A stretch of 64,000 nucleotides of DNA, taken from positions 4,464,001 through 4,528,000 of the forward strand of contig NZ_JAGPYQ010000001.1 in NCBI RefSeq assembly GCF_018070025.1. Reading direction: 5' to 3'. Shown here one piece after another: positions 1-64,000 of this stretch. Below the pieces are notes generated by a model. The model did not search any database, was not told the origin of the DNA, and saw only the letters and a program-made list of their open reading frames with translations. The position numbers and the translations under genes are program-made. The number at the start of each line of letters is the position of its first letter. The stretch's first letter is position 1. The DNA comes from Streptomyces liliiviolaceus (GTDB taxonomy: Bacteria; Actinomycetota; Actinomycetes; Streptomycetales; Streptomycetaceae).

Positions 1-2
1 CA

Positions 3-155
3 CTGACCCAAACCGTCCAACTCCTGCCGTCTGCAGCCGAGTCCCGTGACGGCTACCAGCGCACCAGCTTCAAGCACTGGGCCGACGCCGACCGCGACCC
101 GTGCAACACCCGCTCCGAGGTACTCGTCGCAGAATCCCGTGTGGCCTCGCAATGA
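3..155 (+). pseudogene. HNH endonuclease (DUF1524-type) fragment, interrupted
   Basis: Reading frame 3 from the window edge gives about 50 residues containing GYQRTSFKHWADADRDPCNT and RSEVLVAES before a TGA at 153-155. Streptomyces secreted HNH nucleases of the DUF1524/GmrSD C-terminal type carry a similar stretch (G-Y-x-R-x-x-F-x-H-W, then a C-x-T-R-x-E-V-L segment) just before their catalytic HNH region. Here the frame stops right after that segment, where transposase-derived sequence begins on the other strand, so the catalytic half is missing. The upstream part of the gene lies outside the window. Family assignment rests on motif memory, not alignment. Confidence 0.6.
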
Positions 156-489
156 GGCTCCCGGCCTTCGGCCCCGGTATGGCTTGATCCCCCAGTCGAT
201 GATGATCGAAAAGGTGGTGTCGCCGGCCGCGTCCGCGGAAGCCTGGATGTGCTGGAGGGCGTGAGTGAAGACGCCGTCCAGGGCGTAGCGGCGGAAGCGG
301 GTGTAGACCCGTCTGCCATGGTCCGTAGCGTTCCGGCAGGTCACGCCAGGAGATCCCGGTCCGGATCTTGTAGACCATTCCGTTGATGACCTGCCGGTCC
401 GACACCCGAGGCCGGCCCGTCGCGGCCCGCGGTATCAGCGGAGCGAGTAACTCCCACTCCTGATCGGTGAGTTCATGGCGGCGTATCAC
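156..489 (-). mobile_element. Decayed IS5-family insertion sequence (transposase N-terminal region)
   Basis: The minus strand from GTG 489 encodes MIRRHELTDQEWELLAPLIP, then GRPRVSDRQVINGMVYKIRT and GISWRDLPERYGPW. This is the DUF4096-type N-terminus of IS5-family transposases. After GPWQT near 320 the similarity moves to another frame (VYTRFRRYALDGVF, then IQASADAAGD), as in the two-frame transposases of this family, although decay could look the same. The catalytic DDE part is absent: sequence after the IIIDWG segment is not transposase-like and runs into the nuclease fragment. The element is therefore truncated. I could not define terminal inverted repeats. Confidence 0.7.
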
Positions 490-755
490 CTAAACATGAT
501 CGACCACCCGATGATCTTTGAAGACGGACCCTAAGTTGGGCAGCGATCAAGTGGGTGCCGAAGCGACGCGCCACTCGGGATGACGGGCCGCCGTCTGAGC
601 GATACTGGCCGGTCGTCGAGTCCCACCAGCCCGGTTGGCACGCAGTGCACGACATCAGTGACGTCGTGCACTGCTCGTTCCGCTCTCCGGCCGTCCGCGC
701 GCTGCCCGTGCGGGCGGGGGGGTACCGGCGGGGTAAGGGGGTACCGACGTACCGG
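490..755. other. Intergenic stretch with a hairpin and a G-rich tract
   Basis: No gene is recognised here. Positions 642-653 and 663-674 form a perfect 12-bp inverted repeat with a 9-base loop, placed to act as a terminator for the minus-strand cupin gene. Positions 711-745 are G-rich on the plus strand, with GGGGGTACCG occurring twice. Confidence 0.6.
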
Positions 756-1205
756 TCAGGCGGTGGGGCGAGGGGCGCGCAGATGGACGCGCTTCGCCAG
801 TTCCTCCTCGTCGACCAGTTCGAGCATGGGCTTGCCCGGCGCACACAGCATGGTCACCACGAACCGGGTTCGCGCGTCCGCCAGCGCGTTGCCGTCCTGG
901 TAGTGGATGACGTCGCCGCCGGGCTCCCAGAAGGTGCCGCCCGCCTCCACGACGCGCTCCGGCTCACCCTCCAGCTCGAAGCGGACCGCGCCCTCGATGA
1001 CATACCCGAAAGCGGGACCCGAGTGCCGGTGCGGCGGGGTTCCCGGGTCGCCCGGGTTCCAGTCGACGTGGATCGTCATGGCCGAGGCGCCCTCCGGGAC
1101 GGTGATCGGTGAAGCATCCTGGATCATCTTGGCGGCGGTCATCCAACCGGTCGCCCCTTCCTTGGCGTCTGTCCCGTGCACATGTCCCGCGTGGCTGTCT
1201 GACAC
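756..1205 (-). CDS. Cupin-domain protein
   Basis: Small single-domain cupin of 149 residues from GTG 1205. The beta-barrel motifs are clear: HRHSGPAFGYVIEGAVRFEL supplies the first metal-binding block, and GGTFWEPGGDVIHYQ the second, with a His in the expected place. It probably binds a divalent metal; the substrate cannot be read. I chose GTG 1205 because AGGAAGG lies 8 bases upstream and the predicted promoter (1255-1281, minus) ends 50 bases upstream. ATG 1142 (MTAAKM) is a possible shorter start. It is transcribed away from the SDR gene, each with its own TGTCACA promoter. A second cupin lies at 40862. Confidence 0.8.
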   Translation of the reverse strand: MSDSHAGHVHGTDAKEGATGWMTAAKMIQDASPITVPEGASAMTIHVDWNPGDPGTPPHRHSGPAFGYVIEGAVRFELEGEPERVVEAGGTFWEPGGDVIHYQDGNALADARTRFVVTMLCAPGKPMLELVDEEELAKRVHLRAPRPTA

Positions 1206-1254
1206 TGTGTCGCACCTTCCTGGGGATTCGAACTGCTTGGGCCTACGCAGGAAT

Positions 1255-1281
1255 GACCGGGCGCGCGGCTGATCTGTGACA
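1255..1281 (-). promoter_or_regulatory. Predicted ECF41-type promoter of the cupin gene
   Basis: Minus strand: TGTCACA (1281-1275), 16 bases, GGTC (1258-1255). It ends 50 bases before GTG 1205. Confidence 0.75.
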
Positions 1282-1337
1282 CGAAGAGTGCGGCCGGTTC
1301 CCACCTCGTCGCGTATTTGCCGGCCGGCGCCGGACAG

Positions 1338-1364
1338 TGTCACACCAGCTGTCCGATGACGGTC
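1338..1364 (+). promoter_or_regulatory. Predicted ECF41-type promoter of SDR gene 1
   Basis: TGTCACA (1338-1344), 16 bases, GGTC (1361-1364). The leader to ATG 1481 would be about 117 bases. It is divergent from the cupin promoter. Confidence 0.75.
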
Positions 1365-1480
1365 AGAGGAGCGGTGGGGTGGGTGTGTGCTTCCCCCTCC
1401 CCCGCCGTCACCGATTTCGCCATCACCATCGCGATGCCCTCACCATCGTGATCGCCGTCGACCGGAAGAGGCCGAAGAAG

Positions 1481-2218
1481 ATGAGAGTCGCTGTTGCAGG
1501 TGCCACCGGGCTGATCGGGTCCAGGACGGTCGCCGGACTGCGGGACCACGGTGTGGAGGTCCGCCCCTTCTCGCGCGCCGACGGTGTGGACGTCGTCACG
1601 GGCGATGGACTCACCGTCGCCCTGCGCGGCGCCGACGTGGTCGACGTCACCGACGCGCCCTCCCGCGCGCAGGCCACGAGTGCGCGGTTCTTCGAGGAGG
1701 CGACCGCCAACCTCCTGAAGGCCGCCGCCACGGCAGGTGCCGAGCACTACGTGGCCTTGTCCCTGGTGGGCACCGACCGTGCGCAGGCCGGATACTTCCA
1801 CGCGAAGGCGCTGCAGGAGGAGCGGATACGGCGCTCGCCGATCCCGTACTCCATCGTGCGTGCCACGCCGTTCTTCGAGTCCGTGGAGGCCCTTTCCCGC
1901 TCGACCGCCCACGCGGACGGTGTGCATGTGGCGCCCGTCCCGGTACGGCCCGTGTCGACGGACGACGTCGCCGCCTCGGTCGCCCATGTGGCCGTGGGGG
2001 TACCGCTGTTCGGTGTGCTTGAGGTCGCGGGCCCCGAGGAGCACCGTCTCGACGACCTCACCGCCAAGCTGCTGGCCGCCCGCGGTGCCCTGCGTGAGGT
2101 CGTGTCCGACCCGCGGGCCCCCTTCTTCGGCGCGCTGCTCGACGAGAGGACACTGCTTCCCCGGGCCGACGCGCGTCTTGGCCATGAGTCGGTCGACCGG
2201 TGGCTCGCCGGTCGGTGA
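1481..2218 (+). CDS. NAD(P)H-binding NmrA/epimerase-like SDR (copy 1)
   Basis: 245-residue atypical short-chain dehydrogenase. The N-terminus MRVAVAGATGLIGSRTVAGL is a Rossmann strand-turn-helix with a GxTGxxG nucleotide motif. The Y-x-x-x-K pair of classical SDRs is not obvious; the central SLVGTDRAQAGYFHAKALQE has a Y-x-x-K-like arrangement seen in NmrA-like proteins. IPYSIVRATPFFES is a conserved substrate-domain segment. ATG 1481 begins the Rossmann fold and follows a purine-rich GAAGAGGCCGAAGAAG. Close paralogues lie at 9164 and 41526, with a remnant at 21540, each behind the same promoter element. Epimerase/oxidoreductase genes are established partners of ECF41 sigma factors. Substrate unknown. 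Confidence 0.85.
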   Translation: MRVAVAGATGLIGSRTVAGLRDHGVEVRPFSRADGVDVVTGDGLTVALRGADVVDVTDAPSRAQATSARFFEEATANLLKAAATAGAEHYVALSLVGTDRAQAGYFHAKALQEERIRRSPIPYSIVRATPFFESVEALSRSTAHADGVHVAPVPVRPVSTDDVAASVAHVAVGVPLFGVLEVAGPEEHRLDDLTAKLLAARGALREVVSDPRAPFFGALLDERTLLPRADARLGHESVDRWLAGR

Positions 2219-2404
2219 CGCCAACGGCGGTGTCTGTCAACGGTGTCCGTTCCCGGCATCCGCCTCCGGTGTCCGTCGCGATGGACACCGGAGACGGACG
2301 CAGGAGACGGACACCGGGAACGGCCACCGGAGGCGCACACCCGGAGGCCGGGAACGCGTCAGCCGAGCGCCGCCGTGACGGCGGCAGGACCGGCGCCTTC
2401 GCGG
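2219..2404. repeat. Nested palindromes between convergent genes
   Basis: An outer stem (2247-2256 with 2314-2323) encloses an inner stem (2265-2274 with 2283-2292), both perfect over 10 bp, built from repeated CACCGGAGACGGAC-like units. It sits between the ends of SDR 1 and the minus-strand operon, so it can act as a bidirectional terminator. Confidence 0.7.
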
Positions 2405-3358
2405 CTACGGGTGGTCTGTCGCCGTCGCGTCTTTCGCCGCGTCCGCGCCCGCGCCGACGTGGGCACGAACGAGTGCGATCACCGTGTCGGCGGTGCGGTC
2501 CAGGTGGCTGCGCCCGTCCGGCAGCCGGGTCGTCGGGCTGATGTAGCTGCGGGGACCGACATGCGTGGCGGGGTCGAGCCGGTGCACGGTGACCTTCCCG
2601 GCGCGGACGGCCCGGTTCCAGCCGCTGCGCCGGAACAGCGTCCGGCGCTGCGGGAAGATCCAGGACCTGACCCGTTCCACCCGGTCGCTCGCACTGGTGA
2701 GCCGGTGCACGTGCTCGGCACGGGTGAGGTCGTTGGCGCCGTTGTGGAACCCGCCGAACATGATGAGCAGGAGCGGGGCGCGCAGCAGGTCGTACAGCAT
2801 GTCGACCGCGCCGGTGGCGAGTTGGGCGCCGCCGCTGTAGCTCAGCAGCACCACGGGGATGCCGCTGCCGGGCCGGTATCCGGCGAGTTGGAGCTGCGTC
2901 GCGATCTGGGTCCCGACGGCCCGGTTGTACAGGGGCCGGTAGCGGTGGTCGGCGGCGACGAAGATCTGCATGACGTTGTGCAGGAACAGCAGCAGTCCCA
3001 CGCGGCGGCGCAGCCACGCCCACACCGGGCGGTCGGCGAGCGGATCGGCCAGGGGCGAGTAGGGCTGCACCTGGCCCAGCACCCGTAGTTCCGGCGCTCC
3101 CGCGAGCACGGCCTTCACCAGCTGGCCGCCGTCCCGGCTGTCACGGACGCGGCGCTTGCCGATGCCGTCCAGATACACCAGGTAGGCCGTCGGGGGCAGG
3201 TCGGGGGCCGCACCCCGGGCATAGGGCACACCGTCCGGGAGCGCGGTGGTCGGGGTCCGCCAGCCGGCCCCGTAGGCGAGGATCTCGTAGCGGGCCAGCA
3301 GCCCTTCGGCGAGGAGGGCGGGGCCCAACGCGACGGCCCAGAGCAGGAAGTCGTTCAC
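2405..3358 (-). CDS. Putative membrane-associated alpha/beta-hydrolase-like protein
   Basis: 317 residues from GTG 3358, the last gene of a four-gene minus-strand operon. An N-terminal hydrophobic segment (FLLWAVALGPALLAEGLLA) could anchor it. A nucleophile-elbow-like VVLLSYSGGAQLATGAVDML (S-x-S-G-G) appears mid-protein, followed by FGGFHNGANDLTRAEHVHRL; a catalytic acid and His are not certain. The start overlaps the TGA of the gene before it (GTGA), implying translational coupling. With a glycosyltransferase and patatin in the operon, a role in lipid or glycolipid turnover is plausible but inferred. Confidence 0.6.
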   Translation of the reverse strand: MNDFLLWAVALGPALLAEGLLARYEILAYGAGWRTPTTALPDGVPYARGAAPDLPPTAYLVYLDGIGKRRVRDSRDGGQLVKAVLAGAPELRVLGQVQPYSPLADPLADRPVWAWLRRRVGLLLFLHNVMQIFVAADHRYRPLYNRAVGTQIATQLQLAGYRPGSGIPVVLLSYSGGAQLATGAVDMLYDLLRAPLLLIMFGGFHNGANDLTRAEHVHRLTSASDRVERVRSWIFPQRRTLFRRSGWNRAVRAGKVTVHRLDPATHVGPRSYISPTTRLPDGRSHLDRTADTVIALVRAHVGAGADAAKDATATDHP

Positions 3359-3840
3359 GCGGTCACCTCCAAAGTCGCGGCCGGGCTCCTGCGGACGACC
3401 AGTCGGCGGACGCCCTCGGCGGCGAGCCCGAGCGTCACCCCGGCGACGGCGACACAGCCGGCGGCGGACCACCAGCCGAGCCCGGTCGCGGTGGCCAGCG
3501 GGCCGGTGAGAGCGGCACCGACGCCCACACAGAGCAGGGCGTGGAACAGCGGTCCGAGGAGGGGGAAGGCCAGCACGGCGGCGAACATCAGCGGGGCGAG
3601 CCGGTCGGGTGTCCACACCGGTTCGCCGTCCGGTGGCGTGGACAGCGGCAGCACCGCCAGGGTCCACGCGGTCAGCGGCCACAGCGCGAACATGGCGCCC
3701 TCGACGACGGCTCCGGCCAGCAACAGCCCGACCGCCCGCTTCCTCGGGACACCGGGCCGCCGGACCATGAGCGGCGTCAGGCGCCCGGCAGCCTCCGAGA
3801 ACCCGGCCAGCAGCAGCATGACGACAACGACGGGTGACAT
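3355..3840 (-). CDS. Small integral membrane protein
   Basis: 161 residues from ATG 3840, two bases after the glycosyltransferase stop. Four hydrophobic helices are visible: VVVVMLLLAGFSEAAG, VGLLLAGAVVEGAMFALWPL, LMFAAVLAFPLLGPLFHALL and CVAVAGVTLGLAAEG. The tail is basic (RRLVVRRS). No enzyme motif is visible and I do not recognise the family. Tight spacing on both sides makes it an integral part of the patatin/glycosyltransferase/hydrolase operon, perhaps a membrane partner for the hydrolase encoded after it. Confidence 0.75.
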   Translation of the reverse strand: MSPVVVVMLLLAGFSEAAGRLTPLMVRRPGVPRKRAVGLLLAGAVVEGAMFALWPLTAWTLAVLPLSTPPDGEPVWTPDRLAPLMFAAVLAFPLLGPLFHALLCVGVGAALTGPLATATGLGWWSAAGCVAVAGVTLGLAAEGVRRLVVRRSPAATLEVTA

Positions 3841-3842
3841 CC

Positions 3843-5066
3843 TCAGCCTCGCTGTGCCGGGTCGACGGGAGTCAGGGCGCGCGCCGGGACGGCCGCGTGC
3901 AGGTAGCGCTCCACCTCGTCGGCGGCCCGCCGGTATCCGCCCGCCTCGCGCTGAGCGGTGCGCAGGGTGGTCGCCGCCGTCAGGAACCGGGCGTCGTCGA
4001 GCAGACGCCACGCAAGGGCGCGTACCGACTCCTCCGTGACGTCCTCGGTACGGATCGACAGGCCGGCACCCAGTTCGACGACGCGTCCGGCAACCATCGG
4101 CTGGTCGGCGCCCTGTGGCACCACGAGCATCGGGACTCCGGCGTACATGGCCTCGTTGACACTGTTCATCCCTCCATGGGTGACGAACAACGACGCGCGG
4201 GCCAGCACCTCCGGCTGCGGCACGGAGCGGCGGGCCAGCACGTTCACCGGCAGGGGCCCCAACGCGGCAGGATCCGTCCGGCCGGTGGAGACGACCACCG
4301 TGCCGCCCAGCGGGGCGAGGGCGGTGGAGAAGGTACGCAGCAACTGCGGGTCGGCGTTGAACACCGTGCCCAGGGACGCGTACAACAGCGGGTCCTGGAG
4401 TCGGTCGGCCGGGAACGAAGGGTCGGCCGGGCGGGCCCCGACGCTCGGGCCGACGAACCGGTAGGACCCGTCGAAGGCGTCGGCGGCCGGCTGGAACGCC
4501 CTCGACGTGTACACCAGGTTGAGCGGCTGACGGAGGTTGCCCAGGTCGAGCAGGGGCAGCCCGCGGGTGTCGAAGCGGCGGCGCAGGCGCCGGCGCGAGC
4601 TCAGGTAGCCTCCGGCGCTGCCGGGCCGGGCCGCCGCCGCGCTCAGGAGTTCCCAGGATCCGCTGGTCGGGCTGCGGACCTGGCGGTTGAAGGCGAACGT
4701 GGTGAAGGACGACACGGCCGGCACCCCGAGTTCACGGGCGGCGACCGCACCCCACGGACAGGCACTGTCGTGGACGATCGCATCGGGCCTGATCCGGCGC
4801 AGGTCGGTGAGAACGGCGGGCAGCAGGCGGACGGCGGTGCGGGCAAGCCCCTCCATCAGCGTGACCGGCGTCGGAGGATCGGGCAGGGCCGGGTCGCCGC
4901 CGGGGTAGAGGCGCACGTCCGCACCGGCGGCCTCGATCTCCTCCTGGAACACGGGCGAGGTGTGGTAAGTGACGGTGTGTCCGCGCCGGACGAGTTCGGC
5001 CACGACCGGCAGCGTGGGATTGACGTGCCCGTGCATACCGATGTTCAGGAACGCGATGGTGCTCAC
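3843..5066 (-). CDS. Family 1 glycosyltransferase (MGT/YjiC-like)
   Basis: 407 residues from GTG 5066. The N-terminal acceptor domain opens with STIAFLNIGMHGHVNPTLPV, the H-x-N-P pattern of macrolide-type glycosyltransferases. The C-terminal nucleotide-sugar domain has LYASLGTVFN and the signature THGGMNSVNEAMYAGVP followed by VPQGADQP, with H-G-G, E and D-Q in the expected donor-binding positions. It should transfer a sugar from UDP- or dTDP-sugar to a small hydrophobic acceptor; the acceptor is unknown. Its GTG overlaps the patatin stop (GTGA), so it is translationally coupled within the operon transcribed from 6190-6216. Confidence 0.88.
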   Translation of the reverse strand: MSTIAFLNIGMHGHVNPTLPVVAELVRRGHTVTYHTSPVFQEEIEAAGADVRLYPGGDPALPDPPTPVTLMEGLARTAVRLLPAVLTDLRRIRPDAIVHDSACPWGAVAARELGVPAVSSFTTFAFNRQVRSPTSGSWELLSAAAARPGSAGGYLSSRRRLRRRFDTRGLPLLDLGNLRQPLNLVYTSRAFQPAADAFDGSYRFVGPSVGARPADPSFPADRLQDPLLYASLGTVFNADPQLLRTFSTALAPLGGTVVVSTGRTDPAALGPLPVNVLARRSVPQPEVLARASLFVTHGGMNSVNEAMYAGVPMLVVPQGADQPMVAGRVVELGAGLSIRTEDVTEESVRALAWRLLDDARFLTAATTLRTAQREAGGYRRAADEVERYLHAAVPARALTPVDPAQRG

Positions 5067-6145
5067 AGGAGGACCCCCGATCGGATGGTGTGCGCTGACC
5101 TTTGCGATGACCGTTCCGACGTCACCTCCGACGTCACGTGCGACATCTCTTGCGACGTCGCTTCCGATGCCATGTCCACCGGCTCTTTCGGCGCCATGTC
5201 CGCCGTCCCTTTCGGTGTCTCGTTCGGGCCTGGCTCCGCCCGGTACAGGCCCGGTCCGTCGATGCGCAGTGCGTCGACGAAGCGGCCCGCGGTCAGGGAT
5301 GCCGCGTCGATCAGCCGCTGCGAGTGCCCGAAGTCCCACGGGGCGGGCCAGTCCTCGGTCCCCGTCGGCAGGACGACGGTCGGCAGGTGCCGGGACACCT
5401 CCCACAGGTCACGCTCGATCTGGTGACGCAGCATCAGAACCGCGGCCCGGGCCGCTATCGCACCCGCACGCAGGCGGGGGACGGTCGGCGGCGGTGGCGC
5501 GCTCTCCGGGCCGGTCGGCACCACGACGACGCTGGCCGCGCCGGCCTCCAGTGCCGCCAGCACCGGGACGTACGCGATCACTCCGCCGTCGACGAACGTG
5601 CGGCCCCCACGGTCGACCGGAGGCAGAACTCCGGGAATGGCCGCGCTGGCCAGCAGTGCGGATTCGAGGTCGCCGTGATCCAGGAGCGCCGGAGCACCGG
5701 TGAGCAGGTCCGTGGCCACCGCGGTGAACGGGACCGCAAGGTCCTCGATCCGCATCGGCAGCCCGGCCCGTGCGATCAACCGGCGCAGACCGCGGTCGGT
5801 GAAGAGGCTGACCCGTGAGGACAGATAGCCGAGCCGGTACACGTCCCGGCGGCGCAGTTCCGTCCAGATGAGGTCCAGCCACTGCGCGGCCCGGTCGGGG
5901 TGGGCTGCCGCGATGGCCCCGTTCAGCGCGCCAACCGAAGTTCCGATGATCATGTCCGGGACGAATCCGCGCTCCTCCAGTGCGTGCCCGACCCCTACGT
6001 GTGCCGCGCCGAGGACGCCACCGGCGCCCACCACCGCGGCCACCGGGCGGGGCAGGGCGTGCAGCCCCGTGGGGCCGGTGGATGCGGGTCCCCGGGGCCG
6101 TCGGCGGGGCGGGGCGGATTCCTGTGGGCGAGCAAGCCTCATCAT
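5063..6145 (-). CDS. Patatin-like phospholipase
   Basis: 360 residues from ATG 6145, chosen for the GGAAGG upstream and the promoter ending 45 bases before it. All patatin elements are present: oxyanion loop VVGAGGVLGAAHVGVGHALE, nucleophile elbow IIGTSVGALNG (Ser of G-x-S-x-G), and catalytic Asp in TFVDGGVIAYVPV. It should be a Ser-Asp dyad acyl hydrolase on lipids; no signal peptide is visible. The C-terminal tail is odd: about 24 residues of a Ser/Glu/Thr-rich four-residue repeat (SEAT, SQEM, SHVT, SEVT), encoded by six 12-base units. It is the first gene of the operon. Confidence 0.88.
   Translation of the reverse strand: MMRLARPQESAPPRRRPRGPASTGPTGLHALPRPVAAVVGAGGVLGAAHVGVGHALEERGFVPDMIIGTSVGALNGAIAAAHPDRAAQWLDLIWTELRRRDVYRLGYLSSRVSLFTDRGLRRLIARAGLPMRIEDLAVPFTAVATDLLTGAPALLDHGDLESALLASAAIPGVLPPVDRGGRTFVDGGVIAYVPVLAALEAGAASVVVVPTGPESAPPPPTVPRLRAGAIAARAAVLMLRHQIERDLWEVSRHLPTVVLPTGTEDWPAPWDFGHSQRLIDAASLTAGRFVDALRIDGPGLYRAEPGPNETPKGTADMAPKEPVDMASEATSQEMSHVTSEVTSERSSQRSAHTIRSGVLL
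5106..5177. repeat. 12-base tandem repeat in the patatin gene tail
   Basis: Six units related to GACGTCACCTCC run from 5106 to 5177 without a gap. They keep the reading frame and encode the acidic Ser/Thr-rich tail of the patatin. Confidence 0.8.
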
Positions 6146-6189
6146 GCACCTTCCGTCCACGGCGACGCGTCGTGCTCCTTCACCGACCA

Positions 6190-6216
6190 GACCGGATGAC
6201 ACCACTGTCTGTGACA
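6190..6216 (-). promoter_or_regulatory. Predicted ECF41-type promoter of the patatin operon
   Basis: Minus strand: TGTCACA (6216-6210), 16 bases, GGTC (6193-6190), 45 bases before ATG 6145. It would drive patatin, glycosyltransferase, membrane protein and hydrolase. Confidence 0.75.
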
Positions 6217-6321
6217 CCGAAAACCACTGTTCGCGGCCGGGCCCGTGGCGAGCGGAGCTGTCCGCGCACCGTTCCGGAGGCCGCTGTAGCATGAGCGATC
6301 TCCCGTTCAGAAGGGGCACGG

Positions 6322-7218
6322 ATGCACACCGGGGATGACGTCAACTCGCTTGAGCGGGCGACGGAGCAGTTCGTCGCGGTGCGTCCGCAGCTCTTCGGCA
6401 TCGCCTACCGCGTACTGGGCAGCGCCGCGGAGGCCGAGGACGTGTGCCAGGAGACCTGGGTCCGGTGGCAGAACACCGACCGCTCGGAGATCGTCGAACC
6501 GGCGGCCTTCCTCACCACCATCGCCACCCGTCTCGCCATCAACACGGCCCAGTCCGCCCGGGTACGGCGCGAGGCGTACGTCGGTCCGTGGCTTCCGGAG
6601 CCCATCGACACCAGCCCGGACCCGCAGGTCGGGGCGGAGCGTGCCGAGGCGGTCGAGATGGCGGTTCTCCTCCTGCTCGAAAAACTGAACCCGGTGGAAC
6701 GCACCGCCTACGTGCTCCGGGAGGCGTTCGACTACCCCTACCGGCAGGTCGCCGACATCCTGGAGACCAGTGAGGCCAACACCCGCCAGCTGGTGAGCCG
6801 CGCCCGTAAGCACCTGGCCGCCGAACGACGGGAGCAGGTCGACCGGACGGAGCACCGGCGGCTGCTGACGGTGTTTCTCACCGCGGCCCGGACGGGCGAT
6901 CTCAGAGCGCTTGAGGACGTGCTCGCGGCGGACGTCGTCAGCTACACCGACGGGGCCGGCATGCGGGGCGCGTCGCGGATCCCGGTCATCGGGATCGTGC
7001 ACGTCTCCCGCTACCTCGCTGCTTTCGCACCGCGGTTCTGGCCGGAGTCGGACGTCCGCTGGGTCGAGGCCAACGGCCGCCCGGCCGTTCTCGTCCTGTC
7101 CGGCAGGAATGCCGTCGCACTGCTCTCCGTCGACGTCTCGGCGGAGGGCATCGACCGGCTCATGTGGGTGATGAGCCCCGCCAAGCTCGCGGCCTTCGTG
7201 GCGTCGCAGGAGGTCTGA
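6322..7218 (+). CDS. ECF sigma factor with C-terminal SnoaL-like domain (ECF41-like, SigJ-type)
   Basis: 298 residues with three parts. Sigma-2 (about 10-90) includes LFGIAYRVLGSAAEAEDVCQ and TWVRWQ; sigma-4 (about 115-170) includes LNPVERTAYVLREAFDYPYR and SEANTRQLVSRARKHL; a SnoaL_2-like domain (about 185-295) includes LTAARTGDLRALEDVLAADV. The linker WLPEPI is typical of ECF41. Two C-terminal motifs conserved in ECF41 have diverged: DGAGMR in place of DGGGKV, and SPAKL in place of NPDKL. No anti-sigma gene adjoins, as expected for this group, where the fused domain regulates activity. I infer that it reads the TGTCACA promoters of this window. It shows no such promoter of its own. Confidence 0.88.
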   Translation: MHTGDDVNSLERATEQFVAVRPQLFGIAYRVLGSAAEAEDVCQETWVRWQNTDRSEIVEPAAFLTTIATRLAINTAQSARVRREAYVGPWLPEPIDTSPDPQVGAERAEAVEMAVLLLLEKLNPVERTAYVLREAFDYPYRQVADILETSEANTRQLVSRARKHLAAERREQVDRTEHRRLLTVFLTAARTGDLRALEDVLAADVVSYTDGAGMRGASRIPVIGIVHVSRYLAAFAPRFWPESDVRWVEANGRPAVLVLSGRNAVALLSVDVSAEGIDRLMWVMSPAKLAAFVASQEV

Positions 7219-7241
7219 GCCCGTCACGTACGGGCACACCG

Positions 7242-7268
7242 TGTCACAAACCTCCGGACCTGACGGTC
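7242..7268 (+). promoter_or_regulatory. Predicted ECF41-type promoter of the SdhA-like gene
   Basis: TGTCACA (7242-7248), 16 bases, GGTC (7265-7268), 35 bases before GTG 7303 and just after the sigma factor gene. Confidence 0.78.
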
Positions 7269-7302
7269 GTACTGGGCGACGACCCCAGTGATCGGAGCAA
7301 TC

Positions 7303-9033
7303 GTGGCTACCACCGAAAAACGTCTTTCCACCATGGTGCTGGTGATCGGTACGGGCGGTGCCGGACTGCGGGCGGCGATCGAGCTGGCCGAGTCGGGCAC
7401 GGACGTCCTGGCCGTCGGCAAGCGTCCCAAGGAGGACGCGCACACGGCCCTGGCCGCCGGGGGCATCAACGCCGCCCTGGCGACCATGGACCCCGAGGAC
7501 AGCTGGCAGCAGCACGCGGCGGACACGCTCAAGGAGAGCTACCTGCTGGCCGATCCCCGTACCGCCGAGATCGTCACCCGGGGCGCGGCCCTGGGCATCG
7601 ACGACCTGGAGCGCTACGGCATGGCCTTCGCGAGGGAGGAGGACGGCCGGATCTCCCAGCGGTTCTTCGGCGCGCACAAGTTCCGGCGCACCGCCTTCGC
7701 CGGTGACTACACGGGCCTGGAGATCCAGCGCACGCTGATCAGGCGGGCCGACCAACTGAAGATCCCCATGCTCGACAGCGTGTACATCACCAGGCTGCTG
7801 GTGCACGACGGCGCCGTGTTCGGGGCTTACGGCTTCGACCTCACCGACGGGCAGCGCTACGTCATCCACGCGGACGCCGTCATACTCGCGGCGGGTGGCC
7901 ACACCCGTATCTGGCGGCGGACGTCCTCGCGGCGCGACGAGAACACCGGCGACTCGTTCCGGCTGGCCGTGGAGGCCGGTGCCCGGCTGCGCGACCCAGA
8001 GCTGGTGCAGTTCCACCCGTCGGGGATCATCGAGCCGGAGAACGCGGCCGGCACGCTCGTCAGCGAGGCCGCGCGGGGCGAGGGCGGCATCCTGCGCAAC
8101 GCACTCGGCGAGCGGTTCATGAGCCGCTACGACCCCGTGCGCATGGAGCTCTCCACCCGCGACCGCGTCGCCCTCGCCTCGTACACCGAGATCAGCGAAG
8201 GGCGTGGCACGCCCAAGGGCGGCGTGTGGCTGGACGTGTCGCATCTGTCCCGGCGGACCATCATGGAGCGGCTGCCCCGGGTCTACCAGACGCTGCTTGA
8301 CCTGCAGATGCTGGACATCACCCGCGATCCGATCGAGATCGCGCCCACCGCGCACTACTCGATGGGCGGGGTCTGGGTCAGGCACGACGACCACAGCACC
8401 GACGTGCGCGGCCTGTACGCCATCGGGGAGGCGTCGAGCGGCCTGCACGGCGCCAACCGGCTCGGTGGCAACAGCCTCATCGAACTGCTCGTCTTCGGAC
8501 GCATCACGGGACAGGCGGCGGCCGCCTACTCCCAGGGACTGACCGCGCAGCCGCGCTCGGCGGCAGCGCTGGCGCGGGCGCGCGCCGAGATCGACGACCT
8601 GCTCGCCGCGGACGGGCCGGAGAACGTCCGCGCCCTGCAGCGCGCCGTCCGCAACACCATGACCGAGCACGCGGGCGTCGTACGCGACGAGGCGGGGCTG
8701 ACCGCGGGGCTGGCCGAACTCGACGCGATCGACAAGCGGATGGAGGACGTCGGCGTCCATCCCGACATCGCCGGCTTCCAGGACCTCGCGCACGCCTTCG
8801 ACCTCAAGTCCGCGGCCCTCGCGGCCCGGGCCACCCTTGAGGCGGCGCTCGAACGCCGGGAGACCCGCGGCTGCCACAACCGCAGCGACTACCCGGACAT
8901 GGATCCCGCGCTGCGGGTGAATCTCGTGTGGTCGCCGGAAACGGGCATCACCCGCGAGAGCATCGCGCCCGTGCCGGACGAGATCGCCGCTCTCATGGAG
9001 GACGTGTCCACCGACGGAAAACTCGTGGAATAG
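7303..9033 (+). CDS. FAD-dependent oxidoreductase of the succinate dehydrogenase/fumarate reductase flavoprotein family
   Basis: 576 residues from GTG 7303 (GGAG six bases upstream); GTG 7288 is a longer alternative. The FAD Rossmann motif is VLVIGTGGAGLRAAIELAES, followed by TALAAGGINAAL. The capping/active-site region has VQFHPSGI, SEAARGEGGIL and GERFMSRYDP, then TAHYSMGGVWV and NRLGGNSLIELLVFG, matching SdhA/FrdA and aspartate-oxidase signatures; a catalytic Arg is expected in the STRDRVALA block. No iron-sulfur or membrane-anchor subunit adjoins. It may be a soluble fumarate-reductase-type enzyme or pair with the ferredoxin at 21054; this is inference. Confidence 0.85.
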   Translation: MATTEKRLSTMVLVIGTGGAGLRAAIELAESGTDVLAVGKRPKEDAHTALAAGGINAALATMDPEDSWQQHAADTLKESYLLADPRTAEIVTRGAALGIDDLERYGMAFAREEDGRISQRFFGAHKFRRTAFAGDYTGLEIQRTLIRRADQLKIPMLDSVYITRLLVHDGAVFGAYGFDLTDGQRYVIHADAVILAAGGHTRIWRRTSSRRDENTGDSFRLAVEAGARLRDPELVQFHPSGIIEPENAAGTLVSEAARGEGGILRNALGERFMSRYDPVRMELSTRDRVALASYTEISEGRGTPKGGVWLDVSHLSRRTIMERLPRVYQTLLDLQMLDITRDPIEIAPTAHYSMGGVWVRHDDHSTDVRGLYAIGEASSGLHGANRLGGNSLIELLVFGRITGQAAAAYSQGLTAQPRSAAALARARAEIDDLLAADGPENVRALQRAVRNTMTEHAGVVRDEAGLTAGLAELDAIDKRMEDVGVHPDIAGFQDLAHAFDLKSAALAARATLEAALERRETRGCHNRSDYPDMDPALRVNLVWSPETGITRESIAPVPDEIAALMEDVSTDGKLVE

Positions 9034-9083
9034 CGCGCCGGTTTCGCCGTTCCCCTTCTTTCCTGTCAAAAGTCACGTGACTC

Positions 9084-9110
9084 TGTCACAAGTCCCGTGG
9101 CTGTCCTGTC
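9084..9110 (+). promoter_or_regulatory. Predicted ECF41-type promoter of SDR gene 2
   Basis: TGTCACA (9084-9090), 16 bases, TGTC (9107-9110), 54 bases before ATG 9164. The -10 variant TGTC also precedes SDR 3. Confidence 0.75.
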
Positions 9111-9163
9111 TTTACTGGTGCAGACGCCAACAGGCTGCTGCGAGAACTTCGAAGGGATTCACC

Positions 9164-9910
9164 ATGAAGGTCGTAGTAATCGGCGGAACGGGCCTTATCG
9201 GTTCCAAGCTGGTCGCCAGGCTCTCCGAACACGGTCACGAGGCGGTGGCGGCCGCTCCCAACACCGGCGTCAACACCCTGACCGGCGAGGGCCTGGCCGA
9301 GGCGCTGCAGGGCGCCTCCGTCGTGGTCGACGTCTCGAACTCCCCCTCGTTCGCGGACGACGACGTCATGGAGTTCTTCCGCACCTCCACCACCAATCTC
9401 CTCAAGGCGGAGACCGACGCCGGGGTGACCCACCATGTCGCGCTTTCCGTGGTCGGCACGGAGCGGCTCCAAGAGAGCGGCTATTTCCGTGCCAAGCAGG
9501 CCCAGGAGAAGCTGATCGAGGACTCTGGAATTCCGTACTCCATCGTCCACGCGACACAGTTCTTCGAATTCATGAAGGGGATCACCGCCTCGGCGACCGA
9601 GGGCGACACCGTGCGTCTCGCGCCCGTGAAGATCCAGCCGATCGCCTCCGACGACGTGGCCGCCGCCGTGGGCCGCACCGCTGCCGGCGAGCCCCTCAAC
9701 GGTGTGCTGGAGGTCGCCGGGCCCGACGCGTTCCAGCTGGACGAGCTCGTCCGCAAGGCGCTCGCCGCCAAGAACGACCCGCGCACGGTCGTCGCGGACC
9801 CGAAGGCGCCGTACTTCGGTGCCGTGCTCCAGGAGACGACCCTCCTTCCGGGCGCCGACGCGCGGATCGCCGAGACCCGCTTCACGGACTGGGTCGCACA
9901 GCAGCGATAG
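9164..9910 (+). CDS. NAD(P)H-binding NmrA/epimerase-like SDR (copy 2)
   Basis: 248 residues. MKVVVIGGTGLIGSKLVARL gives the nucleotide-binding G-x-T-G-x-x-G loop, and ESGYFRAKQAQEKLIEDSGI plus PYSIVHATQFFEFM match copies 1 and 3. The C-terminal DPKAPYFGAVLQETTLLPGA is the segment preserved in the remnant at 21540, so that remnant most resembles this copy. ATG 9164 starts the Rossmann strand and follows GAAGGG. It is likely a soluble oxidoreductase of unknown substrate. Terminator hairpins follow at 9923-9961. Confidence 0.87.
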   Translation: MKVVVIGGTGLIGSKLVARLSEHGHEAVAAAPNTGVNTLTGEGLAEALQGASVVVDVSNSPSFADDDVMEFFRTSTTNLLKAETDAGVTHHVALSVVGTERLQESGYFRAKQAQEKLIEDSGIPYSIVHATQFFEFMKGITASATEGDTVRLAPVKIQPIASDDVAAAVGRTAAGEPLNGVLEVAGPDAFQLDELVRKALAAKNDPRTVVADPKAPYFGAVLQETTLLPGADARIAETRFTDWVAQQR

Positions 9911-9922
9911 CAAGGACCGGAC

Positions 9923-9961
9923 GAAGGGCGGTCCCCCTGTTCGTAGGGGGGCCGCCCTTCG
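9923..9961 (+). terminator. Terminator of SDR gene 2
   Basis: GAAGGGCGGTCCCCC pairs with GGGGGGCCGCCCTTC across an 8-base loop, with one mismatch, just downstream of the SDR stop. Confidence 0.8.
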
Positions 9962-10022
9962 TTGTCCGCCGGACGCCCGTCGTTGTTTCGCAGGGCGGCC
10001 TTCGTTGTCGGCGGCACGGCGA

Positions 10023-10049
10023 AGGGGCAGGACGGTTACGTCCTGCCCC
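10023..10049 (-). terminator. Terminator of the cytochrome b gene
   Basis: GGGGCAGGAC and GTCCTGCCCC form a perfect stem about 35 bases past the minus-strand stop at 10085. Confidence 0.8.
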
Positions 10050-10084
10050 TCTCGTACTACGTGTCCGCGCGACGGGCTGCCGGT

Positions 10085-11782
10085 TCAAGAAGAGGGCTGG
10101 TCACCGTCGTGCGCGTGTCCGCCGGTGATCTCCGTGTACTCACGGGCGGTGGGTTTGCGGATCTGCGCGCCCTCGCCGTGGAGGGCCCGGCTGATCCCGG
10201 TCCGCAGGCGCCGGGCCCGCTCGGGCGCGGGCACGGGTGTGCCGTTGACGGCCTTTGCCGACGGCGCCGCAGCGAGCGGCGCGTACTGCTCGTGCGCCGT
10301 GAGCCTGTGCAGTTCCTCCTGGCTGAGCGGCTCGTGGACTTCCACGAACTCGCCGTTCGGCAGGCGCTTGACGACGCCCGTCTCACGGCCGTGCAGTACC
10401 TTGTCGCGGTCGCGCCGCTGGAGACCGAGGGCCCACCGTTTCGTCACGAAGTAGACGATGAGGGGGACGACGAAGAGGCCGACGCGGACCGCCCACGTCA
10501 CGTCGTTGACCGAGACGTGCAGCCGGATGGCGATGATGTCGTTCGCGGCGCCGATCAGCGCGACCAGGTACACGCTCAGCCAGGCCGCCCCCAGCGCGGT
10601 GCGTACGGGCCTGTTGCGCGGTCTGTCGAGCAGGTGCTGTTCACGGTCGTCGCCGGTCGCCCAGGCCTCGATGAACGGATAGGCGCCCATGGCGAGGAAG
10701 AGGCCGACGCCCACGAGCAGCGGAACGAGGTTGTCGAGGGCGAGGGTGTGACCCCAGAAGTCGAGCTCCCACCCGGGCATGACACGCAGGAGGCCGTCGG
10801 CCACGCCCATGTACCAGTCTGGTTGCGAGCCCGCCGAGACCTGGTCGGGCCGGTAGGGCCCGTAGTCCCAGACGGGGTTGATCTGCACGAGCGCCGCGAT
10901 GAAGAAGATGAAGCCCGAGACCATGAAGAAGTACCCGGCGGACTTCACGGCGTACACCTTGAGCGCAATGCCCACGACGTTCTCGTTCGTGCGTCCGGGA
11001 CCGGCGTGCTGCGCCGGCCGGTGACGGGCGGACAGTGCCGCGCGGGCGGCGAACAGCACGGCCATGAGGGCCGGGACGATCAGAACGTGGATGGTGTTGA
11101 ACCGGGCCACCAGGTCGTTCCCCGGGAACTCTCCGCCGAACAGGAACATGGAGAGGTACGTGCCGACGATCGGCATGGAGAGGATCGTCCCGTTGACCAC
11201 CGCGAGTCCGGTGCCGGACAGGAGGTCGTCCGGCAGGTCGTATCCGGTCAGTCCGCCGAACATGGCCAGGATCAGCAGCAGGAAGCCGAGCACCCAGTTG
11301 AGCTCGCGGGGCTTGCGGAAGGCTCCGGTGAAGAAGGTCCGCATCATGTGCGCGAACAGGGCGGCCACGAAGACGAGAGCCGCCCAGTGGTGCGCCTGGC
11401 GGATGAGCAGGCCGCCGCGGACGTCGAAGGAGATGTTCATCGTCGAGTCGAACGCCTCGGACACCAGCAACCCGCGCAGCGGCGCGTAACTGCCGTCGTA
11501 GACCACCTGCTCCGACGACGGATGGAAGAAGAAGGTCAGGTAGACACCTGTGACGAGGAGGACGAGGAAGCTGTAGAGACAGATCTGCCCGAGCATGAAC
11601 GACCAGTGGTCCGGGACAGCCCTGCGCAGCCTGCCTTTCGCCAGGGTGCGGTGTCCCAGCCGGGCGTCCGCCCAGTCGGCGAGCTTCTCGCCCCCGCGAC
11701 CCCGCAGGGGTTCCACCGCCCCGGCTGCTTCTGCCGGGGCGGTGGGTCCACCTGCTTCGACCGGTCCGTCTGTGCGGCTCAT
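10085..11782 (-). CDS. Orphan QcrB-type cytochrome b
   Basis: 565 residues from ATG 11782 (GAGGT upstream). Multiple membrane helices are visible, including LYSFLVLLVTGVYLTFFF and WVLGFLLLILAMFGGLTGYD. The heme-ligand region has RQAHHWAALVFVAALFAHMM, the Qo-site loop SQPDWYMGVADGLLRVMPGW, and NTIHVLIVPALMAVLFAAR. This is the fused actinobacterial cytochrome b form with a C-terminal hydrophilic tail. The Rieske (qcrA) and cytochrome c (qcrC) genes that normally sit beside it are missing, and it has its own stress-type promoter. It may replace or modify QcrB in the cytochrome bcc complex, or act alone in quinol oxidation. Confidence 0.9.
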   Translation of the reverse strand: MSRTDGPVEAGGPTAPAEAAGAVEPLRGRGGEKLADWADARLGHRTLAKGRLRRAVPDHWSFMLGQICLYSFLVLLVTGVYLTFFFHPSSEQVVYDGSYAPLRGLLVSEAFDSTMNISFDVRGGLLIRQAHHWAALVFVAALFAHMMRTFFTGAFRKPRELNWVLGFLLLILAMFGGLTGYDLPDDLLSGTGLAVVNGTILSMPIVGTYLSMFLFGGEFPGNDLVARFNTIHVLIVPALMAVLFAARAALSARHRPAQHAGPGRTNENVVGIALKVYAVKSAGYFFMVSGFIFFIAALVQINPVWDYGPYRPDQVSAGSQPDWYMGVADGLLRVMPGWELDFWGHTLALDNLVPLLVGVGLFLAMGAYPFIEAWATGDDREQHLLDRPRNRPVRTALGAAWLSVYLVALIGAANDIIAIRLHVSVNDVTWAVRVGLFVVPLIVYFVTKRWALGLQRRDRDKVLHGRETGVVKRLPNGEFVEVHEPLSQEELHRLTAHEQYAPLAAAPSAKAVNGTPVPAPERARRLRTGISRALHGEGAQIRKPTAREYTEITGGHAHDGDQPSS

Positions 11783-11831
11783 CTTCGTACCTCGTTCCGT
11801 TGCGCGTACCGCCGTGACCTGTTATGAGTAC

Positions 11832-11858
11832 GACCGTGCGGTTCACGAAGGTGTGACG
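11832..11858 (-). promoter_or_regulatory. Predicted ECF41-type promoter of the cytochrome b gene
   Basis: Minus strand: CGTCACA (11858-11852), 16 bases, GGTC (11835-11832), 50 bases before ATG 11782. Confidence 0.7.
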
Positions 11859-11916
11859 GGCAGTGCCGGAAAGTGGCCGCGGAAGCACACCGTGTTGTCG
11901 GGCCGGGCCGGAGGCG

Positions 11917-11943
11917 TGTCACACGTTCCGCGTCTGACCGGTC
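11917..11943 (+). promoter_or_regulatory. Predicted ECF41-type promoter of the sigma-2/SnoaL gene
   Basis: TGTCACA (11917-11923), 16 bases, GGTC (11940-11943), 48 bases before ATG 11991. Confidence 0.75.
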
Positions 11944-11990
11944 AGGGTGGGTCAGGCGTCAAACGCAGACAAAGGAAAAGTGGGTGCCGT

Positions 11991-12746
11991 ATGGATCACG
12001 AGGGTGCGGTGCCGCTCGCGGAGCTGCTCGACGAGCGACGGCAGCTGCTGGACATCGCGTTCTGGGTGACGGGTGACAGCGGTGCGGCCGAGGAGGTCGT
12101 CGCGGAGACCTACCGGCGCTGGTACGCCCTGTCCGCGCCGGAGCGCGGATGCGTCACGGCGCCCCGGGCCTGGCTCGTGCGGGTCGGGGGTGACATCTGC
12201 CTGTCCCGTACGACGCTGCCGGGGCCGCGGGCCGAACACGCCGAAGTCACCGGTACGGCAGGTACGGCCACTGAGCGCGCCGAACCGACCGAGCCGGCCG
12301 GACTCGCCGGCCTGGCCGATCTGGCTCGTGGGAGTCTCCGGGGGCGCCGTTCACGACCCACCACCGCAGAGCGGCACGACACCGTGGTCCGGGCCGTGCG
12401 GGAGGCCTGCGCCACGGAGGATCCGGCGTCCCTGGCATCCCTGCTGGCGCCCGACGCCATCGCGTTCTTCGACGGCGGCGGAAAGGTCCGCGCCCTGATC
12501 GACCCCGTCCACGGGAACGAGCGGATCGCCCGCAGCCTGCTGACGCTGCTCGCCCGGCGTACCCGCATCACCCTGCACACCCATTCCGTCAACGGTCGCA
12601 CCGGACTCGTCGCCCGCTGCGACGACCGGGTGGCCGCGGTGATCGGCCTCGACGTCGCGGGGCACCAGGCCGTTCAGGTCTGGGTCGTCCTCAACCCCGA
12701 CAAACTCCGCTCGTGGAATCAGCAGAACACCACCGGACATCACTGA
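11991..12746 (+). CDS. ECF41-derived protein with sigma-2 and SnoaL domains but no sigma-4
   Basis: 251 residues. The N-terminus (ELLDERRQLLDIAFWVTGDS, then GAAEEVVAETYRRWYALSAP and PRAWLVRVGGDICLSR) is sigma-2-like. A Glu/Ala/Pro-rich linker replaces sigma-4: no L-x-x-x-x-R-x-x-x-x-L...SRA block exists. The C-terminus is an intact SnoaL-like domain carrying both ECF41 signature motifs, FFDGGGKVRAL and WVVLNPDKLRSW. With sigma-4 gone it cannot recognise a -35 box in the usual way. It could be a decoy or modulator of the other ECF41 proteins, a sensor, or a decaying sigma factor. The intact SnoaL motifs and its own promoter argue against simple decay. Confidence 0.75.
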   Translation: MDHEGAVPLAELLDERRQLLDIAFWVTGDSGAAEEVVAETYRRWYALSAPERGCVTAPRAWLVRVGGDICLSRTTLPGPRAEHAEVTGTAGTATERAEPTEPAGLAGLADLARGSLRGRRSRPTTAERHDTVVRAVREACATEDPASLASLLAPDAIAFFDGGGKVRALIDPVHGNERIARSLLTLLARRTRITLHTHSVNGRTGLVARCDDRVAAVIGLDVAGHQAVQVWVVLNPDKLRSWNQQNTTGHH

Positions 12747-12794
12747 GGCCAGCACCCGCGGCTCCTCCCGCCCGCTTCTCCCGTCTGCCTCATT

Positions 12795-12821
12795 GACAAC
12801 GCCCGTCCCGCCTCTGTGACA
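12795..12821 (-). promoter_or_regulatory. Possible antisense ECF41-type promoter
   Basis: Minus strand: TGTCACA (12821-12815), 16 bases, TGTC (12798-12795). It points into the 3' end of the sigma-2/SnoaL gene with no minus-strand gene behind it. Confidence 0.4.
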
Positions 12822-12847
12822 GATTCCCGGGACGGGATCGCGCCGTC

Positions 12848-12874
12848 CGTCACACAAGGACCTCGATACACGTA
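12848..12874 (+). promoter_or_regulatory. Weak ECF41-type promoter candidate before the permease
   Basis: CGTCACA (12848-12854), 16 bases, CGTA (12871-12874). The -10 box is off consensus and the leader to GTG 13144 would be about 270 bases. Confidence 0.25.
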
Positions 12875-12990
12875 GAGCAAGCGATGCGTTCCCGGCCCAC
12901 GCGGCAGCGGCAGCCTCGGGGACCTTCCGCAATCGATTCTCTGACACTGTTGTGACATGGGTGCACACGGTGGTGGTGATGCCACGGCGT

Positions 12991-13013
12991 TTGACTATAC
13001 GCACTGTGTATAG
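12991..13013. promoter_or_regulatory. PadR-like operator palindrome
   Basis: GACTATAC and GTATAGTC are perfect inverted arms around a 7-base centre. PadR-type regulators often bind TATAC-N-GTATA sites in front of ABC exporter operons, but no PadR gene lies nearby. Confidence 0.55.
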
Positions 13014-13143
13014 TCGGCGCATGCCGGCGGGCGGATTCCGCGCCACGCTGCCGCTCCGTCTGCACGGCCGAGGCGCTCGGCACCCCCATGCCATCGCGTC
13101 ACCCGGACCCGCAGACGGCACTCACCCGTAGGAGAGGAACATT

Positions 13144-15489
13144 GTGAACCCCCGTCTCCAACGACGTTTCGGCGGACTTCGCGCGCTCGGCCTCGGCGCC
13201 CGGTTCGCCCTGTCCGGCGGAAGGGAGAGCACGGTCCGCGCCGCCCTGATGGCCATCGGGGTGGGGCTGGGCGTAGCCATGCTGCTGCTCGCCGCGTCCG
13301 TACCGACCGCACGACACCACCGGGACGAGCGCACCCACGCCCGCATCGACGTCAATCTCGACGATCGCGCCATCGACGCCTCGGATCACACTGTCTTGAT
13401 CGACGACATGGACACTGTGTTCCGAGGCAAGGAGATCCGGGGGCGCATGGTGCAGCCCGAGGGGTCCGCCGCGCCCCTTCCGCCCGGCCTCCAGCGGTTT
13501 CCCCGCCCTGGAGAGATGATCGTGTCACCGGCACTGAACCGGCTGCTGACCTCGTCCGGCAGCGACCTGCTGCGCGAGCGGCTCGCCCACCCCGTCGCGG
13601 GCGAGGTCGGCGACGCGGGGCTGCTCGACCCCGGCGAGTACGTCTTCTACCTGGGCGGGGATCACCTGGTGGCGGGCGTCGGGGACACACGACGGCTGGA
13701 CCACTTCGGCAAGACCTACCCACGAAAGCCCCTCTCCCCCGAACTGGTTCTGCTCGGTATCGCCGGGATCGTCGTACTGCTCGTCCCCATCGGCGTCTTC
13801 ATCGCCGCGGCCGTCCGGTTCGGCGGTGAGCACCGGGACCGACGGCTGGCCGCCCTGCGCCTGATCGGAGCGGACCGCCGGATGACGGCCACCGTCGCCG
13901 CGGGCGAGGCCGCGCTCAGCACACTGGCCGGCACCGTCCTCGGGGCCGCCCTGTTCCTGACAGGCCGCCAGTTCTCGGAGCTGGTGGAGATACAGGGGCT
14001 GAGCGTCTTCACCGAGGACCTCACCCCGGAGCCCGTGCTGGTACTGCTCACGGTCGTAGCCGTCTTCGCGCTCTCGCTCCTCGTGACACGGCTGTCGATG
14101 CACAAGGTGTCGGTGGAGCCGCTCGGAGTCGTCCGCAGGTCGGCCGGGACCACCCGGCGCCTGTGGTGGCGCATCGCGCTCCCCGTGCTGGGACTTGTCG
14201 TGCTGCGGGTGATCGTCCAGAACCCCTCCGGCCTGCACGGTGGCTCCGGTGTCGCCCTGGTGGCCGTCGGCATGCTCGCGCTGCTCGTCGGCGTCACCGC
14301 CGTAATGCCCTGGACCGTGGAACGTCTCACCCGGCTGTGCGGCGGCTACGGTCCGCTGTCCTGGCAACTCGCGCTGCGCAGAATGCAGTTGAGCAGTGAA
14401 GCAGCCACCCGCTCGGTCAACGGGATCGCGGTCGCCGTGGCGGGTGCCGTGGCACTGCAGACCCTCTTCACCGGACTCGCCCACACCCCGGCGGACAGCG
14501 CGGCCCGCCCGGCCGACCGCTCCCCCGCGTCCCACACACGCATCGGCGTCGCCCGCCTCGACTCCGGCGCAGGGAACACAGCGGCGTACGCCCCGGCGTT
14601 CGCCGCGACTCCCGGTGTGCAGGAGGCCGTCGGCTTCGCGGAGTTGTCCGTGAGTCCACCGGACGGCGGGTTTTCGCAGACGGTCCGCATCGCCGACTGC
14701 GCCCAGCTGCGCCGACTGGCGTCCCTGCCCTCCTGCTCCGACGGGGACGCCTTCCTCACCGCGCCTCCCGGCACGGACCGCGCCCACGACCTGACCACAT
14801 GGAAAGCCGGCACGACACTGCGCGTCGACGCGGACGGATCCCGCTGGAAGACCCCGCGCATCACCGCGACCGCCCCCGCCACGAGCGCCGATCCGGCGGA
14901 CGACGCCGCCGAACGGATACTGCTGGCCACCCCCGGGGCGGCGGGACCGACCGTGACGACCCACGCAGTCAGCACGGTCAGGCTCACCTGCACGACCACG
15001 ACCGAGGACGTGCAGGACCGCGTCCGTACCACGGCCGCCAAGCTGGACCCGTCCTTCGCCGTCGACTTCCCCGGACAGCCCAAGGGAGACGCGGCCCTCG
15101 ACGGGATCTGGCGGGCGCTGCTGGCCGGAGTGGCGGCCGTCCTGCTCCTGATCGCCGCGAGCATGCTGCTCGGCGCGCTGGAACAGATCCGGGACCGTGC
15201 GCGGGTCCTGGCCGTGCTCTCCGCGTTCGGCACCCGGCGTCGTACGCTCGCCGGATCCGTGCTCTGGCAGACCGCGCTCCCGGTCGGACTGGGCCTGCTC
15301 GTCGCGGGGTTGATCGGGACGACGCTCGGCGGCACGCTGCTCGGTATCGTCGGCAGGCCCGTGGTCCACAACTGGAGCACCCTGCTGGCGATAGCCGGCA
15401 TCGGCGCGGTCGCCTCCGTCGGGGTGACCCTGCTGACCCTGCCCACGCTGTGGCGGTCCACGCGGCCCCAGGGGCTGCGGCACGAGTGA
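13144..15489 (+). CDS. FtsX-type ABC transporter permease
   Basis: 781 residues from GTG 13144 (AGGAG six to ten bases upstream). Architecture is the duplicated FtsX permease of MacB-like exporters: an N-terminal helix (ALMAIGVGLGVAMLLLAASV), a large extracytoplasmic domain, a four-helix FtsX unit (LLGIAGIVVLLVPIGVFIAA, then LAALRLIGADRRMTATVAAG), a second periplasmic domain, and a second FtsX unit near the C-terminus (LLAGVAAVLLLIAASMLLGA, VLAVLSAFGTRRRTLAGSVL). Such permeases need an ATPase partner, usually encoded next door with a PadR regulator; neither is present. It may use an ATPase encoded elsewhere. Export substrate unknown. Confidence 0.85.
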   Translation: MNPRLQRRFGGLRALGLGARFALSGGRESTVRAALMAIGVGLGVAMLLLAASVPTARHHRDERTHARIDVNLDDRAIDASDHTVLIDDMDTVFRGKEIRGRMVQPEGSAAPLPPGLQRFPRPGEMIVSPALNRLLTSSGSDLLRERLAHPVAGEVGDAGLLDPGEYVFYLGGDHLVAGVGDTRRLDHFGKTYPRKPLSPELVLLGIAGIVVLLVPIGVFIAAAVRFGGEHRDRRLAALRLIGADRRMTATVAAGEAALSTLAGTVLGAALFLTGRQFSELVEIQGLSVFTEDLTPEPVLVLLTVVAVFALSLLVTRLSMHKVSVEPLGVVRRSAGTTRRLWWRIALPVLGLVVLRVIVQNPSGLHGGSGVALVAVGMLALLVGVTAVMPWTVERLTRLCGGYGPLSWQLALRRMQLSSEAATRSVNGIAVAVAGAVALQTLFTGLAHTPADSAARPADRSPASHTRIGVARLDSGAGNTAAYAPAFAATPGVQEAVGFAELSVSPPDGGFSQTVRIADCAQLRRLASLPSCSDGDAFLTAPPGTDRAHDLTTWKAGTTLRVDADGSRWKTPRITATAPATSADPADDAAERILLATPGAAGPTVTTHAVSTVRLTCTTTTEDVQDRVRTTAAKLDPSFAVDFPGQPKGDAALDGIWRALLAGVAAVLLLIAASMLLGALEQIRDRARVLAVLSAFGTRRRTLAGSVLWQTALPVGLGLLVAGLIGTTLGGTLLGIVGRPVVHNWSTLLAIAGIGAVASVGVTLLTLPTLWRSTRPQGLRHE

Positions 15490-15540
15490 GAGATCGGTCC
15501 TCAGCGGCCCTGCGTCCTGTCATGACACCGTGAACGGGAC

Positions 15541-15582
15541 GGAACACCTGATCGCGGCGGCGCCGCCGCGATCAGGTGTTCC
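15541..15582. terminator. Bidirectional terminator
   Basis: A long, essentially perfect inverted repeat (arms about 20 bp, GGAACACCTGATCGCGGCGG and its complement) lies between the convergent permease and LAL genes. Confidence 0.9.
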
Positions 15583-15595
15583 GCGGTTCGACTGC

Positions 15596-18475
15596 TCACC
15601 GCGGCCGGGGAGTCCGCGGTGATCGCAGGGACCGTTCGTGCCGGTTCTTGCGTGGGCCGTCGCTTCCGCGGGCCTTGGTGTCCAGGGCCGGGGCCGTCAC
15701 GAGGGCGTCCGGCAGTGCGCGGCGTGAGGTGATGCCGAGCTTCGTGTAGACCTTGCGCAGATGCCACTCCACCGTGTGAGGGCTGATGAACAGCTCCGCG
15801 CCGATCTTCGCGTTGGTCAGGCCGTCCGCGGCGAGGGTCGCGATCTGGGACTCCTGCGGGGTCAGATCGGCGGCCGGCACGGCCACGCGCGTCCGGACGT
15901 GCTCGCCGGTGGCGATCAACTCGCGACGGGTTCGCTCGGCGAAGGCGTTCGCCCGCATGCCGTCGAACATCTCGTACGCCTCGCGCAGATGCTCACGGGC
16001 CAGTGCCGGACGGCGGCTCCGACGCAGCCACTCGCCGTACAGAAGGTGCGTACGCGCGACCTCCACGGCCACCCCGCCCCGGCCGAACTCCTCGATCGCG
16101 GTCCGATAGAGGCCGTCGGCCTCGTCGCCGTCGGCGAGGAGAGCCCGGCTGCGGGCGCAGGCGCCGCGGGCCCACCCGGAATCGGCGGCGCGGGTCAGCT
16201 CGACCAGCCGGTCGAGCGAGGCCCGGGCCTGGTCGAGCTTGCCGCACCGGGTGGCGGCCTCGACATGTTCGACCAGCGACAGACCGGTGAAGTTGAAACC
16301 GTCGTGCTCGATGGCGGAGCGGGCGGCGACCAGGGCCTCCTCGTAGCGTGCCAGCCCGTTGAACAGCACACCCTGGATGTAGCCCATGGTCCCCAGGAGG
16401 GATACCTCGCCCCGTTCCACGGCGCTGGCCCGGGCCTCTTCGACCATGCCTGCGGCGACATCGGCGTCGCCCCGCCAGGCGGCCAGGACGAGTGCGGCGT
16501 ACTTGTGCGGGGCGTGACCGGTCGCCGCGGCGATCGCGTCGGCCTCGTCGATCATCCGGGCCGCCTCGGCGAAGCCGCCGTAGTGGATGTGGACTCCGCC
16601 GGCGTAGATGAGCGCCGGCGGCAGCGCGCCGAGCGCTCCGACGTCGCGGGCCAGGCGCACCGCACGGGTCGCCAGGATGTCCCACGCGTGCAGGTCCCAC
16701 GCGTAGTGGATGAAGGCCTCCAGCGCGACGGGGACCAGCAGGAGCCAGCGCATCGTGGCCTCGCGGGTGGGAAGTTCCTCGTTCGCGAGGAGTTCCAGGG
16801 CGCTGCGCAGGGTCGTGAGGCCGGTGTCGTAGTCGTCGGCGAGGAGTGCGGCCACCCCGTCAAGGAGGAGGTCGGCGGCCTCCGATCCCGACGGCGGCGC
16901 TCCGGAGCCACGGGCCGCGACGGCCGCGGCGCGGGCGCCGGTCGGACCGTGGAGCCTGCCCGCGAAGATCGTGGCGCTGATCGCTTCGAGGTAGGTCTCG
17001 CGCGCCAGCGGCGACCGGGCGGCGGCGAACTGTGCGGCGGCCTCAAGGAGCAGGGGTGCGGCCTCGTCGCTGCGGCTGCGGGCGAAGAGGATCCGTGCAC
17101 GCAGACGTGCCAGGCGCGCACGGTTCAGTGCGCTGAGGGGGCACAGCTCGGCAAGAGTCGCCTCCTCTGTCGCGCGGTCGGGTGCGGCCGCCGAGAAGTG
17201 TGCCTCGGCGGCGGCGACGGCGCGGCGCCCGCGAGAGCCCGCGTCGGGCGTCAACTGGGCCGCCCGCTCCAGCAGTACGGCCTCGGCGGCGATGCCGCCG
17301 CGCTGCCGCGCGCGGTCCGCCGCCTGTTCCAGACCGGCGGCCACGGCCTCGTCGGGTCCGGGGGCGGCCTGGGCGGCGTGCCAGGCACGCCGGTCGGGGT
17401 CGGTGGCCGGATCCGTGGCCGCGGCCAGTGCCCGGTGCACCGCCCGGCGCTCCTCGGGGTCGGCCTGGTGGTAGACCGCCGATCGGACCAGCGGGTGCCG
17501 GAAGCGGATAGACCCGTGGAAGTCGATCAGGCCGGCCGTCCTGGCCGGTTCGGCGTCGGGTGTGATCTCAAGTGCGGCGGCCGCGCGCACCAGCAGGGCC
17601 GCGTCGCCGATCGGTTCCGCGGCGGCGATCAGCAGCAGCGTCCGGGTCGCGCGCGGCAGCGGACCGAGCCGTTCGGCGAAGTCCCGTTCGACACGGCTCG
17701 ACACCGTTCCCCGGGCACTGCGGTACTGGGCACCGCGGTACGTGAAAGAGTCGAGGCCGTAGGCCAACTCCGCGGCGCTCCGGCCGCGGGAGAACTCAAG
17801 GAGCGCGAGCGGGTTGCCGTGCATCTCGGCGACGAAGCGGTCCCTGACACGCTTGTCCAGTCTTCCGCCGACGGTGCTGCCCAGCAGTTCCGCGGCCGCG
17901 GCGGCGTCGAGACCGCTGATCCGCGTCTCCGGCAGCCCGGCGAGTGCGGCCTGCCCCTCGGGATCGCGTGCCGCGAACACCATCGCGACAGCCTCGGCGA
18001 GGAGCCGTCGGGCCACGAACTCAAGGGTCTGCAGAGACACTTGGTCCAGCCACTGGGCGTCGTCGACCACGACGAGCACCGGTCGGGTCTCGGAGGCCCG
18101 GGTGAGCAGGGTCAGCACGGCCAGACCGACGAGGAAGCGGTCGGGCGGGTCTCCGGCCGCCATCCCGAAGGCCACGCGCAGCGCGTCTCGTTGAGGGCCG
18201 GGGAGCGCGTCCACCTGGGTGAGGAAGGGAGCGCACAACTGGTGCAGGCTCGCGTAGGGCAACTCCATGTCGGCCTCGACGCCTTGTGCCCGGGTGACCG
18301 TCACCTCGGACGCCCTGGCCACCGCGTACTCCAGGAGCACCGACTTCCCGATGCCGGCTTCGCCGCGGAACACCTGTACGCGGGACTCGCCTGCGCGCAG
18401 CGCGACCAGAAGTTCGTCGAGCACCGCGCATTCACGATGTCGGCCGACCGGGTCGGAATGCGGGCTAGCGATCAT
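15596..18475 (-). CDS. LAL-family LuxR transcriptional regulator (copy 1)
   Basis: 959 residues. The N-terminal AAA ATPase has Walker A GEAGIGKS (residues 38-45) and Walker B LVVVDDAQWLD. The middle is a long Ala-rich helical region of TPR type. The C-terminal LuxR HTH contains LTPQESQIATLAADGLTNAK and SPHTVEWHLRKVYTKLGI, followed by an unusual basic tail of about 30 residues. These proteins (MalT/LAL class) are ATP-dependent activators, often responding to an inducer through the TPR part. It is the only LAL of the five here with a TGTCACA promoter, which would place it under the sigma factor's control. Confidence 0.9.
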   Translation of the reverse strand: MIASPHSDPVGRHRECAVLDELLVALRAGESRVQVFRGEAGIGKSVLLEYAVARASEVTVTRAQGVEADMELPYASLHQLCAPFLTQVDALPGPQRDALRVAFGMAAGDPPDRFLVGLAVLTLLTRASETRPVLVVVDDAQWLDQVSLQTLEFVARRLLAEAVAMVFAARDPEGQAALAGLPETRISGLDAAAAAELLGSTVGGRLDKRVRDRFVAEMHGNPLALLEFSRGRSAAELAYGLDSFTYRGAQYRSARGTVSSRVERDFAERLGPLPRATRTLLLIAAAEPIGDAALLVRAAAALEITPDAEPARTAGLIDFHGSIRFRHPLVRSAVYHQADPEERRAVHRALAAATDPATDPDRRAWHAAQAAPGPDEAVAAGLEQAADRARQRGGIAAEAVLLERAAQLTPDAGSRGRRAVAAAEAHFSAAAPDRATEEATLAELCPLSALNRARLARLRARILFARSRSDEAAPLLLEAAAQFAAARSPLARETYLEAISATIFAGRLHGPTGARAAAVAARGSGAPPSGSEAADLLLDGVAALLADDYDTGLTTLRSALELLANEELPTREATMRWLLLVPVALEAFIHYAWDLHAWDILATRAVRLARDVGALGALPPALIYAGGVHIHYGGFAEAARMIDEADAIAAATGHAPHKYAALVLAAWRGDADVAAGMVEEARASAVERGEVSLLGTMGYIQGVLFNGLARYEEALVAARSAIEHDGFNFTGLSLVEHVEAATRCGKLDQARASLDRLVELTRAADSGWARGACARSRALLADGDEADGLYRTAIEEFGRGGVAVEVARTHLLYGEWLRRSRRPALAREHLREAYEMFDGMRANAFAERTRRELIATGEHVRTRVAVPAADLTPQESQIATLAADGLTNAKIGAELFISPHTVEWHLRKVYTKLGITSRRALPDALVTAPALDTKARGSDGPRKNRHERSLRSPRTPRPR

Positions 18476-18894
18476 GGGAGGCGACTCCTGGTGACTCGGC
18501 GGACGGTGCCCCGGCGGTTGTCGGGACGATCGCTGGGCGGCGTGGGGCGGGCCCCCTGCCGTGGGGCGGGAGAACCCTGGTGAGCTGCGCGTTTGCTCCG
18601 TCCTCGCGGTTTTGTGAGTGTGCGTTCGTCAGACCCGTGCACACCCGTTTCACCAGGTTGACCGGGATACCGCCGAATCTGTGACGAGCACGGTGCCTGC
18701 CTTTCGGGGCCGGAAGTAGATCTTCGCCCGGCGCGCCCGGAACACGCAATGACCAGTTGGTGCTTCCGGGGGCACCGGGCGGCCGTCGCCTTGCCCTTCG
18801 GTATGCCCGTTGCGGCCCATGGTCCGGGGGCGGGGGGGGCAAGGGGCAGGGGGCCGGAGGGTCGGTGGGAGGGGGCCGTCAAGTCGGCTTCGTG
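18476..18894. other. Intergenic region with promoter and G-rich tract
   Basis: No gene recognised. It holds the promoter of LAL copy 1 (18660-18686) and, at 18822-18875, a plus-strand tract with at least six runs of three or more G separated by 1-5 bases, a strong G-quadruplex candidate just past the end of the SDR gene. Confidence 0.6.
18660..18686 (-). promoter_or_regulatory. Predicted ECF41-type promoter of LAL copy 1
   Basis: Minus strand: CGTCACA (18686-18680), 16 bases, GGTC (18663-18660). The leader to ATG 18475 would be 185 bases. Confidence 0.65.
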
Positions 18895-19662
18895 TCAGAT
18901 GAGTTCGAGACCGCCGTCGACCGTGACGACCTGTCCGGTCGCGTGGCGTCCGGCAGGTTCGGCCAGTCGCAGAACCCAGTGGGCCATCTCGTCCGCACCG
19001 GCGATGTGGTGCGTCGGGATGCGCTCACGCTCGTAGGCGTACATGTCGTTGGCGGCTTCGGGGCTGAGGCCGGCGTGCAGCATGACGTCGGTCCGGGTCG
19101 GTCCGGGAGCGACCGAGTTGACCCGGACGCCCTCGCCTGCGAGTTCCAGCGCCCAGCTGCGCGTCAGCTGCTCGACGGCGGCCTTGCTGGCCGCGTAGTG
19201 CGCGCCGCCGGCCATCGGTCGGTGCCCATAGGTGCTGGAGAGGTTGATGATCGTCCCGGAGGTCTTCCGCAGATGCGGCAAGGCCGCGTGCGCGAGCAGG
19301 CTGGGAGCCACGACATTGAGCGCGAGGAGACTCAGGACGGTCTGCTTGTCGGTCTCGGCGAGCGGCATGACGGCGGTCGCGCCGGCGTTGTTGATCAGGT
19401 AGTCGAGGCGTCCCCACCGCTGGACTGCGGTCCTGACGACGTCGGCCGGCGCCCCGTCCTCGCAGACGTCGACGGCCAGGACCTCGATGTTGGCGTGCGT
19501 CGCCGCCGTCTCCTTCAGCGGCTCCTCGCGGCGGCCCACACCGAGCACGTACGCGCCGGCCTCCGCAAACGCGACGGCGGTGGCACGTCCGATGCCCGAT
19601 CCCGCCCCGGTGACGATCGCGACGTGCCCGGACATGGTGCGGCTGGTCGAGTTCATGGTCAT
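18895..19662 (-). CDS. Classical short-chain dehydrogenase/reductase
   Basis: 255 residues from ATG 19662 (GAGGG five bases upstream). Classical SDR: cofactor loop AIVTGAGSGIGRATAVAFAE, structural LINNAGATAVM, catalytic Ser in INLSSTYG and YAASK (Tyr and Lys of Y-x-x-x-K), then SVAPGPTRTDV. The basic residues after strand 2 (GVGRREEP) suggest NADPH preference. It is divergent from the ArsR gene at 19820, and a 25-bp palindrome overlaps its leader, so repression by that ArsR protein is likely. Substrate unknown. Confidence 0.88.
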   Translation of the reverse strand: MTMNSTSRTMSGHVAIVTGAGSGIGRATAVAFAEAGAYVLGVGRREEPLKETAATHANIEVLAVDVCEDGAPADVVRTAVQRWGRLDYLINNAGATAVMPLAETDKQTVLSLLALNVVAPSLLAHAALPHLRKTSGTIINLSSTYGHRPMAGGAHYAASKAAVEQLTRSWALELAGEGVRVNSVAPGPTRTDVMLHAGLSPEAANDMYAYERERIPTHHIAGADEMAHWVLRLAEPAGRHATGQVVTVDGGLELI

Positions 19663-19674
19663 GAAACCCTCATC

Positions 19675-19699
19675 GTTCGAAGTTCGTTGAACATCGAAC
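19675..19699. promoter_or_regulatory. Operator-like palindrome between SDR and ArsR genes
   Basis: A 25-base near-palindrome with arms GTTCGA/TCGAAC and an inner GTTC/GAAC pair (10 of 12 positions pair), 13 bases before the SDR start. It is a likely binding site for the divergent ArsR-family protein. Confidence 0.55.
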
Positions 19700-19819
19700 A
19701 TCATGTGCAAGCGTGTGCCACTGAGTCAAACGACCGGCCACTTGTCGGGCGGTGAAGAGAGTCACAACGTTGTCATACCGTCGTGCTGCCCCGGTCGCGA
19801 TGTGCTCTACCCTGGCTGC

Positions 19820-20170
19820 ATGTCCGACCACCATCAGGCACAGCCCGGTGCAGAGGTGACTCTGCCCCGACTGCTCGGAGTTCTCAGCGACCCGACAAGG
19901 CTGGGCATCGTACGTGTGCTCTCGGACGACGCCGAACGCGGCTGGGGCCGGCTGTGCGCACCCGTCGCCAAGTCCACGCTCAGCCATCATCTGAAGATGC
20001 TGCGTGAGGCGGGCGTGACACAGACCCGCCAGGAGGGCACGCGTTGCTACGTCACGCTGCGACGTGACGCCCTCGACGACCGGTTCCCGGGACTGCTCTC
20101 GGCCCTCCTCGACGCTGCAGCCACCGACGATGTCGGCGCTCATGTCACGGAGCTTCCCGAGGACGCCTGA
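19820..20170 (+). CDS. ArsR-family winged-helix regulator
   Basis: 116 residues from ATG 19820. TLPRLLGVLSDPTRLGIVRV is the ArsR signature start, and KSTLSHHLKMLREAGVTQTR the recognition helix, followed by the wing (GTRCYVTLRRD). The metal-binding E-L-C-V-C-D motif of ArsR/SmtB is absent, so it likely responds to something other than a thiophilic metal. The only Cys residues are isolated. It is divergent from the SDR gene, with a palindrome between them, the usual layout for local repression of an SDR. A -10-like site is not obvious; TGTCATA-N15-GGTC (from 19771) is off consensus. Confidence 0.85.
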   Translation: MSDHHQAQPGAEVTLPRLLGVLSDPTRLGIVRVLSDDAERGWGRLCAPVAKSTLSHHLKMLREAGVTQTRQEGTRCYVTLRRDALDDRFPGLLSALLDAAATDDVGAHVTELPEDA

Positions 20171-20245
20171 TTCCCGCCGCCCCGGCACGGCAGCGGGTAC
20201 GCACTGGTCGCGGGCAGCCACCCGCTCGGCGGCCCATCACGGCGG

Positions 20246-20872
20246 TCAGTGCGGCATCAGCAGCATGACGGCCGCGCCCAGGGCCATCGCGCCGTCCCGG
20301 ACATGCTGGTAGGGCACCCCGGCAGGCACGCTGCGGACCGCACCGGCCACCGCCCGCAGCGGGGGCATGGATTGTGTCAACGACCGCAACGAGCACCCCA
20401 GCAGCACGAGTGCCAGAGCCGCGGTGACCGTCGGAGCGGCGGCCGAGAACCCCGCCGCGTCACCGGACACCGTCAAGTGGTGGGCGTGCAGCATCCAGGC
20501 CATCGCCGCCATGCCGACCATGTGCGGCAGCAGGGAAACGGCCTCGGTCGCACGGTCCTGACTCCGCCCGGTCGAGCTCACGGTCACGCTCAGCGCAAAC
20601 CAGAGCGCGGCCGCGACGAAGAAGACCGTCATCGCCGCCACAGGCAGTCTCCGACCCCAGCTCCAGGGCATGACTGCCATGGTCAGGGCCATGGCAGCGT
20701 GCAAGAAGTGATCGACCCGGGCGCGCCACGCACCGTCAGCCGACCGCAGCCCGTGCCACAGCGTATGGGCGACCACGACGGTGAACAGCGCTGTCAGCAG
20801 GTAACGCGGCATGAGGACGGCCGGTGTCCCGTCCGACATCGACACGAGTGTGCTTGTTGCGGGGAGCGTCAT
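20246..20872 (-). CDS. DUF5134-like integral membrane protein
   Basis: 208 residues from ATG 20872. Six or so hydrophobic helices are visible, including YLLTALFTVVVAHTLWHGL, HFLHAAMALTMAVMPWSW and VMLLMPH at the C-terminus. His-rich helix ends (HTLWHGL, HFLHAAM, MLHAHHL) recall the DUF5134 family and could bind heme or metal; this is inferred. The predicted -10 box ends only 9 bases before the ATG, so the mRNA should be leaderless. An upstream ATG in the same frame lies before the promoter and cannot be used from it. It is divergent from the ferredoxin gene. Confidence 0.75.
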   Translation of the reverse strand: MTLPATSTLVSMSDGTPAVLMPRYLLTALFTVVVAHTLWHGLRSADGAWRARVDHFLHAAMALTMAVMPWSWGRRLPVAAMTVFFVAAALWFALSVTVSSTGRSQDRATEAVSLLPHMVGMAAMAWMLHAHHLTVSGDAAGFSAAAPTVTAALALVLLGCSLRSLTQSMPPLRAVAGAVRSVPAGVPYQHVRDGAMALGAAVMLLMPH

Positions 20873-20880
20873 GCCTGGGT

Positions 20881-20907
20881 GACCGGGCCTCCGGAGCATC
20901 TGTGACA
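20881..20907 (-). promoter_or_regulatory. Predicted ECF41-type promoter, leaderless
   Basis: Minus strand: TGTCACA (20907-20901), 16 bases, GGTC (20884-20881). The ATG at 20872 is 9 bases downstream, about where transcription should begin. Confidence 0.75.
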
Positions 20908-20920
20908 GGGGCGATGACAG

Positions 20921-20947
20921 TGTCACAGCGTTGCCGGGTGCGCGGTC
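20921..20947 (+). promoter_or_regulatory. Predicted ECF41-type promoter of the ferredoxin gene
   Basis: TGTCACA (20921-20927), 16 bases, GGTC (20944-20947), back to back with the divergent promoter. Leader about 107 bases. Confidence 0.75.
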
Positions 20948-21053
20948 TTACCGACCGGAGCGGTCTGCCGGTCAGAACGGTCCTACCGACCAGTCAGGTG
21001 GACGATGCGGGCTCATCCCCGGGACGTCCCTCCGCTACAGCATGGAGGAGAGA

Positions 21054-21440
21054 ATGACGTATGTCATCGCGCAGCCCTGCGTCGACATCAAGGACCGGGC
21101 CTGTGTGATCGAGTGCCCGGTGGACTGCATCTACGAGGGTGCGCGGACCCTTTACATCAATCCCTCGGAGTGCGTCGACTGCCATGCCTGCGAGCCGGTC
21201 TGTCCGGTGGAGGCCGTCTTCCACGAGGACGACCTTCCTCCGCACTGGGAGCACTACCTCACGGTCGCCACCGAGTACTTCGACGAGGTCAACCGCCCCG
21301 CGCAGGACCGTCAGGTCCCTCTCGCCGATCATCCTCTGATCGACCGATTGCCTCCGCAGAGTCGCCTCAAGGCGGACATCTCCGTCTTCGCCGTCCGCAA
21401 GGAAGAGGCTGCCGATGCCGACCGCTGGTTCCCCTCGTGA
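21054..21440 (+). CDS. fdxA: Seven-iron (3Fe-4S/4Fe-4S) ferredoxin
   Basis: 128 residues from ATG 21054 (GGAGGAG upstream). The N-terminal cluster motif is C-x7-C-x3-CP in QPCVDIKDRACVIECPVDC, and the second C-x2-C-x2-C-x3-CP in ECVDCHACEPVCPVEAVF. This is the FdxA-type 7Fe ferredoxin of actinomycetes, with a C-terminal extension ending ADRWFPS. It carries single electrons at low potential, for example to P450s or flavoproteins. In this regulon the ferredoxin reductase-like protein at 49534 and the SdhA-like protein at 7303 are candidate partners; that pairing is inference. Confidence 0.9.
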   Translation: MTYVIAQPCVDIKDRACVIECPVDCIYEGARTLYINPSECVDCHACEPVCPVEAVFHEDDLPPHWEHYLTVATEYFDEVNRPAQDRQVPLADHPLIDRLPPQSRLKADISVFAVRKEEAADADRWFPS

Positions 21441-21511
21441 ACCCTCCTCCGCGGCGACAGCTGTGCCTCACCGGGCAGCGTACGGAGCCGTCACGAAATG
21501 CGGCTGCCCAG

Positions 21512-21538
21512 CGTCACAGAAAACATGCGGAACCGGTC
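21512..21538 (+). promoter_or_regulatory. Predicted ECF41-type promoter in front of the SDR remnant and YceI gene
   Basis: CGTCACA (21512-21518), 16 bases, GGTC (21535-21538). An intact element now followed by a gutted SDR gene; it could still drive YceI, 304 bases on. Confidence 0.65.
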
Positions 21539-21539
21539 T

Positions 21540-21710
21540 CCTTCTCTGATCCGCAACGGCCTCGCCGCCGAGAACGACCCCCGTGAGGTCGTGACGGACG
21601 GGCACGCCCCCTGCTTCGGTGCGGAGTTGCACGAGGCCACCCTCCCACCGGGCCCGGACGCCCACATCGCGGAGACCCGCTCCACCGAGTGGCCCGCGCA
21701 GCAGCAGTGA
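21540..21710 (+). pseudogene. NmrA-like SDR remnant (C-terminal part)
   Basis: The frame ending at TGA 21708-21710 reads LIRNGLAAENDPREVVTDGH and then FGAELHEATLPPGPDAHIAE. It lines up with the last 55 or so residues of SDR copy 2 (LVRKALAAKNDPRTVVADPK, FGAVLQETTLLPGADARIAE). The Rossmann N-terminus and middle, about 190 residues, are missing, yet a full promoter element lies immediately upstream. An internal deletion between promoter and 3' end explains this best. A short peptide from ATG 21498 is possible but that ATG lies before the promoter. Confidence 0.8.
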
Positions 21711-21841
21711 CCGTCGGAGGACGGCCCGTCCGCGGCCCTCATCCGTGCCGGGCCCGCCGTCCGCACCGCGGACGCGGGCCCTTCCCCGTTGTCCCCGTTG
21801 AGCGACAAACACAGCGACCGACACACAGAAAGGCATGCGGC

Positions 21842-22441
21842 ATGTATGCACGAAGCGATCAGGACACCGCCCGGACAGCGAGCGCGTACGCGGAACTGAC
21901 CGGCGCCTACACCATCGATCCGGTCCACAGCACGATCGGTTTCGCCGTCCGGCACGCCATGATCTCCAACGTCAGGGGGCGGTTCACCCGCTTCGAGGGC
22001 CTCCTCAAGGTCGACGGAGCCCACCCCGCCGGTTCCGAGGCGTATGTGAGTGTGCAGATGGACAGCCTGGACACGGGAATCCAGGAGCGCGACGCACACC
22101 TCAAGGGACCGGACTTCTTCGACTCCGGGACGTTTCCGCTGATGGCTTTCCAGAGCACCGGCATCGTCCCTGTCGGCGACGGCGCCTTTCGCCTCGACGG
22201 CCGGCTGCGCATCAAGGACATCGAACTCCCCCTCGCTCTGGACGTCGTGTTCGGCGGGGCCGGCGAGGACGCCTACGGACAGCACCGGATCGGCTTCGAA
22301 GGCACGGCCACGCTCAGGCGTTCGGACTGGGGACTGACCTGGAACACGGCGCTGGAGACCGGCGGTGTCCTCATCAGCGACAAGGTCACGCTGACCCTCG
22401 ACATCTCGGCGGTCAGGGTCGAGGTGGCCCCGGCAACCTGA
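21842..22441 (+). CDS. YceI-like polyisoprenoid-binding domain protein
   Basis: 199 residues from ATG 21842 (GAAAGG nine bases upstream). The YceI lipocalin-like fold is clear: GAYTIDPVHSTIGFAVRHAM, VRGRFTRFEGLLKVDG, HLKGPDFFDSGTFPLMAFQS and GEDAYGQHRIGFEG, then WGLTWN. No signal peptide is present, so unlike E. coli YceI it should be cytoplasmic. The family binds long polyisoprenoids or quinones and is often induced by stress. It probably shares the transcript starting at 21538. A very strong bidirectional terminator follows. Confidence 0.88.
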   Translation: MYARSDQDTARTASAYAELTGAYTIDPVHSTIGFAVRHAMISNVRGRFTRFEGLLKVDGAHPAGSEAYVSVQMDSLDTGIQERDAHLKGPDFFDSGTFPLMAFQSTGIVPVGDGAFRLDGRLRIKDIELPLALDVVFGGAGEDAYGQHRIGFEGTATLRRSDWGLTWNTALETGGVLISDKVTLTLDISAVRVEVAPAT

Positions 22442-22454
22442 CGGACGGCAGTGA

Positions 22455-22513
22455 GACGGATGACGGTGAGGGCGGACGACCGAAAAGGTCGTCCGCCCTC
22501 ACCGTCATCCGTC
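22455..22513. terminator. Bidirectional terminator, 27-bp perfect stem
   Basis: 22455-22481 and 22487-22513 are perfect complements around a GAAAA loop, between the convergent YceI and WhiB-like genes; the right arm overlaps the WhiB-like stop codon. Confidence 0.93.
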
Positions 22514-22811
22514 AAGCCGCGGACCCGTGCGTCGTGGCCACTGCCTCCCCGGACATCGTGTCAACGGCCAAGGCCCGTGCCGCGCGTCGGCGCAGGGCAC
22601 GGCGTTCCGCTTCCGTGGTGGCGCCCCAGATGCCTTCCACCGGCCCTGCCGCGAGAGCCCGGTCCAGGCAATTCCGCATCACGGGGCAGCGACGGCAGAC
22701 AGCCTTCGCCTCGTCCGTCTGCAAGAGCCCCGGCCCGCTGTCGTGGGCGCCGATCGGGAAGAAGAGGTCGGGGTCCTCATATCGGCAGAGGGCGCGCTCA
22801 CGCCAGTTCAT
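22512..22811 (-). CDS. WhiB-like iron-sulfur transcription factor
   Basis: 99 residues from ATG 22811. Four conserved cysteines are seen: one in RERALCRYEDPDLFFP, two in KAVCRRCPV and one in RNCLDRAL, arranged C-xn-C-x2-C-x5-C as in Wbl proteins that hold a 4Fe-4S cluster. The G-[IV]-W-G turn is GIWGATTEAERRALRRRAAR, with the basic region following. Wbl proteins bind sigma-4 of the main sigma factor and respond to NO or redox change. It has its own TGTCACA promoter, adding a redox-sensing regulator to the regulon. Confidence 0.92.
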   Translation of the reverse strand: MNWRERALCRYEDPDLFFPIGAHDSGPGLLQTDEAKAVCRRCPVMRNCLDRALAAGPVEGIWGATTEAERRALRRRAARALAVDTMSGEAVATTHGSAA

Positions 22812-22862
22812 GGGGCACCGCCTGCGGTACGTATGAATTCGGTGTCGGTTGCATACCCGTGA

Positions 22863-22889
22863 GACCGGACGGTCGACAAGGGTGTGACA
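22863..22889 (-). promoter_or_regulatory. Predicted ECF41-type promoter of the WhiB-like gene
   Basis: Minus strand: TGTCACA (22889-22883), 16 bases, GGTC (22866-22863), 52 bases before ATG 22811. Confidence 0.75.
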
Positions 22890-23015
22890 TCGTCCCCGCG
22901 GTCGCCCGACCCAGTCCTTTTCCGGCTTCGTCGGCAAGGCCTCCGCAAGGCCTCTTACCGGTCTCTGCAAAGCCTCTGACAGGGCAACTACTCCGAATAT
23001 TGTTATGATCCCCGA

Positions 23016-25769
23016 GTGCGGGGGCCATGGACGAACGAGGACGGCCGCAGGCCACTGCGCGGCAGAAGACACGAACGTGACACGCTCGCCGCGCTGGCCG
23101 ACGCTGTGGAGACGGGCCGGAGCGCCGTCCTGGTACTGCGCGGAGAGGCCGGGATAGGAAAGACCGCCCTCCTGGACCATCTGGCGGCACGTGCGGCGAG
23201 CCACCGCGTCGCCCGGGGGGCAGGCGCCGAATCGGAGATGGAACTGCCCTACGCGGGGCTGCACCAGCTCTGCGCCCCGTTCCTCGAACTGGCCGCGCAC
23301 TTGCCGAGCCCGCAGAGAGAAGCACTCGCCACGGCTTTCGGGCTGAGCACGGGACCGCCTCCGGACCGGTTCATGGTCGGCCTGGCCGTACTCGGCCTCC
23401 TGACCGACGCGGCTGCCGACAAGCCCCTGTTCTGCCTCGTGGACGACGCGCAATGGCTCGACAAGGTCTCCGCGCAGACCCTGTCGTTCGTGGCGCGGCG
23501 CATGCTTGCCGAGCCCCTGGCCCTGGTGTTCGCCACCAGAGAGCCCTCGGGACGGGACGATTTCGCCGACCTGCCCGAACTGACGCTCCAGGGTCTGACG
23601 AACGCCGACGCGCGCGCCCTGCTGGACTCGGTACCGGGCAACCCGGCGGACGACCAGATCCGCGAACGGATCCTCGCCGAGGCACGCGGCAATCCGCTCG
23701 CTCTGCTGGAGCTCCCCCAAGGCCGTACAGGAGCCGCGGACGCCCTCGACCTGCCCGACCCGGGTCAGGTGACCGGCCGGATCGAGCGGAGCTACCTCGA
23801 CCGGGTCCGCACACTCCCCGCCGACACCCAGCGCCTCCTGCTGATCGCCGCCGCCGAACCGATCGGCGATGTCACACTGCTCCGTCGTGCGACCGAGCAC
23901 GTGGACATCGCCCCCGGCGCGCTCGGCCCGGCCGTGGCCGCCGGACTGCTCGACATCGGTGCGCTGGTGCGCTTCCGGCATCCGCTGCTGCGATCGGCGG
24001 TCTACCGCTCGGCCTCGCTGACCGACCTGCGGAAGACCCATCGCGTACTCGCGGAGGTGACCGACCACGCCCTGGACCCCGACCGCCGCGCATGGCACCT
24101 GGCGCGGGCGACCGTACGCCCCGACGAGGCCATCGCGGCCGACCTGGAGGCGGCCGGCGGACGGGCGATGTCACGGGGCGGGGCCGCCGCGGCGGCCGCC
24201 TTCCTCGCGCACGCGGCGGTGCTGACACCCCAGCCGCGCCGCAAGGCGGCCCGGGCCCTCGCCGCCGCCGAAGCCAAGCTCCGTGCCGGTGCGCCGACCG
24301 CGGCGCGCGAACTGCTGGCGCTGGCCGAGAGCACCGCCGCGGACGAACACGGCCGCGCCCGGGCGGCGCTGCTGCGCGCGCACATCGCCTTCGCCTCAAG
24401 CCACGCGGGCCCGGCGCCGACCGCACTGCTCGCCGCCGCACGGCGTCTGGTCCCGCTGGACGTGGACCTGGCCCGGGAAACGTTTCTCGACGCCATCTCG
24501 GCCGCCATGTTCGCGGGACGGTCCGCTGCGGGGACCGATGTCGGCGACGTCGCGGCGGCGGCCCGGCAGACGACACCCTCCGCGAAGCACACACCTCGTC
24601 ATGTCGATCTGCTGCTGGATGCCTTTTCCACCCGTTTCACCGACGGGTACGAGGCTGCCGTCGACGCCTCCCGCGCGGCTGTGCGAGCACTCCGCCAGGA
24701 GACCAGGACGGAGGAGGTGCTGCGCTGGTCGTGGCAGGCCTCGGTGCTCGCGGCAGAGATGTGGGACGACCGGGCGTGGAGCGAACTGTCGGCACGGCAC
24801 GTGCGGACCACCCGAGGCGTCGGCGCGCTGGCCGAGCTGCCGCTCGCACTGAACTCGCGGGTCGTCGTCCACGCGTGCGCCGGCGAGCTGGAGGCCGCCG
24901 CCCTGCTCAGCGCGGAGATCGCCACGATCCAGGAGGCGGCGGACAGCACCTTCACGGCGTACGGCACACTGACCCTCGCCGCCTGGCAGGGCCGTGACCG
25001 TGAAGCCGCCGAGCTGATCCGCACCACCATGGACCGCGCCGCGGACCGCGGTGAAACGGGAGTCGGTGCAGCCATCGCGCAGCGGGCGCTGGCCCTCCTC
25101 CACAACAGCCTGGGGATGTACGCGGAGGCCCTGGACGCCGCCGTGGAGGCGAGCCGCGATCCACGGAACCTGGTCGCGGCGAACTGGGCCCTGGTCGAAC
25201 TCGTGGAAGCCGCTGCACGACTGGGCCGCCACGAGGTGGCCGAGCGGGCACTGACCCGACTGACACGGATCACGGATGCCGCCGGCACGGACTGGGCGCT
25301 CGGCGTACAGGCACGCTCACGCGCCCTGCTCGCCCGGGGCGCCGCAGCAGAAGTGCTGCACCGCGAGGCGGTCGAGCGGCTCGAACGCACACTGGTCCAC
25401 TCGGAACTCGCGCGGGCTCACCTCGTGTACGGGGAATGGCTGCGCCGTGAGAACCGGCGCGGTGACGCCCGCCATCACCTGCGCACCGCGCACGCGATGT
25501 TCGGCGTGTTCGGTGCCGAGGCGTTCACCGAACGTGCCGTCCGTGAGCTGCGGGCGACCGGTGAGACCGTGGCCTCCCGCTCGGGTGCCGCCCCGACATC
25601 GCTCACCGCTCAGGAGAAGCAGATCGCGCAGCTCGCCCGGGACGGGCTGACGAACCCCGAGATCGGCGCGCAGCTGTTCCTCAGCCCGCACACCGTGGAG
25701 TGGCACCTGCGGAAGGTGTACGCGAAGCTCGGCATCACCTCACGCCGGCAGTTGCACACGGCGCTCTGA
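23016..25769 (+). CDS. LAL-family LuxR transcriptional regulator (copy 2)
   Basis: 917 residues from GTG 23016. Walker A GEAGIGKT lies at residues 43-50, Walker B in CLVDDAQWLD, a TPR-like helical middle follows, and the C-terminal HTH has LTAQEKQIAQLARDGLTNPE and SPHTVEWHLRKVYAKLGI. No ribosome-binding site precedes the GTG, but TATGAT (23004-23009) sits 6 bases upstream, so a leaderless transcript from a housekeeping-type -10 box is likely. A nearby ATG (23028) is out of frame. Unlike copy 1 there is no TGTCACA element. Confidence 0.88.
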   Translation: MRGPWTNEDGRRPLRGRRHERDTLAALADAVETGRSAVLVLRGEAGIGKTALLDHLAARAASHRVARGAGAESEMELPYAGLHQLCAPFLELAAHLPSPQREALATAFGLSTGPPPDRFMVGLAVLGLLTDAAADKPLFCLVDDAQWLDKVSAQTLSFVARRMLAEPLALVFATREPSGRDDFADLPELTLQGLTNADARALLDSVPGNPADDQIRERILAEARGNPLALLELPQGRTGAADALDLPDPGQVTGRIERSYLDRVRTLPADTQRLLLIAAAEPIGDVTLLRRATEHVDIAPGALGPAVAAGLLDIGALVRFRHPLLRSAVYRSASLTDLRKTHRVLAEVTDHALDPDRRAWHLARATVRPDEAIAADLEAAGGRAMSRGGAAAAAAFLAHAAVLTPQPRRKAARALAAAEAKLRAGAPTAARELLALAESTAADEHGRARAALLRAHIAFASSHAGPAPTALLAAARRLVPLDVDLARETFLDAISAAMFAGRSAAGTDVGDVAAAARQTTPSAKHTPRHVDLLLDAFSTRFTDGYEAAVDASRAAVRALRQETRTEEVLRWSWQASVLAAEMWDDRAWSELSARHVRTTRGVGALAELPLALNSRVVVHACAGELEAAALLSAEIATIQEAADSTFTAYGTLTLAAWQGRDREAAELIRTTMDRAADRGETGVGAAIAQRALALLHNSLGMYAEALDAAVEASRDPRNLVAANWALVELVEAAARLGRHEVAERALTRLTRITDAAGTDWALGVQARSRALLARGAAAEVLHREAVERLERTLVHSELARAHLVYGEWLRRENRRGDARHHLRTAHAMFGVFGAEAFTERAVRELRATGETVASRSGAAPTSLTAQEKQIAQLARDGLTNPEIGAQLFLSPHTVEWHLRKVYAKLGITSRRQLHTAL

Positions 25770-26574
25770 CCCCTGCGTGGCGCCGACGCCGCCGGCCGTC
25801 CGGTCCCCCAGGGGGTTTCACCACGAGGTCCGGCCAGGGGCCCGCCCCGGGCGACCACGCAGTGCGCCAGGGTCTTCCAGGGCGCGCCGGGAGGCCGCTG
25901 CGGGGCAATCTGGAGTCAGCTCTTGCGCTGAAGAGCTCGAACCAGGAGGAGGAGCGGACGCAGACATCCACGCACGTCAGTCGGCGGCCACTGCAAACGC
26001 CCGTGTCTCTTCGAAAAGGGACGGTACCCAATCCAGGGGTAGACCAGAAACGGCGCCGCCCGAGCAGCCGGCACCGCGCACGACCCGTCCGGAGCCCTGA
26101 GCACCGGTGCCGTGGATGTCCGAGTGAGCCGTTGTCCTGGGTGCCCGGTCTCTGATGCCCGGTCTCTGGTGTCCAGCCGCTGGTGTCCGGTCGCCGGGCC
26201 CGTTGCGAAGCCTCCGCCGAGCGCACGGCAGGCACTCCCGCCGCCGGTCGGCCTCCCACGTGCCCCATGCCGGTCTGACGCGCGCTGCCAAGTCCGCGTC
26301 CCTGTGACGGGCCGCGTCCGGCACCGGCCCCGGCACGTGGTCCGCCCCGGTACGTGGTCGACCCCCGGGCCCCGCCAACTGGGCACCGCACCCGCCACCC
26401 CAGGGCCTTGCGGGGCCGACCCCCGGGGTCTTCCCGTCCACCACGCGGTACGTGGCCACGGGTTCACCACGCACTTCCCACGGGCTGTCAAAGGCGCGGT
26501 CACCCCTGCCCCGGCGGGAGGTTGGTTCCACAAGCACTTCGGCCGACCGGCCCACCTTTTCGGAGGAGCAGATC
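25770..26574. other. Long gene-free stretch
   Basis: About 800 bases without a supportable gene on either strand. It contains a tandem pair of TGCCCGGTCTCTG (26142-26154 and 26156-26168) followed by GTGTCC-rich sequence resembling the palindromic repeats at 2219-2404. It leads into the ECF sigma factor gene at 26575; a promoter is not evident. Confidence 0.5.
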
Positions 26575-27246
26575 GTGGACACCAGCCTGATCGACGCAAG
26601 ACGCCCGCCCACCGCGCATGACACGACGACGATCCCGGACATCGAGAGTCTGGACGCCGCCGCGTCCGTGTTCACGCAGGTTCGCCCCTCCCTGCTGCAC
26701 ATCGCCCATCGCATCGTCGGCAGCCCGGCCGAGGCCGAGGACGTGGTCCAGGAGGTCTGGCTGCGGCTGCAGCGCACCGACCGGGCGGCCGTGCACAACC
26801 CGTCCGCCCTGTTGCGCACGATCACCGCTAGGTTGGCGATGAACGTGGTGCAGTCGGCCCGCCGGCGCCGGGAGTTCAGCGCCAGTACGTGGCTTCCCGA
26901 CTCGATGGACCTCGACGCGACACCGGAGGCGGTGGCCGAGCGGCAGGACGCCGTCGAGCGAGCGGTCGCCCTGTTGCTGGGGACTCTGACTCCCAAGCAG
27001 CGCGCGGCCTACATACTGCGCGAGGGTTTCGGCTGTTCCTACGACCGGATCGCCTCGCTGCTCCAGCTCAGCGTCGTCAACTCGCGGCAGCAGGTGGCAC
27101 GGGCCCAGCAGCGACTCGGCACCCGGCACCACCGCCAGGAGATCGACGCCGTGACGCACCGTCGTCTCGTGCAGGCGTTCCTCGGGGCCGCACGCACCGG
27201 CGACCTGACCCACCTGGAGCGCATCCTCCTCGCGGACGCCAACTGA
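26575..27246 (+). CDS. ECF41-like sigma factor with truncated SnoaL domain
   Basis: 223 residues from GTG 26575 (GGAGGAG six bases upstream). Sigma-2 has LLHIAHRIVGSPAEAEDVVQ and EVWLRLQRTDRA; the ECF41 linker reads STWLPDSMD; sigma-4 has LTPKQRAAYILREGFGCSYD and NSRQQVARAQQRL. The C-terminal extension begins normally (VTHRRLVQAFLGAARTGDLT) but stops after LERILLADAN, so about 80-100 residues of the SnoaL domain, including the DGGGKV and NPDKL positions, are missing. In studied ECF41 proteins, shortening this extension alters activity, in some versions raising it. It may be a constitutively active or differently controlled form. It converges on the TetR gene. Confidence 0.85.
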   Translation: MDTSLIDARRPPTAHDTTTIPDIESLDAAASVFTQVRPSLLHIAHRIVGSPAEAEDVVQEVWLRLQRTDRAAVHNPSALLRTITARLAMNVVQSARRRREFSASTWLPDSMDLDATPEAVAERQDAVERAVALLLGTLTPKQRAAYILREGFGCSYDRIASLLQLSVVNSRQQVARAQQRLGTRHHRQEIDAVTHRRLVQAFLGAARTGDLTHLERILLADAN

Positions 27247-27255
27247 CGCCAGGAG

Positions 27256-27900
27256 TCAGGTACCCGGTACGGAGTCGCTCTCGTTCTGTAGCGGCGCCGA
27301 GGGCGGATGGGGCAGCACGGCGGCGCCGGTGCTGCACAGCCCGTCGAAGGCGAGCGCCAGATAGCGACGCCAGGCCTGCGGATCCTGCTCAAGCAGCGGA
27401 AACGCCGTCTGATGGATGCCGCCGAGCAGCAGCACGATGTCGGTACCGGTGACGTCGGCGCGGACGGCTCCCTGCTCCTTGGCCCGGCCCGTGAGAACCT
27501 CCACCACACCGCAGAGGCGATCGATGCCGCCCCTGACCTCGGCGTGCTGCATCGAGGGCCGACCGATCACCTCGCAGAAGGCGCGATCCGCGGCAAGTAC
27601 CTCGACACCACTGGTCATGAAGGCGCGCAGAGCCGTCACGGGATCGTCAGCCGTGCGGAGGCGATCCGCGGCGACGGTGAGCCGATCGACCAACTGCAAC
27701 GTGATCGCCGCGAGCAGGTCGTCCTTCGAGGGGAAGTGCCGGAACACGGTTCCCTTGGCGACCCCGGCCCGCTGGGCGATCTCCCCCATGGACACATCGA
27801 CGCCGCCTTCGGCAAAGGACTCGGCCGCGGCGGTCAGCAACAGACGGCGGTTGCGGACCATGTCGGCCCTGGCGCCGGGCGCAGTCGCTCTCTCGGTCAT
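27256..27900 (-). CDS. TetR-family repressor
   Basis: 214 residues from ATG 27900 (GGAGGTGAC directly upstream). The N-terminal HTH is GGVDVSMGEIAQRAGVAKGT followed by VFRHFPSKDDLLAAI, a classic TetR recognition helix. The C-terminal ligand domain is of the type often annotated as SbtR/TetR_C (VEVLAADRAFCEVIG, LLLGGIHQTAFP). It is divergent from the SDR gene at 28067; two matching palindromes lie between them, so it should repress itself and that SDR and release on binding a small molecule. Confidence 0.9.
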   Translation of the reverse strand: MTERATAPGARADMVRNRRLLLTAAAESFAEGGVDVSMGEIAQRAGVAKGTVFRHFPSKDDLLAAITLQLVDRLTVAADRLRTADDPVTALRAFMTSGVEVLAADRAFCEVIGRPSMQHAEVRGGIDRLCGVVEVLTGRAKEQGAVRADVTGTDIVLLLGGIHQTAFPLLEQDPQAWRRYLALAFDGLCSTGAAVLPHPPSAPLQNESDSVPGT

Positions 27901-27935
27901 GTCACCTCCCGTGACCAGGAGCCTAACACCGAACA

Positions 27936-27986
27936 TGACCGAGGGGTCATCTTCAGTGCTACGCTCCAAACATGACCGGCCGGTCA
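27936..27986. promoter_or_regulatory. Two TetR operators
   Basis: TGACCGAGGGGTCA (27936-27949) and TGACCGGCCGGTCA (27973-27986) are palindromes in the same flanking context (AACA before, TTC after), 37 bases apart, between the divergent TetR and SDR genes. Confidence 0.75.
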
Positions 27987-28066
27987 CTTTTCTGGATCGG
28001 CCCTCCTTCCCCACCCCGTGGCTCGCGTCAGCCGAAGCCCGGCGGAAACCGCCTCTTGGAGGACTC

Positions 28067-28801
28067 ATGAACACCCTCGACCACCAGGTAGCCCTGATCA
28101 CCGGCGCTTCCTCGGGGATAGGCCGGGCGACGGCGCTCGCTCTGTCCAAGGCGGGAGCCAAGGTCGCCGTCGCTGCCCGCAGGACGGACCGGCTGCGGGA
28201 ACTGGCGGCGGAGGCCCCCGGCGACATGCTGGTCCTGGAGATGGACGTCACCGACCCCGAGTCGGTGCGGAACGCCGTCGCCGGCACGGTCGAACGGTTC
28301 GGATCCCTCGACATCGTGGTGAACAACGCGGGCCTCATGCTCAGCGGCTTCATCCTGGACGCGGACACCACCGACTGGACCCGCATGATCGACACCAACC
28401 TGCTGGGCTCGATGTACACGGTCCACGCGGCCCTGCCCCATCTGCTGCGGTCCAAGGGGGCCGTGGTCCAGATCTCCTCCACCTCAGGACGCACCTCGTC
28501 CGCCGCGAGCGGCGTGTACGCGGCCACCAAGTTCGGCATCAACGCGTTCTCCGAGGCGCTGCGCCAGGAGGTCACCGAGCAGGGTGTACGCGTCGTGGTC
28601 GTCGAGCCCGGATTCGTCTCCACCGAGCTCACCAGCCACATCACCGACCCGGCCATACAGGCGATGGCGAAGGACATGGCCGCGTCCATGCGCACCCTGA
28701 ACCCCGAGGACATCGCGGACGCGGTGCTCTACGCGGTCACCCAGCCCGCCCATGTCGCCGTCAACGAGATCCTGGTACGCCCCACCGACCAGTCCCGCTG
28801 A
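28067..28801 (+). CDS. Classical short-chain dehydrogenase/reductase (TetR-controlled)
   Basis: 244 residues from ATG 28067 (TTGGAGGA upstream). Cofactor loop LITGASSGIGRATALALSKA, then VVNNAGLMLSG, catalytic Ser in QISSTSGRTS, and YAATK (Y-x-x-x-K). VAARRTDRL after strand 2 suggests NADPH. It resembles the YdfG/SDR_c5 type of broad-specificity oxidoreductases. The divergent TetR gene and paired operators imply induction by a substrate-like compound. It lacks the TGTCACA element. Confidence 0.9.
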   Translation: MNTLDHQVALITGASSGIGRATALALSKAGAKVAVAARRTDRLRELAAEAPGDMLVLEMDVTDPESVRNAVAGTVERFGSLDIVVNNAGLMLSGFILDADTTDWTRMIDTNLLGSMYTVHAALPHLLRSKGAVVQISSTSGRTSSAASGVYAATKFGINAFSEALRQEVTEQGVRVVVVEPGFVSTELTSHITDPAIQAMAKDMAASMRTLNPEDIADAVLYAVTQPAHVAVNEILVRPTDQSR

Positions 28802-28900
28802 CGCCGACCGCCGGCCCAGCCACCCCGTCGCGGGCCGGCATCGGCGTCCTCCGCTCCCTCACACGGTGCGGACCGAAAACAGTGTGACTTCACACCCGCC

Positions 28901-28927
28901 CGTCACAACCGCACCGGCCGATCGGTC
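28901..28927 (+). promoter_or_regulatory. Predicted ECF41-type promoter of the OsmC gene
   Basis: CGTCACA (28901-28907), 16 bases, GGTC (28924-28927), 65 bases before ATG 28992. Confidence 0.7.
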
Positions 28928-28991
28928 TTGCAGGGTGAAGGGAACCCCGTCGAGCCCTGTTCCCTCTGGTCTCTCCGTGAGGAGGAAACTC

Positions 28992-29417
28992 ATGGCAACG
29001 CGCATTGTGTCCGTCACCGAAGGCAAGAAGTTCATCCGCTCCGTCGCGATCGGCACCCACCACCTGACGGCGGACGAACCCGAACCCACCGGCACCGACG
29101 CGGGCCCTACACCCGGCGAACTGCTGCTGGCCGCGCTCGGCTCCTGTACGTCCATGGCCGTACGGGCGTTCGCGGACCGGCACGGCTGGCCACTGCACCG
29201 TATCGACGTGGCCGTCCGCTTCGACGCCGACGGACGCATCGTCAAGAACGTCGGCCTGACCGGCGAACTCGACGCAGCACAGCGGGAACAGCTGATGGCG
29301 GCGGCCGGGCGCTGCCCCGTGCACCGCCTGCTGACCAAGGACATCGCGATCCTCACCGTGCCCGCACTGCTGGCCGAACCCGAAGTGCCGGGGGACGCCT
29401 CAGAACCTGCTTCGTAA
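28992..29417 (+). CDS. OsmC/Ohr-family peroxide-reducing protein
   Basis: 141 residues from ATG 28992 (GAGGAGGAAAC upstream). The family signature is TPGELLLAALGSCTSMAVRA, with the first reactive Cys in the SCTSM turn, and the second Cys in AAGRCPVHRLLTKD. Both thiols expected for hydroperoxide reduction are present. The N-terminus (VTEGKKFIRSVAIGTHHLTA) matches the YhfA/OsmC subgroup rather than Ohr. It would reduce organic peroxides in the cytoplasm with a dithiol donor. Its promoter makes it part of the predicted regulon and points to oxidative stress. Confidence 0.9.
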   Translation: MATRIVSVTEGKKFIRSVAIGTHHLTADEPEPTGTDAGPTPGELLLAALGSCTSMAVRAFADRHGWPLHRIDVAVRFDADGRIVKNVGLTGELDAAQREQLMAAAGRCPVHRLLTKDIAILTVPALLAEPEVPGDASEPAS

Positions 29418-29753
29418 GGGACACGACATAGCAGCGGGTATGGGCTGTCTTGGGTGATGGGGTGCCCGATGCTCTGGGCTGACTGGCCGTCAGCGCTTAG
29501 GTTGGAGCGCAGGATCGTGAAGCCGGTGTTGCACTGCGCGTAGGGGGTGCCGAGGGTCTGGCGTACGGCCGGCCGAAAACCTTGCGGCCATCAGGCTGAT
29601 GCTCCGACGCCTCGCCCACCGGGCCCCATCCCACCGCCGCTCGTCTGCGGCTGGGCGAGCCACTGAGAGCTGCCTCAAAATGGCAGGCGAGGTAGAAGCT
29701 GAAGAATGCACTGCGTCCCTGCCAGCTCTGGAGCACACCACCGGTCTGGGCGC
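29418..29753. other. Gene-free stretch between OsmC and LanC genes
   Basis: No supportable gene. A minus-strand ORF of 86 codons (29497-29757) has no recognisable family and poor codon character; it could be decayed coding sequence. Confidence 0.4.
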
Positions 29754-31016
29754 TCAAGCGGTGGGTGGGTGCTCCGGGAATGAGATGGTGTAGTGCGGGT
29801 CGCGGTGGGTGGTGATGCGGGCGTGGCGCAGGAGTTCGCGGATGATGCCTGCGTTGCCCATGGCCCAGCCGGTGGCGGGGGCGAGGGTGCTGGGTGTGTT
29901 GCGGTGTTCAATGTTGGACCAGCGCACGCCCTGGGCGTCGGCCGTCGCGCGGGCCGCGAGGTCGGCGACCAGGACCTCGGCGAAGTCTTGGCCGTCGCCG
30001 TATTCGACCTGGCGGTCGCAGGCGAGGGCGAGGACGCCGGCGGTGCCGCAGCAGCGGCCGTTGTTGTCCCAGAAGCCGGGCCGGATCCGGTGTGGGAGGC
30101 CGGAGTTGACGACGGTGTGCCAGCAGCGGTCGGCGAGGGCGGGCCAGGCGGGATCGTCGGGCAGGACCCGGGCCAGCAGGCGGAACGCCTGGGCGTCGCC
30201 GGCCGGGCCGTGGCACCAGCCGTAGTTGTGGCGTTCGATCCGCTCGTGCTGCTGTTGCGGATCGGAGTACGGGACGAGGAAGCCGTCCGGGCCCGCTTCA
30301 TTGCGGGCGACGACGTCGGCAGTACCGGCCAGGGCCAGTTCGATCAGGTCGGGGCGGTCGGCCGCCCGGCCGACGGCGGCGAGCGCGTAGACGATGCCGA
30401 GGGTGCCGTGCGACAGGTGCAGCATGCGGTGGACCCGTCCGGTCTGGACCTCCCACTGCGCACCGGCCGCGGTGGGCTCGGCGGTGCGCGCATAGCGGTC
30501 GACTGCCAGCAGGACGAGGCCGAGGTCGCCGCACTGAAGCGCGGCGAGCGCGATGCCGGCGTTGCCGACGACCAGCTCGAACCAGTCGTTCCACCCCCCG
30601 CCGTCGTAGCGGGACCGCACCACGTCCAGCGCGCGGTCCGCAGCCGTCCCCGCCGCGCTGTCACCGAGCACGCGTTGCACGCCCCGCAAAACGACAGCCA
30701 TGCCGGCCACTCCCGCGTAGAGACCACTGTCCTGCCACTCGTCGACCGCGGCGGCGACGCCGCGGGCACCGCGCAGCGCCATGTCCGCGTACCGGTCGTC
30801 GCCGAAGTACCGCCAGGCGTCGAGGAGCGTGGGCAGCACCCCTGAACTCCCGTTGTACAGAATCGGCGTGGTCCGCTCGTCGGCGGGCGTGTCCGGCCAG
30901 GCCACACCGTCGCCGGTGTCCCGCGCGGCCTTCACCAGCCATTCGAGGGCCCCGACCGCAAGCGACTCCGCGTCATCCGACGCACCGGTGATCATCTGCC
31001 CAGCGTTCCACACCAC
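29754..31016 (-). CDS. Stand-alone LanC-like cyclase
   Basis: 420 residues from GTG 31016, or 413 from ATG 30995; neither start has a strong ribosome-binding site. Alpha-toroid repeats with G-x-[AG]-G turns are visible (GLYAGVAGMAVVL, HLSHGTLGIVYAL, VVGNAGIALAAL, GWAMGNAGIIREL). The zinc site is NYGWCHGPAG for the first Cys, and RCCGTAGVL for the second ligand pair, where Cys replaces the usual His of CHG, giving a Cys-Cys-Cys set as in ProcM-like enzymes. No lanthipeptide precursor or dehydratase gene adjoins, so it may modify a peptide encoded elsewhere or act as a glutathione- or thiol-adduct-type LanC-like protein. Confidence 0.8.
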   Translation of the reverse strand: MVWNAGQMITGASDDAESLAVGALEWLVKAARDTGDGVAWPDTPADERTTPILYNGSSGVLPTLLDAWRYFGDDRYADMALRGARGVAAAVDEWQDSGLYAGVAGMAVVLRGVQRVLGDSAAGTAADRALDVVRSRYDGGGWNDWFELVVGNAGIALAALQCGDLGLVLLAVDRYARTAEPTAAGAQWEVQTGRVHRMLHLSHGTLGIVYALAAVGRAADRPDLIELALAGTADVVARNEAGPDGFLVPYSDPQQQHERIERHNYGWCHGPAGDAQAFRLLARVLPDDPAWPALADRCWHTVVNSGLPHRIRPGFWDNNGRCCGTAGVLALACDRQVEYGDGQDFAEVLVADLAARATADAQGVRWSNIEHRNTPSTLAPATGWAMGNAGIIRELLRHARITTHRDPHYTISFPEHPPTA

Positions 31017-31213
31017 TGAACCACCCCACGACCCACATCAAGCCGTCTCCAGCCCGAAAACTCCCCCATGCCGTGGCCGGCTGAAGAACACAGGTCAGCA
31101 GCCTCTACGGGCCAGCGCTTACGTGTACGCACCTTTCACTTCAGGTTCTCACCGCGGCCGTGACACGCCGACGGACCTGTTCGCCGCTGTCCGCGAGTGG
31201 TGCGGTGTGGCGG

Positions 31214-33982
31214 CTACGACGCGACTCCGCCGTCCAGCCGTTCGAGGCTGATCTCCTTGCGGGAGGAGATGCCCATCTTCACGAACACCTTGCGCAGATG
31301 CCACTCGACGGTGTGCGGGCTGAGCAACAGCCGAGCGCCGATCGCGGGGTTGGTGAGCCCGCTGTGGGCAAGCCGCGCGATCTCGGACTCCTGATCGGTC
31401 AGGACCGCGGGCGCCGCCGCGCTCCGTCTGTCGACCTTCGCGCCCGCGGCCGCGAGTTCACGACGGGCGCGTTCCGCGAAGGCCTCGGCGCCGACAGCGG
31501 TGAACACCTCGTGGGCTTGGCCGAGTTGGGTACGGGCGTCCGCCGACCGGTCCTGACCGCGCAACCACTCGCCGTAGCGGAGTCGGGCGCGGGCGCTGTC
31601 CATACGAGCCTGTGTGGTGCCGAGCAGGTCGATGGCACTCCGGTGCAGGTCGTCGGCGAGCTGGTCCTCGCTCATCAGCGCACGGACACCGGCGGCGACA
31701 CCGAGCGCCCACGGCGTTCCGCTCGCCCGTGCCATCTCTTCGACCGTACGTGCCTCGTCGACCGCGTCCGCCCGCCGCCCGAGCCCGACGGCCGCCTCGA
31801 CGAGTTCCACCCTCGACTGCAGGGAGAGCCCGAGCTCCTGGGGGTTCTCGCAGCCTCGCAGGGCCGCGGCGTACGCCTCCTCGTACCGGCCCTGGCCGTT
31901 GTGGAGAACGGCCGCGGCCCACTGTGTGGCCGTCAGTACCTTCCCCTCCCCCAGCAGGAGCCGGTCCTGGGTGACGACTTCGATGGACGCGCGGGTCGCC
32001 GACTCCCGTCCCTTGAAGGGCTCCACGACCAGCGCGCCGTAATGGGCGAAGAAGCTGCTGCCCGTCGCCTCGCCGATCGCCTGCGCTTCCGCGACCAGGG
32101 AATCGGCGCCCTGGAGGTCACCGGCGAACACCCGGTTGGACAGCCGCAGCAGCAGAGCCGAGGACAGCACGGCGAGCGCGCCCGCCTCACGGGCCAGCTC
32201 GACCAGACGCTCGGACAGCACGGTCCAGGTCTCGAAGTCCCAGATGTTGTGCGCCATGCGGCACACCAGTGGCAGCCAGCCCAGACCGTCCTCGCGGGAG
32301 AGCTCCTCGGTACGGAAGGCGGTCACCGCCCGGCGCAGCGCCGGCGCCCCGTGCACGTAGCCTTCGGTGATCACCCGTGACAGACCCTGCAGAAGCATGT
32401 CCTCCCGCGTCGGGGCGTCCGAGTGGCTCGGGGCGCTCAGGACGGCTTCCGCGACGTCGCGGACCCCTCCCCTGGCCAGTCGGCCCGCGGTGAGCGCCGC
32501 GTAGATCGCGTCCCGGTAGGTCTGGCGGGCCAGCACGGCGTCGAAGGGCTGCAGGCACTTGGCCGCCTCCAGCAGCAGCGGCAGACCGGCTCCGGCGCTC
32601 TTCGCCGCGGACATGATCTGTCCGCGCAGCAGTGTGGCCTGCGCGGCGCTGACTTCGTCGAGACAGCTCAGCTCGGCCGCCTCGACGAGTTCGCGTGCCG
32701 GCTCGAAGGCTCCTGCCTGGAACTTGGCCCGCGCGGCGGCCAGAGCTCTGATGCCGCGGCGTGCGGGGTCAGGCGTCAGCTCCGTGGAGCGCTCCAGGAA
32801 GGCCGCCGCGGCCGCGATGCCGCCCCGCGCGCGGGCCCGCTCCGCCGAGCGTTCCAGTTCGGCCGCCACGTCCTCGTCGGGGCCCACCACGGCACCGGCC
32901 AGGTGCCACGCGCGGCGGTCGGGATGCACCTGCGCGTCGATCGCGTCCGCGAGGGCCTCGTGCACGCGCCGCCGGTCGGTGGCGCCGACCGCGCGATACG
33001 CGGCGGAACGCACCAGTGGGTGCCGAAAGCGGGCCCAGGTGCCGAACACGATCAGTCCGGAGGCTTCGGCGTCCATGACGGCGTCGTCCACCGCGATCCT
33101 CAGCCGTTCGCCCGCCCGTCGGATCAGGGTCACATCGCCCGCGGGCTCGGCGGCGGCGAGGACGAGCAGCTGCCGCGTCTCCTCGGGAAGTGCGCCGATA
33201 CGACGTACGAAGCCGCTCTCGATCTGACTGGACAGCGGGCGGGCGTCGGGCTCCGTGAACCCTCCGGCCAGTTCGACGTCGGCCAGTCCGCGCGGCAGCT
33301 CCAGCAGAGCCAGCGGGTTGCCCCGCGTCTCGGCGACGATACGGTCCCGCACTCCGTGGTCGATCGGACCGGTGACCACCGAGTCGAGCAGTTGGCGTGA
33401 CTCGCTCTCTGTCAGACCTCTCAACACCAGCTCGGGCAGCCCCGGGAGGACCTCACGGGTGGTGGGCTCCCGCACGGCCAGGATGAGCAGGATGGAGTCG
33501 GCGACCAGCCGGCGGGCCACGAACTGCAGTGTCTGCGCCGAGACGCTGTCGAGCCACTGTGCGTCGTCGACGACGCACACCAAGGGCTGATCGCCCACAT
33601 GGCCGGCGAGCAGACTCAGCGCGGACAGGCCGACCAGGAACCGGTCGGGGGCCTCTCCCAGCTGGAGCCCGAACGCCGTGCGCAGTGCGTTGCGCTGCGG
33701 CTCCGGCAGGTCGTCCATGTGTTCGAGCAACGGTGCGCACAGCTGATGCAGGCCGGCATAGGAGAGCTCCATCTCGGACTGCACACCCGCGGCCTGTACC
33801 ACTCGGCATCCGTCGGCCCGCTCCAGCAGATGCCTCAGCAGTTCGCTCTTGCCGATCCCCGCCTCGCCTCGCAGGACGAGGACCTCGCTGCGCCCGGTTC
33901 TGACGCCGGCCAGGAGGCCGTCCAGCACCTGGCGCTCGTGCCGCCGCCCGATGAGTTCGGTCCTAGCTCCGTCCCGCGCCAT
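31214..33982 (-). CDS. LAL-family LuxR transcriptional regulator (copy 3)
   Basis: 922 residues from ATG 33982 (GGGAGG upstream); the reading frame extends further up but without family similarity. Walker A GEAGIGKS at residues 39-46, Walker B CVVDDAQWLD, TPR-like middle, and C-terminal HTH with LTDQESEIARLAHSGLTNPA and SPHTVEWHLRKVFVKMGI. It shares with copies 1, 2 and 4 the phrase SEMEL-x-YA-x-LHQLC after the Walker A region, so all are close paralogues. No TGTCACA promoter was found. Confidence 0.9.
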   Translation of the reverse strand: MARDGARTELIGRRHERQVLDGLLAGVRTGRSEVLVLRGEAGIGKSELLRHLLERADGCRVVQAAGVQSEMELSYAGLHQLCAPLLEHMDDLPEPQRNALRTAFGLQLGEAPDRFLVGLSALSLLAGHVGDQPLVCVVDDAQWLDSVSAQTLQFVARRLVADSILLILAVREPTTREVLPGLPELVLRGLTESESRQLLDSVVTGPIDHGVRDRIVAETRGNPLALLELPRGLADVELAGGFTEPDARPLSSQIESGFVRRIGALPEETRQLLVLAAAEPAGDVTLIRRAGERLRIAVDDAVMDAEASGLIVFGTWARFRHPLVRSAAYRAVGATDRRRVHEALADAIDAQVHPDRRAWHLAGAVVGPDEDVAAELERSAERARARGGIAAAAAFLERSTELTPDPARRGIRALAAARAKFQAGAFEPARELVEAAELSCLDEVSAAQATLLRGQIMSAAKSAGAGLPLLLEAAKCLQPFDAVLARQTYRDAIYAALTAGRLARGGVRDVAEAVLSAPSHSDAPTREDMLLQGLSRVITEGYVHGAPALRRAVTAFRTEELSREDGLGWLPLVCRMAHNIWDFETWTVLSERLVELAREAGALAVLSSALLLRLSNRVFAGDLQGADSLVAEAQAIGEATGSSFFAHYGALVVEPFKGRESATRASIEVVTQDRLLLGEGKVLTATQWAAAVLHNGQGRYEEAYAAALRGCENPQELGLSLQSRVELVEAAVGLGRRADAVDEARTVEEMARASGTPWALGVAAGVRALMSEDQLADDLHRSAIDLLGTTQARMDSARARLRYGEWLRGQDRSADARTQLGQAHEVFTAVGAEAFAERARRELAAAGAKVDRRSAAAPAVLTDQESEIARLAHSGLTNPAIGARLLLSPHTVEWHLRKVFVKMGISSRKEISLERLDGGVAS

Positions 33983-34113
33983 GACAGCCTCCCGGCTGCC
34001 ACGATACCCGGCATCCCGGCCCCGGTGTCCGAAAACAACCGTTGGGCGCCGGGGAGGGACACCCGCTCCGGGCCGGGCTGTCCGGCCGCCTGCTCGGGGG
34101 CCGAGGACGCCGG

Positions 34114-34461
34114 TCAGGTCGCCATGCCCACCACCAGCGCGGCGCACAGGAACAGCACCACGGTGATCAGTGTCATGGCCACCAGTGTTCCGCGCAGCCA
34201 CCGTCCGAAGCGGAGGCGATGTGCCTGCTCCACGGCGCTGATGCTGTCGGCGATGTGATCGGTGACCATGCGCGCCACGTACCGCTGCTCGTCGAGGTAC
34301 CACTGCTCCAGGTCGCGCTTCTGGCCGGGGCTGAAGTCGTCGGCCCGCGCGATGAATTCGGCCAGCCGCCGACGGGCCGCACTGAGGTGGGCCTCCCGGT
34401 AGAGATGGGCCTCGATGTCGATCAGGCCGCGGGCCGCTGTCTGCTTGTCCGTGTCCATCAT
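34114..34461 (-). CDS. Small protein with helical N-terminus and C-terminal membrane anchor
   Basis: 115 residues from ATG 34461 (or 34458). The first 85 residues are charged and helical (AARRRLAEFIARADDFSPGQ, KRDLEQWYLDEQRYVARMV), and the end is one hydrophobic helix (TLVAMTLITVVLFLCAALVV) with almost no residues after it, the layout of a tail-anchored protein. The family is not recognised. A 12-base palindrome CGAAGTACTTCG (34478-34489) and two copies of ATGTGCTCCG precede the start. Confidence 0.65.
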   Translation of the reverse strand: MMDTDKQTAARGLIDIEAHLYREAHLSAARRRLAEFIARADDFSPGQKRDLEQWYLDEQRYVARMVTDHIADSISAVEQAHRLRFGRWLRGTLVAMTLITVVLFLCAALVVGMAT

Positions 34462-34510
34462 GTGCTCCGATGTGCTCCGAAGTACTTCGCTGCACCGGTC
34501 CAGGGGTGGT

Positions 34511-34570
34511 GCCGGGCACGGCGCCCTGGCGCCGTGCCCGGCCGGCCGATTCCTCATGTGATCGGCCGGC
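34511..34570. terminator. Double hairpin terminator
   Basis: 34511-34525 pairs with 34528-34542 (15 bp), and 34541-34550 pairs with 34561-34570 (10 bp). They lie just past the minus-strand hydrolase stop at 34601. Confidence 0.8.
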
Positions 34571-34600
34571 CCTCACACGGTCCTTTCCGGACGCGGCGTC

Positions 34601-35320
34601 TCAGAGGGTGGCCTGCGCCGCCGCGTTGATCAGCCGGGCGACGTCGCCGGGGCGCGAGACGCCGGCGGCGTGCGAGGCGATCACACTCACCGCCGTGGCG
34701 TTCGCCCGCTCGGCCATGAAGGTCTGTGCCTGCGGCGGGATGTTCTTGTCCTCCGTGGCCACCAGCACCCACGAGGGAATCTCCCGCCACGCCGGCGCGG
34801 AGGCGCCCTCGCCCAGCGCGGCATCGGTCACGGGGCGCTGGGTGGCCGCCATGACCGCTGCCGTCTCCGCGGCGACGTCGGCGGCGAACTGCTGGTGGAA
34901 CCTCGCCTTCTCGATGTACAGGTCGGTGACCTGGCCGCCGTCGGGGAGCGTGAGCGGAACCGGCCGAAGGGCCTCACCGAGGGTGCTGCCGGGGAACTTG
35001 CCCGACAACGCGATGGCGCTCTCCCCCTCGTCCGGCAGGAAGGCCGCGACGAACACGAGCGCCTTGACGTTGCCGAGCCCCTTGGCGGCGTTGCTGATGA
35101 CGGATCCGCCGTAGGAGTGTCCGACCAGCACCACCGGGCCCTCGATGGACTCCACGAGCTGCCTGACGTATGCGGCGTCGCCACTGAGTGTCCGCAGCGG
35201 ATTGCTCGCGGCCACCACCGGGTATGCGTGCGCCTGGAGTTTTTCGACCACCCCGTTCCAGCTGGAGGAGTCCGCGAACGCGCCGTGGACGAGGACAATG
35301 GTGGGATTCTGTGCACTCAT
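34601..35320 (-). CDS. Alpha/beta hydrolase (EstC-like), cytoplasmic copy
   Basis: 239 residues from ATG 35320 (GAAAGG upstream). PTIVLVHGAFADSSSWNGVV holds the H-G oxyanion segment, VVLVGHSYGGSVISNAAKGL the Ser nucleophile elbow, VATEDKNIPP the acid, and ASHAAGVSRPGDVA the catalytic His. There is no signal peptide. A close paralogue at 46571 carries a Sec signal, so the pair places the same activity inside and outside the cell. Substrate unknown; family members cleave small esters. Confidence 0.88.
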   Translation of the reverse strand: MSAQNPTIVLVHGAFADSSSWNGVVEKLQAHAYPVVAASNPLRTLSGDAAYVRQLVESIEGPVVLVGHSYGGSVISNAAKGLGNVKALVFVAAFLPDEGESAIALSGKFPGSTLGEALRPVPLTLPDGGQVTDLYIEKARFHQQFAADVAAETAAVMAATQRPVTDAALGEGASAPAWREIPSWVLVATEDKNIPPQAQTFMAERANATAVSVIASHAAGVSRPGDVARLINAAAQATL

Positions 35321-35516
35321 GGGATCGGCCTTTCGATGTGCCGGGAAATGCGCTCGTCATTTCGAGCGTGTGGAGGTGGTTTCTGCGCGTCGGGATCCCC
35401 TCGACGGGCACTCCGGAAAGCTGCCCGGTCTCCGCGCGTGTTCGCCCGTACGCGGAGCCGGTCGGGCGGTCGCCGGTCAGGCGGTTCGTCGGTCAGGCGG
35501 TATTTCGGTAAGGCTG

Positions 35517-36467
35517 TCAGTCGGTGCCCAAAGCCTTGCGCAGGACGTGGACGGCCTGCTCGACGGCCGCGCTCGAAGCCTGCGTTCCGCGGACGGGGTT
35601 CAGCATCATGAAGTCGTGCAGGCTCGCGTTGTAGCGGATGCTGGTGGTAGCGACGCCCGCCTGGATCAACTTGCGGGCGTAGGCCTCGCCCTCGTCGCGC
35701 AGCACGTCGTTCTCGTCGACGATGACGAGCGCCGGCGGCAGACCCCGGAGGTCGTCGAGCGTGGCCCGCAGCGGGGACGCGGTGATCTGCGCGCGCTCGG
35801 CGGGATCAGTGGTGTACGCGTCCCAGAACCACTCCATGGCCTTCGCCGTCAGGTGGGGACCGTGCGCGAAGGTCCGGTAGCTCTCGGTGTCCTGGGCGGC
35901 GTCGGTCACCGGGTAGTACAGCGACTGGTGCAGGAAGACCACGTCGCCGCGCTGCTTGGCCATGTGGGTCAGGGCGGCGGTCATGTTGCCGCCGACGGAG
36001 TCACCGGCGACCACGAGCCGCGAGCCGTCCAGTCCTTCCTCGGCTCCCTCGGTGGTGATCCACCGAGCGGTGGCGTAGGCCTGCTCGATGGCGACGGGGT
36101 ACTTGGCCTCGGGAGACCGGTCGTACTCCACGAAGACCACGGCGGCCCCGGCCCCGACGGACAGTTCGCGCACCAGCCGGTCGTGCGTACCGGCGTTGCC
36201 GAGGATCCAGCCACCGCCGTGGATGTAGAGGATCACCGGCAGGACACCGGTGGCACCGGCCGGCTTCACGATGCGCACCCGCACGTCACCGACACCGGTG
36301 GGAAGGGTGATCCACTTCTCGTCCGCCTCCGGCTTCTCCACGGGCTGTGCCTGGACGTCGTCGAGGAGCTTGCGCGCCCCCTCGACTCCGAGTTCGTGCA
36401 GCAGTGGCGGCTTTGCGGTGGCGTCGGCGAAATCCTGGGCGGCGGGTTCGAGAATGACATCGCTCAC
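35517..36467 (-). CDS. Alpha/beta hydrolase of the hormone-sensitive-lipase family
   Basis: 316 residues from GTG 36467, chosen because AAGGAG sits six bases upstream; ATG 36485 is a longer alternative. LYIHGGGWILGN is the HSL oxyanion motif, VVAGDSVGGNMTAAL the Ser elbow (G-D-S-x-G-G), VDENDVLRDEGEAYA the acid, and NASLHDFMML the His. An N-terminal cap helix region (residues 10-60) is present. It should be a carboxylesterase for short acyl esters. It has its own TGTCACA promoter. Confidence 0.9.
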   Translation of the reverse strand: MSDVILEPAAQDFADATAKPPLLHELGVEGARKLLDDVQAQPVEKPEADEKWITLPTGVGDVRVRIVKPAGATGVLPVILYIHGGGWILGNAGTHDRLVRELSVGAGAAVVFVEYDRSPEAKYPVAIEQAYATARWITTEGAEEGLDGSRLVVAGDSVGGNMTAALTHMAKQRGDVVFLHQSLYYPVTDAAQDTESYRTFAHGPHLTAKAMEWFWDAYTTDPAERAQITASPLRATLDDLRGLPPALVIVDENDVLRDEGEAYARKLIQAGVATTSIRYNASLHDFMMLNPVRGTQASSAAVEQAVHVLRKALGTD

Positions 36468-36513
36468 GGCGGGCTCCTTCGGCATCGGGCGAGGCTGGGT
36501 TTTCACCTCATGA

Positions 36514-36540
36514 GACCGGGCCGAGAGCTTTTGTGTGACA
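36514..36540 (-). promoter_or_regulatory. Predicted ECF41-type promoter of the HSL hydrolase gene
   Basis: Minus strand: TGTCACA (36540-36534), 16 bases, GGTC (36517-36514), 47 bases before GTG 36467. Confidence 0.78.
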
Positions 36541-36589
36541 CGACATGATGAAAGGCGATGCACGCCGTGCGGTTGTGGCCGCGTGACCG

Positions 36590-37378
36590 CTATTCGATGT
36601 TCTGGCCGTCGGTGCCGGAGAAACCGGGCAGCGGAGTGCCGTCGACATAAAGATCCACATGTTCGTTGTAGAACGCGGTCATTCCCGCGATGCGGCTGGC
36701 CTGAATCGTGGGGAAGTCGTACGTCCAGGCGATGTCGGCATGAGGTCCGGAGGCACCGTCGAACGACCAGTAGGCGCTCGTGGTCCCCTTGTAGGGACAT
36801 CGGGTCACGGTGTCCGACTGCCGCAGCCGGGTCCAGTCGATGTGGGTACGGTCGAGGTAGTAGCGGGTGGGCAGCCCGGTCTCGAACAGCTTCACGCAGT
36901 CGGGCGCCTCCGCCAGCACCACTCCCTCCACCTCCACGCGGACAGTGCTGGAGGAACGCAGGGCGTCCACGCGGGAGTACGGGCTTCTGGGGTGGACGAA
37001 GACCGGCTCGTCCTCCTCGAACCAGGCGTCCAGCGCGTCCCATTCGAACCGCACGGTGTCGTGCAGCGGTCCCGGGGCACCCTCTCCCCACACCCATGCC
37101 GCGCCCGCGCGGGCCTCGGCTCCGACCCGCAACGTGTGACGGTGCGCGGGTCCGGCGCCGAGCTGCTCCGTGTGTTTGTCGTCGTGCAGCACACCGTCGA
37201 CCAGATCCTCGACGGGAATGCTGTACTCCGGGTACGCCTGCCATTCCCAGACGTACAGGGCGCGGCGCGAGTCGAAGACGACACGGCCGCCGATCAGGCC
37301 CCGGATGCGGCGTGGCACGGGTTCGACGTGCCCGACCGGCACGATGAGGCTGGGGTGCAGAACGCTCTCGACTGCCAT
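36590..37378 (-). CDS. DUF427 protein with two tandem domains
   Basis: 262 residues from ATG 37378 (AAGG nine bases upstream). DUF427 is repeated: first copy around residues 20-110 (IRGLIGGRVVFDSRRALYVW, EWQAYPEYSIP), second around 140-235 (VRVEVEGVVLAEAPDCVKLF, PTRYYLDRTHIDW and CPYKGTTSAYWSF). The C-P-Y-K-G-x-x-x-Y-W block is the hallmark. Function of the family is not established. No TGTCACA element was found in front of it, although it sits between two regulon genes. Confidence 0.9.
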   Translation of the reverse strand: MAVESVLHPSLIVPVGHVEPVPRRIRGLIGGRVVFDSRRALYVWEWQAYPEYSIPVEDLVDGVLHDDKHTEQLGAGPAHRHTLRVGAEARAGAAWVWGEGAPGPLHDTVRFEWDALDAWFEEDEPVFVHPRSPYSRVDALRSSSTVRVEVEGVVLAEAPDCVKLFETGLPTRYYLDRTHIDWTRLRQSDTVTRCPYKGTTSAYWSFDGASGPHADIAWTYDFPTIQASRIAGMTAFYNEHVDLYVDGTPLPGFSGTDGQNIE

Positions 37379-37541
37379 GGTGGTCACCTTGGTTCGTTCG
37401 CTGACTGTGCGTTCGCCTGCCCTGTCGCGGGCGGGGTTCCGCTACGGGCGGAGGTCCGTCACGGGCGGGAAAACGGCTCCGGGTGGAGTGGGCCCCGCCC
37501 ACACGTTCGATGGTATCCGGTGTGAACAGTGGTGGCCCCGG

Positions 37542-37568
37542 TGTCACAGAACGCGAGGGTGCCCGGTC
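37542..37568 (+). promoter_or_regulatory. Predicted ECF41-type promoter of the carboxymuconolactone decarboxylase-like gene
   Basis: TGTCACA (37542-37548), 16 bases, GGTC (37565-37568), 41 bases before ATG 37609. Confidence 0.8.
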
Positions 37569-37608
37569 AGTGGGCCGTAACCATTTCACCGTGTGAGGAG
37601 ACTCCATC

Positions 37609-38079
37609 ATGGACGCACGCATCAACTACTTCGGCAACGCCCTCGCCGGCAAGGTCATGAGGCATCTGAACTCGGCCGGCGCGATCGTGGCTCCGGCCCT
37701 GCCCGTCGCCACCCAGGAACTGGTGAAGATCCGCGCCAGCCAGATCAACGGCTGCGGCTTCTGCACCGACATGCACGCCAAGGAGGCCACCGCGGCCGGG
37801 GAGACGCAGGTGCGCCTCAACCTGGTGGCCGCATGGCGTGAGGCCACCGTCTTCAGCGATGCCGAGCGTGCGGCGCTGGAACTGACCGAGCAGGGCACGC
37901 GCCTCGCGGACAACCCGGCCGGTGTGACGGACGAGGCATGGGCCGGCGCCGCCAAGTTCTACGACGAGGACCAACTGGCCGCGCTGATCTCGCTGATCGC
38001 ACTCATCAACGCCTACAACCGCATCAATGTCATCAACCGTCAGCCGGCGGGCGACTACCAGGTCGGCATGTTCGGCTGA
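37609..38079 (+). CDS. Carboxymuconolactone decarboxylase/AhpD-like protein
   Basis: 156 residues from ATG 37609 (GAGGAGAC upstream). The redox motif C-x2-C-x3-H is in INGCGFCTDMHAKEATAAGE, as in AhpD-type alkylhydroperoxidases, with the all-helical fold apparent and a C-terminal LISLIALINAYNRINVINR. The thiols likely reduce peroxides or act in thiol-disulfide exchange. This family is the best known partner of ECF41 sigma factors, so finding it behind the TGTCACA element supports the regulon assignment. A strong hairpin terminates it. Confidence 0.92.
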   Translation: MDARINYFGNALAGKVMRHLNSAGAIVAPALPVATQELVKIRASQINGCGFCTDMHAKEATAAGETQVRLNLVAAWREATVFSDAERAALELTEQGTRLADNPAGVTDEAWAGAAKFYDEDQLAALISLIALINAYNRINVINRQPAGDYQVGMFG

Positions 38080-38087
38080 CCCTCCGC

Positions 38088-38132
38088 GTGCGGGCGCACG
38101 GAGGGCCGGCAGGCTCCTCCGTGCGCCCGCAC
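38088..38132 (+). terminator. Terminator of the AhpD-like gene
   Basis: 38088-38104 and 38116-38132 form a perfect 17-bp stem with an 11-base loop. Confidence 0.88.
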
Positions 38133-38177
38133 GGTGCCCGAGGGATGATCCTCACCACCACCGGTCCGTGCCGCAGC

Positions 38178-38204
38178 TGTCACACATCGCGGCACGGACC
38201 GGTC
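38178..38204 (+). promoter_or_regulatory. Predicted ECF41-type promoter of the hydrolase/exporter pair
   Basis: TGTCACA (38178-38184), 16 bases, GGTC (38201-38204), 69 bases before ATG 38273. Confidence 0.78.
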
Positions 38205-38272
38205 ATGTCCGGCGTAAGCGACCTGCCGCCCACAGCCCGCGGCGGGGCCGGCCCGGAACCCCGAGGACTGCC

Positions 38273-39214
38273 ATGACGAACCCCTTCGACCCCGCCCGGA
38301 CACGGCACGTGAGAACCGACGTCCTGGAGATCGCCTACCACGAGGCCGGCCCCGCACACGGTGACACCGTGGTACTTCTGCACGGCTTCCCCTACGACAT
38401 CCACTCGTACGACACCGTCGCTCCGCTCCTGGGCCGACAGGGGTTCCGTGTCGTCGTCCCCTATCTGCGCGGGCACGGACCCACCGCCTTCCGGTCCGCG
38501 TCACAGCCCCGCTCGGGGCAGCAGGCCGCCCTGGGAGCGGACGTCGTCGCGCTCCTGGACGCACTCGGTGTCGAGCGGGCCTACCTCGCCGGATACGACT
38601 GGGGCGGCCGCGCCGCCAACGTCGCCGCGGCACTGTGGCCCGAGCGGGTCCTCGGGCTGGTCTCGGTCAACAGCTATCTCATCCAGGACATCAGCGCGGC
38701 GGCGCGGCCTCTGGCGCCCGAACTGGAAGCCGGTTTCTGGTATTTCCACTACTTCCTCACCGAGCGCGGCCGGGCCGGCCTCGCCGCCGACCCCCAGGGC
38801 GTCGCACGGGTCATCTGGAAACGGAACTCCCCCGAGTGGCCCTTCACCCCGGAGGACCTGGCCCGCACCGCGCAGTCCTTCGCCAACCCCGACTACACCG
38901 ATGTCGTCATCCACTCCTACCGCCACCGGCTCGGTTTCGCACCGGGCGCAGAACCCTACGAGGAGTTGGAAGCCCGCCTGGCCGAACTGCCCGGCATCCC
39001 CGTCCCGACGATCACCCTGGACGGCACGTCCGACGGCAACTTCCCGGCGACGGACGGTTCGTCGAGCGCTCACCACTTCACCGGGCCCCGACTGCACCGT
39101 CAGGTGCCCGGCGCCGGCCACAACCTCCCGCAGGAACGCCCCCATGCCTTCGCCGAGGCCGTACGCGACGTGCGCGCGCTCCGACGGGACCACGCGCCGC
39201 TCGGCACCGGCTGA
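38273..39214 (+). CDS. Epoxide hydrolase-like alpha/beta hydrolase
   Basis: 313 residues from ATG 38273. VVLLHGFPYDIHSYDTVAPL carries the H-G-x-P motif, AYLAGYDWGGRAANVAAALW the nucleophile elbow with Asp (G-x-D-W-G-G) in place of Ser, and VPGAGHNLPQERPHAFAEAV the catalytic His. An Asp nucleophile marks epoxide hydrolases and haloalkane dehalogenases, which form an alkyl-enzyme ester. It probably detoxifies reactive epoxides or halides. It is followed after 14 bases by an MFS exporter, likely one transcript. Confidence 0.88.
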   Translation: MTNPFDPARTRHVRTDVLEIAYHEAGPAHGDTVVLLHGFPYDIHSYDTVAPLLGRQGFRVVVPYLRGHGPTAFRSASQPRSGQQAALGADVVALLDALGVERAYLAGYDWGGRAANVAAALWPERVLGLVSVNSYLIQDISAAARPLAPELEAGFWYFHYFLTERGRAGLAADPQGVARVIWKRNSPEWPFTPEDLARTAQSFANPDYTDVVIHSYRHRLGFAPGAEPYEELEARLAELPGIPVPTITLDGTSDGNFPATDGSSSAHHFTGPRLHRQVPGAGHNLPQERPHAFAEAVRDVRALRRDHAPLGTG

Positions 39215-39228
39215 CACCAGGATCCGAC

Positions 39229-40740
39229 ATGCCCCTCACCCCGTCGTACGACAGCCCACCTCCCCTGCGTCTGGCCGACGCCCACGGCCGGGCAACCCTG
39301 CTGGTCACCGTCCTGGGCTCCAGCGTGGTGATGCTCGGCTCGACCGTCACCAATGTGGCACTGCCCCGTATCGGCGACGACTTCGACGCCGACCTCGCGG
39401 TTCTGCAGTGGACCGTGAACGCCTACATGCTCACCTTGGCGGGGCTGATCCTCCTGGGCGGAGCGCTGGGCGACCGCTTCGGCAGGCGACGCGTCTTCGT
39501 CGTGGGCGTCCTGTGGTTCGCGGCGGCCTCGTTCCTGTGCGGGATCGCGCCCGACACCCACACACTGATCGCTGCCCGAGCGCTCCAAGGCGTCGGGGGC
39601 GCTCTGCTCACCCCGGGATCACTGGCGATCATCGAGGCCTCCTTCCATCCGGACGACCGGCCCCGCGCGATCGGACTGTGGTCGGGTTTCGGGGGCGTGG
39701 GCGCGGCTCTCGGGCCCTTCGTGGGCGGCTGGCTGGTCGACGGCCCCGGCTGGCGCTGGACCTTCTTCCTGACCATTCCACCCGCTCTGCTGTGTGTGCC
39801 CCTGGCGCTGCGCCATGTGCCGGAGTCGGTGGGCGCGTCCCGGCGGAAGACCGCTCCGCCCGGCGAGACGCGACACCGGATGCCGGGATTCGACGTCACC
39901 GGGGCCGCCCTGGCCACGTACACGCTGACCGAGGCCCGGACCGGCGGGCCGGCCGTCCTCGGCGCGGCCACGGGCAGTGTCCTGGCCGGCTGGGCGTTCC
40001 TTGTGGTCGAGCGGCGCGGCAGCGATCCGATGGTGCCGTTGTCGATCTTATCGTCACGGCAGTTCACCGCAGTCAACGTGATCACCCTGTGCGTCTACGC
40101 CGGCACCGCGGGATTCTTCTTCCTCACCGCCCTGGAACTGCAGATCGTCGTCGGGTACTCGGCACTCGCGGCGGGGGCGGCCATGCTGCCGAACACCGCG
40201 CTGATGCTGCTGTTCTCCTCCCGCTCGGCCCTCCTCGCCAAGCGGCTCGGACCGCGCGTGCCGCTCACGCTGGGCCCGTTGGTGTGCGGTGCGGGCATGC
40301 TGCTGATGCTGCGCGTGGGCCCCGACGCCTCCTACTCGCAGGACATACTGCCCGCCCTGCTGGTGATGGGCTGCGGCATGGTCGTCATGGTCGCTCCGCT
40401 GACCATGACCCTGCTGTCATCGGTGGACGCCGAGCACGCCGGACTGGCCAGCGGCATCAACAACGCGGCAGCGCGGGCGGCCGGGCTGATGGCCGTTGCC
40501 GGCCTGCCCCTGCTGGTCGGTATGGGACCGGACGCCTACCGTTCGACCGCGGCTTTCGACATGTCGTTCAGCCGGGCCATGCCGCTATGTGCCGGACTGC
40601 TGTTCGCCGGTGCTCTGGTGGCGTTCGCGCTGCTGCCGCAGAACGCCGCGACCGCCCACCACGCGCACGGCAGAGCGCACGGTTGGCTGATGGAGCCGCC
40701 GTTGGTGTCCCCCAGGGCCCGTCGTCGCACCGCCGACTGA
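39229..40740 (+). CDS. MFS drug exporter of the DHA2 (EmrB/QacA) family
   Basis: 503 residues from ATG 39229. Around 14 membrane helices. Motif C lies in the fifth-helix region (IGLWSGFGGVGAALGPFVGG); the N-terminal NVALPRIGDDF and QWTVNAYMLTLAGLILLGGA, then GALGDRFGRRRVF (motif A), are typical of DHA2 exporters. It should extrude hydrophobic compounds by proton antiport. Gene order implies that it exports substrates or products of the hydrolase encoded before it. Intergenic distance 14 bases. Confidence 0.92.
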   Translation: MPLTPSYDSPPPLRLADAHGRATLLVTVLGSSVVMLGSTVTNVALPRIGDDFDADLAVLQWTVNAYMLTLAGLILLGGALGDRFGRRRVFVVGVLWFAAASFLCGIAPDTHTLIAARALQGVGGALLTPGSLAIIEASFHPDDRPRAIGLWSGFGGVGAALGPFVGGWLVDGPGWRWTFFLTIPPALLCVPLALRHVPESVGASRRKTAPPGETRHRMPGFDVTGAALATYTLTEARTGGPAVLGAATGSVLAGWAFLVVERRGSDPMVPLSILSSRQFTAVNVITLCVYAGTAGFFFLTALELQIVVGYSALAAGAAMLPNTALMLLFSSRSALLAKRLGPRVPLTLGPLVCGAGMLLMLRVGPDASYSQDILPALLVMGCGMVVMVAPLTMTLLSSVDAEHAGLASGINNAAARAAGLMAVAGLPLLVGMGPDAYRSTAAFDMSFSRAMPLCAGLLFAGALVAFALLPQNAATAHHAHGRAHGWLMEPPLVSPRARRRTAD

Positions 40741-40761
40741 CCCTCCGATGTCTGCGGCCGG

Positions 40762-40788
40762 TGTCACACCGGTATACGCCCACCGGTC
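40762..40788 (+). promoter_or_regulatory. Predicted ECF41-type promoter of the second cupin gene
   Basis: TGTCACA (40762-40768), 16 bases, GGTC (40785-40788), 74 bases before ATG 40862. Confidence 0.78.
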
Positions 40789-40861
40789 TCCTGGGTGGGA
40801 CGGACCGCCCCGTCGGTCCGTCCCACCGCTTCGGAGCAGCCGCTATGAAAGGAACACCGTT

Positions 40862-41356
40862 ATGTCGTATCCCTATCCCGAGCTGAAGTACTGGGGCGAG
40901 GACGGCGAGGTCAGCGCCGTCTTCCGGCCCGCGGCCACCCCTCCGGCCCTCGGCGTCAGCGGCGCGGGGCAGAGTGCCACCCACTATCTGGCGACCACCG
41001 AGACGACCCGAGGGGAGTTCGGGCTGTACCGGGTGGAGATGAAGCCGAGGGCGGGCGGTCCCAAGACCCACTTCCACAAGCGGATCTCGGAGTCGTTCTA
41101 CATCCTGGACGGCACGGTCCGGGTGTACAACGGCGTGCAGTGGATCGACGCGCGCAAGGGTGACTTCCTTCATGTGCCGCAGGGCGGCCTGCACGCCTTC
41201 CGCAACGACTCCGACGCCCCGGCCGACATGCTCCTGCTGTTCACCCCCGGGGCGCCCCGTGAGGAGTACTTCGAGCAGGTGTCCCAACTGGCGCACGCCT
41301 CGGACGAGGAGCGGGACGCGTTCTTCGACAAGCACGACTCCTATTTCGTGGAGTAG
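40862..41356 (+). CDS. Cupin-domain protein (second copy)
   Basis: 164 residues from ATG 40862 (GAAAGGAAC upstream). One cupin barrel: GGPKTHFHKRISESFYILDG gives H-x-H and the Glu of motif 1, and GDFLHVPQGGLHAFRN motif 2 with its His. A metal-binding enzyme or sensor, with an acidic C-terminal tail (DEERDAFFDKHDSYF). It is not a close copy of the cupin at 756. It sits between the MFS and SDR 3 genes but has its own promoter. Confidence 0.85.
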   Translation: MSYPYPELKYWGEDGEVSAVFRPAATPPALGVSGAGQSATHYLATTETTRGEFGLYRVEMKPRAGGPKTHFHKRISESFYILDGTVRVYNGVQWIDARKGDFLHVPQGGLHAFRNDSDAPADMLLLFTPGAPREEYFEQVSQLAHASDEERDAFFDKHDSYFVE

Positions 41357-41415
41357 GAGTAGGCCCGGGGCCGCGCCCGTTCTCGTGGCCACCGTGTCCA
41401 TGAGCGTGTGCACGC

Positions 41416-41442
41416 TGTCACAGCCATGGGGTGCGTCCTGTC
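41416..41442 (+). promoter_or_regulatory. Predicted ECF41-type promoter of SDR gene 3
   Basis: TGTCACA (41416-41422), 16 bases, TGTC (41439-41442), 84 bases before ATG 41526. Confidence 0.75.
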
Positions 41443-41525
41443 TAGGTGGCATGAGCACGGTGCGTACGGCCGTGCGGTGTGCCCAGGCCGGCCGACAGGC
41501 CGGCGAGCCCCTCATGGAGGAACAC

Positions 41526-42266
41526 ATGCGAGTACTCGTAGCAGGTGCCACCGGCCTCATGGGGTCGAGAACCGTAGCCCGGCTCCGGGACCACGGCGTC
41601 GAGGTCGGGCAGCTCTCCCGTGCGCAGGGAGTCGACCTCCGCACCGGGGACGGTGTCGAACAGGCGCTGCGTGCCGTGGACGTGGTCGTGGACGTCACCG
41701 ACGCCCCCTCGCACGAGCGGCGGGTGAGCGAGCAGTTCTTCACCGCCGCGACCGGCAACCTCCTGCGGGCGGCCGGCGCGGCCGGCGTCGCGCACTACGT
41801 ACTGCTGTCGCTGGTGGGAGCCGACCGGGTCGACTCGGGCTACTTCCCGGCGAAGGCGGTCCAGGAGCGGTTGGCCCGCCGGTCCACCGTCCCGTACTCC
41901 GTGGTGAGGGCCTCGCCCTTCTTCGAGACCGTTCAGTCCGTCGCTGCCGCCGCCACCCGGCCGGACGGTGTGCGCGTGGCGCCCCTGCTGCTGCGGCCGG
42001 TCTCGGTCGACGACGTCGCCGCGACGGTCGCGCATGTCGCGGTCGGGGTGCCCCTGTTCGACGTCCTGGAGACGGCCGGCCCCGAAGAGGGCCGGCTTAC
42101 GGATCTCGTCTCCGATCTCCTGACCGCCCTCGGTCTGCCGGGGCAGGTCGTCACCGATCCCCGGGCGCCGTTCTTCGGCGCGGAGCTCTCCGAGAGGGCT
42201 CTGCTTCCCGGACCTGACGCCCACCTGGGCCACCACTCCTTCGCCCGGTGGCTCAAAGAGCGCTGA
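41526..42266 (+). CDS. NAD(P)H-binding NmrA/epimerase-like SDR (copy 3)
   Basis: 246 residues from ATG 41526 (GGAGG upstream). MRVLVAGATGLMGSRTVARL is the dinucleotide loop; VDSGYFPAKAVQERLARRST and VPYSVVRASPFFETVQSVAA match copies 1 and 2, as does DPRAPFFGAELSERALLPGP at the end. It is closest to copy 1. PDH E1 begins 103 bases downstream on the same strand, with a 10-bp hairpin between them, so partial read-through is possible. Confidence 0.87.
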   Translation: MRVLVAGATGLMGSRTVARLRDHGVEVGQLSRAQGVDLRTGDGVEQALRAVDVVVDVTDAPSHERRVSEQFFTAATGNLLRAAGAAGVAHYVLLSLVGADRVDSGYFPAKAVQERLARRSTVPYSVVRASPFFETVQSVAAAATRPDGVRVAPLLLRPVSVDDVAATVAHVAVGVPLFDVLETAGPEEGRLTDLVSDLLTALGLPGQVVTDPRAPFFGAELSERALLPGPDAHLGHHSFARWLKER

Positions 42267-42274
42267 CCGGCCGA

Positions 42275-42308
42275 GGCAGAGGCCCGCCTTACCCGGCCGG
42301 CCTCTGCC
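42275..42308 (+). terminator. Hairpin between SDR 3 and PDH E1 genes
   Basis: GGCAGAGGCC (42275-42284) and GGCCTCTGCC (42299-42308) form a 10-bp stem with a 14-base loop. A terminator or attenuator. Confidence 0.6.
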
Positions 42309-42368
42309 CGCCGGCGACCTCACATCGCGTCCGACCGTTTCCTCCCCTGCCCTGTCAGGAAGGCTGCC

Positions 42369-45056
42369 ATGAGTGTTCCGTCCCGGCCCGCCACGTCCCC
42401 CGTGACCAGTGAGCTCGACCAGCTACCCGACCGCGACCGCGAGGAGACCGCCGAATGGCAGGCCTCTCTCGACGCCGTCGTGCGCAACGCCGGGCCGGAC
42501 CGGGCGGTGTATCTGCTGCGCCGCGTGCACGAGTTCGCGGCCCGGTCCGGGCTGTCCCTGCCCGGGCTGCTGGCCTCGGACTACATCAACACCGTGCCCG
42601 TCTCGGCCCAGCCGGCGTTCGACGGCGACCTGGCGATGGAGACCAGGATCACCGCGCTCAACCGGTGGAACGCGGCGGCCATGGTGACCCGTGGGGCACC
42701 CCTGGGACTGGGCGGCCACATCGCCACGTACGCCTCGGCGGCCTGGCTGTACGAGATCGGGTTCAACCACTTCTTCCACGGCAAGGACGGTGACGGCTCG
42801 GGCGACCAGTTGTTCCTGCAGGGCCATGCCTCACCGGGCATCTATGCCCGGGTCTTCCTCGAAGGACGGCTGAGCGCACAGGACCTGGACGGCTTCCGGC
42901 GCGAGGCCACGGGGCACGGTCTGCCGTCCTACCCGCACCCGCGCCGCCTGCCGTGGCTGTGGGAGTTCCCCACCGTGTCCATGGGCCTCGGCCCTCTCGG
43001 CGCCATCTACCAGGCCCGGTTCAACCGCTATCTGCGAGCCCGCGGCATCAAGGACACCTCCGCCTCACGGGTGTGGGCGTTCCTCGGCGACGGCGAGATC
43101 GACGAGCCGGAGTCGACGGCCGCGCTGACTCTGGCGTCCCGCGAGAACCTCGACAACCTCACCTTCGTCGTCAACTGCAACCTGCAGCGGCTCGACGGCC
43201 CGGTGCGCTCCAACTCCAAGATCGTCCAGGAGCTCGATGCCCGCTTCCGGGGCGCCGGCTGGAACGTGGTCAAGACGCTGTGGGGCGAGGCCTGGGACCC
43301 GCTGCTGCTGCGGGACACCACCGGGGACCTGGTCCGGCGGCTGGGTGAGATACCGGACGCACAGCTGCAGACCCTGGCCGCACGGGACGCGGCCTACATC
43401 CGTAAGAGCTTCTTCACCGGCGACGCGCTCTCCGGCGTGGCCGCCTCCCTGAACGACACCCAGGTGGTCGACCTCTTCGGGAACTCCCGTGGGGGCCATG
43501 AGCCGTTGAAGGTCCACGCCGCCTACCGGGCCGCCGTGGAACACAAGGGCGCACCCACGGTGATCCTGGCCCAGACGGTCAAGGGGCACACCCTCGGCTC
43601 GGCGTTCGAGTCCCGCAACGCCAACCACCAGATGAAGAAGCTCACCCCGCAACAGTTCCGCGACATGCGCGACCTGCTGGAACTTCCCATCCCCGACAGC
43701 GCGCTCGCGGGCGACCAGGTGCCCTACTGGCATCCGGGGCCGGACGCGCCCGAGGTGCGGTACCTGCGCGAACGCCGAGCGGCACTGGGCGGTCCGGCTC
43801 CCGCCCGACGGGTCGTCAACAGACCGTTGCCGCAGCCGGCCGCCACGTCCTTCGAGGCCCTGAAGAAGGGCTTCGGCCATCAGGAAGTGGCCACCACCAT
43901 GGCGCTGGTCCGCCTGGTCAAGGACTTGATGCGGGACAAGGACACCGGCGCGCGCTGGGTTCCGATCATCCCCGACGAGGCGCGCACCTTCGGTATGGAG
44001 TCGATGTTCCCCACGGCCGGCATCTACTCGCCCCACGGACAGACCTACGATCCGGTCGACGCCGACCAGCTGCTCTTCTACAAGGAGAGCAGCACGGGCC
44101 AGCTGATCATCGAGGGGATCACGGAAGCCGGTTCGGTCGCGGAGTTCGCCGCCGCAGCGACCTCGTACGCCACCCACGGCGAACCCATGATCCCGTTCTA
44201 CATCTTCTACTCCATGTTCGGCTTCCAGCGGACCGGCGACCAGTTCTGGGCGCTCGCCGACCAGATGGGCCGCGGTTTCGTCGTGGGCGGCACCGCCGGG
44301 CGCACCACCATGACCGGGGAGGGGCTGCAGCACGGAGACGGACACTCGCACCTGCTGGCGGCCACCAATCCGGCGGTGGTCAGCTACGACCCGGCCTTCG
44401 CCTTCGAGATCGCGGTCATCGCGCGGGAGGGCCTGCGCCGCATGTACGGCGAACGGCCCGAGAACGTCTTCTACTACCTGACCGTCTACAACGAGCCGAA
44501 GACGCAGCCGGCGATACCGCCGGTACCCGGCGTCGAGGAGGGCATCGTCCGGGGGATCTACCGCTTCCGGCCCGCCGACCCGGCCGCCACCGGACCCCGT
44601 ATCCAGCTGCTGGCCTCCGGCACCGCCATCCACTGGGCGCTGCGCGCACAGGAACTCCTCGCCGCCGAGTGGAACGTGCACGCGGACGTGTGGTCGGTGA
44701 CGTCCTGGACGGAGCTGCGCCGGGACGCGTTGGACACCGACGCCGCCGTCCTGCGCGGCGAGCACCGCCTGCCGTACGTCACCGAGGCGCTGGCCGGAGC
44801 GCCGGGTCCGGTGCTGGCGGTCAGCGACTGGATGCGCCAGGTGCCGGACCAGATCAGCCAGTGGGTCGAGCAGGACTACTTCTCCCTGGGCACCGACGGT
44901 TTCGGGCTGTCCGACACCCGGGACGACGTGCGCCGCTACTTCCGGGTGGACGCCGAATCGATCGTCGTGACGGCCCTGGACCGCCTGGCCCGAGCCGGGC
45001 AGGTCACCCCGGAGACGACCCAACGGGCGCGCAAGCGCCACGGCCTCGATCTGTGA
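42369..45056 (+). CDS. aceE: Pyruvate dehydrogenase E1 component, homodimeric type
   Basis: 895 residues from ATG 42369, the normal length for the fused E1 of actinomycetes and proteobacteria. Substrate and cofactor regions are intact: GLGGHIATYASAAWLYEIGF, thiamine diphosphate motif VWAFLGDGEIDEPESTAALT followed by FVVNCNLQRLDGPVRSNSKI, NANHQMKKL, and TAGIYSPHGQTYDPVDADQL further on. It decarboxylates pyruvate and acetylates the lipoyl group of E2. No E2 or E3 gene adjoins; it probably serves the genome's main complex or acts as a stress-expressed second E1. A lipoate ligase lies at 53604. No promoter of its own was found. Confidence 0.93.
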   Translation: MSVPSRPATSPVTSELDQLPDRDREETAEWQASLDAVVRNAGPDRAVYLLRRVHEFAARSGLSLPGLLASDYINTVPVSAQPAFDGDLAMETRITALNRWNAAAMVTRGAPLGLGGHIATYASAAWLYEIGFNHFFHGKDGDGSGDQLFLQGHASPGIYARVFLEGRLSAQDLDGFRREATGHGLPSYPHPRRLPWLWEFPTVSMGLGPLGAIYQARFNRYLRARGIKDTSASRVWAFLGDGEIDEPESTAALTLASRENLDNLTFVVNCNLQRLDGPVRSNSKIVQELDARFRGAGWNVVKTLWGEAWDPLLLRDTTGDLVRRLGEIPDAQLQTLAARDAAYIRKSFFTGDALSGVAASLNDTQVVDLFGNSRGGHEPLKVHAAYRAAVEHKGAPTVILAQTVKGHTLGSAFESRNANHQMKKLTPQQFRDMRDLLELPIPDSALAGDQVPYWHPGPDAPEVRYLRERRAALGGPAPARRVVNRPLPQPAATSFEALKKGFGHQEVATTMALVRLVKDLMRDKDTGARWVPIIPDEARTFGMESMFPTAGIYSPHGQTYDPVDADQLLFYKESSTGQLIIEGITEAGSVAEFAAAATSYATHGEPMIPFYIFYSMFGFQRTGDQFWALADQMGRGFVVGGTAGRTTMTGEGLQHGDGHSHLLAATNPAVVSYDPAFAFEIAVIAREGLRRMYGERPENVFYYLTVYNEPKTQPAIPPVPGVEEGIVRGIYRFRPADPAATGPRIQLLASGTAIHWALRAQELLAAEWNVHADVWSVTSWTELRRDALDTDAAVLRGEHRLPYVTEALAGAPGPVLAVSDWMRQVPDQISQWVEQDYFSLGTDGFGLSDTRDDVRRYFRVDAESIVVTALDRLARAGQVTPETTQRARKRHGLDL

Positions 45057-45172
45057 CCTGCACGGTCAGGACCGGGGCCGGGCCCGGGCCAGGACTTGTG
45101 CAGGGACCTGGTCCGGGGCCGTGTCATGTCCGGCCGGCCCCCGGGCCTGTCGTGGTCGCCTCCTCCTCGGCG

Positions 45173-45931
45173 TCATTCGAGTCCCGGCCGGGTCCATCCC
45201 AGGTGAAGAACCGCCACGTCGTCAGCCGTCCCGCCCTCGGGCGCGGCCGGCGCCGAAGCGCCGCGCACCAGGGCGTCGACAAAGCGCTGGGCCGGCAGAT
45301 GGGCGTGTCGGTCCGCGAGACGCAGCAGGCCGTCCTCACCCAGCCGCCCGCAGGAGGTCCGGGCCTCGTACAGCCCGTCGGTGAAGAGCACCACGCTGTC
45401 CGCGGCGGACAGCGTATGCTCGCTCTCCGTCCAGTCCCCACGTCCGGGGAAGAGCCCCAACGCGAGTCCCGGCCGGTGCTCGACCCAGCGGATGCCTCCG
45501 GCGTGCCGGTGCAGCATGCCGGGGTGACCGGCGCTGATCACCCGCACGGACCGTCCGTCGGACGGGAAGACCAGGGAGACGACCGTGGCGTAGGTGTCCT
45601 CGTGCGGCCGCTCGTCGACCAGGACTCGCTCCAGCAGGCGGAGCCTGCGCATCGGGGACTGGCCGCAGAGTACGGCGGTGCGCCAGGCCAGCCGCAGATG
45701 CACCGCGAGGGCTGCCTCGGCTGCGCCGTGCCCGGAGACGTCCCCCATCACGACGTGGACGGTACGGTCCTCGCTCTGGACGATGTCGCAGAAGTCACCG
45801 CCCAGCAGCGCGTGGGAGCGGCTGGGAGCGTAGTGGGAGGCGCTGGTGAAGCCGTCGTCGTCGAGTACGAGGGCGGGCAGCAGCCCTCTTTCGAGGAAGG
45901 CGTTGTCCGACGGCTCAAGAAGTTTGGTCAT
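45173..45931 (-). CDS. SpoIIE-family (PP2C-like) serine phosphatase
   Basis: 252 residues from ATG 45931. A bare phosphatase domain with no sensor domain: ALLGGDFCDIVQ and HVVMGDVSGHGAAEAAL carry metal-binding Asp residues, then RVISAGHPGMLH, VVLFTDGLYEART and GGTADDVAVLHL. Such enzymes dephosphorylate anti-anti-sigma factors or related proteins. An ATG at 45985 in frame lies upstream of the -10 box found on this strand, so 45931 is preferred. It is divergent from the small gene at 46120, and the two promoters share one -35 heptamer. Confidence 0.9.
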   Translation of the reverse strand: MTKLLEPSDNAFLERGLLPALVLDDDGFTSASHYAPSRSHALLGGDFCDIVQSEDRTVHVVMGDVSGHGAAEAALAVHLRLAWRTAVLCGQSPMRRLRLLERVLVDERPHEDTYATVVSLVFPSDGRSVRVISAGHPGMLHRHAGGIRWVEHRPGLALGLFPGRGDWTESEHTLSAADSVVLFTDGLYEARTSCGRLGEDGLLRLADRHAHLPAQRFVDALVRGASAPAAPEGGTADDVAVLHLGWTRPGLE

Positions 45932-45978
45932 CTCAGGCTTTCGTGCGGCGGGTGAACGGGTGGCCGGCACCTGGGCGT

Positions 45979-46005
45979 GACCCATATGTCATGTGATCTG
46001 TCACA
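45979..46005 (-). promoter_or_regulatory. Predicted promoter of the phosphatase gene, sharing a -35 box
   Basis: Minus strand: TGTGACA (46005-45999), 16 bases, GGTC (45982-45979), 48 bases before ATG 45931. The heptamer is the complement of the plus-strand TGTCACA, differing from consensus only at its centre. Confidence 0.55.
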
Positions 46006-46025
46006 TGTCGAGGGTCCGTCCAGTC
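45999..46025 (+). promoter_or_regulatory. Predicted ECF41-type promoter of the small protein gene
   Basis: TGTCACA (45999-46005), 16 bases, AGTC (46022-46025), 95 bases before ATG 46120. It shares its -35 box with the minus-strand promoter. Confidence 0.6.
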
Positions 46026-46119
46026 ATACAGAGCAAGGAGGAGCACAAGCTCCACCGACCGGATCCGGCAGGACGAAGCCATCGACACCCCGTCCGAGCC
46101 GGTGAGGAGAGGAGTCACC

Positions 46120-46413
46120 ATGCCGAGCAACACAGCGCACACGCCGGGAGCTTCCGCCCCCTCGGTCACTGACTCGCCTGCCCCGTGGCTGATCGGCCTG
46201 CCGTTCGGTTCCGCCGCCCACGTGGTGTGGCTGTACTACGTCGTGAAAGAGGCCGAGGACGGCATCCGCGCGGTGCGGGTCGCCCTGGAGCGGGCGAACG
46301 GCGAACGGGACCGGCCGGCACGTGAAGGGCCGCTGGCCCAGGCCGAACCCATCGAGGTACAGCGGATCCTGCACGACGCCGTCGGTCACGCGAACCTGGT
46401 CCCCTGGCCGTGA
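46120..46413 (+). CDS. Small protein of unknown function
   Basis: 97 residues from ATG 46120 (GAGGAGAGGAG upstream). A Pro/Ala/Thr-rich N-terminus is followed by one moderately hydrophobic stretch (WLIGLPFGSAAHVVWLYYVV) and a charged helical C-terminal half (KEAEDGIRAVRVALERANGE). It could be peripheral or single-span in the membrane. No family recognised. It has a strong ribosome-binding site and a regulon promoter, so it is probably expressed. Confidence 0.7.
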   Translation: MPSNTAHTPGASAPSVTDSPAPWLIGLPFGSAAHVVWLYYVVKEAEDGIRAVRVALERANGERDRPAREGPLAQAEPIEVQRILHDAVGHANLVPWP

Positions 46414-46529
46414 TCGGCCGGCCGGAAGCGGTGACGGAAGCGGATTCGCAGCCCACGGGGGCGGAGCTCCCGGTCCGCCCAGACTGCTGTGCCCGACTGC
46501 TGTGGCTGGCTGCTGTGCTCACGCGGAGG

Positions 46530-46560
46530 GTCCCGGAGCGGTTCATGTCTGCTCCGGGAC
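46530..46560. terminator. Bidirectional terminator
   Basis: GTCCCGGAGC (46530-46539) and GCTCCGGGAC (46551-46560) form a 10-bp stem with an 11-base loop between convergent genes. Confidence 0.8.
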
Positions 46561-46570
46561 CCTCTCGACG

Positions 46571-47413
46571 TCATCGCACCGAGTGAGCGGCGTTCTCGAT
46601 GACGTCGGTCACCTTCCCCGGCTGCGAGACGCTCACGGCGTGGGACGCACGGACCTTCGTGGTGTGCGCGTGCGCACGCTCGGCCATGAACTGCTGCGTC
46701 CTCGGCGGGATGTTGAGGTCCTGATCGGCGATCAGCACCCAGGACGGAATGCTCTTCCATGCGGGCTCGGCCGCGCCCTCGGCCAGGGCGGCGTCGGTCA
46801 CCGGCCGCTGGGTGACGGCCATCAGATCGGTCTGGCCACGGGACACGTCGGCAGCGAACTGGTGCCTGAACTTGTCGTTCCGGATGTACAGGTCGGTGCC
46901 CCGGGAGCCGTCGGGGTTGGTGAACGGCACGGGGCGCAGGGCGTCACCGAGGGTACTGCCGGGGAATTTACCCGACAGGTCGACCGCGCTCTCGCCCTTC
47001 TCCGGAAGGAAGGCGGCGAGGTACACGAGCGCCTTCACGTTCTTGTTGCCCGTGGCGGCGTTGCTGATGACCGATCCGCCGTAGGAGTGTCCGGCGAGCA
47101 CCACGGGACCGTCGATGCCGGCCAGGACGTCCTTGAGATAGGCGGAGTCCCCGCTCAGGGACCGCAGGGGGTTGGCGACGGCCACCACGGGATATCCGTC
47201 GTGCCGGAGTTCCTTGACGACCCCGTTCCAGCTGGTGGAGTCGGCGAACGCGCCATGGACCAGCACCACCGTCGGCTTGGGCCGCTGGGGTCCGGTGTTC
47301 TTGTCGGCGGAGGCCGGCGCGACGGTCGCGGCTGTCAGGGCCGCGGCGATGCCGAACCCGGCCAGCACGGTGAGCGAGGTCCGGGCGCGGCGGGTGAGGG
47401 AACGAGCGTTCAT
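46571..47413 (-). CDS. Secreted alpha/beta hydrolase (EstC-like), paralogue of 34601-35320
   Basis: 280 residues from ATG 47413 (AAAGGAACC upstream). Residues 1-36 are a Sec signal peptide: basic start (MNARSLTRRARTSLTVL), hydrophobic core and an ASA site. The mature part is PTVVLVHGAFADSTSWNGVV, VVLAGHSYGGSVISNAATGN, LIADQDLNIPP and RASHAVSVSQPGKV, the same triad layout as the cytoplasmic copy. It should act as an extracellular esterase. No TGTCACA element precedes it. Confidence 0.9.
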   Translation of the reverse strand: MNARSLTRRARTSLTVLAGFGIAAALTAATVAPASADKNTGPQRPKPTVVLVHGAFADSTSWNGVVKELRHDGYPVVAVANPLRSLSGDSAYLKDVLAGIDGPVVLAGHSYGGSVISNAATGNKNVKALVYLAAFLPEKGESAVDLSGKFPGSTLGDALRPVPFTNPDGSRGTDLYIRNDKFRHQFAADVSRGQTDLMAVTQRPVTDAALAEGAAEPAWKSIPSWVLIADQDLNIPPRTQQFMAERAHAHTTKVRASHAVSVSQPGKVTDVIENAAHSVR

Positions 47414-47545
47414 GATGGGTTCCTTTCGATGTGTGGCGGTCGAGCCACGTCGGGGTGGTGCTTGGGGCGATGCCCCAGGAAGGGGGTCGTGGACGAGTGA
47501 CATCGGGTGCGGTCGGATGCGGCGGCGGATGGGCTGCGGCTGCGG

Positions 47546-48256
47546 TCAAGTACCCGACGCCCGCCGAGGTGTTGCGGGGTTCGCCTCGGTGCGGATCCGC
47601 TCGACGAACCGTGCGTCCTCGGCGTCGACGGCCCGCGCGGTCTCCAGTACCTCCGGCAGACTCCCGGCCGGTATGACGACGGCGCCCGCGGCATCACAGA
47701 AGACGTAGTCCCCCGGCACGACGGCGACGCCCGCGAACTCGACGGTGATGTTCGCCGCGTACGGCATCACCGTGTCTCCGCCCCACCGGGTGGTCTCTCC
47801 CTGACACCAGGTGGCGAAGTCGTAGCCGCGCAGTTGACCGAAATCCCGCAGTCGGCCGTCGGCCAGCACCCCGGCCAGGTGGTGATGGGCGGCTCGGGAC
47901 AATTTCGTACCGCCCGCGTGAGACACCTGGGCGTACCCGCCGCTGGAGAGCACGAGTACCTTGCCCGCCGGGTCTGGGCCGACCGCCTCGTAGAAGAAGT
48001 CGGCGAAGGTCCTGGACGCCTGCGGCACATCGTCGCGCCACGGCATGTACGCCATCGTCACGGCGGGCCCGAAGAGAGTGCGGGTGGGGTCGGGACTGAC
48101 CAACGGCAGCAGGTGTGCCCGGTGGCGGTGGGTGCGGCCCATGGCGTCCACCAGCGCGGCGCTCCCCAGCCCGGCCAGTACCTCGCCGGTGTCGGCGGGC
48201 TGTGCCGGCGGCACGCTGCCGGGCGGTCTGCCGGCGGTGTTCGTTTCGCGGGTCAT
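47546..48256 (-). CDS. RraA-like/dimethylmenaquinone methyltransferase-family protein
   Basis: 236 residues from ATG 48256 (GGAGGAT six bases upstream). The RraA/HMG-aldolase fold is indicated by LGSAALVDAMGRTHRHRAHL near the N-terminus, LFGPAVTMAYMP, LVLSSGGYAQVSHAGGTKLS (the G-G-x-x-x-A loop) and ADGRLRDFGQLRGYDFATWC (G-x-x-R-D). Relatives include the RNase E regulator RraA and 4-hydroxy-4-methyl-2-oxoglutarate aldolases; the G-x-x-R-D motif with a downstream D-x-x-G element favours an aldolase or decarboxylase. The promoter lies 160 bases upstream. Confidence 0.83.
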   Translation of the reverse strand: MTRETNTAGRPPGSVPPAQPADTGEVLAGLGSAALVDAMGRTHRHRAHLLPLVSPDPTRTLFGPAVTMAYMPWRDDVPQASRTFADFFYEAVGPDPAGKVLVLSSGGYAQVSHAGGTKLSRAAHHHLAGVLADGRLRDFGQLRGYDFATWCQGETTRWGGDTVMPYAANITVEFAGVAVVPGDYVFCDAAGAVVIPAGSLPEVLETARAVDAEDARFVERIRTEANPATPRRASGT

Positions 48257-48415
48257 TGATCCTCCTGGACTGCGGGGAGCAAGGCCGTATCGCTGGTTCG
48301 CGGCGCCCTGGTGACTTGGCATCAGCGGTCCGGATCGCCCAGCGAGGGCGTCGAGATACGGCCCGGGCGTGTCCCGCCCGTCATCCGCAGGTGGTGAGCC
48401 TTGCTGTTCCGTAGA

Positions 48416-48442
48416 GACCGGGCAGGCGAAGGAGATGTGACA
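48416..48442 (-). promoter_or_regulatory. Predicted ECF41-type promoter of the RraA-like gene
   Basis: Minus strand: TGTCACA (48442-48436), 16 bases, GGTC (48419-48416). Leader of about 160 bases. Confidence 0.7.
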
Positions 48443-48594
48443 TGCGCCGTGCGCCCGGGATTGTCCTCGGCTCCCTGCGACCCGGACGCCGGCAGCACGG
48501 CCCCTTGGCCCCTGACACCCGGCCTGAGTGCTGCCGCAGTCGCCGGTCCTGATACGTCCGCCGCCGCGAGCGGGTGGGCAGGCGCGTCCGGAGG

Positions 48595-48621
48595 TGTCAC
48601 AGGTGCGGGACACCTTCTGTC
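48595..48621 (+). promoter_or_regulatory. Predicted ECF41-type promoter of the methyltransferase gene, leaderless
   Basis: TGTCACA (48595-48601), 16 bases, TGTC (48618-48621). The ATG at 48631 is 10 bases downstream, at the expected transcription start. Confidence 0.72.
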
Positions 48622-48630
48622 TTCCTGGAC

Positions 48631-49479
48631 ATGCACTCTGTCTTTGCCGAGGCCCCGGACACCCGCGCGCAGCCGGAGCCCTATGCGGTCAGCGCCGAGT
48701 TCTACGACATCCTGCAGGCCCACGACGACGACAGACACGTACGACGGCTCTACGGGGCCGCGGTGGCGCAGGCGCGCATGGGCATCGTGGACGTCGGTGC
48801 CGGAACGGGGCGGGTGACCTTGATGAGCCTGGCTCGGTCCAAGGTCGGCGTGCATGCCGTCGAGCCCGCTCGCGCCATGCGGGCGGCGCTGATGACCCGC
48901 CTCGCCGCACTGCCCGCGCCACAGCGGGCGCGCGTGTCGGTGCACCCGTCCACACTGGACGAGGCGGCCCTGCGCGACGTCGCGGACCTGGTGATCTGCC
49001 ACAACACGGTGGCCTGTCTGACGCCGGATGCCCGCGAAACGCTCTGGACCTCCGTCGCCGAAGTCCTCGTCCCCGGCGGCAGGTTGCTGCTCCAGCTGCC
49101 TCCGGACCGACTGCCCGCCGAAGAGCAGCGTCGCGTCTTCCCGGTGCAGCGGATGGGCCGACACGAATACGGCGGACACATGGTGATGTCGGCGGCCGGG
49201 CCCCGTATCCGTACGCGCGTCGACTACTGGGCGCGCGGAACGCATGGGCTAGATGGGATGCGTGGTACGCACGGCACGAACGGGCTGCTGGGAGAGCACA
49301 CCGAGACGTTCTGGATGTGGCCCGCCACGCGCTCGGATCTCGTCGCCGACCTGCGGCGGCACGGATTCGCCCTGTCGTCCGCACGCCACGATCCAGCGGT
49401 TCTGGCGGTCACGCTGGGCCAGAGACCGGGCCAGGAGCCCTGGCGTTGTCACACCGATGGTCGCCACACGGTCTGTTGA
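48631..49479 (+). CDS. Class I SAM-dependent methyltransferase
   Basis: 282 residues from ATG 48631, favoured over upstream starts because the promoter ends 10 bases before it. Motif I is GIVDVGAGTGRVTLMSLARS, followed by HAVEPARAMRAALMTRL (acidic residue at the end of strand 2), LVICHNTVACLTPDARE and LVPGGRLLLQLPPDR. The N-terminal YAVSAEFYDIL is typical of small-molecule methyltransferases. Acceptor unknown. The next gene's promoter lies inside its 3' end. Confidence 0.88.
   Translation: MHSVFAEAPDTRAQPEPYAVSAEFYDILQAHDDDRHVRRLYGAAVAQARMGIVDVGAGTGRVTLMSLARSKVGVHAVEPARAMRAALMTRLAALPAPQRARVSVHPSTLDEAALRDVADLVICHNTVACLTPDARETLWTSVAEVLVPGGRLLLQLPPDRLPAEEQRRVFPVQRMGRHEYGGHMVMSAAGPRIRTRVDYWARGTHGLDGMRGTHGTNGLLGEHTETFWMWPATRSDLVADLRRHGFALSSARHDPAVLAVTLGQRPGQEPWRCHTDGRHTVC
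49447..49473 (+). promoter_or_regulatory. Predicted ECF41-type promoter of the ferredoxin reductase-like gene
   Basis: TGTCACA (49447-49453), 16 bases, GGTC (49470-49473), 61 bases before ATG 49534, located within the methyltransferase coding end. Confidence 0.75.
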
Positions 49480-49533
49480 ATGACCGTGCACACACTTCGC
49501 TGTGTGCGGCTGACGAGCTGAAACGGGAACACC

Positions 49534-50766
49534 ATGTCACGTGAGAACACGTTCGTGATCGTCGGAGGTGGCCTGGCTGCCGGCAAGACCGCGGAGGAGC
49601 TGCGGCGGGCTGGTCACCAGGGGCCCGTCCTCGTCATCGGCGACGAATCGGAGCGGCCCTACATCCGCCCCCCGCTGTCCAAGGGGTATCTGCTGGGCAA
49701 GGAGGAGCGCGACTCCATCCACGTACACCCCGAGGGCTGGTACCGCGACAACGGAGTGGACCTGCTGCTGGGCACGACTGTCACGTCGGTCGACGTGCGG
49801 TCCAAGGAGGTGGCGCTCAGCGATGGACAGCGTGTTCGGTACGCGAAGCTCCTGCTGGCCACCGGTTCGTCCCCGCGCCGACTGTCGGTGCCGGGCGCCG
49901 ACTTCGGCAACGTGCTGTACCTGCGCCGCGTCGGCGACAGCGAGCGGCTCAAGGCCGCCTTCACACCGGGTGCGCGGATCGTCGTCATCGGTGGCGGCTG
50001 GATCGGCCTGGAGACAGCCGCGGCCGCCCGCATGGCCGGGGCGCACGTGACTGTCCTGGAGCACTCGGAACTCCCCTTGCTGAAGGTGCTGGGTCGGGAG
50101 GCCGCCGAGGTGTTCGCCGCCCTGCACCGTGATCACGGGGTCGAGCTGTACCCCCGGGCGGTGACCGAGCGCATCACCGGCAGTGGCTCGTTGGCGGACG
50201 GCGTGCTCCTGGCCGACGGCCGTCAGCTGCCCGCGGACGCCGTCGTGGTGGGTGTCGGCATCACGCCCAACGTCGGCCTCGCCGAGGCAGCGGGCCTTGA
50301 GGTGAACAACGGCATCGTCACCGACGCGCGGCTGCGGACCTCGGACCCCGACGTCTTCGCCGCCGGGGACGTCGCCAACGCCTTCCACCCGAGACTCGGC
50401 CGGCACCTGCGTGTGGAGCACTGGGCCAACGCCCTGCACCAACCGCGTACCGCGGCCCTGAGCATGCTCGGGAAGAACGCGGTCCACGACCGGCTGCCCT
50501 ACTTCTACACCGACCAGTACGACCTCGGAATGGAGTACACCGGCTATACGGAGCCGGGTGGTTACGACCGTGTCGTCTTCCGCGGGGAGCCCGACGAGCG
50601 GCGCTTCATCGCCTTCTGGATGTCCGGCAGCCGTGTCCTGGCCGGAATGAGCGTCAATGTGTGGGACGTCATCGACGACATCCGCTCGCTCATCGAATCC
50701 GAGGTCGTGACGGAGGACGGCGTCCTGTCCGACCCCGACGTCCCCTTGCAGAACCTGCTGCCCTGA
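49534..50766 (+). CDS. FAD-dependent ferredoxin/rubredoxin reductase-like oxidoreductase
   Basis: 410 residues from ATG 49534. The FAD site is TFVIVGGGLAAGKTAEELRR, then PYIRPPLSKGYLLG as in putidaredoxin- and BphA4-type reductases, LLLATGSSPRRL, the NAD site IVVIGGGWIGLETAAAARMA, and FAAGDVANAF (FAD motif 2). The C-terminal reductase domain (EHWANALHQPRTAALSMLG) matches the same class. It passes electrons from NAD(P)H to a small iron-sulfur protein; the 7Fe ferredoxin at 21054, under the same promoter type, is the obvious local candidate. Confidence 0.9.
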   Translation: MSRENTFVIVGGGLAAGKTAEELRRAGHQGPVLVIGDESERPYIRPPLSKGYLLGKEERDSIHVHPEGWYRDNGVDLLLGTTVTSVDVRSKEVALSDGQRVRYAKLLLATGSSPRRLSVPGADFGNVLYLRRVGDSERLKAAFTPGARIVVIGGGWIGLETAAAARMAGAHVTVLEHSELPLLKVLGREAAEVFAALHRDHGVELYPRAVTERITGSGSLADGVLLADGRQLPADAVVVGVGITPNVGLAEAAGLEVNNGIVTDARLRTSDPDVFAAGDVANAFHPRLGRHLRVEHWANALHQPRTAALSMLGKNAVHDRLPYFYTDQYDLGMEYTGYTEPGGYDRVVFRGEPDERRFIAFWMSGSRVLAGMSVNVWDVIDDIRSLIESEVVTEDGVLSDPDVPLQNLLP

Positions 50767-50797
50767 GTGGGCGCTCGATCGAAGTGAGCTGCCCCCG

Positions 50798-51250
50798 TCA
50801 GGCGCTGTCGGCTGCCGCAGCCAGGATCCGGGCCAGTTCGGCAGGTTGCGTGATCATGGGCCAGTGGCCTGAGTCGATGTCGGCGAAGTCGACGTGCTTG
50901 GCCCGAGCGAGTTCCGGGACGTCGCCGGCGTCCATACATTCCCGCGCCTGTGCGGGCGTGAACTCCGGACATACGACCACGACCGGAACGTCGAACCGCC
51001 GTTCGTCCGCCAGCCACACCACTCCCTCGGTCACGCCTGCGGGCACGGAGATCGCGGCAGCCGCGAACTCTCGCCTGGCCCCGTCGTCGAGGTCCGCGGC
51101 GTCCGGGCCCTCGAACGGGCCCCAGCCAGGGAAGGGCATGACGCCGTCACTCACCTCGAAGAAGTCGGCGTACGGCTGACCGTCGGCGGTCGGGAAACCC
51201 CCGATGAGGGCGACCTTCGCCAACCGCTCCGGCCCGGCCGCCGGTCGGCG
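50798..51250 (-). pseudogene. Alpha/beta hydrolase, 5'-truncated
   Basis: The minus-strand frame ending at 50798 reads ERLAKVALIGGFPTADGQPY, GVMPFPGWGPFEGPDAADLD, AGVTEGVVWLADERRFDVPV and DIDSGHWPMITQPAELARIL, the C-terminal half of an EstC/MenH-like esterase including its catalytic His (SGHWP). The first half, with the H-G motif and Ser elbow, is missing, and no plausible start lies nearby. It faces an equally truncated WYL regulator, so one deletion probably removed both 5' ends. Confidence 0.75.
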
Positions 51251-51384
51251 GCCAGCCAGGCCAGCGTGCACGGTCCACATACGGCAACCAGACCCGGTTG
51301 CCCTCGTCTGACGGGCCCGGGGCGACGGACTCCTGTGACCGCAGAGCTCGGCGGACCGGATTAGCCTGCTCCTGTCCCGAACGA

Positions 51385-52142
51385 TCTCAGTCCCACAGCG
51401 CGTGCGCTGCGCGCCCTGGAGACCGGCTGGGGCGCGGACGCGGCTGCCGCCCGTGCACTTCACGCAGTCCGAGGCCATCGGCCTGGTGATGGCGGTACTC
51501 AGCAGCCAGCCGACCGCGGCATCCACCGACGCCGACACCGACGACCTGATCGGCACCGCCCTGGGCAAGGTCGTCAAGGCACTTCCGGAGAGCGTCGGTC
51601 ACCAGGCGGCGATGCTGCGGGAGTACGCGTCGGCCGCCGCGGACCCGTACGCGGCTCACCCCGATCCGGCCATCACCAGCGAACTCGTCGACGCCGTCGC
51701 GGCCCGGCGCCGCGTGTCGGTCACGTACGGCAGCGAGGCGGGCAACGAGTGGGAGGCGGAGGTGGATCCCTGGTCCATCGTGATCCGCTACGGGCGCTGG
51801 TACCTGCTGTGCCACTCCCATCGAGCGGACGCCATCCGCACCTACCGGGTCGACCGGGTCCGCACGGTCCGGCCGACCGAGCACGGCTTCGAACCTCCCG
51901 ACAACCTCGACCCGGTGGCAGTGCTGGAGGAGAACCTGGGCCTCGGATGGGAGTTCTCCACCCGTGTGGTGTTCGACGCACCCCCGACCGAGGTAGCCCC
52001 GTGGATCCACCCGGACATGTACGCGCAGGAATGGCTCGCGGGGATACCGGTCGCCGTCCGCGTCGACGGCGGGGAGGAACTGCGCGCGGCGGTCGCGGCG
52101 CTTGCGGCGCGTTTCACCGCCGCCGTGGCAGATCAGCGTTGA
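51385..52142 (+). pseudogene. YafY-type WYL regulator lacking its HTH
   Basis: The frame ending at TGA 52140-52142 begins usefully at LPPVHFTQSEAIGLVMAVLS and holds a full WYL domain: VSVTYGSEAGNEWEAEVDPW, SIVIRYGRWYLLCHSHRADA and RVDRVRTVRPTE, then a C-terminal WCX part. The N-terminal winged helix normally before L-P-P-x-x-F-T is missing. Just upstream, in a different frame, NDLSPTARALRALE (from about 51381) resembles the very start of YafY proteins. An internal out-of-frame deletion of about 70 codons explains both. A shortened protein from an internal start cannot be ruled out but could not bind DNA in the usual way. Confidence 0.75.
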
Positions 52143-52513
52143 ACGGCCTGTAGTCCCACTTGTGGTTGCACCATGCGGCAGCGGTGCCGACGAACGGCGC
52201 TCAGCGGGCGAGAACTGTGGCGTACTTGGAGCCGACGTTCTGTACGCCGCGGACCCCTTGCTGACGCAAGGTGCTCCTCAGTCGCTCGGCCGTCACACCG
52301 GGCCCTGGGGTGTAGGTCGCGGTGTGTAGGAGCCGTGAACAAGGTGTCACACGGTCGGTGTCTGTCACAGAGGCTCCCGCTGTTCGGTCAGAGCAGGTGG
52401 GAGCCTCCGGGCGCCCTTGTGACCTGCCGCACCGCGCGGTCCGGCCGCACGACCAGCGCTCCCGGGCGCTTATGTGATGCCCAGCCGACCCGGCTGGCAA
52501 GGAAGGACACCCG
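52143..52513. other. Intergenic region with tandem TGTCACA boxes
   Basis: TGTCACA occurs at 52345-52351 and 52363-52369, 18 bases apart; only the second has a matching -10. A minus-strand frame at about 52204-52330 reads GVTAERLRSTLRQQGVRGVQ, which may be the end of a lost gene. Confidence 0.5.
52363..52389 (+). promoter_or_regulatory. Predicted ECF41-type promoter of the small coiled-coil gene
   Basis: TGTCACA (52363-52369), 16 bases, GGTC (52386-52389), 125 bases before ATG 52514. Confidence 0.7.
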
Positions 52514-52756
52514 ATGAGCCACGACTTCGCTCACGACGACGATCCCGCAGCCACCACCGTGTTCCTGGCCGCGGAAGCAGCCGTGCTCACGGAACGGGTC
52601 CGCATGCTGCGGCAGCAGCTCGCCGACGTCGACGCGCGCATCCGGGAGACCGCCGAGAAACTGGGCCGGCTGGACCCGCCTCCCCCGGCCTCCGCCGAGG
52701 AGCACGAGACGTCCGGCACCTCGGCCACGGCGCGTACAAGGCAGTGCCACCATTGA
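52514..52756 (+). CDS. Small coiled-coil protein
   Basis: 80 residues from ATG 52514 (AAGGAAGGACACC upstream). The central region LTERVRMLRQQLADVDARIR, continuing to ETAEKLGRL, has a clean heptad pattern and should form a coiled coil. It is flanked by an acidic N-terminus (HDFAHDDDP) and a Pro/Ser/Thr-rich tail. No family recognised. It has a regulon promoter. The next gene also encodes an N-terminal coiled coil, so the two products might associate. Confidence 0.7.
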   Translation: MSHDFAHDDDPAATTVFLAAEAAVLTERVRMLRQQLADVDARIRETAEKLGRLDPPPPASAEEHETSGTSATARTRQCHH

Positions 52757-52802
52757 CTACATCTTCCGATTCGTAGCGTACTGGTGCGTCTGTGGTGAAG
52801 AG

Positions 52803-52818
52803 TATGCTCCTCCATACG
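52803..52818. promoter_or_regulatory. Inverted repeat upstream of the coiled-coil/winged-helix gene
   Basis: GTATG and CATAC flank a 6-base centre in the leader of the gene at 52914; a TTGACT box (52754-52759) lies upstream. A possible operator. Confidence 0.35.
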
Positions 52819-52913
52819 ATGTCATGAGGTACCCATCCCGGCGTCCGAGCCGCGCGGCCCCGAAGCCTCGCTGGGCACGGCCCGGCGTGTGGGAGTGAGG
52901 ATGAGAGGAAGCC

Positions 52914-53498
52914 ATGGCCCCGGCGACTCACGCGGCGCACAACATCGAAACCACCGCTGAGAGCCTCCAGGGGGATCTGGCCCGCCTGGAGCTGCAGAAG
53001 CGGGCTCTGGAGAGGGAACTGGCCGCGGTCGTCGCACACCTCGACTCCGTCCAGCGGGCTCTGAGCGCCCTGTCGGTCCTGATGTCCGACTCCCCCGACG
53101 CGACACGGTCCAAGACGACGGGGAACGCCGACAGGCACCACGGTACGAAGGCGGTGCAGGAAGTCGGCGCCTCCAGCGCGGAGGAGCCGACAGTGGAAGC
53201 TGCCGCCCCGTCGGAATCCGCCGGCGCGCGGGAGAAACACACTTCCCGTGCCGCTCGCGCCTCTCGCTCCAAGGCGCCCGAGCAACAACAACAGCAGCAG
53301 TACGGACAGCTCACCGAACAGATCATCGAGTACTTCACGCACGTCGCCGACCGGGAGGTCAGGGCCCGCGACGTGGCCGCGGCGCTCGGCCGTGACACCG
53401 ACAGCGGAACCATCAACGCCGTACGCAGTACGCTCGACCGGCTTGTCGGCACTTCGCGGATCCAGCGGGCCGGCCGAGGACTCTACCGCGCCGGGTGA
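52914..53498 (+). CDS. Protein with N-terminal coiled coil and C-terminal winged helix
   Basis: 194 residues from ATG 52914 (GAGAGGAAGCC upstream). Residues 10-60 form a coiled coil (LQGDLARLELQKRALERELA). A disordered Ala/Ser/Glu-rich linker ends in a six-Gln run. The C-terminal 60 residues look like a winged helix (QIIEYFTHVADREVRARDVA, AALGRDTDSGTINAVRSTLD and a GRGLYRAG wing). The layout suggests a DNA-binding regulator that oligomerises. No TGTCACA element; a housekeeping-type promoter is more likely. Confidence 0.75.
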   Translation: MAPATHAAHNIETTAESLQGDLARLELQKRALERELAAVVAHLDSVQRALSALSVLMSDSPDATRSKTTGNADRHHGTKAVQEVGASSAEEPTVEAAAPSESAGAREKHTSRAARASRSKAPEQQQQQQYGQLTEQIIEYFTHVADREVRARDVAAALGRDTDSGTINAVRSTLDRLVGTSRIQRAGRGLYRAG

Positions 53499-53603
53499 CG
53501 CAAAGGCGGCGAGGACGCACTCGTCACATCCTTCCCGTCCCTGCCCGGGAACACGCCCCCCTTTCACACTGTTGAACCTCGCAGTGGAAAGGATGGCGAG
53601 ACC

Positions 53604-54668
53604 GTGCACGGTGAGTACAAGGTTCCTGGCGGCAAGCTGATCGTCGTGGATGTCGACGTGGAGGACGGCGTGCTGCGGCACCCCCGGGTCACTGGCGACT
53701 TCTTCCTCGAACCGGACGAGGCACTCGAAGCGATGAACCGGGCGCTGGACGGCGCTCCGGCGGACACCGACGCGGCCGGTCTGGCAGCCCGCGTCGACAG
53801 GGCGGTGCCCGACGGCACGGTCATGTACGGGCTGACGTCCGAGGGTGTCGGCACTGCCGTGCGCAGGGCGCTCGCGCACGCCAGCGACTGGACCGACTAC
53901 GACTGGCAGCTGATCCACGACGGCCCTCAAAGTCCCGCCCTGCACATGGCGTTGGACGAAGCGCTCACCGCGGAGGTCGCGGCCGGTCGCCGGCCCCCGA
54001 CGCTCAGGGTGTGGGAGTGGGCGACCTCGGCAGTGATCATCGGCAGCTTCCAGTCCCTGCGCAACGAAGTCGATCTTGCCAGCGCCCACGAGCACGGCAT
54101 CGAGGTCGTACGCCGTATCTCCGGTGGCGGGGCGATGTTCGTGGAGCCCGGCAATACGATCACCTACTCGCTCTCCGTGCCGGACGCGCTGGTACAGGGC
54201 CTGTCCTTCCAGGACAGCTACGCCTACCTCGACGACTGGGTGCTCGACGCTCTCGGCGAGATGGGGATCAAGGCCTGGTACCAGCCGTTGAACGACATCA
54301 CCACCGACCAGGGGAAGATCGCCGGCGCGGCGCAGAAGCGCATCGTGGGACCGGACGGAGGGCCCGGCGCCGTGCTGCACCACGTGACCATGGCCTACGA
54401 CATCGACGCCGACAAGATGCTCAGTGTGCTGCGCACAGGGCGGGAGAAGCTGTCGGACAAGGGCACGAGGAGCGCGAAGAAGCGGGTGGATCCGCTGCGA
54501 CGGCAGACCGGCCTCGCACGAGAAGCCGTCATCGCAGGGCTGATCGGATCCTTCAGGACCCGTTACGGCCTCGCCGCCGGCCAGGTGACGGACTCGGAGA
54601 TGGCGCGTGCGCGTGAACTGATGCGCACGAAGTTCTCCACACCGGAGTGGACGGCCCGCCTCCCCTGA
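53604..54668 (+). CDS. lplA: Lipoate-protein ligase with fused LplA C-terminal-type domain
   Basis: 354 residues from GTG 53604 (GGAAAGG nine bases upstream). The N-terminal 90 residues (HGEYKVPGGKLIVVDVDVED, VTGDFFLEPDEALEAMNRAL) match the accessory domain that is C-terminal in E. coli LplA. The catalytic domain follows: ALHMALDEALTAEVAAG, SFQSLRNEVDLASAHEHGIE, VVRRISGGGAMFVEPGNTIT (R-R-x-S-G-G-G motif) and GKIAGAAQKRIVG with the lipoate-binding Lys. It activates free lipoate with ATP and attaches it to E2 subunits. A link to the PDH E1 gene 9 kb upstream is suggestive only. Confidence 0.9.
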   Translation: MHGEYKVPGGKLIVVDVDVEDGVLRHPRVTGDFFLEPDEALEAMNRALDGAPADTDAAGLAARVDRAVPDGTVMYGLTSEGVGTAVRRALAHASDWTDYDWQLIHDGPQSPALHMALDEALTAEVAAGRRPPTLRVWEWATSAVIIGSFQSLRNEVDLASAHEHGIEVVRRISGGGAMFVEPGNTITYSLSVPDALVQGLSFQDSYAYLDDWVLDALGEMGIKAWYQPLNDITTDQGKIAGAAQKRIVGPDGGPGAVLHHVTMAYDIDADKMLSVLRTGREKLSDKGTRSAKKRVDPLRRQTGLAREAVIAGLIGSFRTRYGLAAGQVTDSEMARARELMRTKFSTPEWTARLP

Positions 54669-54710
54669 AACCGGCGGGCGAGCCGCTGCGCGCCCCGGCC
54701 GGACAGGAGC

Positions 54711-54754
54711 GTGCCGTCGCCCGTGCCTGGACGACCTGGCACGGGCGACGGCAC
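54711..54754. terminator. Bidirectional terminator
   Basis: 54711-54727 and 54738-54754 form a perfect 17-bp stem with a 10-base loop between the convergent ligase and sugar permease genes. Confidence 0.92.
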
Positions 54755-54826
54755 GAAGCGAGGGGAAGGGCAGCGGGGACTTGGCCCCTCCCCCCGAGTT
54801 CAGCGGACAGCGGGAAGCGACGAGCG

Positions 54827-56245
54827 CTAGCCCATCTCCTCCAGCGTCTTGCCCTTCGTCTCCTTGACGAATTTGAGGACGAAGGGGATGGAGAGCGCGG
54901 CGAAGACCGTGTAGATCACGTAGGTCGCGGAGAGGTTCCAGTCGGCCAGTGACGGGAAGCTCGCGGTGATGGCCCAGTTGGCGATCCACTGCGCGGCGGC
55001 GGCGACGCCGAGGGCCGCGGCGCGGAGCTTGTTGGGGAACATCTCGCCGAGGAAGACCCACACCACGACACCCCAGGAGAGGGCGAAGAAGAGGACGAAG
55101 ACGTGGGCGGCGATCAGCGCGACCCAGCCCTGGGTGGCGGGGAGCTTGCCGTCGACGAGGTCGTAGGAGAACGCCCAGGCCTCCAGGCCGAGGCCGATGA
55201 CCATGCCCACCGAGCCGATGAGGGCGAGGGGGCGGCGGCCGATCCGGTCGACGAAGATCATGGCGATCACGGTGCCGATGATGTTGATGATCGACGTGGT
55301 GAACGAGTAGAGGAACGAGTCCGTCGGGTCGACGCCCACCGACTGCCACAGCGTGGAGGAGTAGTAGAACGCCACGTTGATGCCGACGAACTGCTGGAAC
55401 ACCGACAGCCCGATACCGATCCACACGATCGGCTTGAAGAAGAAGGTGCCGCCCAGGAGGTCCTTGAAGGTCGACTTGTGCTCGCTCTTCATCGCCTGCT
55501 CGATCTCGGTGACCCGGGCGTCCAGGTCGATGCGGTCGCCCTCGACCTCCCGCAGCACCTCACGGGCGCGCTCGTGCCGCCCCGCGGAGATCAGGAAGCG
55601 CGGCGACTCGGGGATCGCGAAGGACAGCAGCCCGTACAGGACGGCCGGGATCACCATCACGCCGAGCATGACCTGCCAGGCCTCCAGGCCCATGACGGTG
55701 CCGCGCTGGTCGCCGTCGGCGGCGTTGAGGATGCCCCAGTTGACGAGCTGCGAGACGGCGATGCCGATGACGATCGCGGCCTGCTGGAACGAGCCGAGCC
55801 GTCCGCGGTAGGCGGCCGGGGAGACCTCGGCGATGTAGGCCGGGCCGATGACCGAGGCCATACCGATGGCGAAACCGCCGATGACCCGCCAGAACGCCAG
55901 GTCCCACAGGGCGAAGGGCAGGGCGGAGCCCACCGCGCTGACGGTGAACAGCACCGCCGAGATCTGCATGCAGCGGATCCGGCCGATGCGGTCGGCGATC
56001 CGGCCCGCGGTCGCGGCACCGATCGCACAGCCGATCAGGGCGATGGCGATGACCTGGGCCAGGGCCGCGGAGCCGACCTCGTACCGGTCACGGATGGCCT
56101 CGACCGCGCCGTTGATCACGGCACTGTCGTAGCCGAAGAGGAAGCCGCCCATCGCGGCCGCCGCCGCGATGAAGATGACGTGCCCGAGATGCTCGGGATG
56201 AGCCGGTCGGGCTCCGGACTGGGGTGGCTGCGCTGTGCTGGTCAC
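54827..56245 (-). CDS. Sugar:proton symporter of the MFS sugar porter family (GlcP-like)
   Basis: 472 residues from GTG 56245 (GAGGAG eight bases upstream). Twelve helices with the sugar-porter signatures: GGFLFGYDSAVINGAVEAIR, GRIADRIGRIR, RVIGGFAIGMASVIGPAYIA, PESPRFLISAGRHERAREVL in the central loop, QQFVGINVAFYYSSTLW, VDRIGRRPL and a final LKFVKETKGKTLEEM. It resembles the glucose permease GlcP of Streptomyces. Codon use is strongly biased, as in highly expressed genes. Its TGTCACA promoter would couple sugar uptake to the regulon. Confidence 0.92.
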   Translation of the reverse strand: MTSTAQPPQSGARPAHPEHLGHVIFIAAAAAMGGFLFGYDSAVINGAVEAIRDRYEVGSAALAQVIAIALIGCAIGAATAGRIADRIGRIRCMQISAVLFTVSAVGSALPFALWDLAFWRVIGGFAIGMASVIGPAYIAEVSPAAYRGRLGSFQQAAIVIGIAVSQLVNWGILNAADGDQRGTVMGLEAWQVMLGVMVIPAVLYGLLSFAIPESPRFLISAGRHERAREVLREVEGDRIDLDARVTEIEQAMKSEHKSTFKDLLGGTFFFKPIVWIGIGLSVFQQFVGINVAFYYSSTLWQSVGVDPTDSFLYSFTTSIINIIGTVIAMIFVDRIGRRPLALIGSVGMVIGLGLEAWAFSYDLVDGKLPATQGWVALIAAHVFVLFFALSWGVVVWVFLGEMFPNKLRAAALGVAAAAQWIANWAITASFPSLADWNLSATYVIYTVFAALSIPFVLKFVKETKGKTLEEMG

Positions 56246-56327
56246 GTGTAACTCCTCGGGCCACCGGGTTCACGGTTGCGTCGGGGGACGACGACTCGAC
56301 GGACAGTGGGGATGCTCACCCGTAGGA

Positions 56328-56354
56328 GACAGCGTCCGTGCTGTGCTTGTGACA
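56328..56354 (-). promoter_or_regulatory. Predicted ECF41-type promoter of the sugar permease gene
   Basis: Minus strand: TGTCACA (56354-56348), 16 bases, TGTC (56331-56328), 83 bases before GTG 56245. Confidence 0.7.
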
Positions 56355-56389
56355 CCGTCACACCGTTCTCCGCCGCGGTCGGTTGTCGA

Positions 56390-56416
56390 TGTCACAACTA
56401 CGGTGCCCGTCCGGTC
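56390..56416 (+). promoter_or_regulatory. Predicted ECF41-type promoter of the NDH-2/MarR operon
   Basis: TGTCACA (56390-56396), 16 bases, GGTC (56413-56416), 33 bases before GTG 56449; divergent from the sugar permease promoter. Confidence 0.78.
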
Positions 56417-56448
56417 AGAAGGACGAAGCCGAGAGAACAGAGGACATC

Positions 56449-57798
56449 GTGCGGGAGATCCTGATCGTGGGTGGCGGTTACGCGGGTTTCTACGCCGCGT
56501 GGGGCCTGGAGAAGAAGCTGCGCCGAGGAGAGGCGCGGGTCACCGTCGTCGACCCGCGGCCGTACATGACGTACCAGCCCTTCCTGCCGGAGGTCGTGGC
56601 GGGCTCCATCGAGGCACGCCACGCGGCGGTGTCGCTACGGCGGCACCTGCACCGCACACGACTGGTCGCCGGCACGGTGACCGGCATCCGTCACCACGAC
56701 CGCACCGTCACCGTCCGCCCGGACAGCGGTCCGGACTACGAACTGTCCTACGACGTCCTGGTGGTCACCGCCGGAGCCGTCACCCGGACCTTCGCGATAC
56801 CCGGACTCGGCGAGGAGGCGTTCGGGCTCAAGCATGTGGAGGAGGCCGTCGCCATCCGCGACCGGCTGCTCACCTCGTTCGACCGCGCGGCGACGCTCCC
56901 GCGAGGCCCCGAGCGGCGCAGGCTCCTCACCGTCACGTTCGTCGGCGGTGGCTTCTCCGGGGTGGAGGGGTTCGGGGAATTGCTCTCCCTGGCGACCGCC
57001 TTGCTCCGCCACTATCCCGAACTGTCCGCGGACGAGCTGCGGTTCCACTTGGTCGAGGCGCGCGGCCGCATCCTGCCGGAGGTCGGCGACGGGCCGGGCG
57101 CCTGGGTGGTGCGCGCACTGCGGGGGCGTGGAGCCCAGGTGCACCTCAACACCCAGCTCGTCTCCGCGGAACACGGCCGCATCGTGCTGTCGAACGGCGA
57201 GGAGTTCGACTCCGGGCTCCTCGTGTGGACCGCCGGCAACGCGGCCAACCCGATCATGCACAACCACACGGACCTGCCCGTCGACGAGCGCGGTCTGCTG
57301 ACCGTGCGCGCCGATCTGCGAGTGGGAACACAGGAGGCTCCGCTGGAGGACGTGTGGGCCGCCGGTGACGACGCCGCGGTCCCCGACCTCGCGGCGGGCC
57401 GACCGGGGGCGTACACGGTCCCCAACGCCCAGCACGCGGTGCGCCAGGGCAGGCTGCTCGCGAGGAACATCCTGGCGACGCTGCGAGGACGAACCGCCAA
57501 GGACTACGTGCACCACGGCCTGGGGGTGGTCGCCACCCTGGGCCTGGGGCGCGGAATCTTCCAGTACCGGCGTCTGGTCGTCAAGGGCTTCCTGGCCTGG
57601 CTCATGCACCGCGGCTACCACGTGCTCGCCGTGCCCACCTGGGAGCGCAAGGTCAGGGTACTCGCCGTGTGGGCGACCGCCGTGCTGTACGGCAGGGACG
57701 TCGTGTCCCTGGCCTCGGTGCAGCGGCCACGCGAGGCCTTCGTGACGGGTGGCAACCCCCGTCGCGGGGAGCAGTCGGCCGATGTGCCGGCCCGGTGA
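56449..57798 (+). CDS. ndh: Type II NADH dehydrogenase-like FAD oxidoreductase
   Basis: 449 residues from GTG 56449 (AGAGGA five bases upstream); an ATG at 56383 lies before the promoter. FAD motif EILIVGGGYAGFYAAWGLEK, then PYMTYQPFLPEVVAGSIEAR as in NDH-2, DVLVVTAGAVTRTFAIPGL, the NADH site TVTFVGGGFSGVEGFGELLS, VWTAGNAANPIM and VWAAGDDAAVPDL. A C-terminal membrane-associating region (YRRLVVKGFLAWLMHRGYHV, VLAVWATAVLYGRDVVSL) is present. It should oxidise NADH and reduce menaquinone without pumping protons. The last bases overlap the MarR gene (GTGA). Confidence 0.9.
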   Translation: MREILIVGGGYAGFYAAWGLEKKLRRGEARVTVVDPRPYMTYQPFLPEVVAGSIEARHAAVSLRRHLHRTRLVAGTVTGIRHHDRTVTVRPDSGPDYELSYDVLVVTAGAVTRTFAIPGLGEEAFGLKHVEEAVAIRDRLLTSFDRAATLPRGPERRRLLTVTFVGGGFSGVEGFGELLSLATALLRHYPELSADELRFHLVEARGRILPEVGDGPGAWVVRALRGRGAQVHLNTQLVSAEHGRIVLSNGEEFDSGLLVWTAGNAANPIMHNHTDLPVDERGLLTVRADLRVGTQEAPLEDVWAAGDDAAVPDLAAGRPGAYTVPNAQHAVRQGRLLARNILATLRGRTAKDYVHHGLGVVATLGLGRGIFQYRRLVVKGFLAWLMHRGYHVLAVPTWERKVRVLAVWATAVLYGRDVVSLASVQRPREAFVTGGNPRRGEQSADVPAR

Positions 57799-58403
57799 AG
57801 CCGCCAGAAGCGACGACCAGCCGGGGCTCGTCACTGATCACGCGCTGGAATGCACTGGACCGTCTTCACGGCAGGATCGAGAACTCGGTGGAGCGGCGGC
57901 TCCATGAGGACTTCGGGCTGAGCCTGCGCGAGTTCCAAGCGCTGACGGTGCTGCAGGAGGGCACCGCCACCGCGCACGGCTGGTTGTATCTGCAGGACCT
58001 GGCCGCCGAGATCGGGCTGAGCCAGTCGGCCACGAGCCGATTGGTGACCCGGCTGGAGAGCCGCGCGCTGATCACCACTTCGACGGCGGCCCATGACCGG
58101 CGCAGCGTGGACGTATCCCTCACCCCGGTGGCACGGGAGACGTTGCGGCGAGGGCGCCGACTGGTCGACGAGACCGTTCGGCACGCGGTGCAGGCGCTCG
58201 TCGACGGGGGCATCAACGAGGGGGCCGACCACGATCTGCTCCGTTACCTGCGGGAGGGATCGTCCGGCGGGATGGCGCGAGGCGCCCTCCCCCGCCACTC
58301 GGATGTCCCGCCGGGTCCGCCGGGTCCTGCGGCTTCCACGGATCCTGCGGGTCACATGGGGCATGCGCGCGAAAGGACGCAGGTTACGCTGAGCGACGAC
58401 TGA
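57795..58403 (+). CDS. MarR-family regulator
   Basis: 202 residues from GTG 57795, overlapping the NDH-2 stop by four bases, so translation is coupled. The winged helix is SLREFQALTVLQEG, LQDLAAEIGLSQSATSRLVT, RLESRALITTSTAAHDRRSV and VSLTPVARETL, the normal MarR order including the wing D-R-R. A Pro/Gly-rich C-terminal tail of about 45 residues is unusual. Gene order suggests feedback control of NDH-2 or of the operon by a redox-active ligand; no operator was identified. Confidence 0.88.
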   Translation: MKPPEATTSRGSSLITRWNALDRLHGRIENSVERRLHEDFGLSLREFQALTVLQEGTATAHGWLYLQDLAAEIGLSQSATSRLVTRLESRALITTSTAAHDRRSVDVSLTPVARETLRRGRRLVDETVRHAVQALVDGGINEGADHDLLRYLREGSSGGMARGALPRHSDVPPGPPGPAASTDPAGHMGHARERTQVTLSDD

Positions 58404-58604
58404 GGCGATCTGCCCGCCGGACTCCGACCCACGCCGAACGGTCGGCGGGCAGCGGGCGGCTGCCGACCGCACCCCGCAGCGACAAGCAGCAACGCCGCGC
58501 GATCGCCGCGCTGTGGATGTTTGTTCACCCCACGCATATTGATGCATGATGGGCACGACCTGAGTTGATCAGGCTCGGCACCCTGAACTGCATGGTGGTG
58601 GTGG

Positions 58605-61373
58605 ATGACGAGCAGCGCTCCTCGTCGCGGGCTGCGTGGTCGACGTGCCGAGTGCGGAGCGCTTGCCGAGGTGATCGCCGGCGCCAGGTCCGGCCAGGGA
58701 CAGGTGCTCGTGCTGCGCGGCGAGGCCGGAGTCGGCAAGTCGGTCCTGACGGAGTACCTGGTGGCGAGCGCCACGGGCTGTCAGATCCTGCGGGCTGTCG
58801 GCGTCGAATCGGAGATGGAGCTGGCGTACGCCGGGCTGCATCAGCTGTGCGTGCCGCTGATGGGCAGCCTCGACCGCATTCCCGTTCCTCAGCGTGCCGC
58901 GCTGGCCGTCGCGTTCGGTCTGAGCGCGGGAAGCGCGCCGGATCGTTTTCTGGTGGGGCTGGCGGTGCTCAGCCTCCTGGCGGAGGCTTCCGAGGAGCAG
59001 CCGATCGTGTGCGTCGTGGACGACGCACAGTGGCTCGACCAGGTCTCCGCCCAGACGCTGTCCTTCGTCGCGCGTCGGCTGCTGGCGGAACGGGTGGCGC
59101 TGGTATTCGCGGTGCGTGTGCCGACGCCCGACGCATCCGGTGACCACTTCGGTGGGCTGCGCGAGATCGTGGTCCGCGGGCTGCACGACGACGACGCGCG
59201 GGCCCTGCTGGAATCGGTGGTCCCCGGGCGGCTGGACGAACACGTCCGGGACCGCATCGTCGCCGAAACCAGGGGCAACCCGCTGGCGCTGCTGGAGCTG
59301 ACGCGGGGGCTGAGCGCGGCGGAGTTGGCAGGCGGGTTCGGGCGGCCGGACACGCGACCGCTCGCGAGCCAGATCGAGGAGAGTTATCTGCGACGCATCG
59401 GCTCGCTGCCGGCAGCGGCGCAACGGCTGCTGCTGGCGGCGGCAGCGGAGCCGCTGGGAGACGCTCCATTGCTGCGGCGGGTGGCCGAGCGGCTCGACAT
59501 CGCCCCCGACGCCGCGGTGGCGGCGGAAGCGGCGGGGCTGATCGAGTTCGGTACGCGGGTGCGGTTCCGGCATCCACTGGTGCGCTCGGCCGCCTATCGC
59601 GGGGCCGATCCGACGGTCCGCCGGGATGTGCACCGTGCGCTGGCCGAGGCGACGGACGCCGTCCTCGACTCCGATCGTCAGGCCTGGCACCGCGCCCATG
59701 CGGCCCTCGATCCGGACGAGGAGCTGGCGGCGGAACTGGAGCGCTCCGCCGGCCGGGCCGAGGCCCGCGGCGGTATCGCCGCGGCGGCGGCGTTCCTGAG
59801 ACGTGCGACGGAGCTGACACCTGATTCCGAGCGGCGCGCGACGCGGGCCGCGGCAGCCGCGCAGGCCGCGTTCGCCGCCGGTTCCCCGGACGCGGCGCTG
59901 GAACTTCTCGCCGCCGCGCGGCTGAGCCGGCCGGACGAAGCGCAGCAGGCCCGGCAGACCTGGCTCCGTGCCCAGATCGTGTTCGCGCGCAGACGCGGCG
60001 GTCAGGCTCTTCCCCTGTTGCTCGACGCGGCGGGCCGACTGGCGAGGGTCGACGGGGCGCAGGCGCGTGAGGCCTATCTCGATGCCATCGGGGCGGCGGT
60101 CTTCGCCGGGCGCCTGCCTGATCATGTCGATGTCCGGGAGGTCGCCGAGGCCGCCCGTACGGCACCGCCCGGGGCGCGACCTCCACGCCCCTCGGATCTG
60201 CTGCTCGACGCTCTGGTGACCTGGTTCGCCGACGGCTGCGTCCGAGGGGCACCGCCGTTGAGGGCAGCGCTGAGTGCTTTCCGGCAGGCCTCAGGGGCCG
60301 ACGGCGACGATGTCATGCGGTGGCTGTGGCTGACGTGGCTGGCCGCCGGCGATCTGTGGGACGACGAGACGTGGTACGAGCTGACCACGCACGCGGTGCG
60401 CTCGGCCCGTGACGCCGGAGCGCTCAACTTCCTCCCTCTGGCACTCGGTTACCGCGCCGCCATGCATGTGCACGCCGGTGACTTCGGCCTCGCGGCGATG
60501 CTCGTCGGTGAGGCCGACTCCATCATGGAGGTGACCGGCCACTCGCCGATGTCGTACCCCGCGTTGCTGCTCATGGCCTGGAGCGGCGACCCGCGGGCGG
60601 AAACGGTGATCCGGAGCGGCATCGAGGAGGCGGTTTCCTGGGGCGAGGGGCGCGCCATCGGTCTCGGACACTACTTGCTCTCGGTCCTGTACAACGGTTT
60701 CGGCCGTTACCAGGACGCTCTGGCCCACGGCGAACAGGTCCTGGAGTACGAGGACATGTCGGTCGTCGGGTTCGCTCTGGCCGAGGTCGTCGAGTCGGCC
60801 GTTCGCAGCGGCGTCCACGAAACGGCTGCGGTGGCACTGCGCAGGCTGGAGGAGCGCGCCGGCGCGAGCGATACGGATTGGGCGCTCGGCGTGCTGGCCC
60901 GCTCGCGAGCCCTGCTGAGTGACGGCCCGGAGGCCGAGCGGTGGTACCGGGAGGCCGTCGATCGGCTCGGCCGCAGCCGGATAGCTGTCCAACTCGCCCG
61001 TACGCACCTGCTGTACGGCGAGTGGCTTCGCCGCGAGAACCGTCGTGTCGACGCGCGGCAACACCTGCGCACCGCCCACGAGGCGCTCCGGGGATTCGGG
61101 GCGGTCGCCTTCGCCGAGCGCGCCCGGCGCGAGCTTGTGGCAACCGGCGAGACGCTTCGGCCCCGTCAGGTCGACACCGGTGGCGTGCGCGAGGTCCTCA
61201 CGGCTCAGGAAGGGCAGATCGCCCGGCTGGCAGCCGACGGAATGACGAACTCCGAGATCGGTGCCGCGCTGTTCATCAGTCCTCGCACCGTCGAGTGGCA
61301 CCTGGGCAAGGTCTTCACCAAGCTCGACGTCAAGTCGCGCAACAAGCTCCGCGCCGCGCTGCCCGACGTCTGA
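58605..61373 (+). CDS. LAL-family LuxR transcriptional regulator (copy 4)
   Basis: 922 residues from ATG 58605 (a GGTGGTGGTGG run upstream). Walker A GEAGVGKS at residues 39-46, Walker B CVVDDAQWLD, TPR-like middle, C-terminal HTH with LTAQEGQIARLAADGMTNSE and SPRTVEWHLGKVFTKLDV. Its length equals copy 3. It is followed on the same strand by copy 5, so a local tandem duplication is likely. No TGTCACA element found. Confidence 0.9.
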   Translation: MTSSAPRRGLRGRRAECGALAEVIAGARSGQGQVLVLRGEAGVGKSVLTEYLVASATGCQILRAVGVESEMELAYAGLHQLCVPLMGSLDRIPVPQRAALAVAFGLSAGSAPDRFLVGLAVLSLLAEASEEQPIVCVVDDAQWLDQVSAQTLSFVARRLLAERVALVFAVRVPTPDASGDHFGGLREIVVRGLHDDDARALLESVVPGRLDEHVRDRIVAETRGNPLALLELTRGLSAAELAGGFGRPDTRPLASQIEESYLRRIGSLPAAAQRLLLAAAAEPLGDAPLLRRVAERLDIAPDAAVAAEAAGLIEFGTRVRFRHPLVRSAAYRGADPTVRRDVHRALAEATDAVLDSDRQAWHRAHAALDPDEELAAELERSAGRAEARGGIAAAAAFLRRATELTPDSERRATRAAAAAQAAFAAGSPDAALELLAAARLSRPDEAQQARQTWLRAQIVFARRRGGQALPLLLDAAGRLARVDGAQAREAYLDAIGAAVFAGRLPDHVDVREVAEAARTAPPGARPPRPSDLLLDALVTWFADGCVRGAPPLRAALSAFRQASGADGDDVMRWLWLTWLAAGDLWDDETWYELTTHAVRSARDAGALNFLPLALGYRAAMHVHAGDFGLAAMLVGEADSIMEVTGHSPMSYPALLLMAWSGDPRAETVIRSGIEEAVSWGEGRAIGLGHYLLSVLYNGFGRYQDALAHGEQVLEYEDMSVVGFALAEVVESAVRSGVHETAAVALRRLEERAGASDTDWALGVLARSRALLSDGPEAERWYREAVDRLGRSRIAVQLARTHLLYGEWLRRENRRVDARQHLRTAHEALRGFGAVAFAERARRELVATGETLRPRQVDTGGVREVLTAQEGQIARLAADGMTNSEIGAALFISPRTVEWHLGKVFTKLDVKSRNKLRAALPDV

Positions 61374-61614
61374 CGGCCGCGCTACCGGACGCATTTCGCA
61401 CGACCGGTCACTCCCAGGGGACACCCGGGGGTGGACCCGGGTTTTCCCGGGCGCCGGGCCGAGGGCCGGGGCGGCACTGTGTGCAGGGCGGCACCGACCG
61501 GTGGCGTGCGTGAACGAAAGCTCCCCGTGCGCCGGAACGGATGTGCGCGGACGGCGACCTCCCGGCGGGTACGGCGCCGGGCCGCGGGGACCTGAGGGGG
61601 AGGCCTGCCGACGC

Positions 61615-64000
61615 ATGACTCGGGAACTGGTTCTGGGGCGAGGACACGAGTGTGAGGCGCTGGACGGGGTGCTGGACGGCGTGCGCGGCGGTGAGAGCCG
61701 GGTGCTGGTCCTGCGCGGTGAACCAGGAGTGGGCAAGACCAGGCTGCTGGAGTACCTGACGGGCCGGGCGCAGGGATTCCGGGTGGCCCACGCCACCAGT
61801 GTCCAGTCGGAGATGGAGCTCCCGTACGCGGGGCTGCATCAGCTGTGCGCGCCCATGACGGACCTGCTCGACCGACTCCCGCCCGGGCAGCACGATGCCG
61901 TCGGTGGAGCTCTGGGGCTGGGGTCGACACACGCGCCCAACAGCTTCCTGGTCGCCCTCGGCGTCCTCGGGCTGCTGTCCGAGGCCGCCCGCGCCCAGCC
62001 CTTGCTGTGTGTCGTGGACGACGCACAGTGGATGGACCGAGCGTCGATGCAGGCCCTGGCGTTCGCGGCGCGACGTTTGCACGCCGAGGCGGTGGCCCTC
62101 GTCTTCGCGGTGCGGGTTCCGGAGGAGGACCCTCCGGGCGGCATCGAACCCGTCGGTCTTCCCGAGATGCTCGTCAAGGGGCTGTCCGAGAAGGACGCGC
62201 GGACCTTGCTGCGCTCCGTGCTGCCGGGGCTGTGGGACGAGCGGATGATCGGACGGCTCGTCGCCGAGTCACGGGGCAACCCGCTCGCGCTGCGGGAGCT
62301 GCCGCGGATGACCGCGTCCGTCGATCTCGCGGGCGGTTTCGGTCTGCCGAGCGCCCAGCCCATCGAGGAGCGCATCGAGCGTGCGTATGCGCGCAGAGTC
62401 GGTGGACTGCCGCTCCGGGCACGGGAGTTCCTGCTCGCGGCCGCGGTGGAGCCCACCGGTGACCCGGCGCTCCTCTGGCGTGCCACGGACCGCCTCGGCC
62501 TCGGCCACGACGCCGCGACAGAGGCCGAGGCGGCCGGTCTGATCAAGATCGGTGACCGTGTGCGGTTCTTCCATCCGATGGTGCGCTCGGCCGTCTACTG
62601 GGCGGCCTCGGCCGAGGAACGGCGCAGGATCCACCGTGTGCTGGCGGAGGTCACCGACCCTGTCGCCGACCCCGACCGCCGGGCTTGGCACGCCGCGCAC
62701 GGGGCGGCCGGTCCCGACGAATCCGTCGCGGCCGAACTCGAACGCTCGGCGGGGCGGGCGGACGCACGCGGCGGTGTCGCGGCGACAGCGGCGCTGCTGG
62801 CCCGGGCCGTGGAGTTGACCGCTGATCCCGTCCGCCGTCAGGACCGGGCGCTGGCCGCCGCCCGTGCCGCCCACGAGTCGGGCAACCCCGACCTGGCGCT
62901 GAGACTGCTGTCGGTCGCCGGGGCCGGGGACCTGGACGACCGCCGTCGGGGCGAGGTGGAGCTGGCCCGCGCCCGGATCGCCTTCGTCTCGGACCGGGGC
63001 AGTGAGGCTCCCGGGCTTCTCCTCCAAGCCGGCGCCAGGCTCGCGGCGCACGATGCCGCGCTTGCCCGGGACGCCTATCTGGAGGTCGTCAACGCGGCGA
63101 TCTTCGCCGGTCCCCAGGCCCGTACCGACGGTCAGTACCAGGCGGCGAAGGCGGCGAGCGTCCTCCCGGCCCCGCAGCCGTCCCGCCCCACCGACCTGCT
63201 GCTCGACGGCCTGGCGGTCCGCATCCTCGACGGGCACACCACGGCTGTGCCCGGTCTGCGGCGGGCTCTGCGAGCGTTCGCGGAACCCGGCCTCTCCCCG
63301 GAGGAGGGACTGCGCTGGCTGTGGCTGATCTGCGTGACCGCGGTGGGGTTGTGGGACCACGAGACGATGTCGTTGCTCGCCGCCCGGCACCTCAGGCTCG
63401 CCCGCGACGCCGGGCAGGCGACAGCACTGCCCTTCGCGCTGACGATGCGGTGCGTGGTGCACGTCCTCGACGGTGAACTCGCCGAGGCCGACGCGCTGGC
63501 GGAGGAGGTGCAGACCGTCGCCGAAGCGATCGGCACGGCCGCCCCGATCTACGGCGCTCTCTTCGTCGCCGCGTGGCGGGGCCGGGAGCGGGAGTGCGTC
63601 GAACTGGGCGCACGGGCCGACGAGGGTGCGGAACTCCGCGGTGAAGGCGTGGGCCCGGTGGTCAGCCGGTGGGCCCGGGCCCTGCTCCACAACGGCCTCG
63701 GGAGGCACAGGGAGGCGGCGGAGGCGGCCGACCTGGCCACCCGTGACTACAGCAGTCAGCTGGAGATGGGCATTCCGGTATGGGCCCTTGTGGAGTATGT
63801 GGAGGCCACCGCCCGGACCGGATGTCCCGAACGGGCCGCTGGCGCGTTCGCCCGCCTCGCCGAGTTGACCCGGGCGAGCGGTAGCGACTGGGCGTCGGGT
63901 GTCGAAGCCCGTTCACGTGCGCTGCTCAGCGACGACGATCAGGCCGAACCCTGCTATCGGCAGGCGATCGAGGCGCTCGGCCGTACCCGTTTGCGCGGGG
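61615..64000 (+). CDS. LAL-family LuxR transcriptional regulator (copy 5), cut by window edge
   Basis: At least 795 residues from ATG 61615 (GGGGGAGG upstream), open to the end of the window. Walker A is GEPGVGKT (residues 35-42), with Pro replacing the usual Ala; then QSEMELPYAGLHQLCAPM and Walker B CVVDDAQWMD. The TPR-like middle continues to the edge; the LuxR HTH should lie just beyond. It lies 241 bases after copy 4 on the same strand. It is the most divergent of the five. Confidence 0.88.
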   Translation, partial: MTRELVLGRGHECEALDGVLDGVRGGESRVLVLRGEPGVGKTRLLEYLTGRAQGFRVAHATSVQSEMELPYAGLHQLCAPMTDLLDRLPPGQHDAVGGALGLGSTHAPNSFLVALGVLGLLSEAARAQPLLCVVDDAQWMDRASMQALAFAARRLHAEAVALVFAVRVPEEDPPGGIEPVGLPEMLVKGLSEKDARTLLRSVLPGLWDERMIGRLVAESRGNPLALRELPRMTASVDLAGGFGLPSAQPIEERIERAYARRVGGLPLRAREFLLAAAVEPTGDPALLWRATDRLGLGHDAATEAEAAGLIKIGDRVRFFHPMVRSAVYWAASAEERRRIHRVLAEVTDPVADPDRRAWHAAHGAAGPDESVAAELERSAGRADARGGVAATAALLARAVELTADPVRRQDRALAAARAAHESGNPDLALRLLSVAGAGDLDDRRRGEVELARARIAFVSDRGSEAPGLLLQAGARLAAHDAALARDAYLEVVNAAIFAGPQARTDGQYQAAKAASVLPAPQPSRPTDLLLDGLAVRILDGHTTAVPGLRRALRAFAEPGLSPEEGLRWLWLICVTAVGLWDHETMSLLAARHLRLARDAGQATALPFALTMRCVVHVLDGELAEADALAEEVQTVAEAIGTAAPIYGALFVAAWRGRERECVELGARADEGAELRGEGVGPVVSRWARALLHNGLGRHREAAEAADLATRDYSSQLEMGIPVWALVEYVEATARTGCPERAAGAFARLAELTRASGSDWASGVEARSRALLSDDDQAEPCYRQAIEALGRTRLRG

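Follow-up and report, generated by a model that had tools for sequence, protein, structure and literature searches.

ECF41 is a widespread group of ECF sigma factors. The rule for the group, as set out in the accessible text of PMC3426412, is that each sigma factor serves one target gene or operon, from a promoter with a TGTCACA −35 box, a 16-base spacing and a CGTC −10 box. A stretch of 64,000 nucleotides from Streptomyces liliiviolaceus, here called the window, raises the question of whether an ECF41 protein can instead command a whole neighbourhood of genes. An initial annotation of this DNA proposed a clustered multi-operon ECF41-type regulon of 25 sites, and we asked what reads these elements and which genes they serve.

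Results

A dense array of paired elements in one island

A pattern search of both strands found 26 YGTCACA-N16-DGTC sites in the window. The −35 boxes are TGTCACA at 22 sites and CGTCACA at 4, and are followed exactly 16 bases on by the −10 boxes GGTC (20), TGTC (5) or AGTC (1). The pairing and spacing originally described are thus borne out, the number having been low by one TGTC site. Shuffled versions of the window contained a mean of 0.32 signature sites and 3 at most. The gap is specific too: behind the GTCACA hexamers in the window, a GTC stands 16 bases on 26 times, and no other single spacing between 8 and 25 occurs more than 6 times. Across the whole genome (11,133,145 bases, 11.13 Mb, in 4 contigs) the signature matches 40 times and its reversed control 6 times, and 26 of the 40 matches lie between positions 1255 and 56416 of the window. 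The density outside predicts 0.07 sites per 55,162 bases, the length of the island, against the 26 observed, and so the array is not a sample of an equal genome-wide density. The sole strong site elsewhere in the genome stands in front of another NmrA-type gene. The genome has 3 matches to the published promoter form, TGTCACA-N16-CGTC, none of them in the window. The original observation holds and was slightly understated.

Behind 24 of the 26 sites lies an intact, correctly oriented gene, with 8–184 nt from the −10 box to the called start codon and a median of 55 nt from the end of the site. At the left end, sites 1255–1281 (−) and 1338–1364 (+) precede genes for a cupin (756–1181) and an NmrA-type NAD(P)-binding protein (1379–2218). 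Site 6190–6216 (−) precedes a patatin gene, a glycosyltransferase gene and two genes without a Pfam match (6043–2405), while site 7242–7268 (+) precedes the gene of a fumarate reductase/SdhA-like flavoprotein (7303–9033) and site 9084–9110 (+) that of an NmrA-type protein (9164–9910). A QcrB-type cytochrome b (11782–10085) follows site 11832–11858 (−), and the type C gene described below (11991–12746) follows site 11917–11943 (+). Further along come a LAL (AAA-LuxR) regulator (18475–15596; site 18660–18686, −), a DUF5134 protein (20839–20246; site 20881–20907, −), a ferredoxin (21054–21440; site 20921–20947, +), a WhiB gene (22811–22512; site 22863–22889, −), an OsmC gene (28992–29417; site 28901–28927, +), an alpha/beta hydrolase (36467–35517; site 36514–36540, −) and an AhpD-like carboxymuconolactone decarboxylase (37609–38079; site 37542–37568, +). 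Site 38178–38204 (+) lies upstream of a hydrolase and an MFS exporter (38273–39214 and 39229–40740), site 40762–40788 (+) upstream of a cupin (40862–41356), and site 41416–41442 (+) upstream of an NmrA-type protein (41451–42266) and perhaps also of a PDH E1-like gene (42402–45056). The remainder precede genes for a 97-aa protein (46120–46413; site 45999–46025, +), an RraA-like protein (48256–47546; site 48416–48442, −), a methyltransferase (48631–49479; site 48595–48621, +), a ferredoxin reductase (49534–50766; site 49447–49473, +), an 80-aa protein (52514–52756; site 52363–52389, +), a sugar MFS transporter (56245–54827; site 56328–56354, −) and an NDH-2-like flavin oxidoreductase (Pyr_redox_2; 56449–57798; site 56390–56416, +).

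The initial annotation placed every site ahead of a gene or of what is left of one, which fits the 24 sites above and one more. Site 21512–21538 (+) precedes an NmrA-type gene remnant, with a YceI gene (21842–22441) 303 nt on; a 70-aa ORF behind this site, considered as a new small gene, proved to be the tail of an NmrA-type protein (its C-terminal 54 residues). The exception is site 12795–12821 (−), behind which we sought a convincing gene and found none; a transcript started at this orphan would enter the type C gene in the antisense direction.

Three sigma-like genes that are not equivalent

The proposed driver of the array is a full-length ECF41 sigma factor of 298 aa, encoded at 6322–7218 (+) and designated type A. 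The protein matches NCBIfam TIGR02957 over residues 15–292 with 336.9 bits (cut-off 323.25), scores 269.5 against the SigJ model, just below its cut-off of 271, and has SigJ (5xe7) as its nearest solved structure (residues 14–241). Sigma2, sigma4 and a C-terminal extension are all present. Pfam lists sigma2 and sigma4 only, and the presence of a SnoaL domain is read from the TIGR02957 match because this spans the full length. The linker carries YVGPWLPEP at residues 86–94, with WLPEP intact; exact NPDKL is absent from the protein, SPAKL standing in its place in a sequence that still satisfies the full-length family model. A COE gene of the NmrA type (9164–9910, behind site 9084) lies 2 kb from A, and the AhpD-like gene at 37609 (site 37542) is a COE-type gene further away.

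We sorted 169 distinct proteins into types A, B, C and D by a simple identity rule. Among 113 A and B relatives the linker motif is kept in 107 and the arginine of the −35 helix in all, and exact NPDKL is found in 9. The window also encodes a type D protein (26575–27246, +; 223 aa), an ECF41 that has both sigma2 and sigma4 but stops short of the SnoaL motifs. The three sigma-like genes of the window, A, C and D, are therefore not equivalent, a point that the initial annotation missed.

With several ECF41 proteins at hand, the sites might be read by more than one of them (A, its second copy, D and, in relatives, B), forming a shared layered network rather than one regulon. Every one of the 123 copies of types A, B and D keeps the −35-helix arginine, 23 of 69 B genes have a site of their own (at least L040, L058 and L137 among type B are ordinary ECF41 relatives), and a second A copy, 82% identical, lies in the same genome at C2:575125. 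Against such a network, no type B gene was found in this genome, the best relatives after the second A copy being at most 49% identical, and the D-type truncations, one of which is a fragment (L086), do not form one clade in the tree and may be remnants. We regard a layered network as doubtful, if by no means far-fetched.

The elements recur with the sigma factor and its neighbours

We next consider loci around relatives of the A gene, 78 in number and picked by the sigma protein alone. These hold 318 sites, compared with 1 match to the reversed control, and the site-bearing loci come from several phyla; S. fructofermentans (L019) is another Streptomyces with an island. Some relatives of A lack nearby sites, which tells against the reading: six of the 78 loci (L011, L012, L037, L041, L042 and L046) have none, nor was any found in 20 kb at the second A copy of this genome (L133) or in 41 kb at a plasmid-borne sigma copy (L150). 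A site precedes 343 of 441 homologues of site-bearing window genes and 69 of 371 homologues of window genes without a site, or 21 of 154 when two sigma rows are set aside. Few sites fall inside called genes. Over all loci, 79% of the DNA is coding but only 13 of 424 distinct sites lie in genes; the window, 84% coding, has 1 such site out of its 26. A profile of 208 non-redundant sites outside the window displays −35 and −10 boxes, which the search pattern itself imposes, and T/A after the −10 box. Upstream of the −35 box it carries next to no information, and we rejected on this ground the idea that the sites are duplicated blocks of DNA.

These data also bear on whether the element is the operator of a transcription factor, such as one of the LAL/LuxR regulators of the window, rather than a sigma factor promoter. 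Several LAL genes do lie in or beside the island, one of them with a site, but in the relatives' loci a site precedes only 1 of 11 LAL homologues. Moreover, the element lacks symmetry, keeps a constant gap of 16 bases and matches the ECF41 −35 box and spacing as given in the accessible part of PMC3426412. Its end lies a median of 55 nt from the start codon, and it is found around ECF41 genes in loci of several phyla. An operator is consequently very improbable.

The number of sites tracks the sigma factor within the genus as well. Among 90 same-genus genomes, a survey in which the inclusion of all of G001–G063 was deduced from their order and in which 43 of 105 genome rows, with part of the individual places, are among the matches listed, the median is 10 sites in the 21 genomes with a close A/B sigma factor and 3 in the 69 without (Mann–Whitney P=3e-8). 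All 11 genomes with at least 10 sites have the sigma factor. Three genomes (G014, G001 and G032) have the sigma factor but only 2–3 sites, and two (G058 and G075) lack one at E≤1e-80, yet have 9 sites.

The patchy presence of the sigma factor, in 21 of 90 genomes of the genus, could mean that the cluster is a by-product of gene transfer, in which mobile DNA brought in many genes with ready-made promoters and their grouping has no functional reason. Sigma copies occur on four large Streptomyces plasmids, and IS4/5- and IS110-type transposase genes (L134 and L135) flank the window. We looked for a tRNA that might serve as an integration point and found none in the window. Transfer leaves the shared signature of separate promoters unexplained, however, and concerns the origin of the island rather than its function. 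We hold it to be a substantial possibility, though not the probable one.

A sigma-derived protein without a DNA-reading helix

The type C gene (11991–12746, +; start ATG at 11991), which has its own site, encodes a protein of 251 aa with a sigma2-like part and a SnoaL part. Sigma4 is absent and the YVGPWLPEP linker motif is lost, while DGGGK and NPDKL are kept. Over 46 C copies, a set that includes fragments such as two pieces in L085, the linker motif is found in none, the arginine of the −35 helix (Arg155) in 2 and NPDKL in 43. A structure model of the window protein contains no sigma4 and hence not the helix with which a functional sigma factor reads the −35 box. Pfam yields only SnoaL_2, Sigma70_r2 and DUF4440 matches, all weak and under the cut-offs, and no known anti-sigma domain. 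With the C model as query, the best Foldseek match is SigJ; the two superpose poorly over their full length (TM 0.40, rmsd 20), so that Foldseek supports the domains of C and not their arrangement. Many full-length C relatives retain a sigma4-like stretch, and among the 120 relatives listed many still match the sigma4 Pfam domain.

These features could also be those of an ECF41 pseudogene in decay, or of a ligand-binding protein that acts independently and does not regulate A. In favour of this view, region 4 has been lost differently by lineage, with a partial deletion in the window copy, and the Pfam matches are weak. On the other hand, dN/dS lies between 0.17 and 0.46 among the pairs listed (n=25), indicating that C is under purifying selection, and its invariant residues fall in the sigma2-like and SnoaL parts with none between. 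Seventeen C copies form one clade (100/99) in a tree of 68 rows. Linkage to ECF41 is tight: 31 of the 46 C genes have another ECF41 gene no more than 300 nt away and six overlap it by 4 nt, the window copy being non-adjacent at 4.8 kb from A. C turns up in 13 of 19 sigma-bearing genomes and in 1 of 61 that lack the sigma factor (80 of the 90 genus genomes), and 21 of the 46 genes have their own site. We judge decay or an independent function unlikely.

NPDKL and the YVGPWLPEP linker are reported to touch within ECF41 proteins. Given this contact, the complementary loss of motifs, with the linker kept by A and B and NPDKL by C, suggests that C is likely a trans-acting regulator of the sigma factor. 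The complementarity is itself suggestive only, since exact NPDKL is missing from A/B proteins about as often where the fetched locus lacks C (54 of 59) as where it has C (50 of 54), and SnoaL motifs vary in ordinary ECF41 relatives too, two paralogue rows with unreadable translations (L089 and L091) having been left out.

Discussion

The genome scan, the loci of relatives and the presence/absence comparison all support the clustered multi-operon ECF41-type regulon first proposed for this DNA. What the sequences show directly is that the sites cluster, stand in front of genes, recur before homologous genes in relatives and are associated with this sigma clade. The best reading of the sequence is an island of about 25 transcription units, and we consider it likely that this is an ECF41 regulon, with 26 signatures in 55 kb driven by the sigma factor at 6322–7218 and perhaps restrained by C.

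In the mechanism that we envisage, A very probably reads the sites together with RNA polymerase, and its SnoaL-type C-terminal domain would sense a small molecule. C, having NPDKL but neither sigma4 nor the linker target, may dock in trans on the YVGPWLPEP linker of A and so exert negative feedback, a step to which we give slightly less than even credence. D, ending before the SnoaL motifs, would be either a remnant or a sigma factor freed of its brake, for which a hyperactive truncation has been published as a precedent. The genes switched on would make up a redox and electron-transfer response that draws on the NDH-2-like oxidoreductase, the QcrB-like cytochrome b, the SdhA-like flavoprotein, the ferredoxin and its reductase, AhpD, OsmC, the NmrA-type oxidoreductases, WhiB and transporters.

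More tentatively, the sigma factor may have been split into a two-protein switch. The sigma factors would have kept the linker dock and lost the NPDKL latch, and C, a dead sigma factor under selection with neither dock nor DNA-reading helix, would latch the sigma factor in trans, each island's brake being made from the promoter that it brakes. Dozens of neighbouring genes would then have been recruited promoter by promoter into a portable regulon. If this is true, C would be a sigma factor turned brake of its own family. With anything from one site to dozens, the loci form a natural gradient along which to study regulon growth. They would also supply a family of similar promoters and suggest what genes labelled just 'RNA polymerase subunit sigma' are likely to do.

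Our searches of the open-licence PMC literature brought up neither an ECF41 regulon island nor a C-type partner, and to our knowledge no clustered promoter array has been described for RpoE10, an ECF41 protein of Azospirillum brasilense. Judging by the title of a study cited in PMC8999054, the effects of RpoE10 do extend beyond one COE gene, to motility and lateral flagella. A parallel to C may be sought in SigG1–RsfG (ECF56) of Streptomyces tsukubaensis, likewise a SnoaL-bearing ECF system, in which RsfG is an adjacent, co-transcribed antagonist; RsfG is not described as a sigma derivative in the available portion of PMC7730460, whereas C is a former ECF41 with a sigma2-like part and SnoaL. 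With Ecf41 of Bacillus licheniformis and Rhodobacter sphaeroides and SigJ of M. tuberculosis, the system shares the order sigma2, linker, sigma4 and C-terminal extension, the YVGPWLPEP linker, the TGTCACA −35 box with its 16-base spacing, and predicted targets of the COE type (AhpD-like and NmrA/SDR). It differs in the degraded NPDKL of A and in the −10 box, mostly GGTC here and one base apart from the CGTC given in the accessible text of PMC3426412. Above all, where that text describes a single target, A would face 26 sites and, at a single locus, about 25 transcription units. In place of one sigma factor with one target, an ECF41 clade thus apparently commands about 25 promoters, nearly confined to one island.

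Clustering of ECF41-type sites

The site YGTCACA-N16-DGTC, which resembles the −35 and −10 elements of an ECF41 promoter, occurs 26 times in the window, against 0.32 matches in dinucleotide shuffles of the same DNA; the N16 pattern of the initial annotation stands, while its count of 25 does not. A scan of the whole genome gave 40 matches, 26 of them within 55,162 bases where the density outside this island would predict 0.07, a result that goes against an equal density of sites across the genome. The base preceding the final four is C or T in all 26 inside sites compared with 7 of the 14 outside, and the full TGTCACA...CCGGTC form is found at one outside site (L132), which lies upstream of an NmrA-type gene and in this resembles the island targets. 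A profile built on 208 non-redundant sites from other loci, with the window left out, recovered the same 26 sites plus one weak match within a flavoprotein gene (0 to 3 matches in first-order shuffles of the window), a test that is not independent of the pattern because the 208 sites had themselves been picked by an equivalent pattern. Over all loci a weak additional consensus, CTGyC, directly precedes CGGTC at site positions 17–21, some sites reading CTGTCCGGTC.

Of the 26 window sites, 24 are followed within 184 nt by an intact gene in the right orientation, and just one site, that of a gene remnant, overlaps a called ORF in an island that is 84% coding. Start codons are approximate, because the gene caller was a simple codon-usage program, which missed the WhiB gene. 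Every site had been thought to lie upstream of a gene or remnant; this holds for 24 genes and one remnant and fails for one orphan. At 21512–21710 the sequence directly after a site encodes just the C-terminal 54 residues of an NmrA-type protein, apparently the trace of a deletion that took most of a target gene. The orphan site (12795–12821, minus strand) is full-length, and a search for a downstream gene found none; a transcript from it would run antisense to the type C gene described below. Counted across all loci, distinct sites number 424, of which the window contributes 26, L009–L086 300 and L112–L149 98; 366 of the 424 have a gene start no more than 400 nt away, and 13 fall inside a called gene.

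Conservation and association with the sigma gene

Sigma gene A (6322–7218) encodes a full-length ECF41, although a Pfam search of it detected no SnoaL domain. The 78 loci L009–L086, in named genomes, were picked by protein A and not by the pattern, from the best 80 of 104 matches (S. dioscori, at 90%, is among the nearest named relatives); several of the extra stretches L112–L149 were picked after site clusters had been seen. The 78 loci (1.48 Mb) hold 318 sites, allowing any base before the last GTC, against one match to the reversed pattern. At least one site is present in 72 of the 78, which are not independent because near-identical species are included. At the low end, with Mycolicibacterium agri, Sorangium and Edaphobacter as examples, a lone site lies beside the sigma gene; at the high end, in Streptomyces, 12 sites lie in 21 kb.

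Grouping of the first protein encoded after each of the 424 sites gave 46 families, including NmrA-type (63 sites), SdhA-like flavoprotein (40), ECF41, mainly type B, the type found in relatives (26), cupin (21 and 6), type C (20), NDH-2-like (17), alpha/beta hydrolase (16), AhpD-like (16), ferredoxin (14), two OsmC groups (12 and 10) and QcrB-type cytochrome b (9). Homologues of site-bearing window genes also have a site in 343 of 441 cases, compared with 69 of 371 for homologues of site-less genes (21 of 154 without two sigma rows), counts that are not independent because the sets matched by the remnant row and by the three NmrA rows overlap. Homologues of a few targets mostly lack the site: patatin (0/3), DUF5134 (0/4), LAL (1/11) and YceI (2/8).

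Among 90 same-genus genomes, the median number of TGTCACA-form sites was 10 in the 21 with an A/B sigma at E≤1e-80 and 3 in the 69 without (P 3e-8), and the sigma was present in all 11 genomes with at least 10 sites. Counting against the link are G014, G001 and G032, with the sigma but 2–3 sites each, and G058 and G075, with 9 sites and no sigma at this threshold. A second A-type sigma of this genome (G000:C2:575125-576012; L088, L133), 82% identical, has no site in the 20 kb around it and may feed the island from elsewhere.

Because A/B sigma genes lie on four large linear Streptomyces plasmids (NZ_CP108509.1, NZ_CP108854.1, NZ_CP016083.1 and NZ_CP109481.1), the clustering may stem from transfer as a block; the surrounding 41 kb hold six sites on two plasmids and none on a third. 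IS4/5-type and IS110-type transposase genes or parts lie in both window flanks (L134:182-646; L135:672-926 and 6690-7304). The window also contains five large LAL (AAA-LuxR type) regulators or parts (15596–18475, 23106–25769, 31214–33982, 58671–61373 and 61615–63999), only one preceded by a site.

A possible sigma-like partner protein

Protein C (11991–12746) combines a sigma2-like bundle with a SnoaL-type domain. Its AlphaFold model (mean pLDDT 83.8) has no sigma4; the best PDB match is SigJ, with poor superposition over the full length. The YVGPWLPEP linker motif is found in 0 of 46 C copies versus 107 of 113 A/B copies, and the Arg of the −35 helix in 2 versus all 113, whereas exact NPDKL, the SnoaL motif reported to contact the linker within ECF41, is found in 43 versus 9. 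The tree contains 17 C copies, all in one clade, whose neighbour is an ordinary ECF41 of this genome (L095). Purifying selection on C is seen in dN/dS values of 0.17–0.46 among the 25 pairs listed. In a search of 80 of the 90 genus genomes, C was present in 13 of the 19 that carry the sigma and in one of the 61 that lack it. A protein search gave 2,393 relatives at E≤0.001, among which ordinary ECF41 proteins will be included; among the 120 matches listed, relatives with a name are annotated as sigma factors or sigma-like HTH proteins.

For 31 of the 46 C copies another ECF41 lies within 300 nt, with 17 of these pairs convergent and 14 on the same strand; the window copy has no such neighbour. 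In six of the 46, from Streptosporangiaceae and kin (L032, L035, L037, L038, L039 and L043), the C and sigma genes overlap by 4 nt, an arrangement that suggests coupled translation. Short SnoaL-type proteins of 108–144 aa near an ECF41 gene (L049:12295-12648, L079:10834-11160, L146:7883-8236, L147:11676-12110 and L148:5910-6278) match only the C-terminal half of C and are possibly a minimal form of such a partner. L056 has two nearly identical type C genes (720–1631 and 10929–11900) 9 kb apart.

We propose that a small molecule tied to redox imbalance would relieve sigma A, which would guide RNA polymerase to about 25 predicted island promoters and so switch on an alternative electron-transfer and detoxification set. 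C, itself a predicted product of these promoters, would then dock on A and turn it off. In relatives B may give positive feedback, since 23 of 69 B genes have their own site versus 1 of 44 A genes; a search for relatives found no B in this genome.

Truncated ECF41 proteins

The short ECF41 gene D (26575–27246) stops short of the SnoaL motifs, its end corresponding to about residue 204–209 of A. Such genes recur in islands (L026:14579-15247, L129:13801-14520, L112:9183-9914 and L080:9911-10615), with more than one origin in the tree; they may encode sigmas with constitutive activity or may be remnants. In the experiments described in PMC3426412, cutting B. licheniformis Ecf41 to 204 residues raised its activity about 20-fold over that of the full protein; a 192-residue form was less active than this and a 167-residue form was inactive. 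Compared by residue numbers alone, the end of D agrees with that of the 204-residue truncation, which is suggestive.
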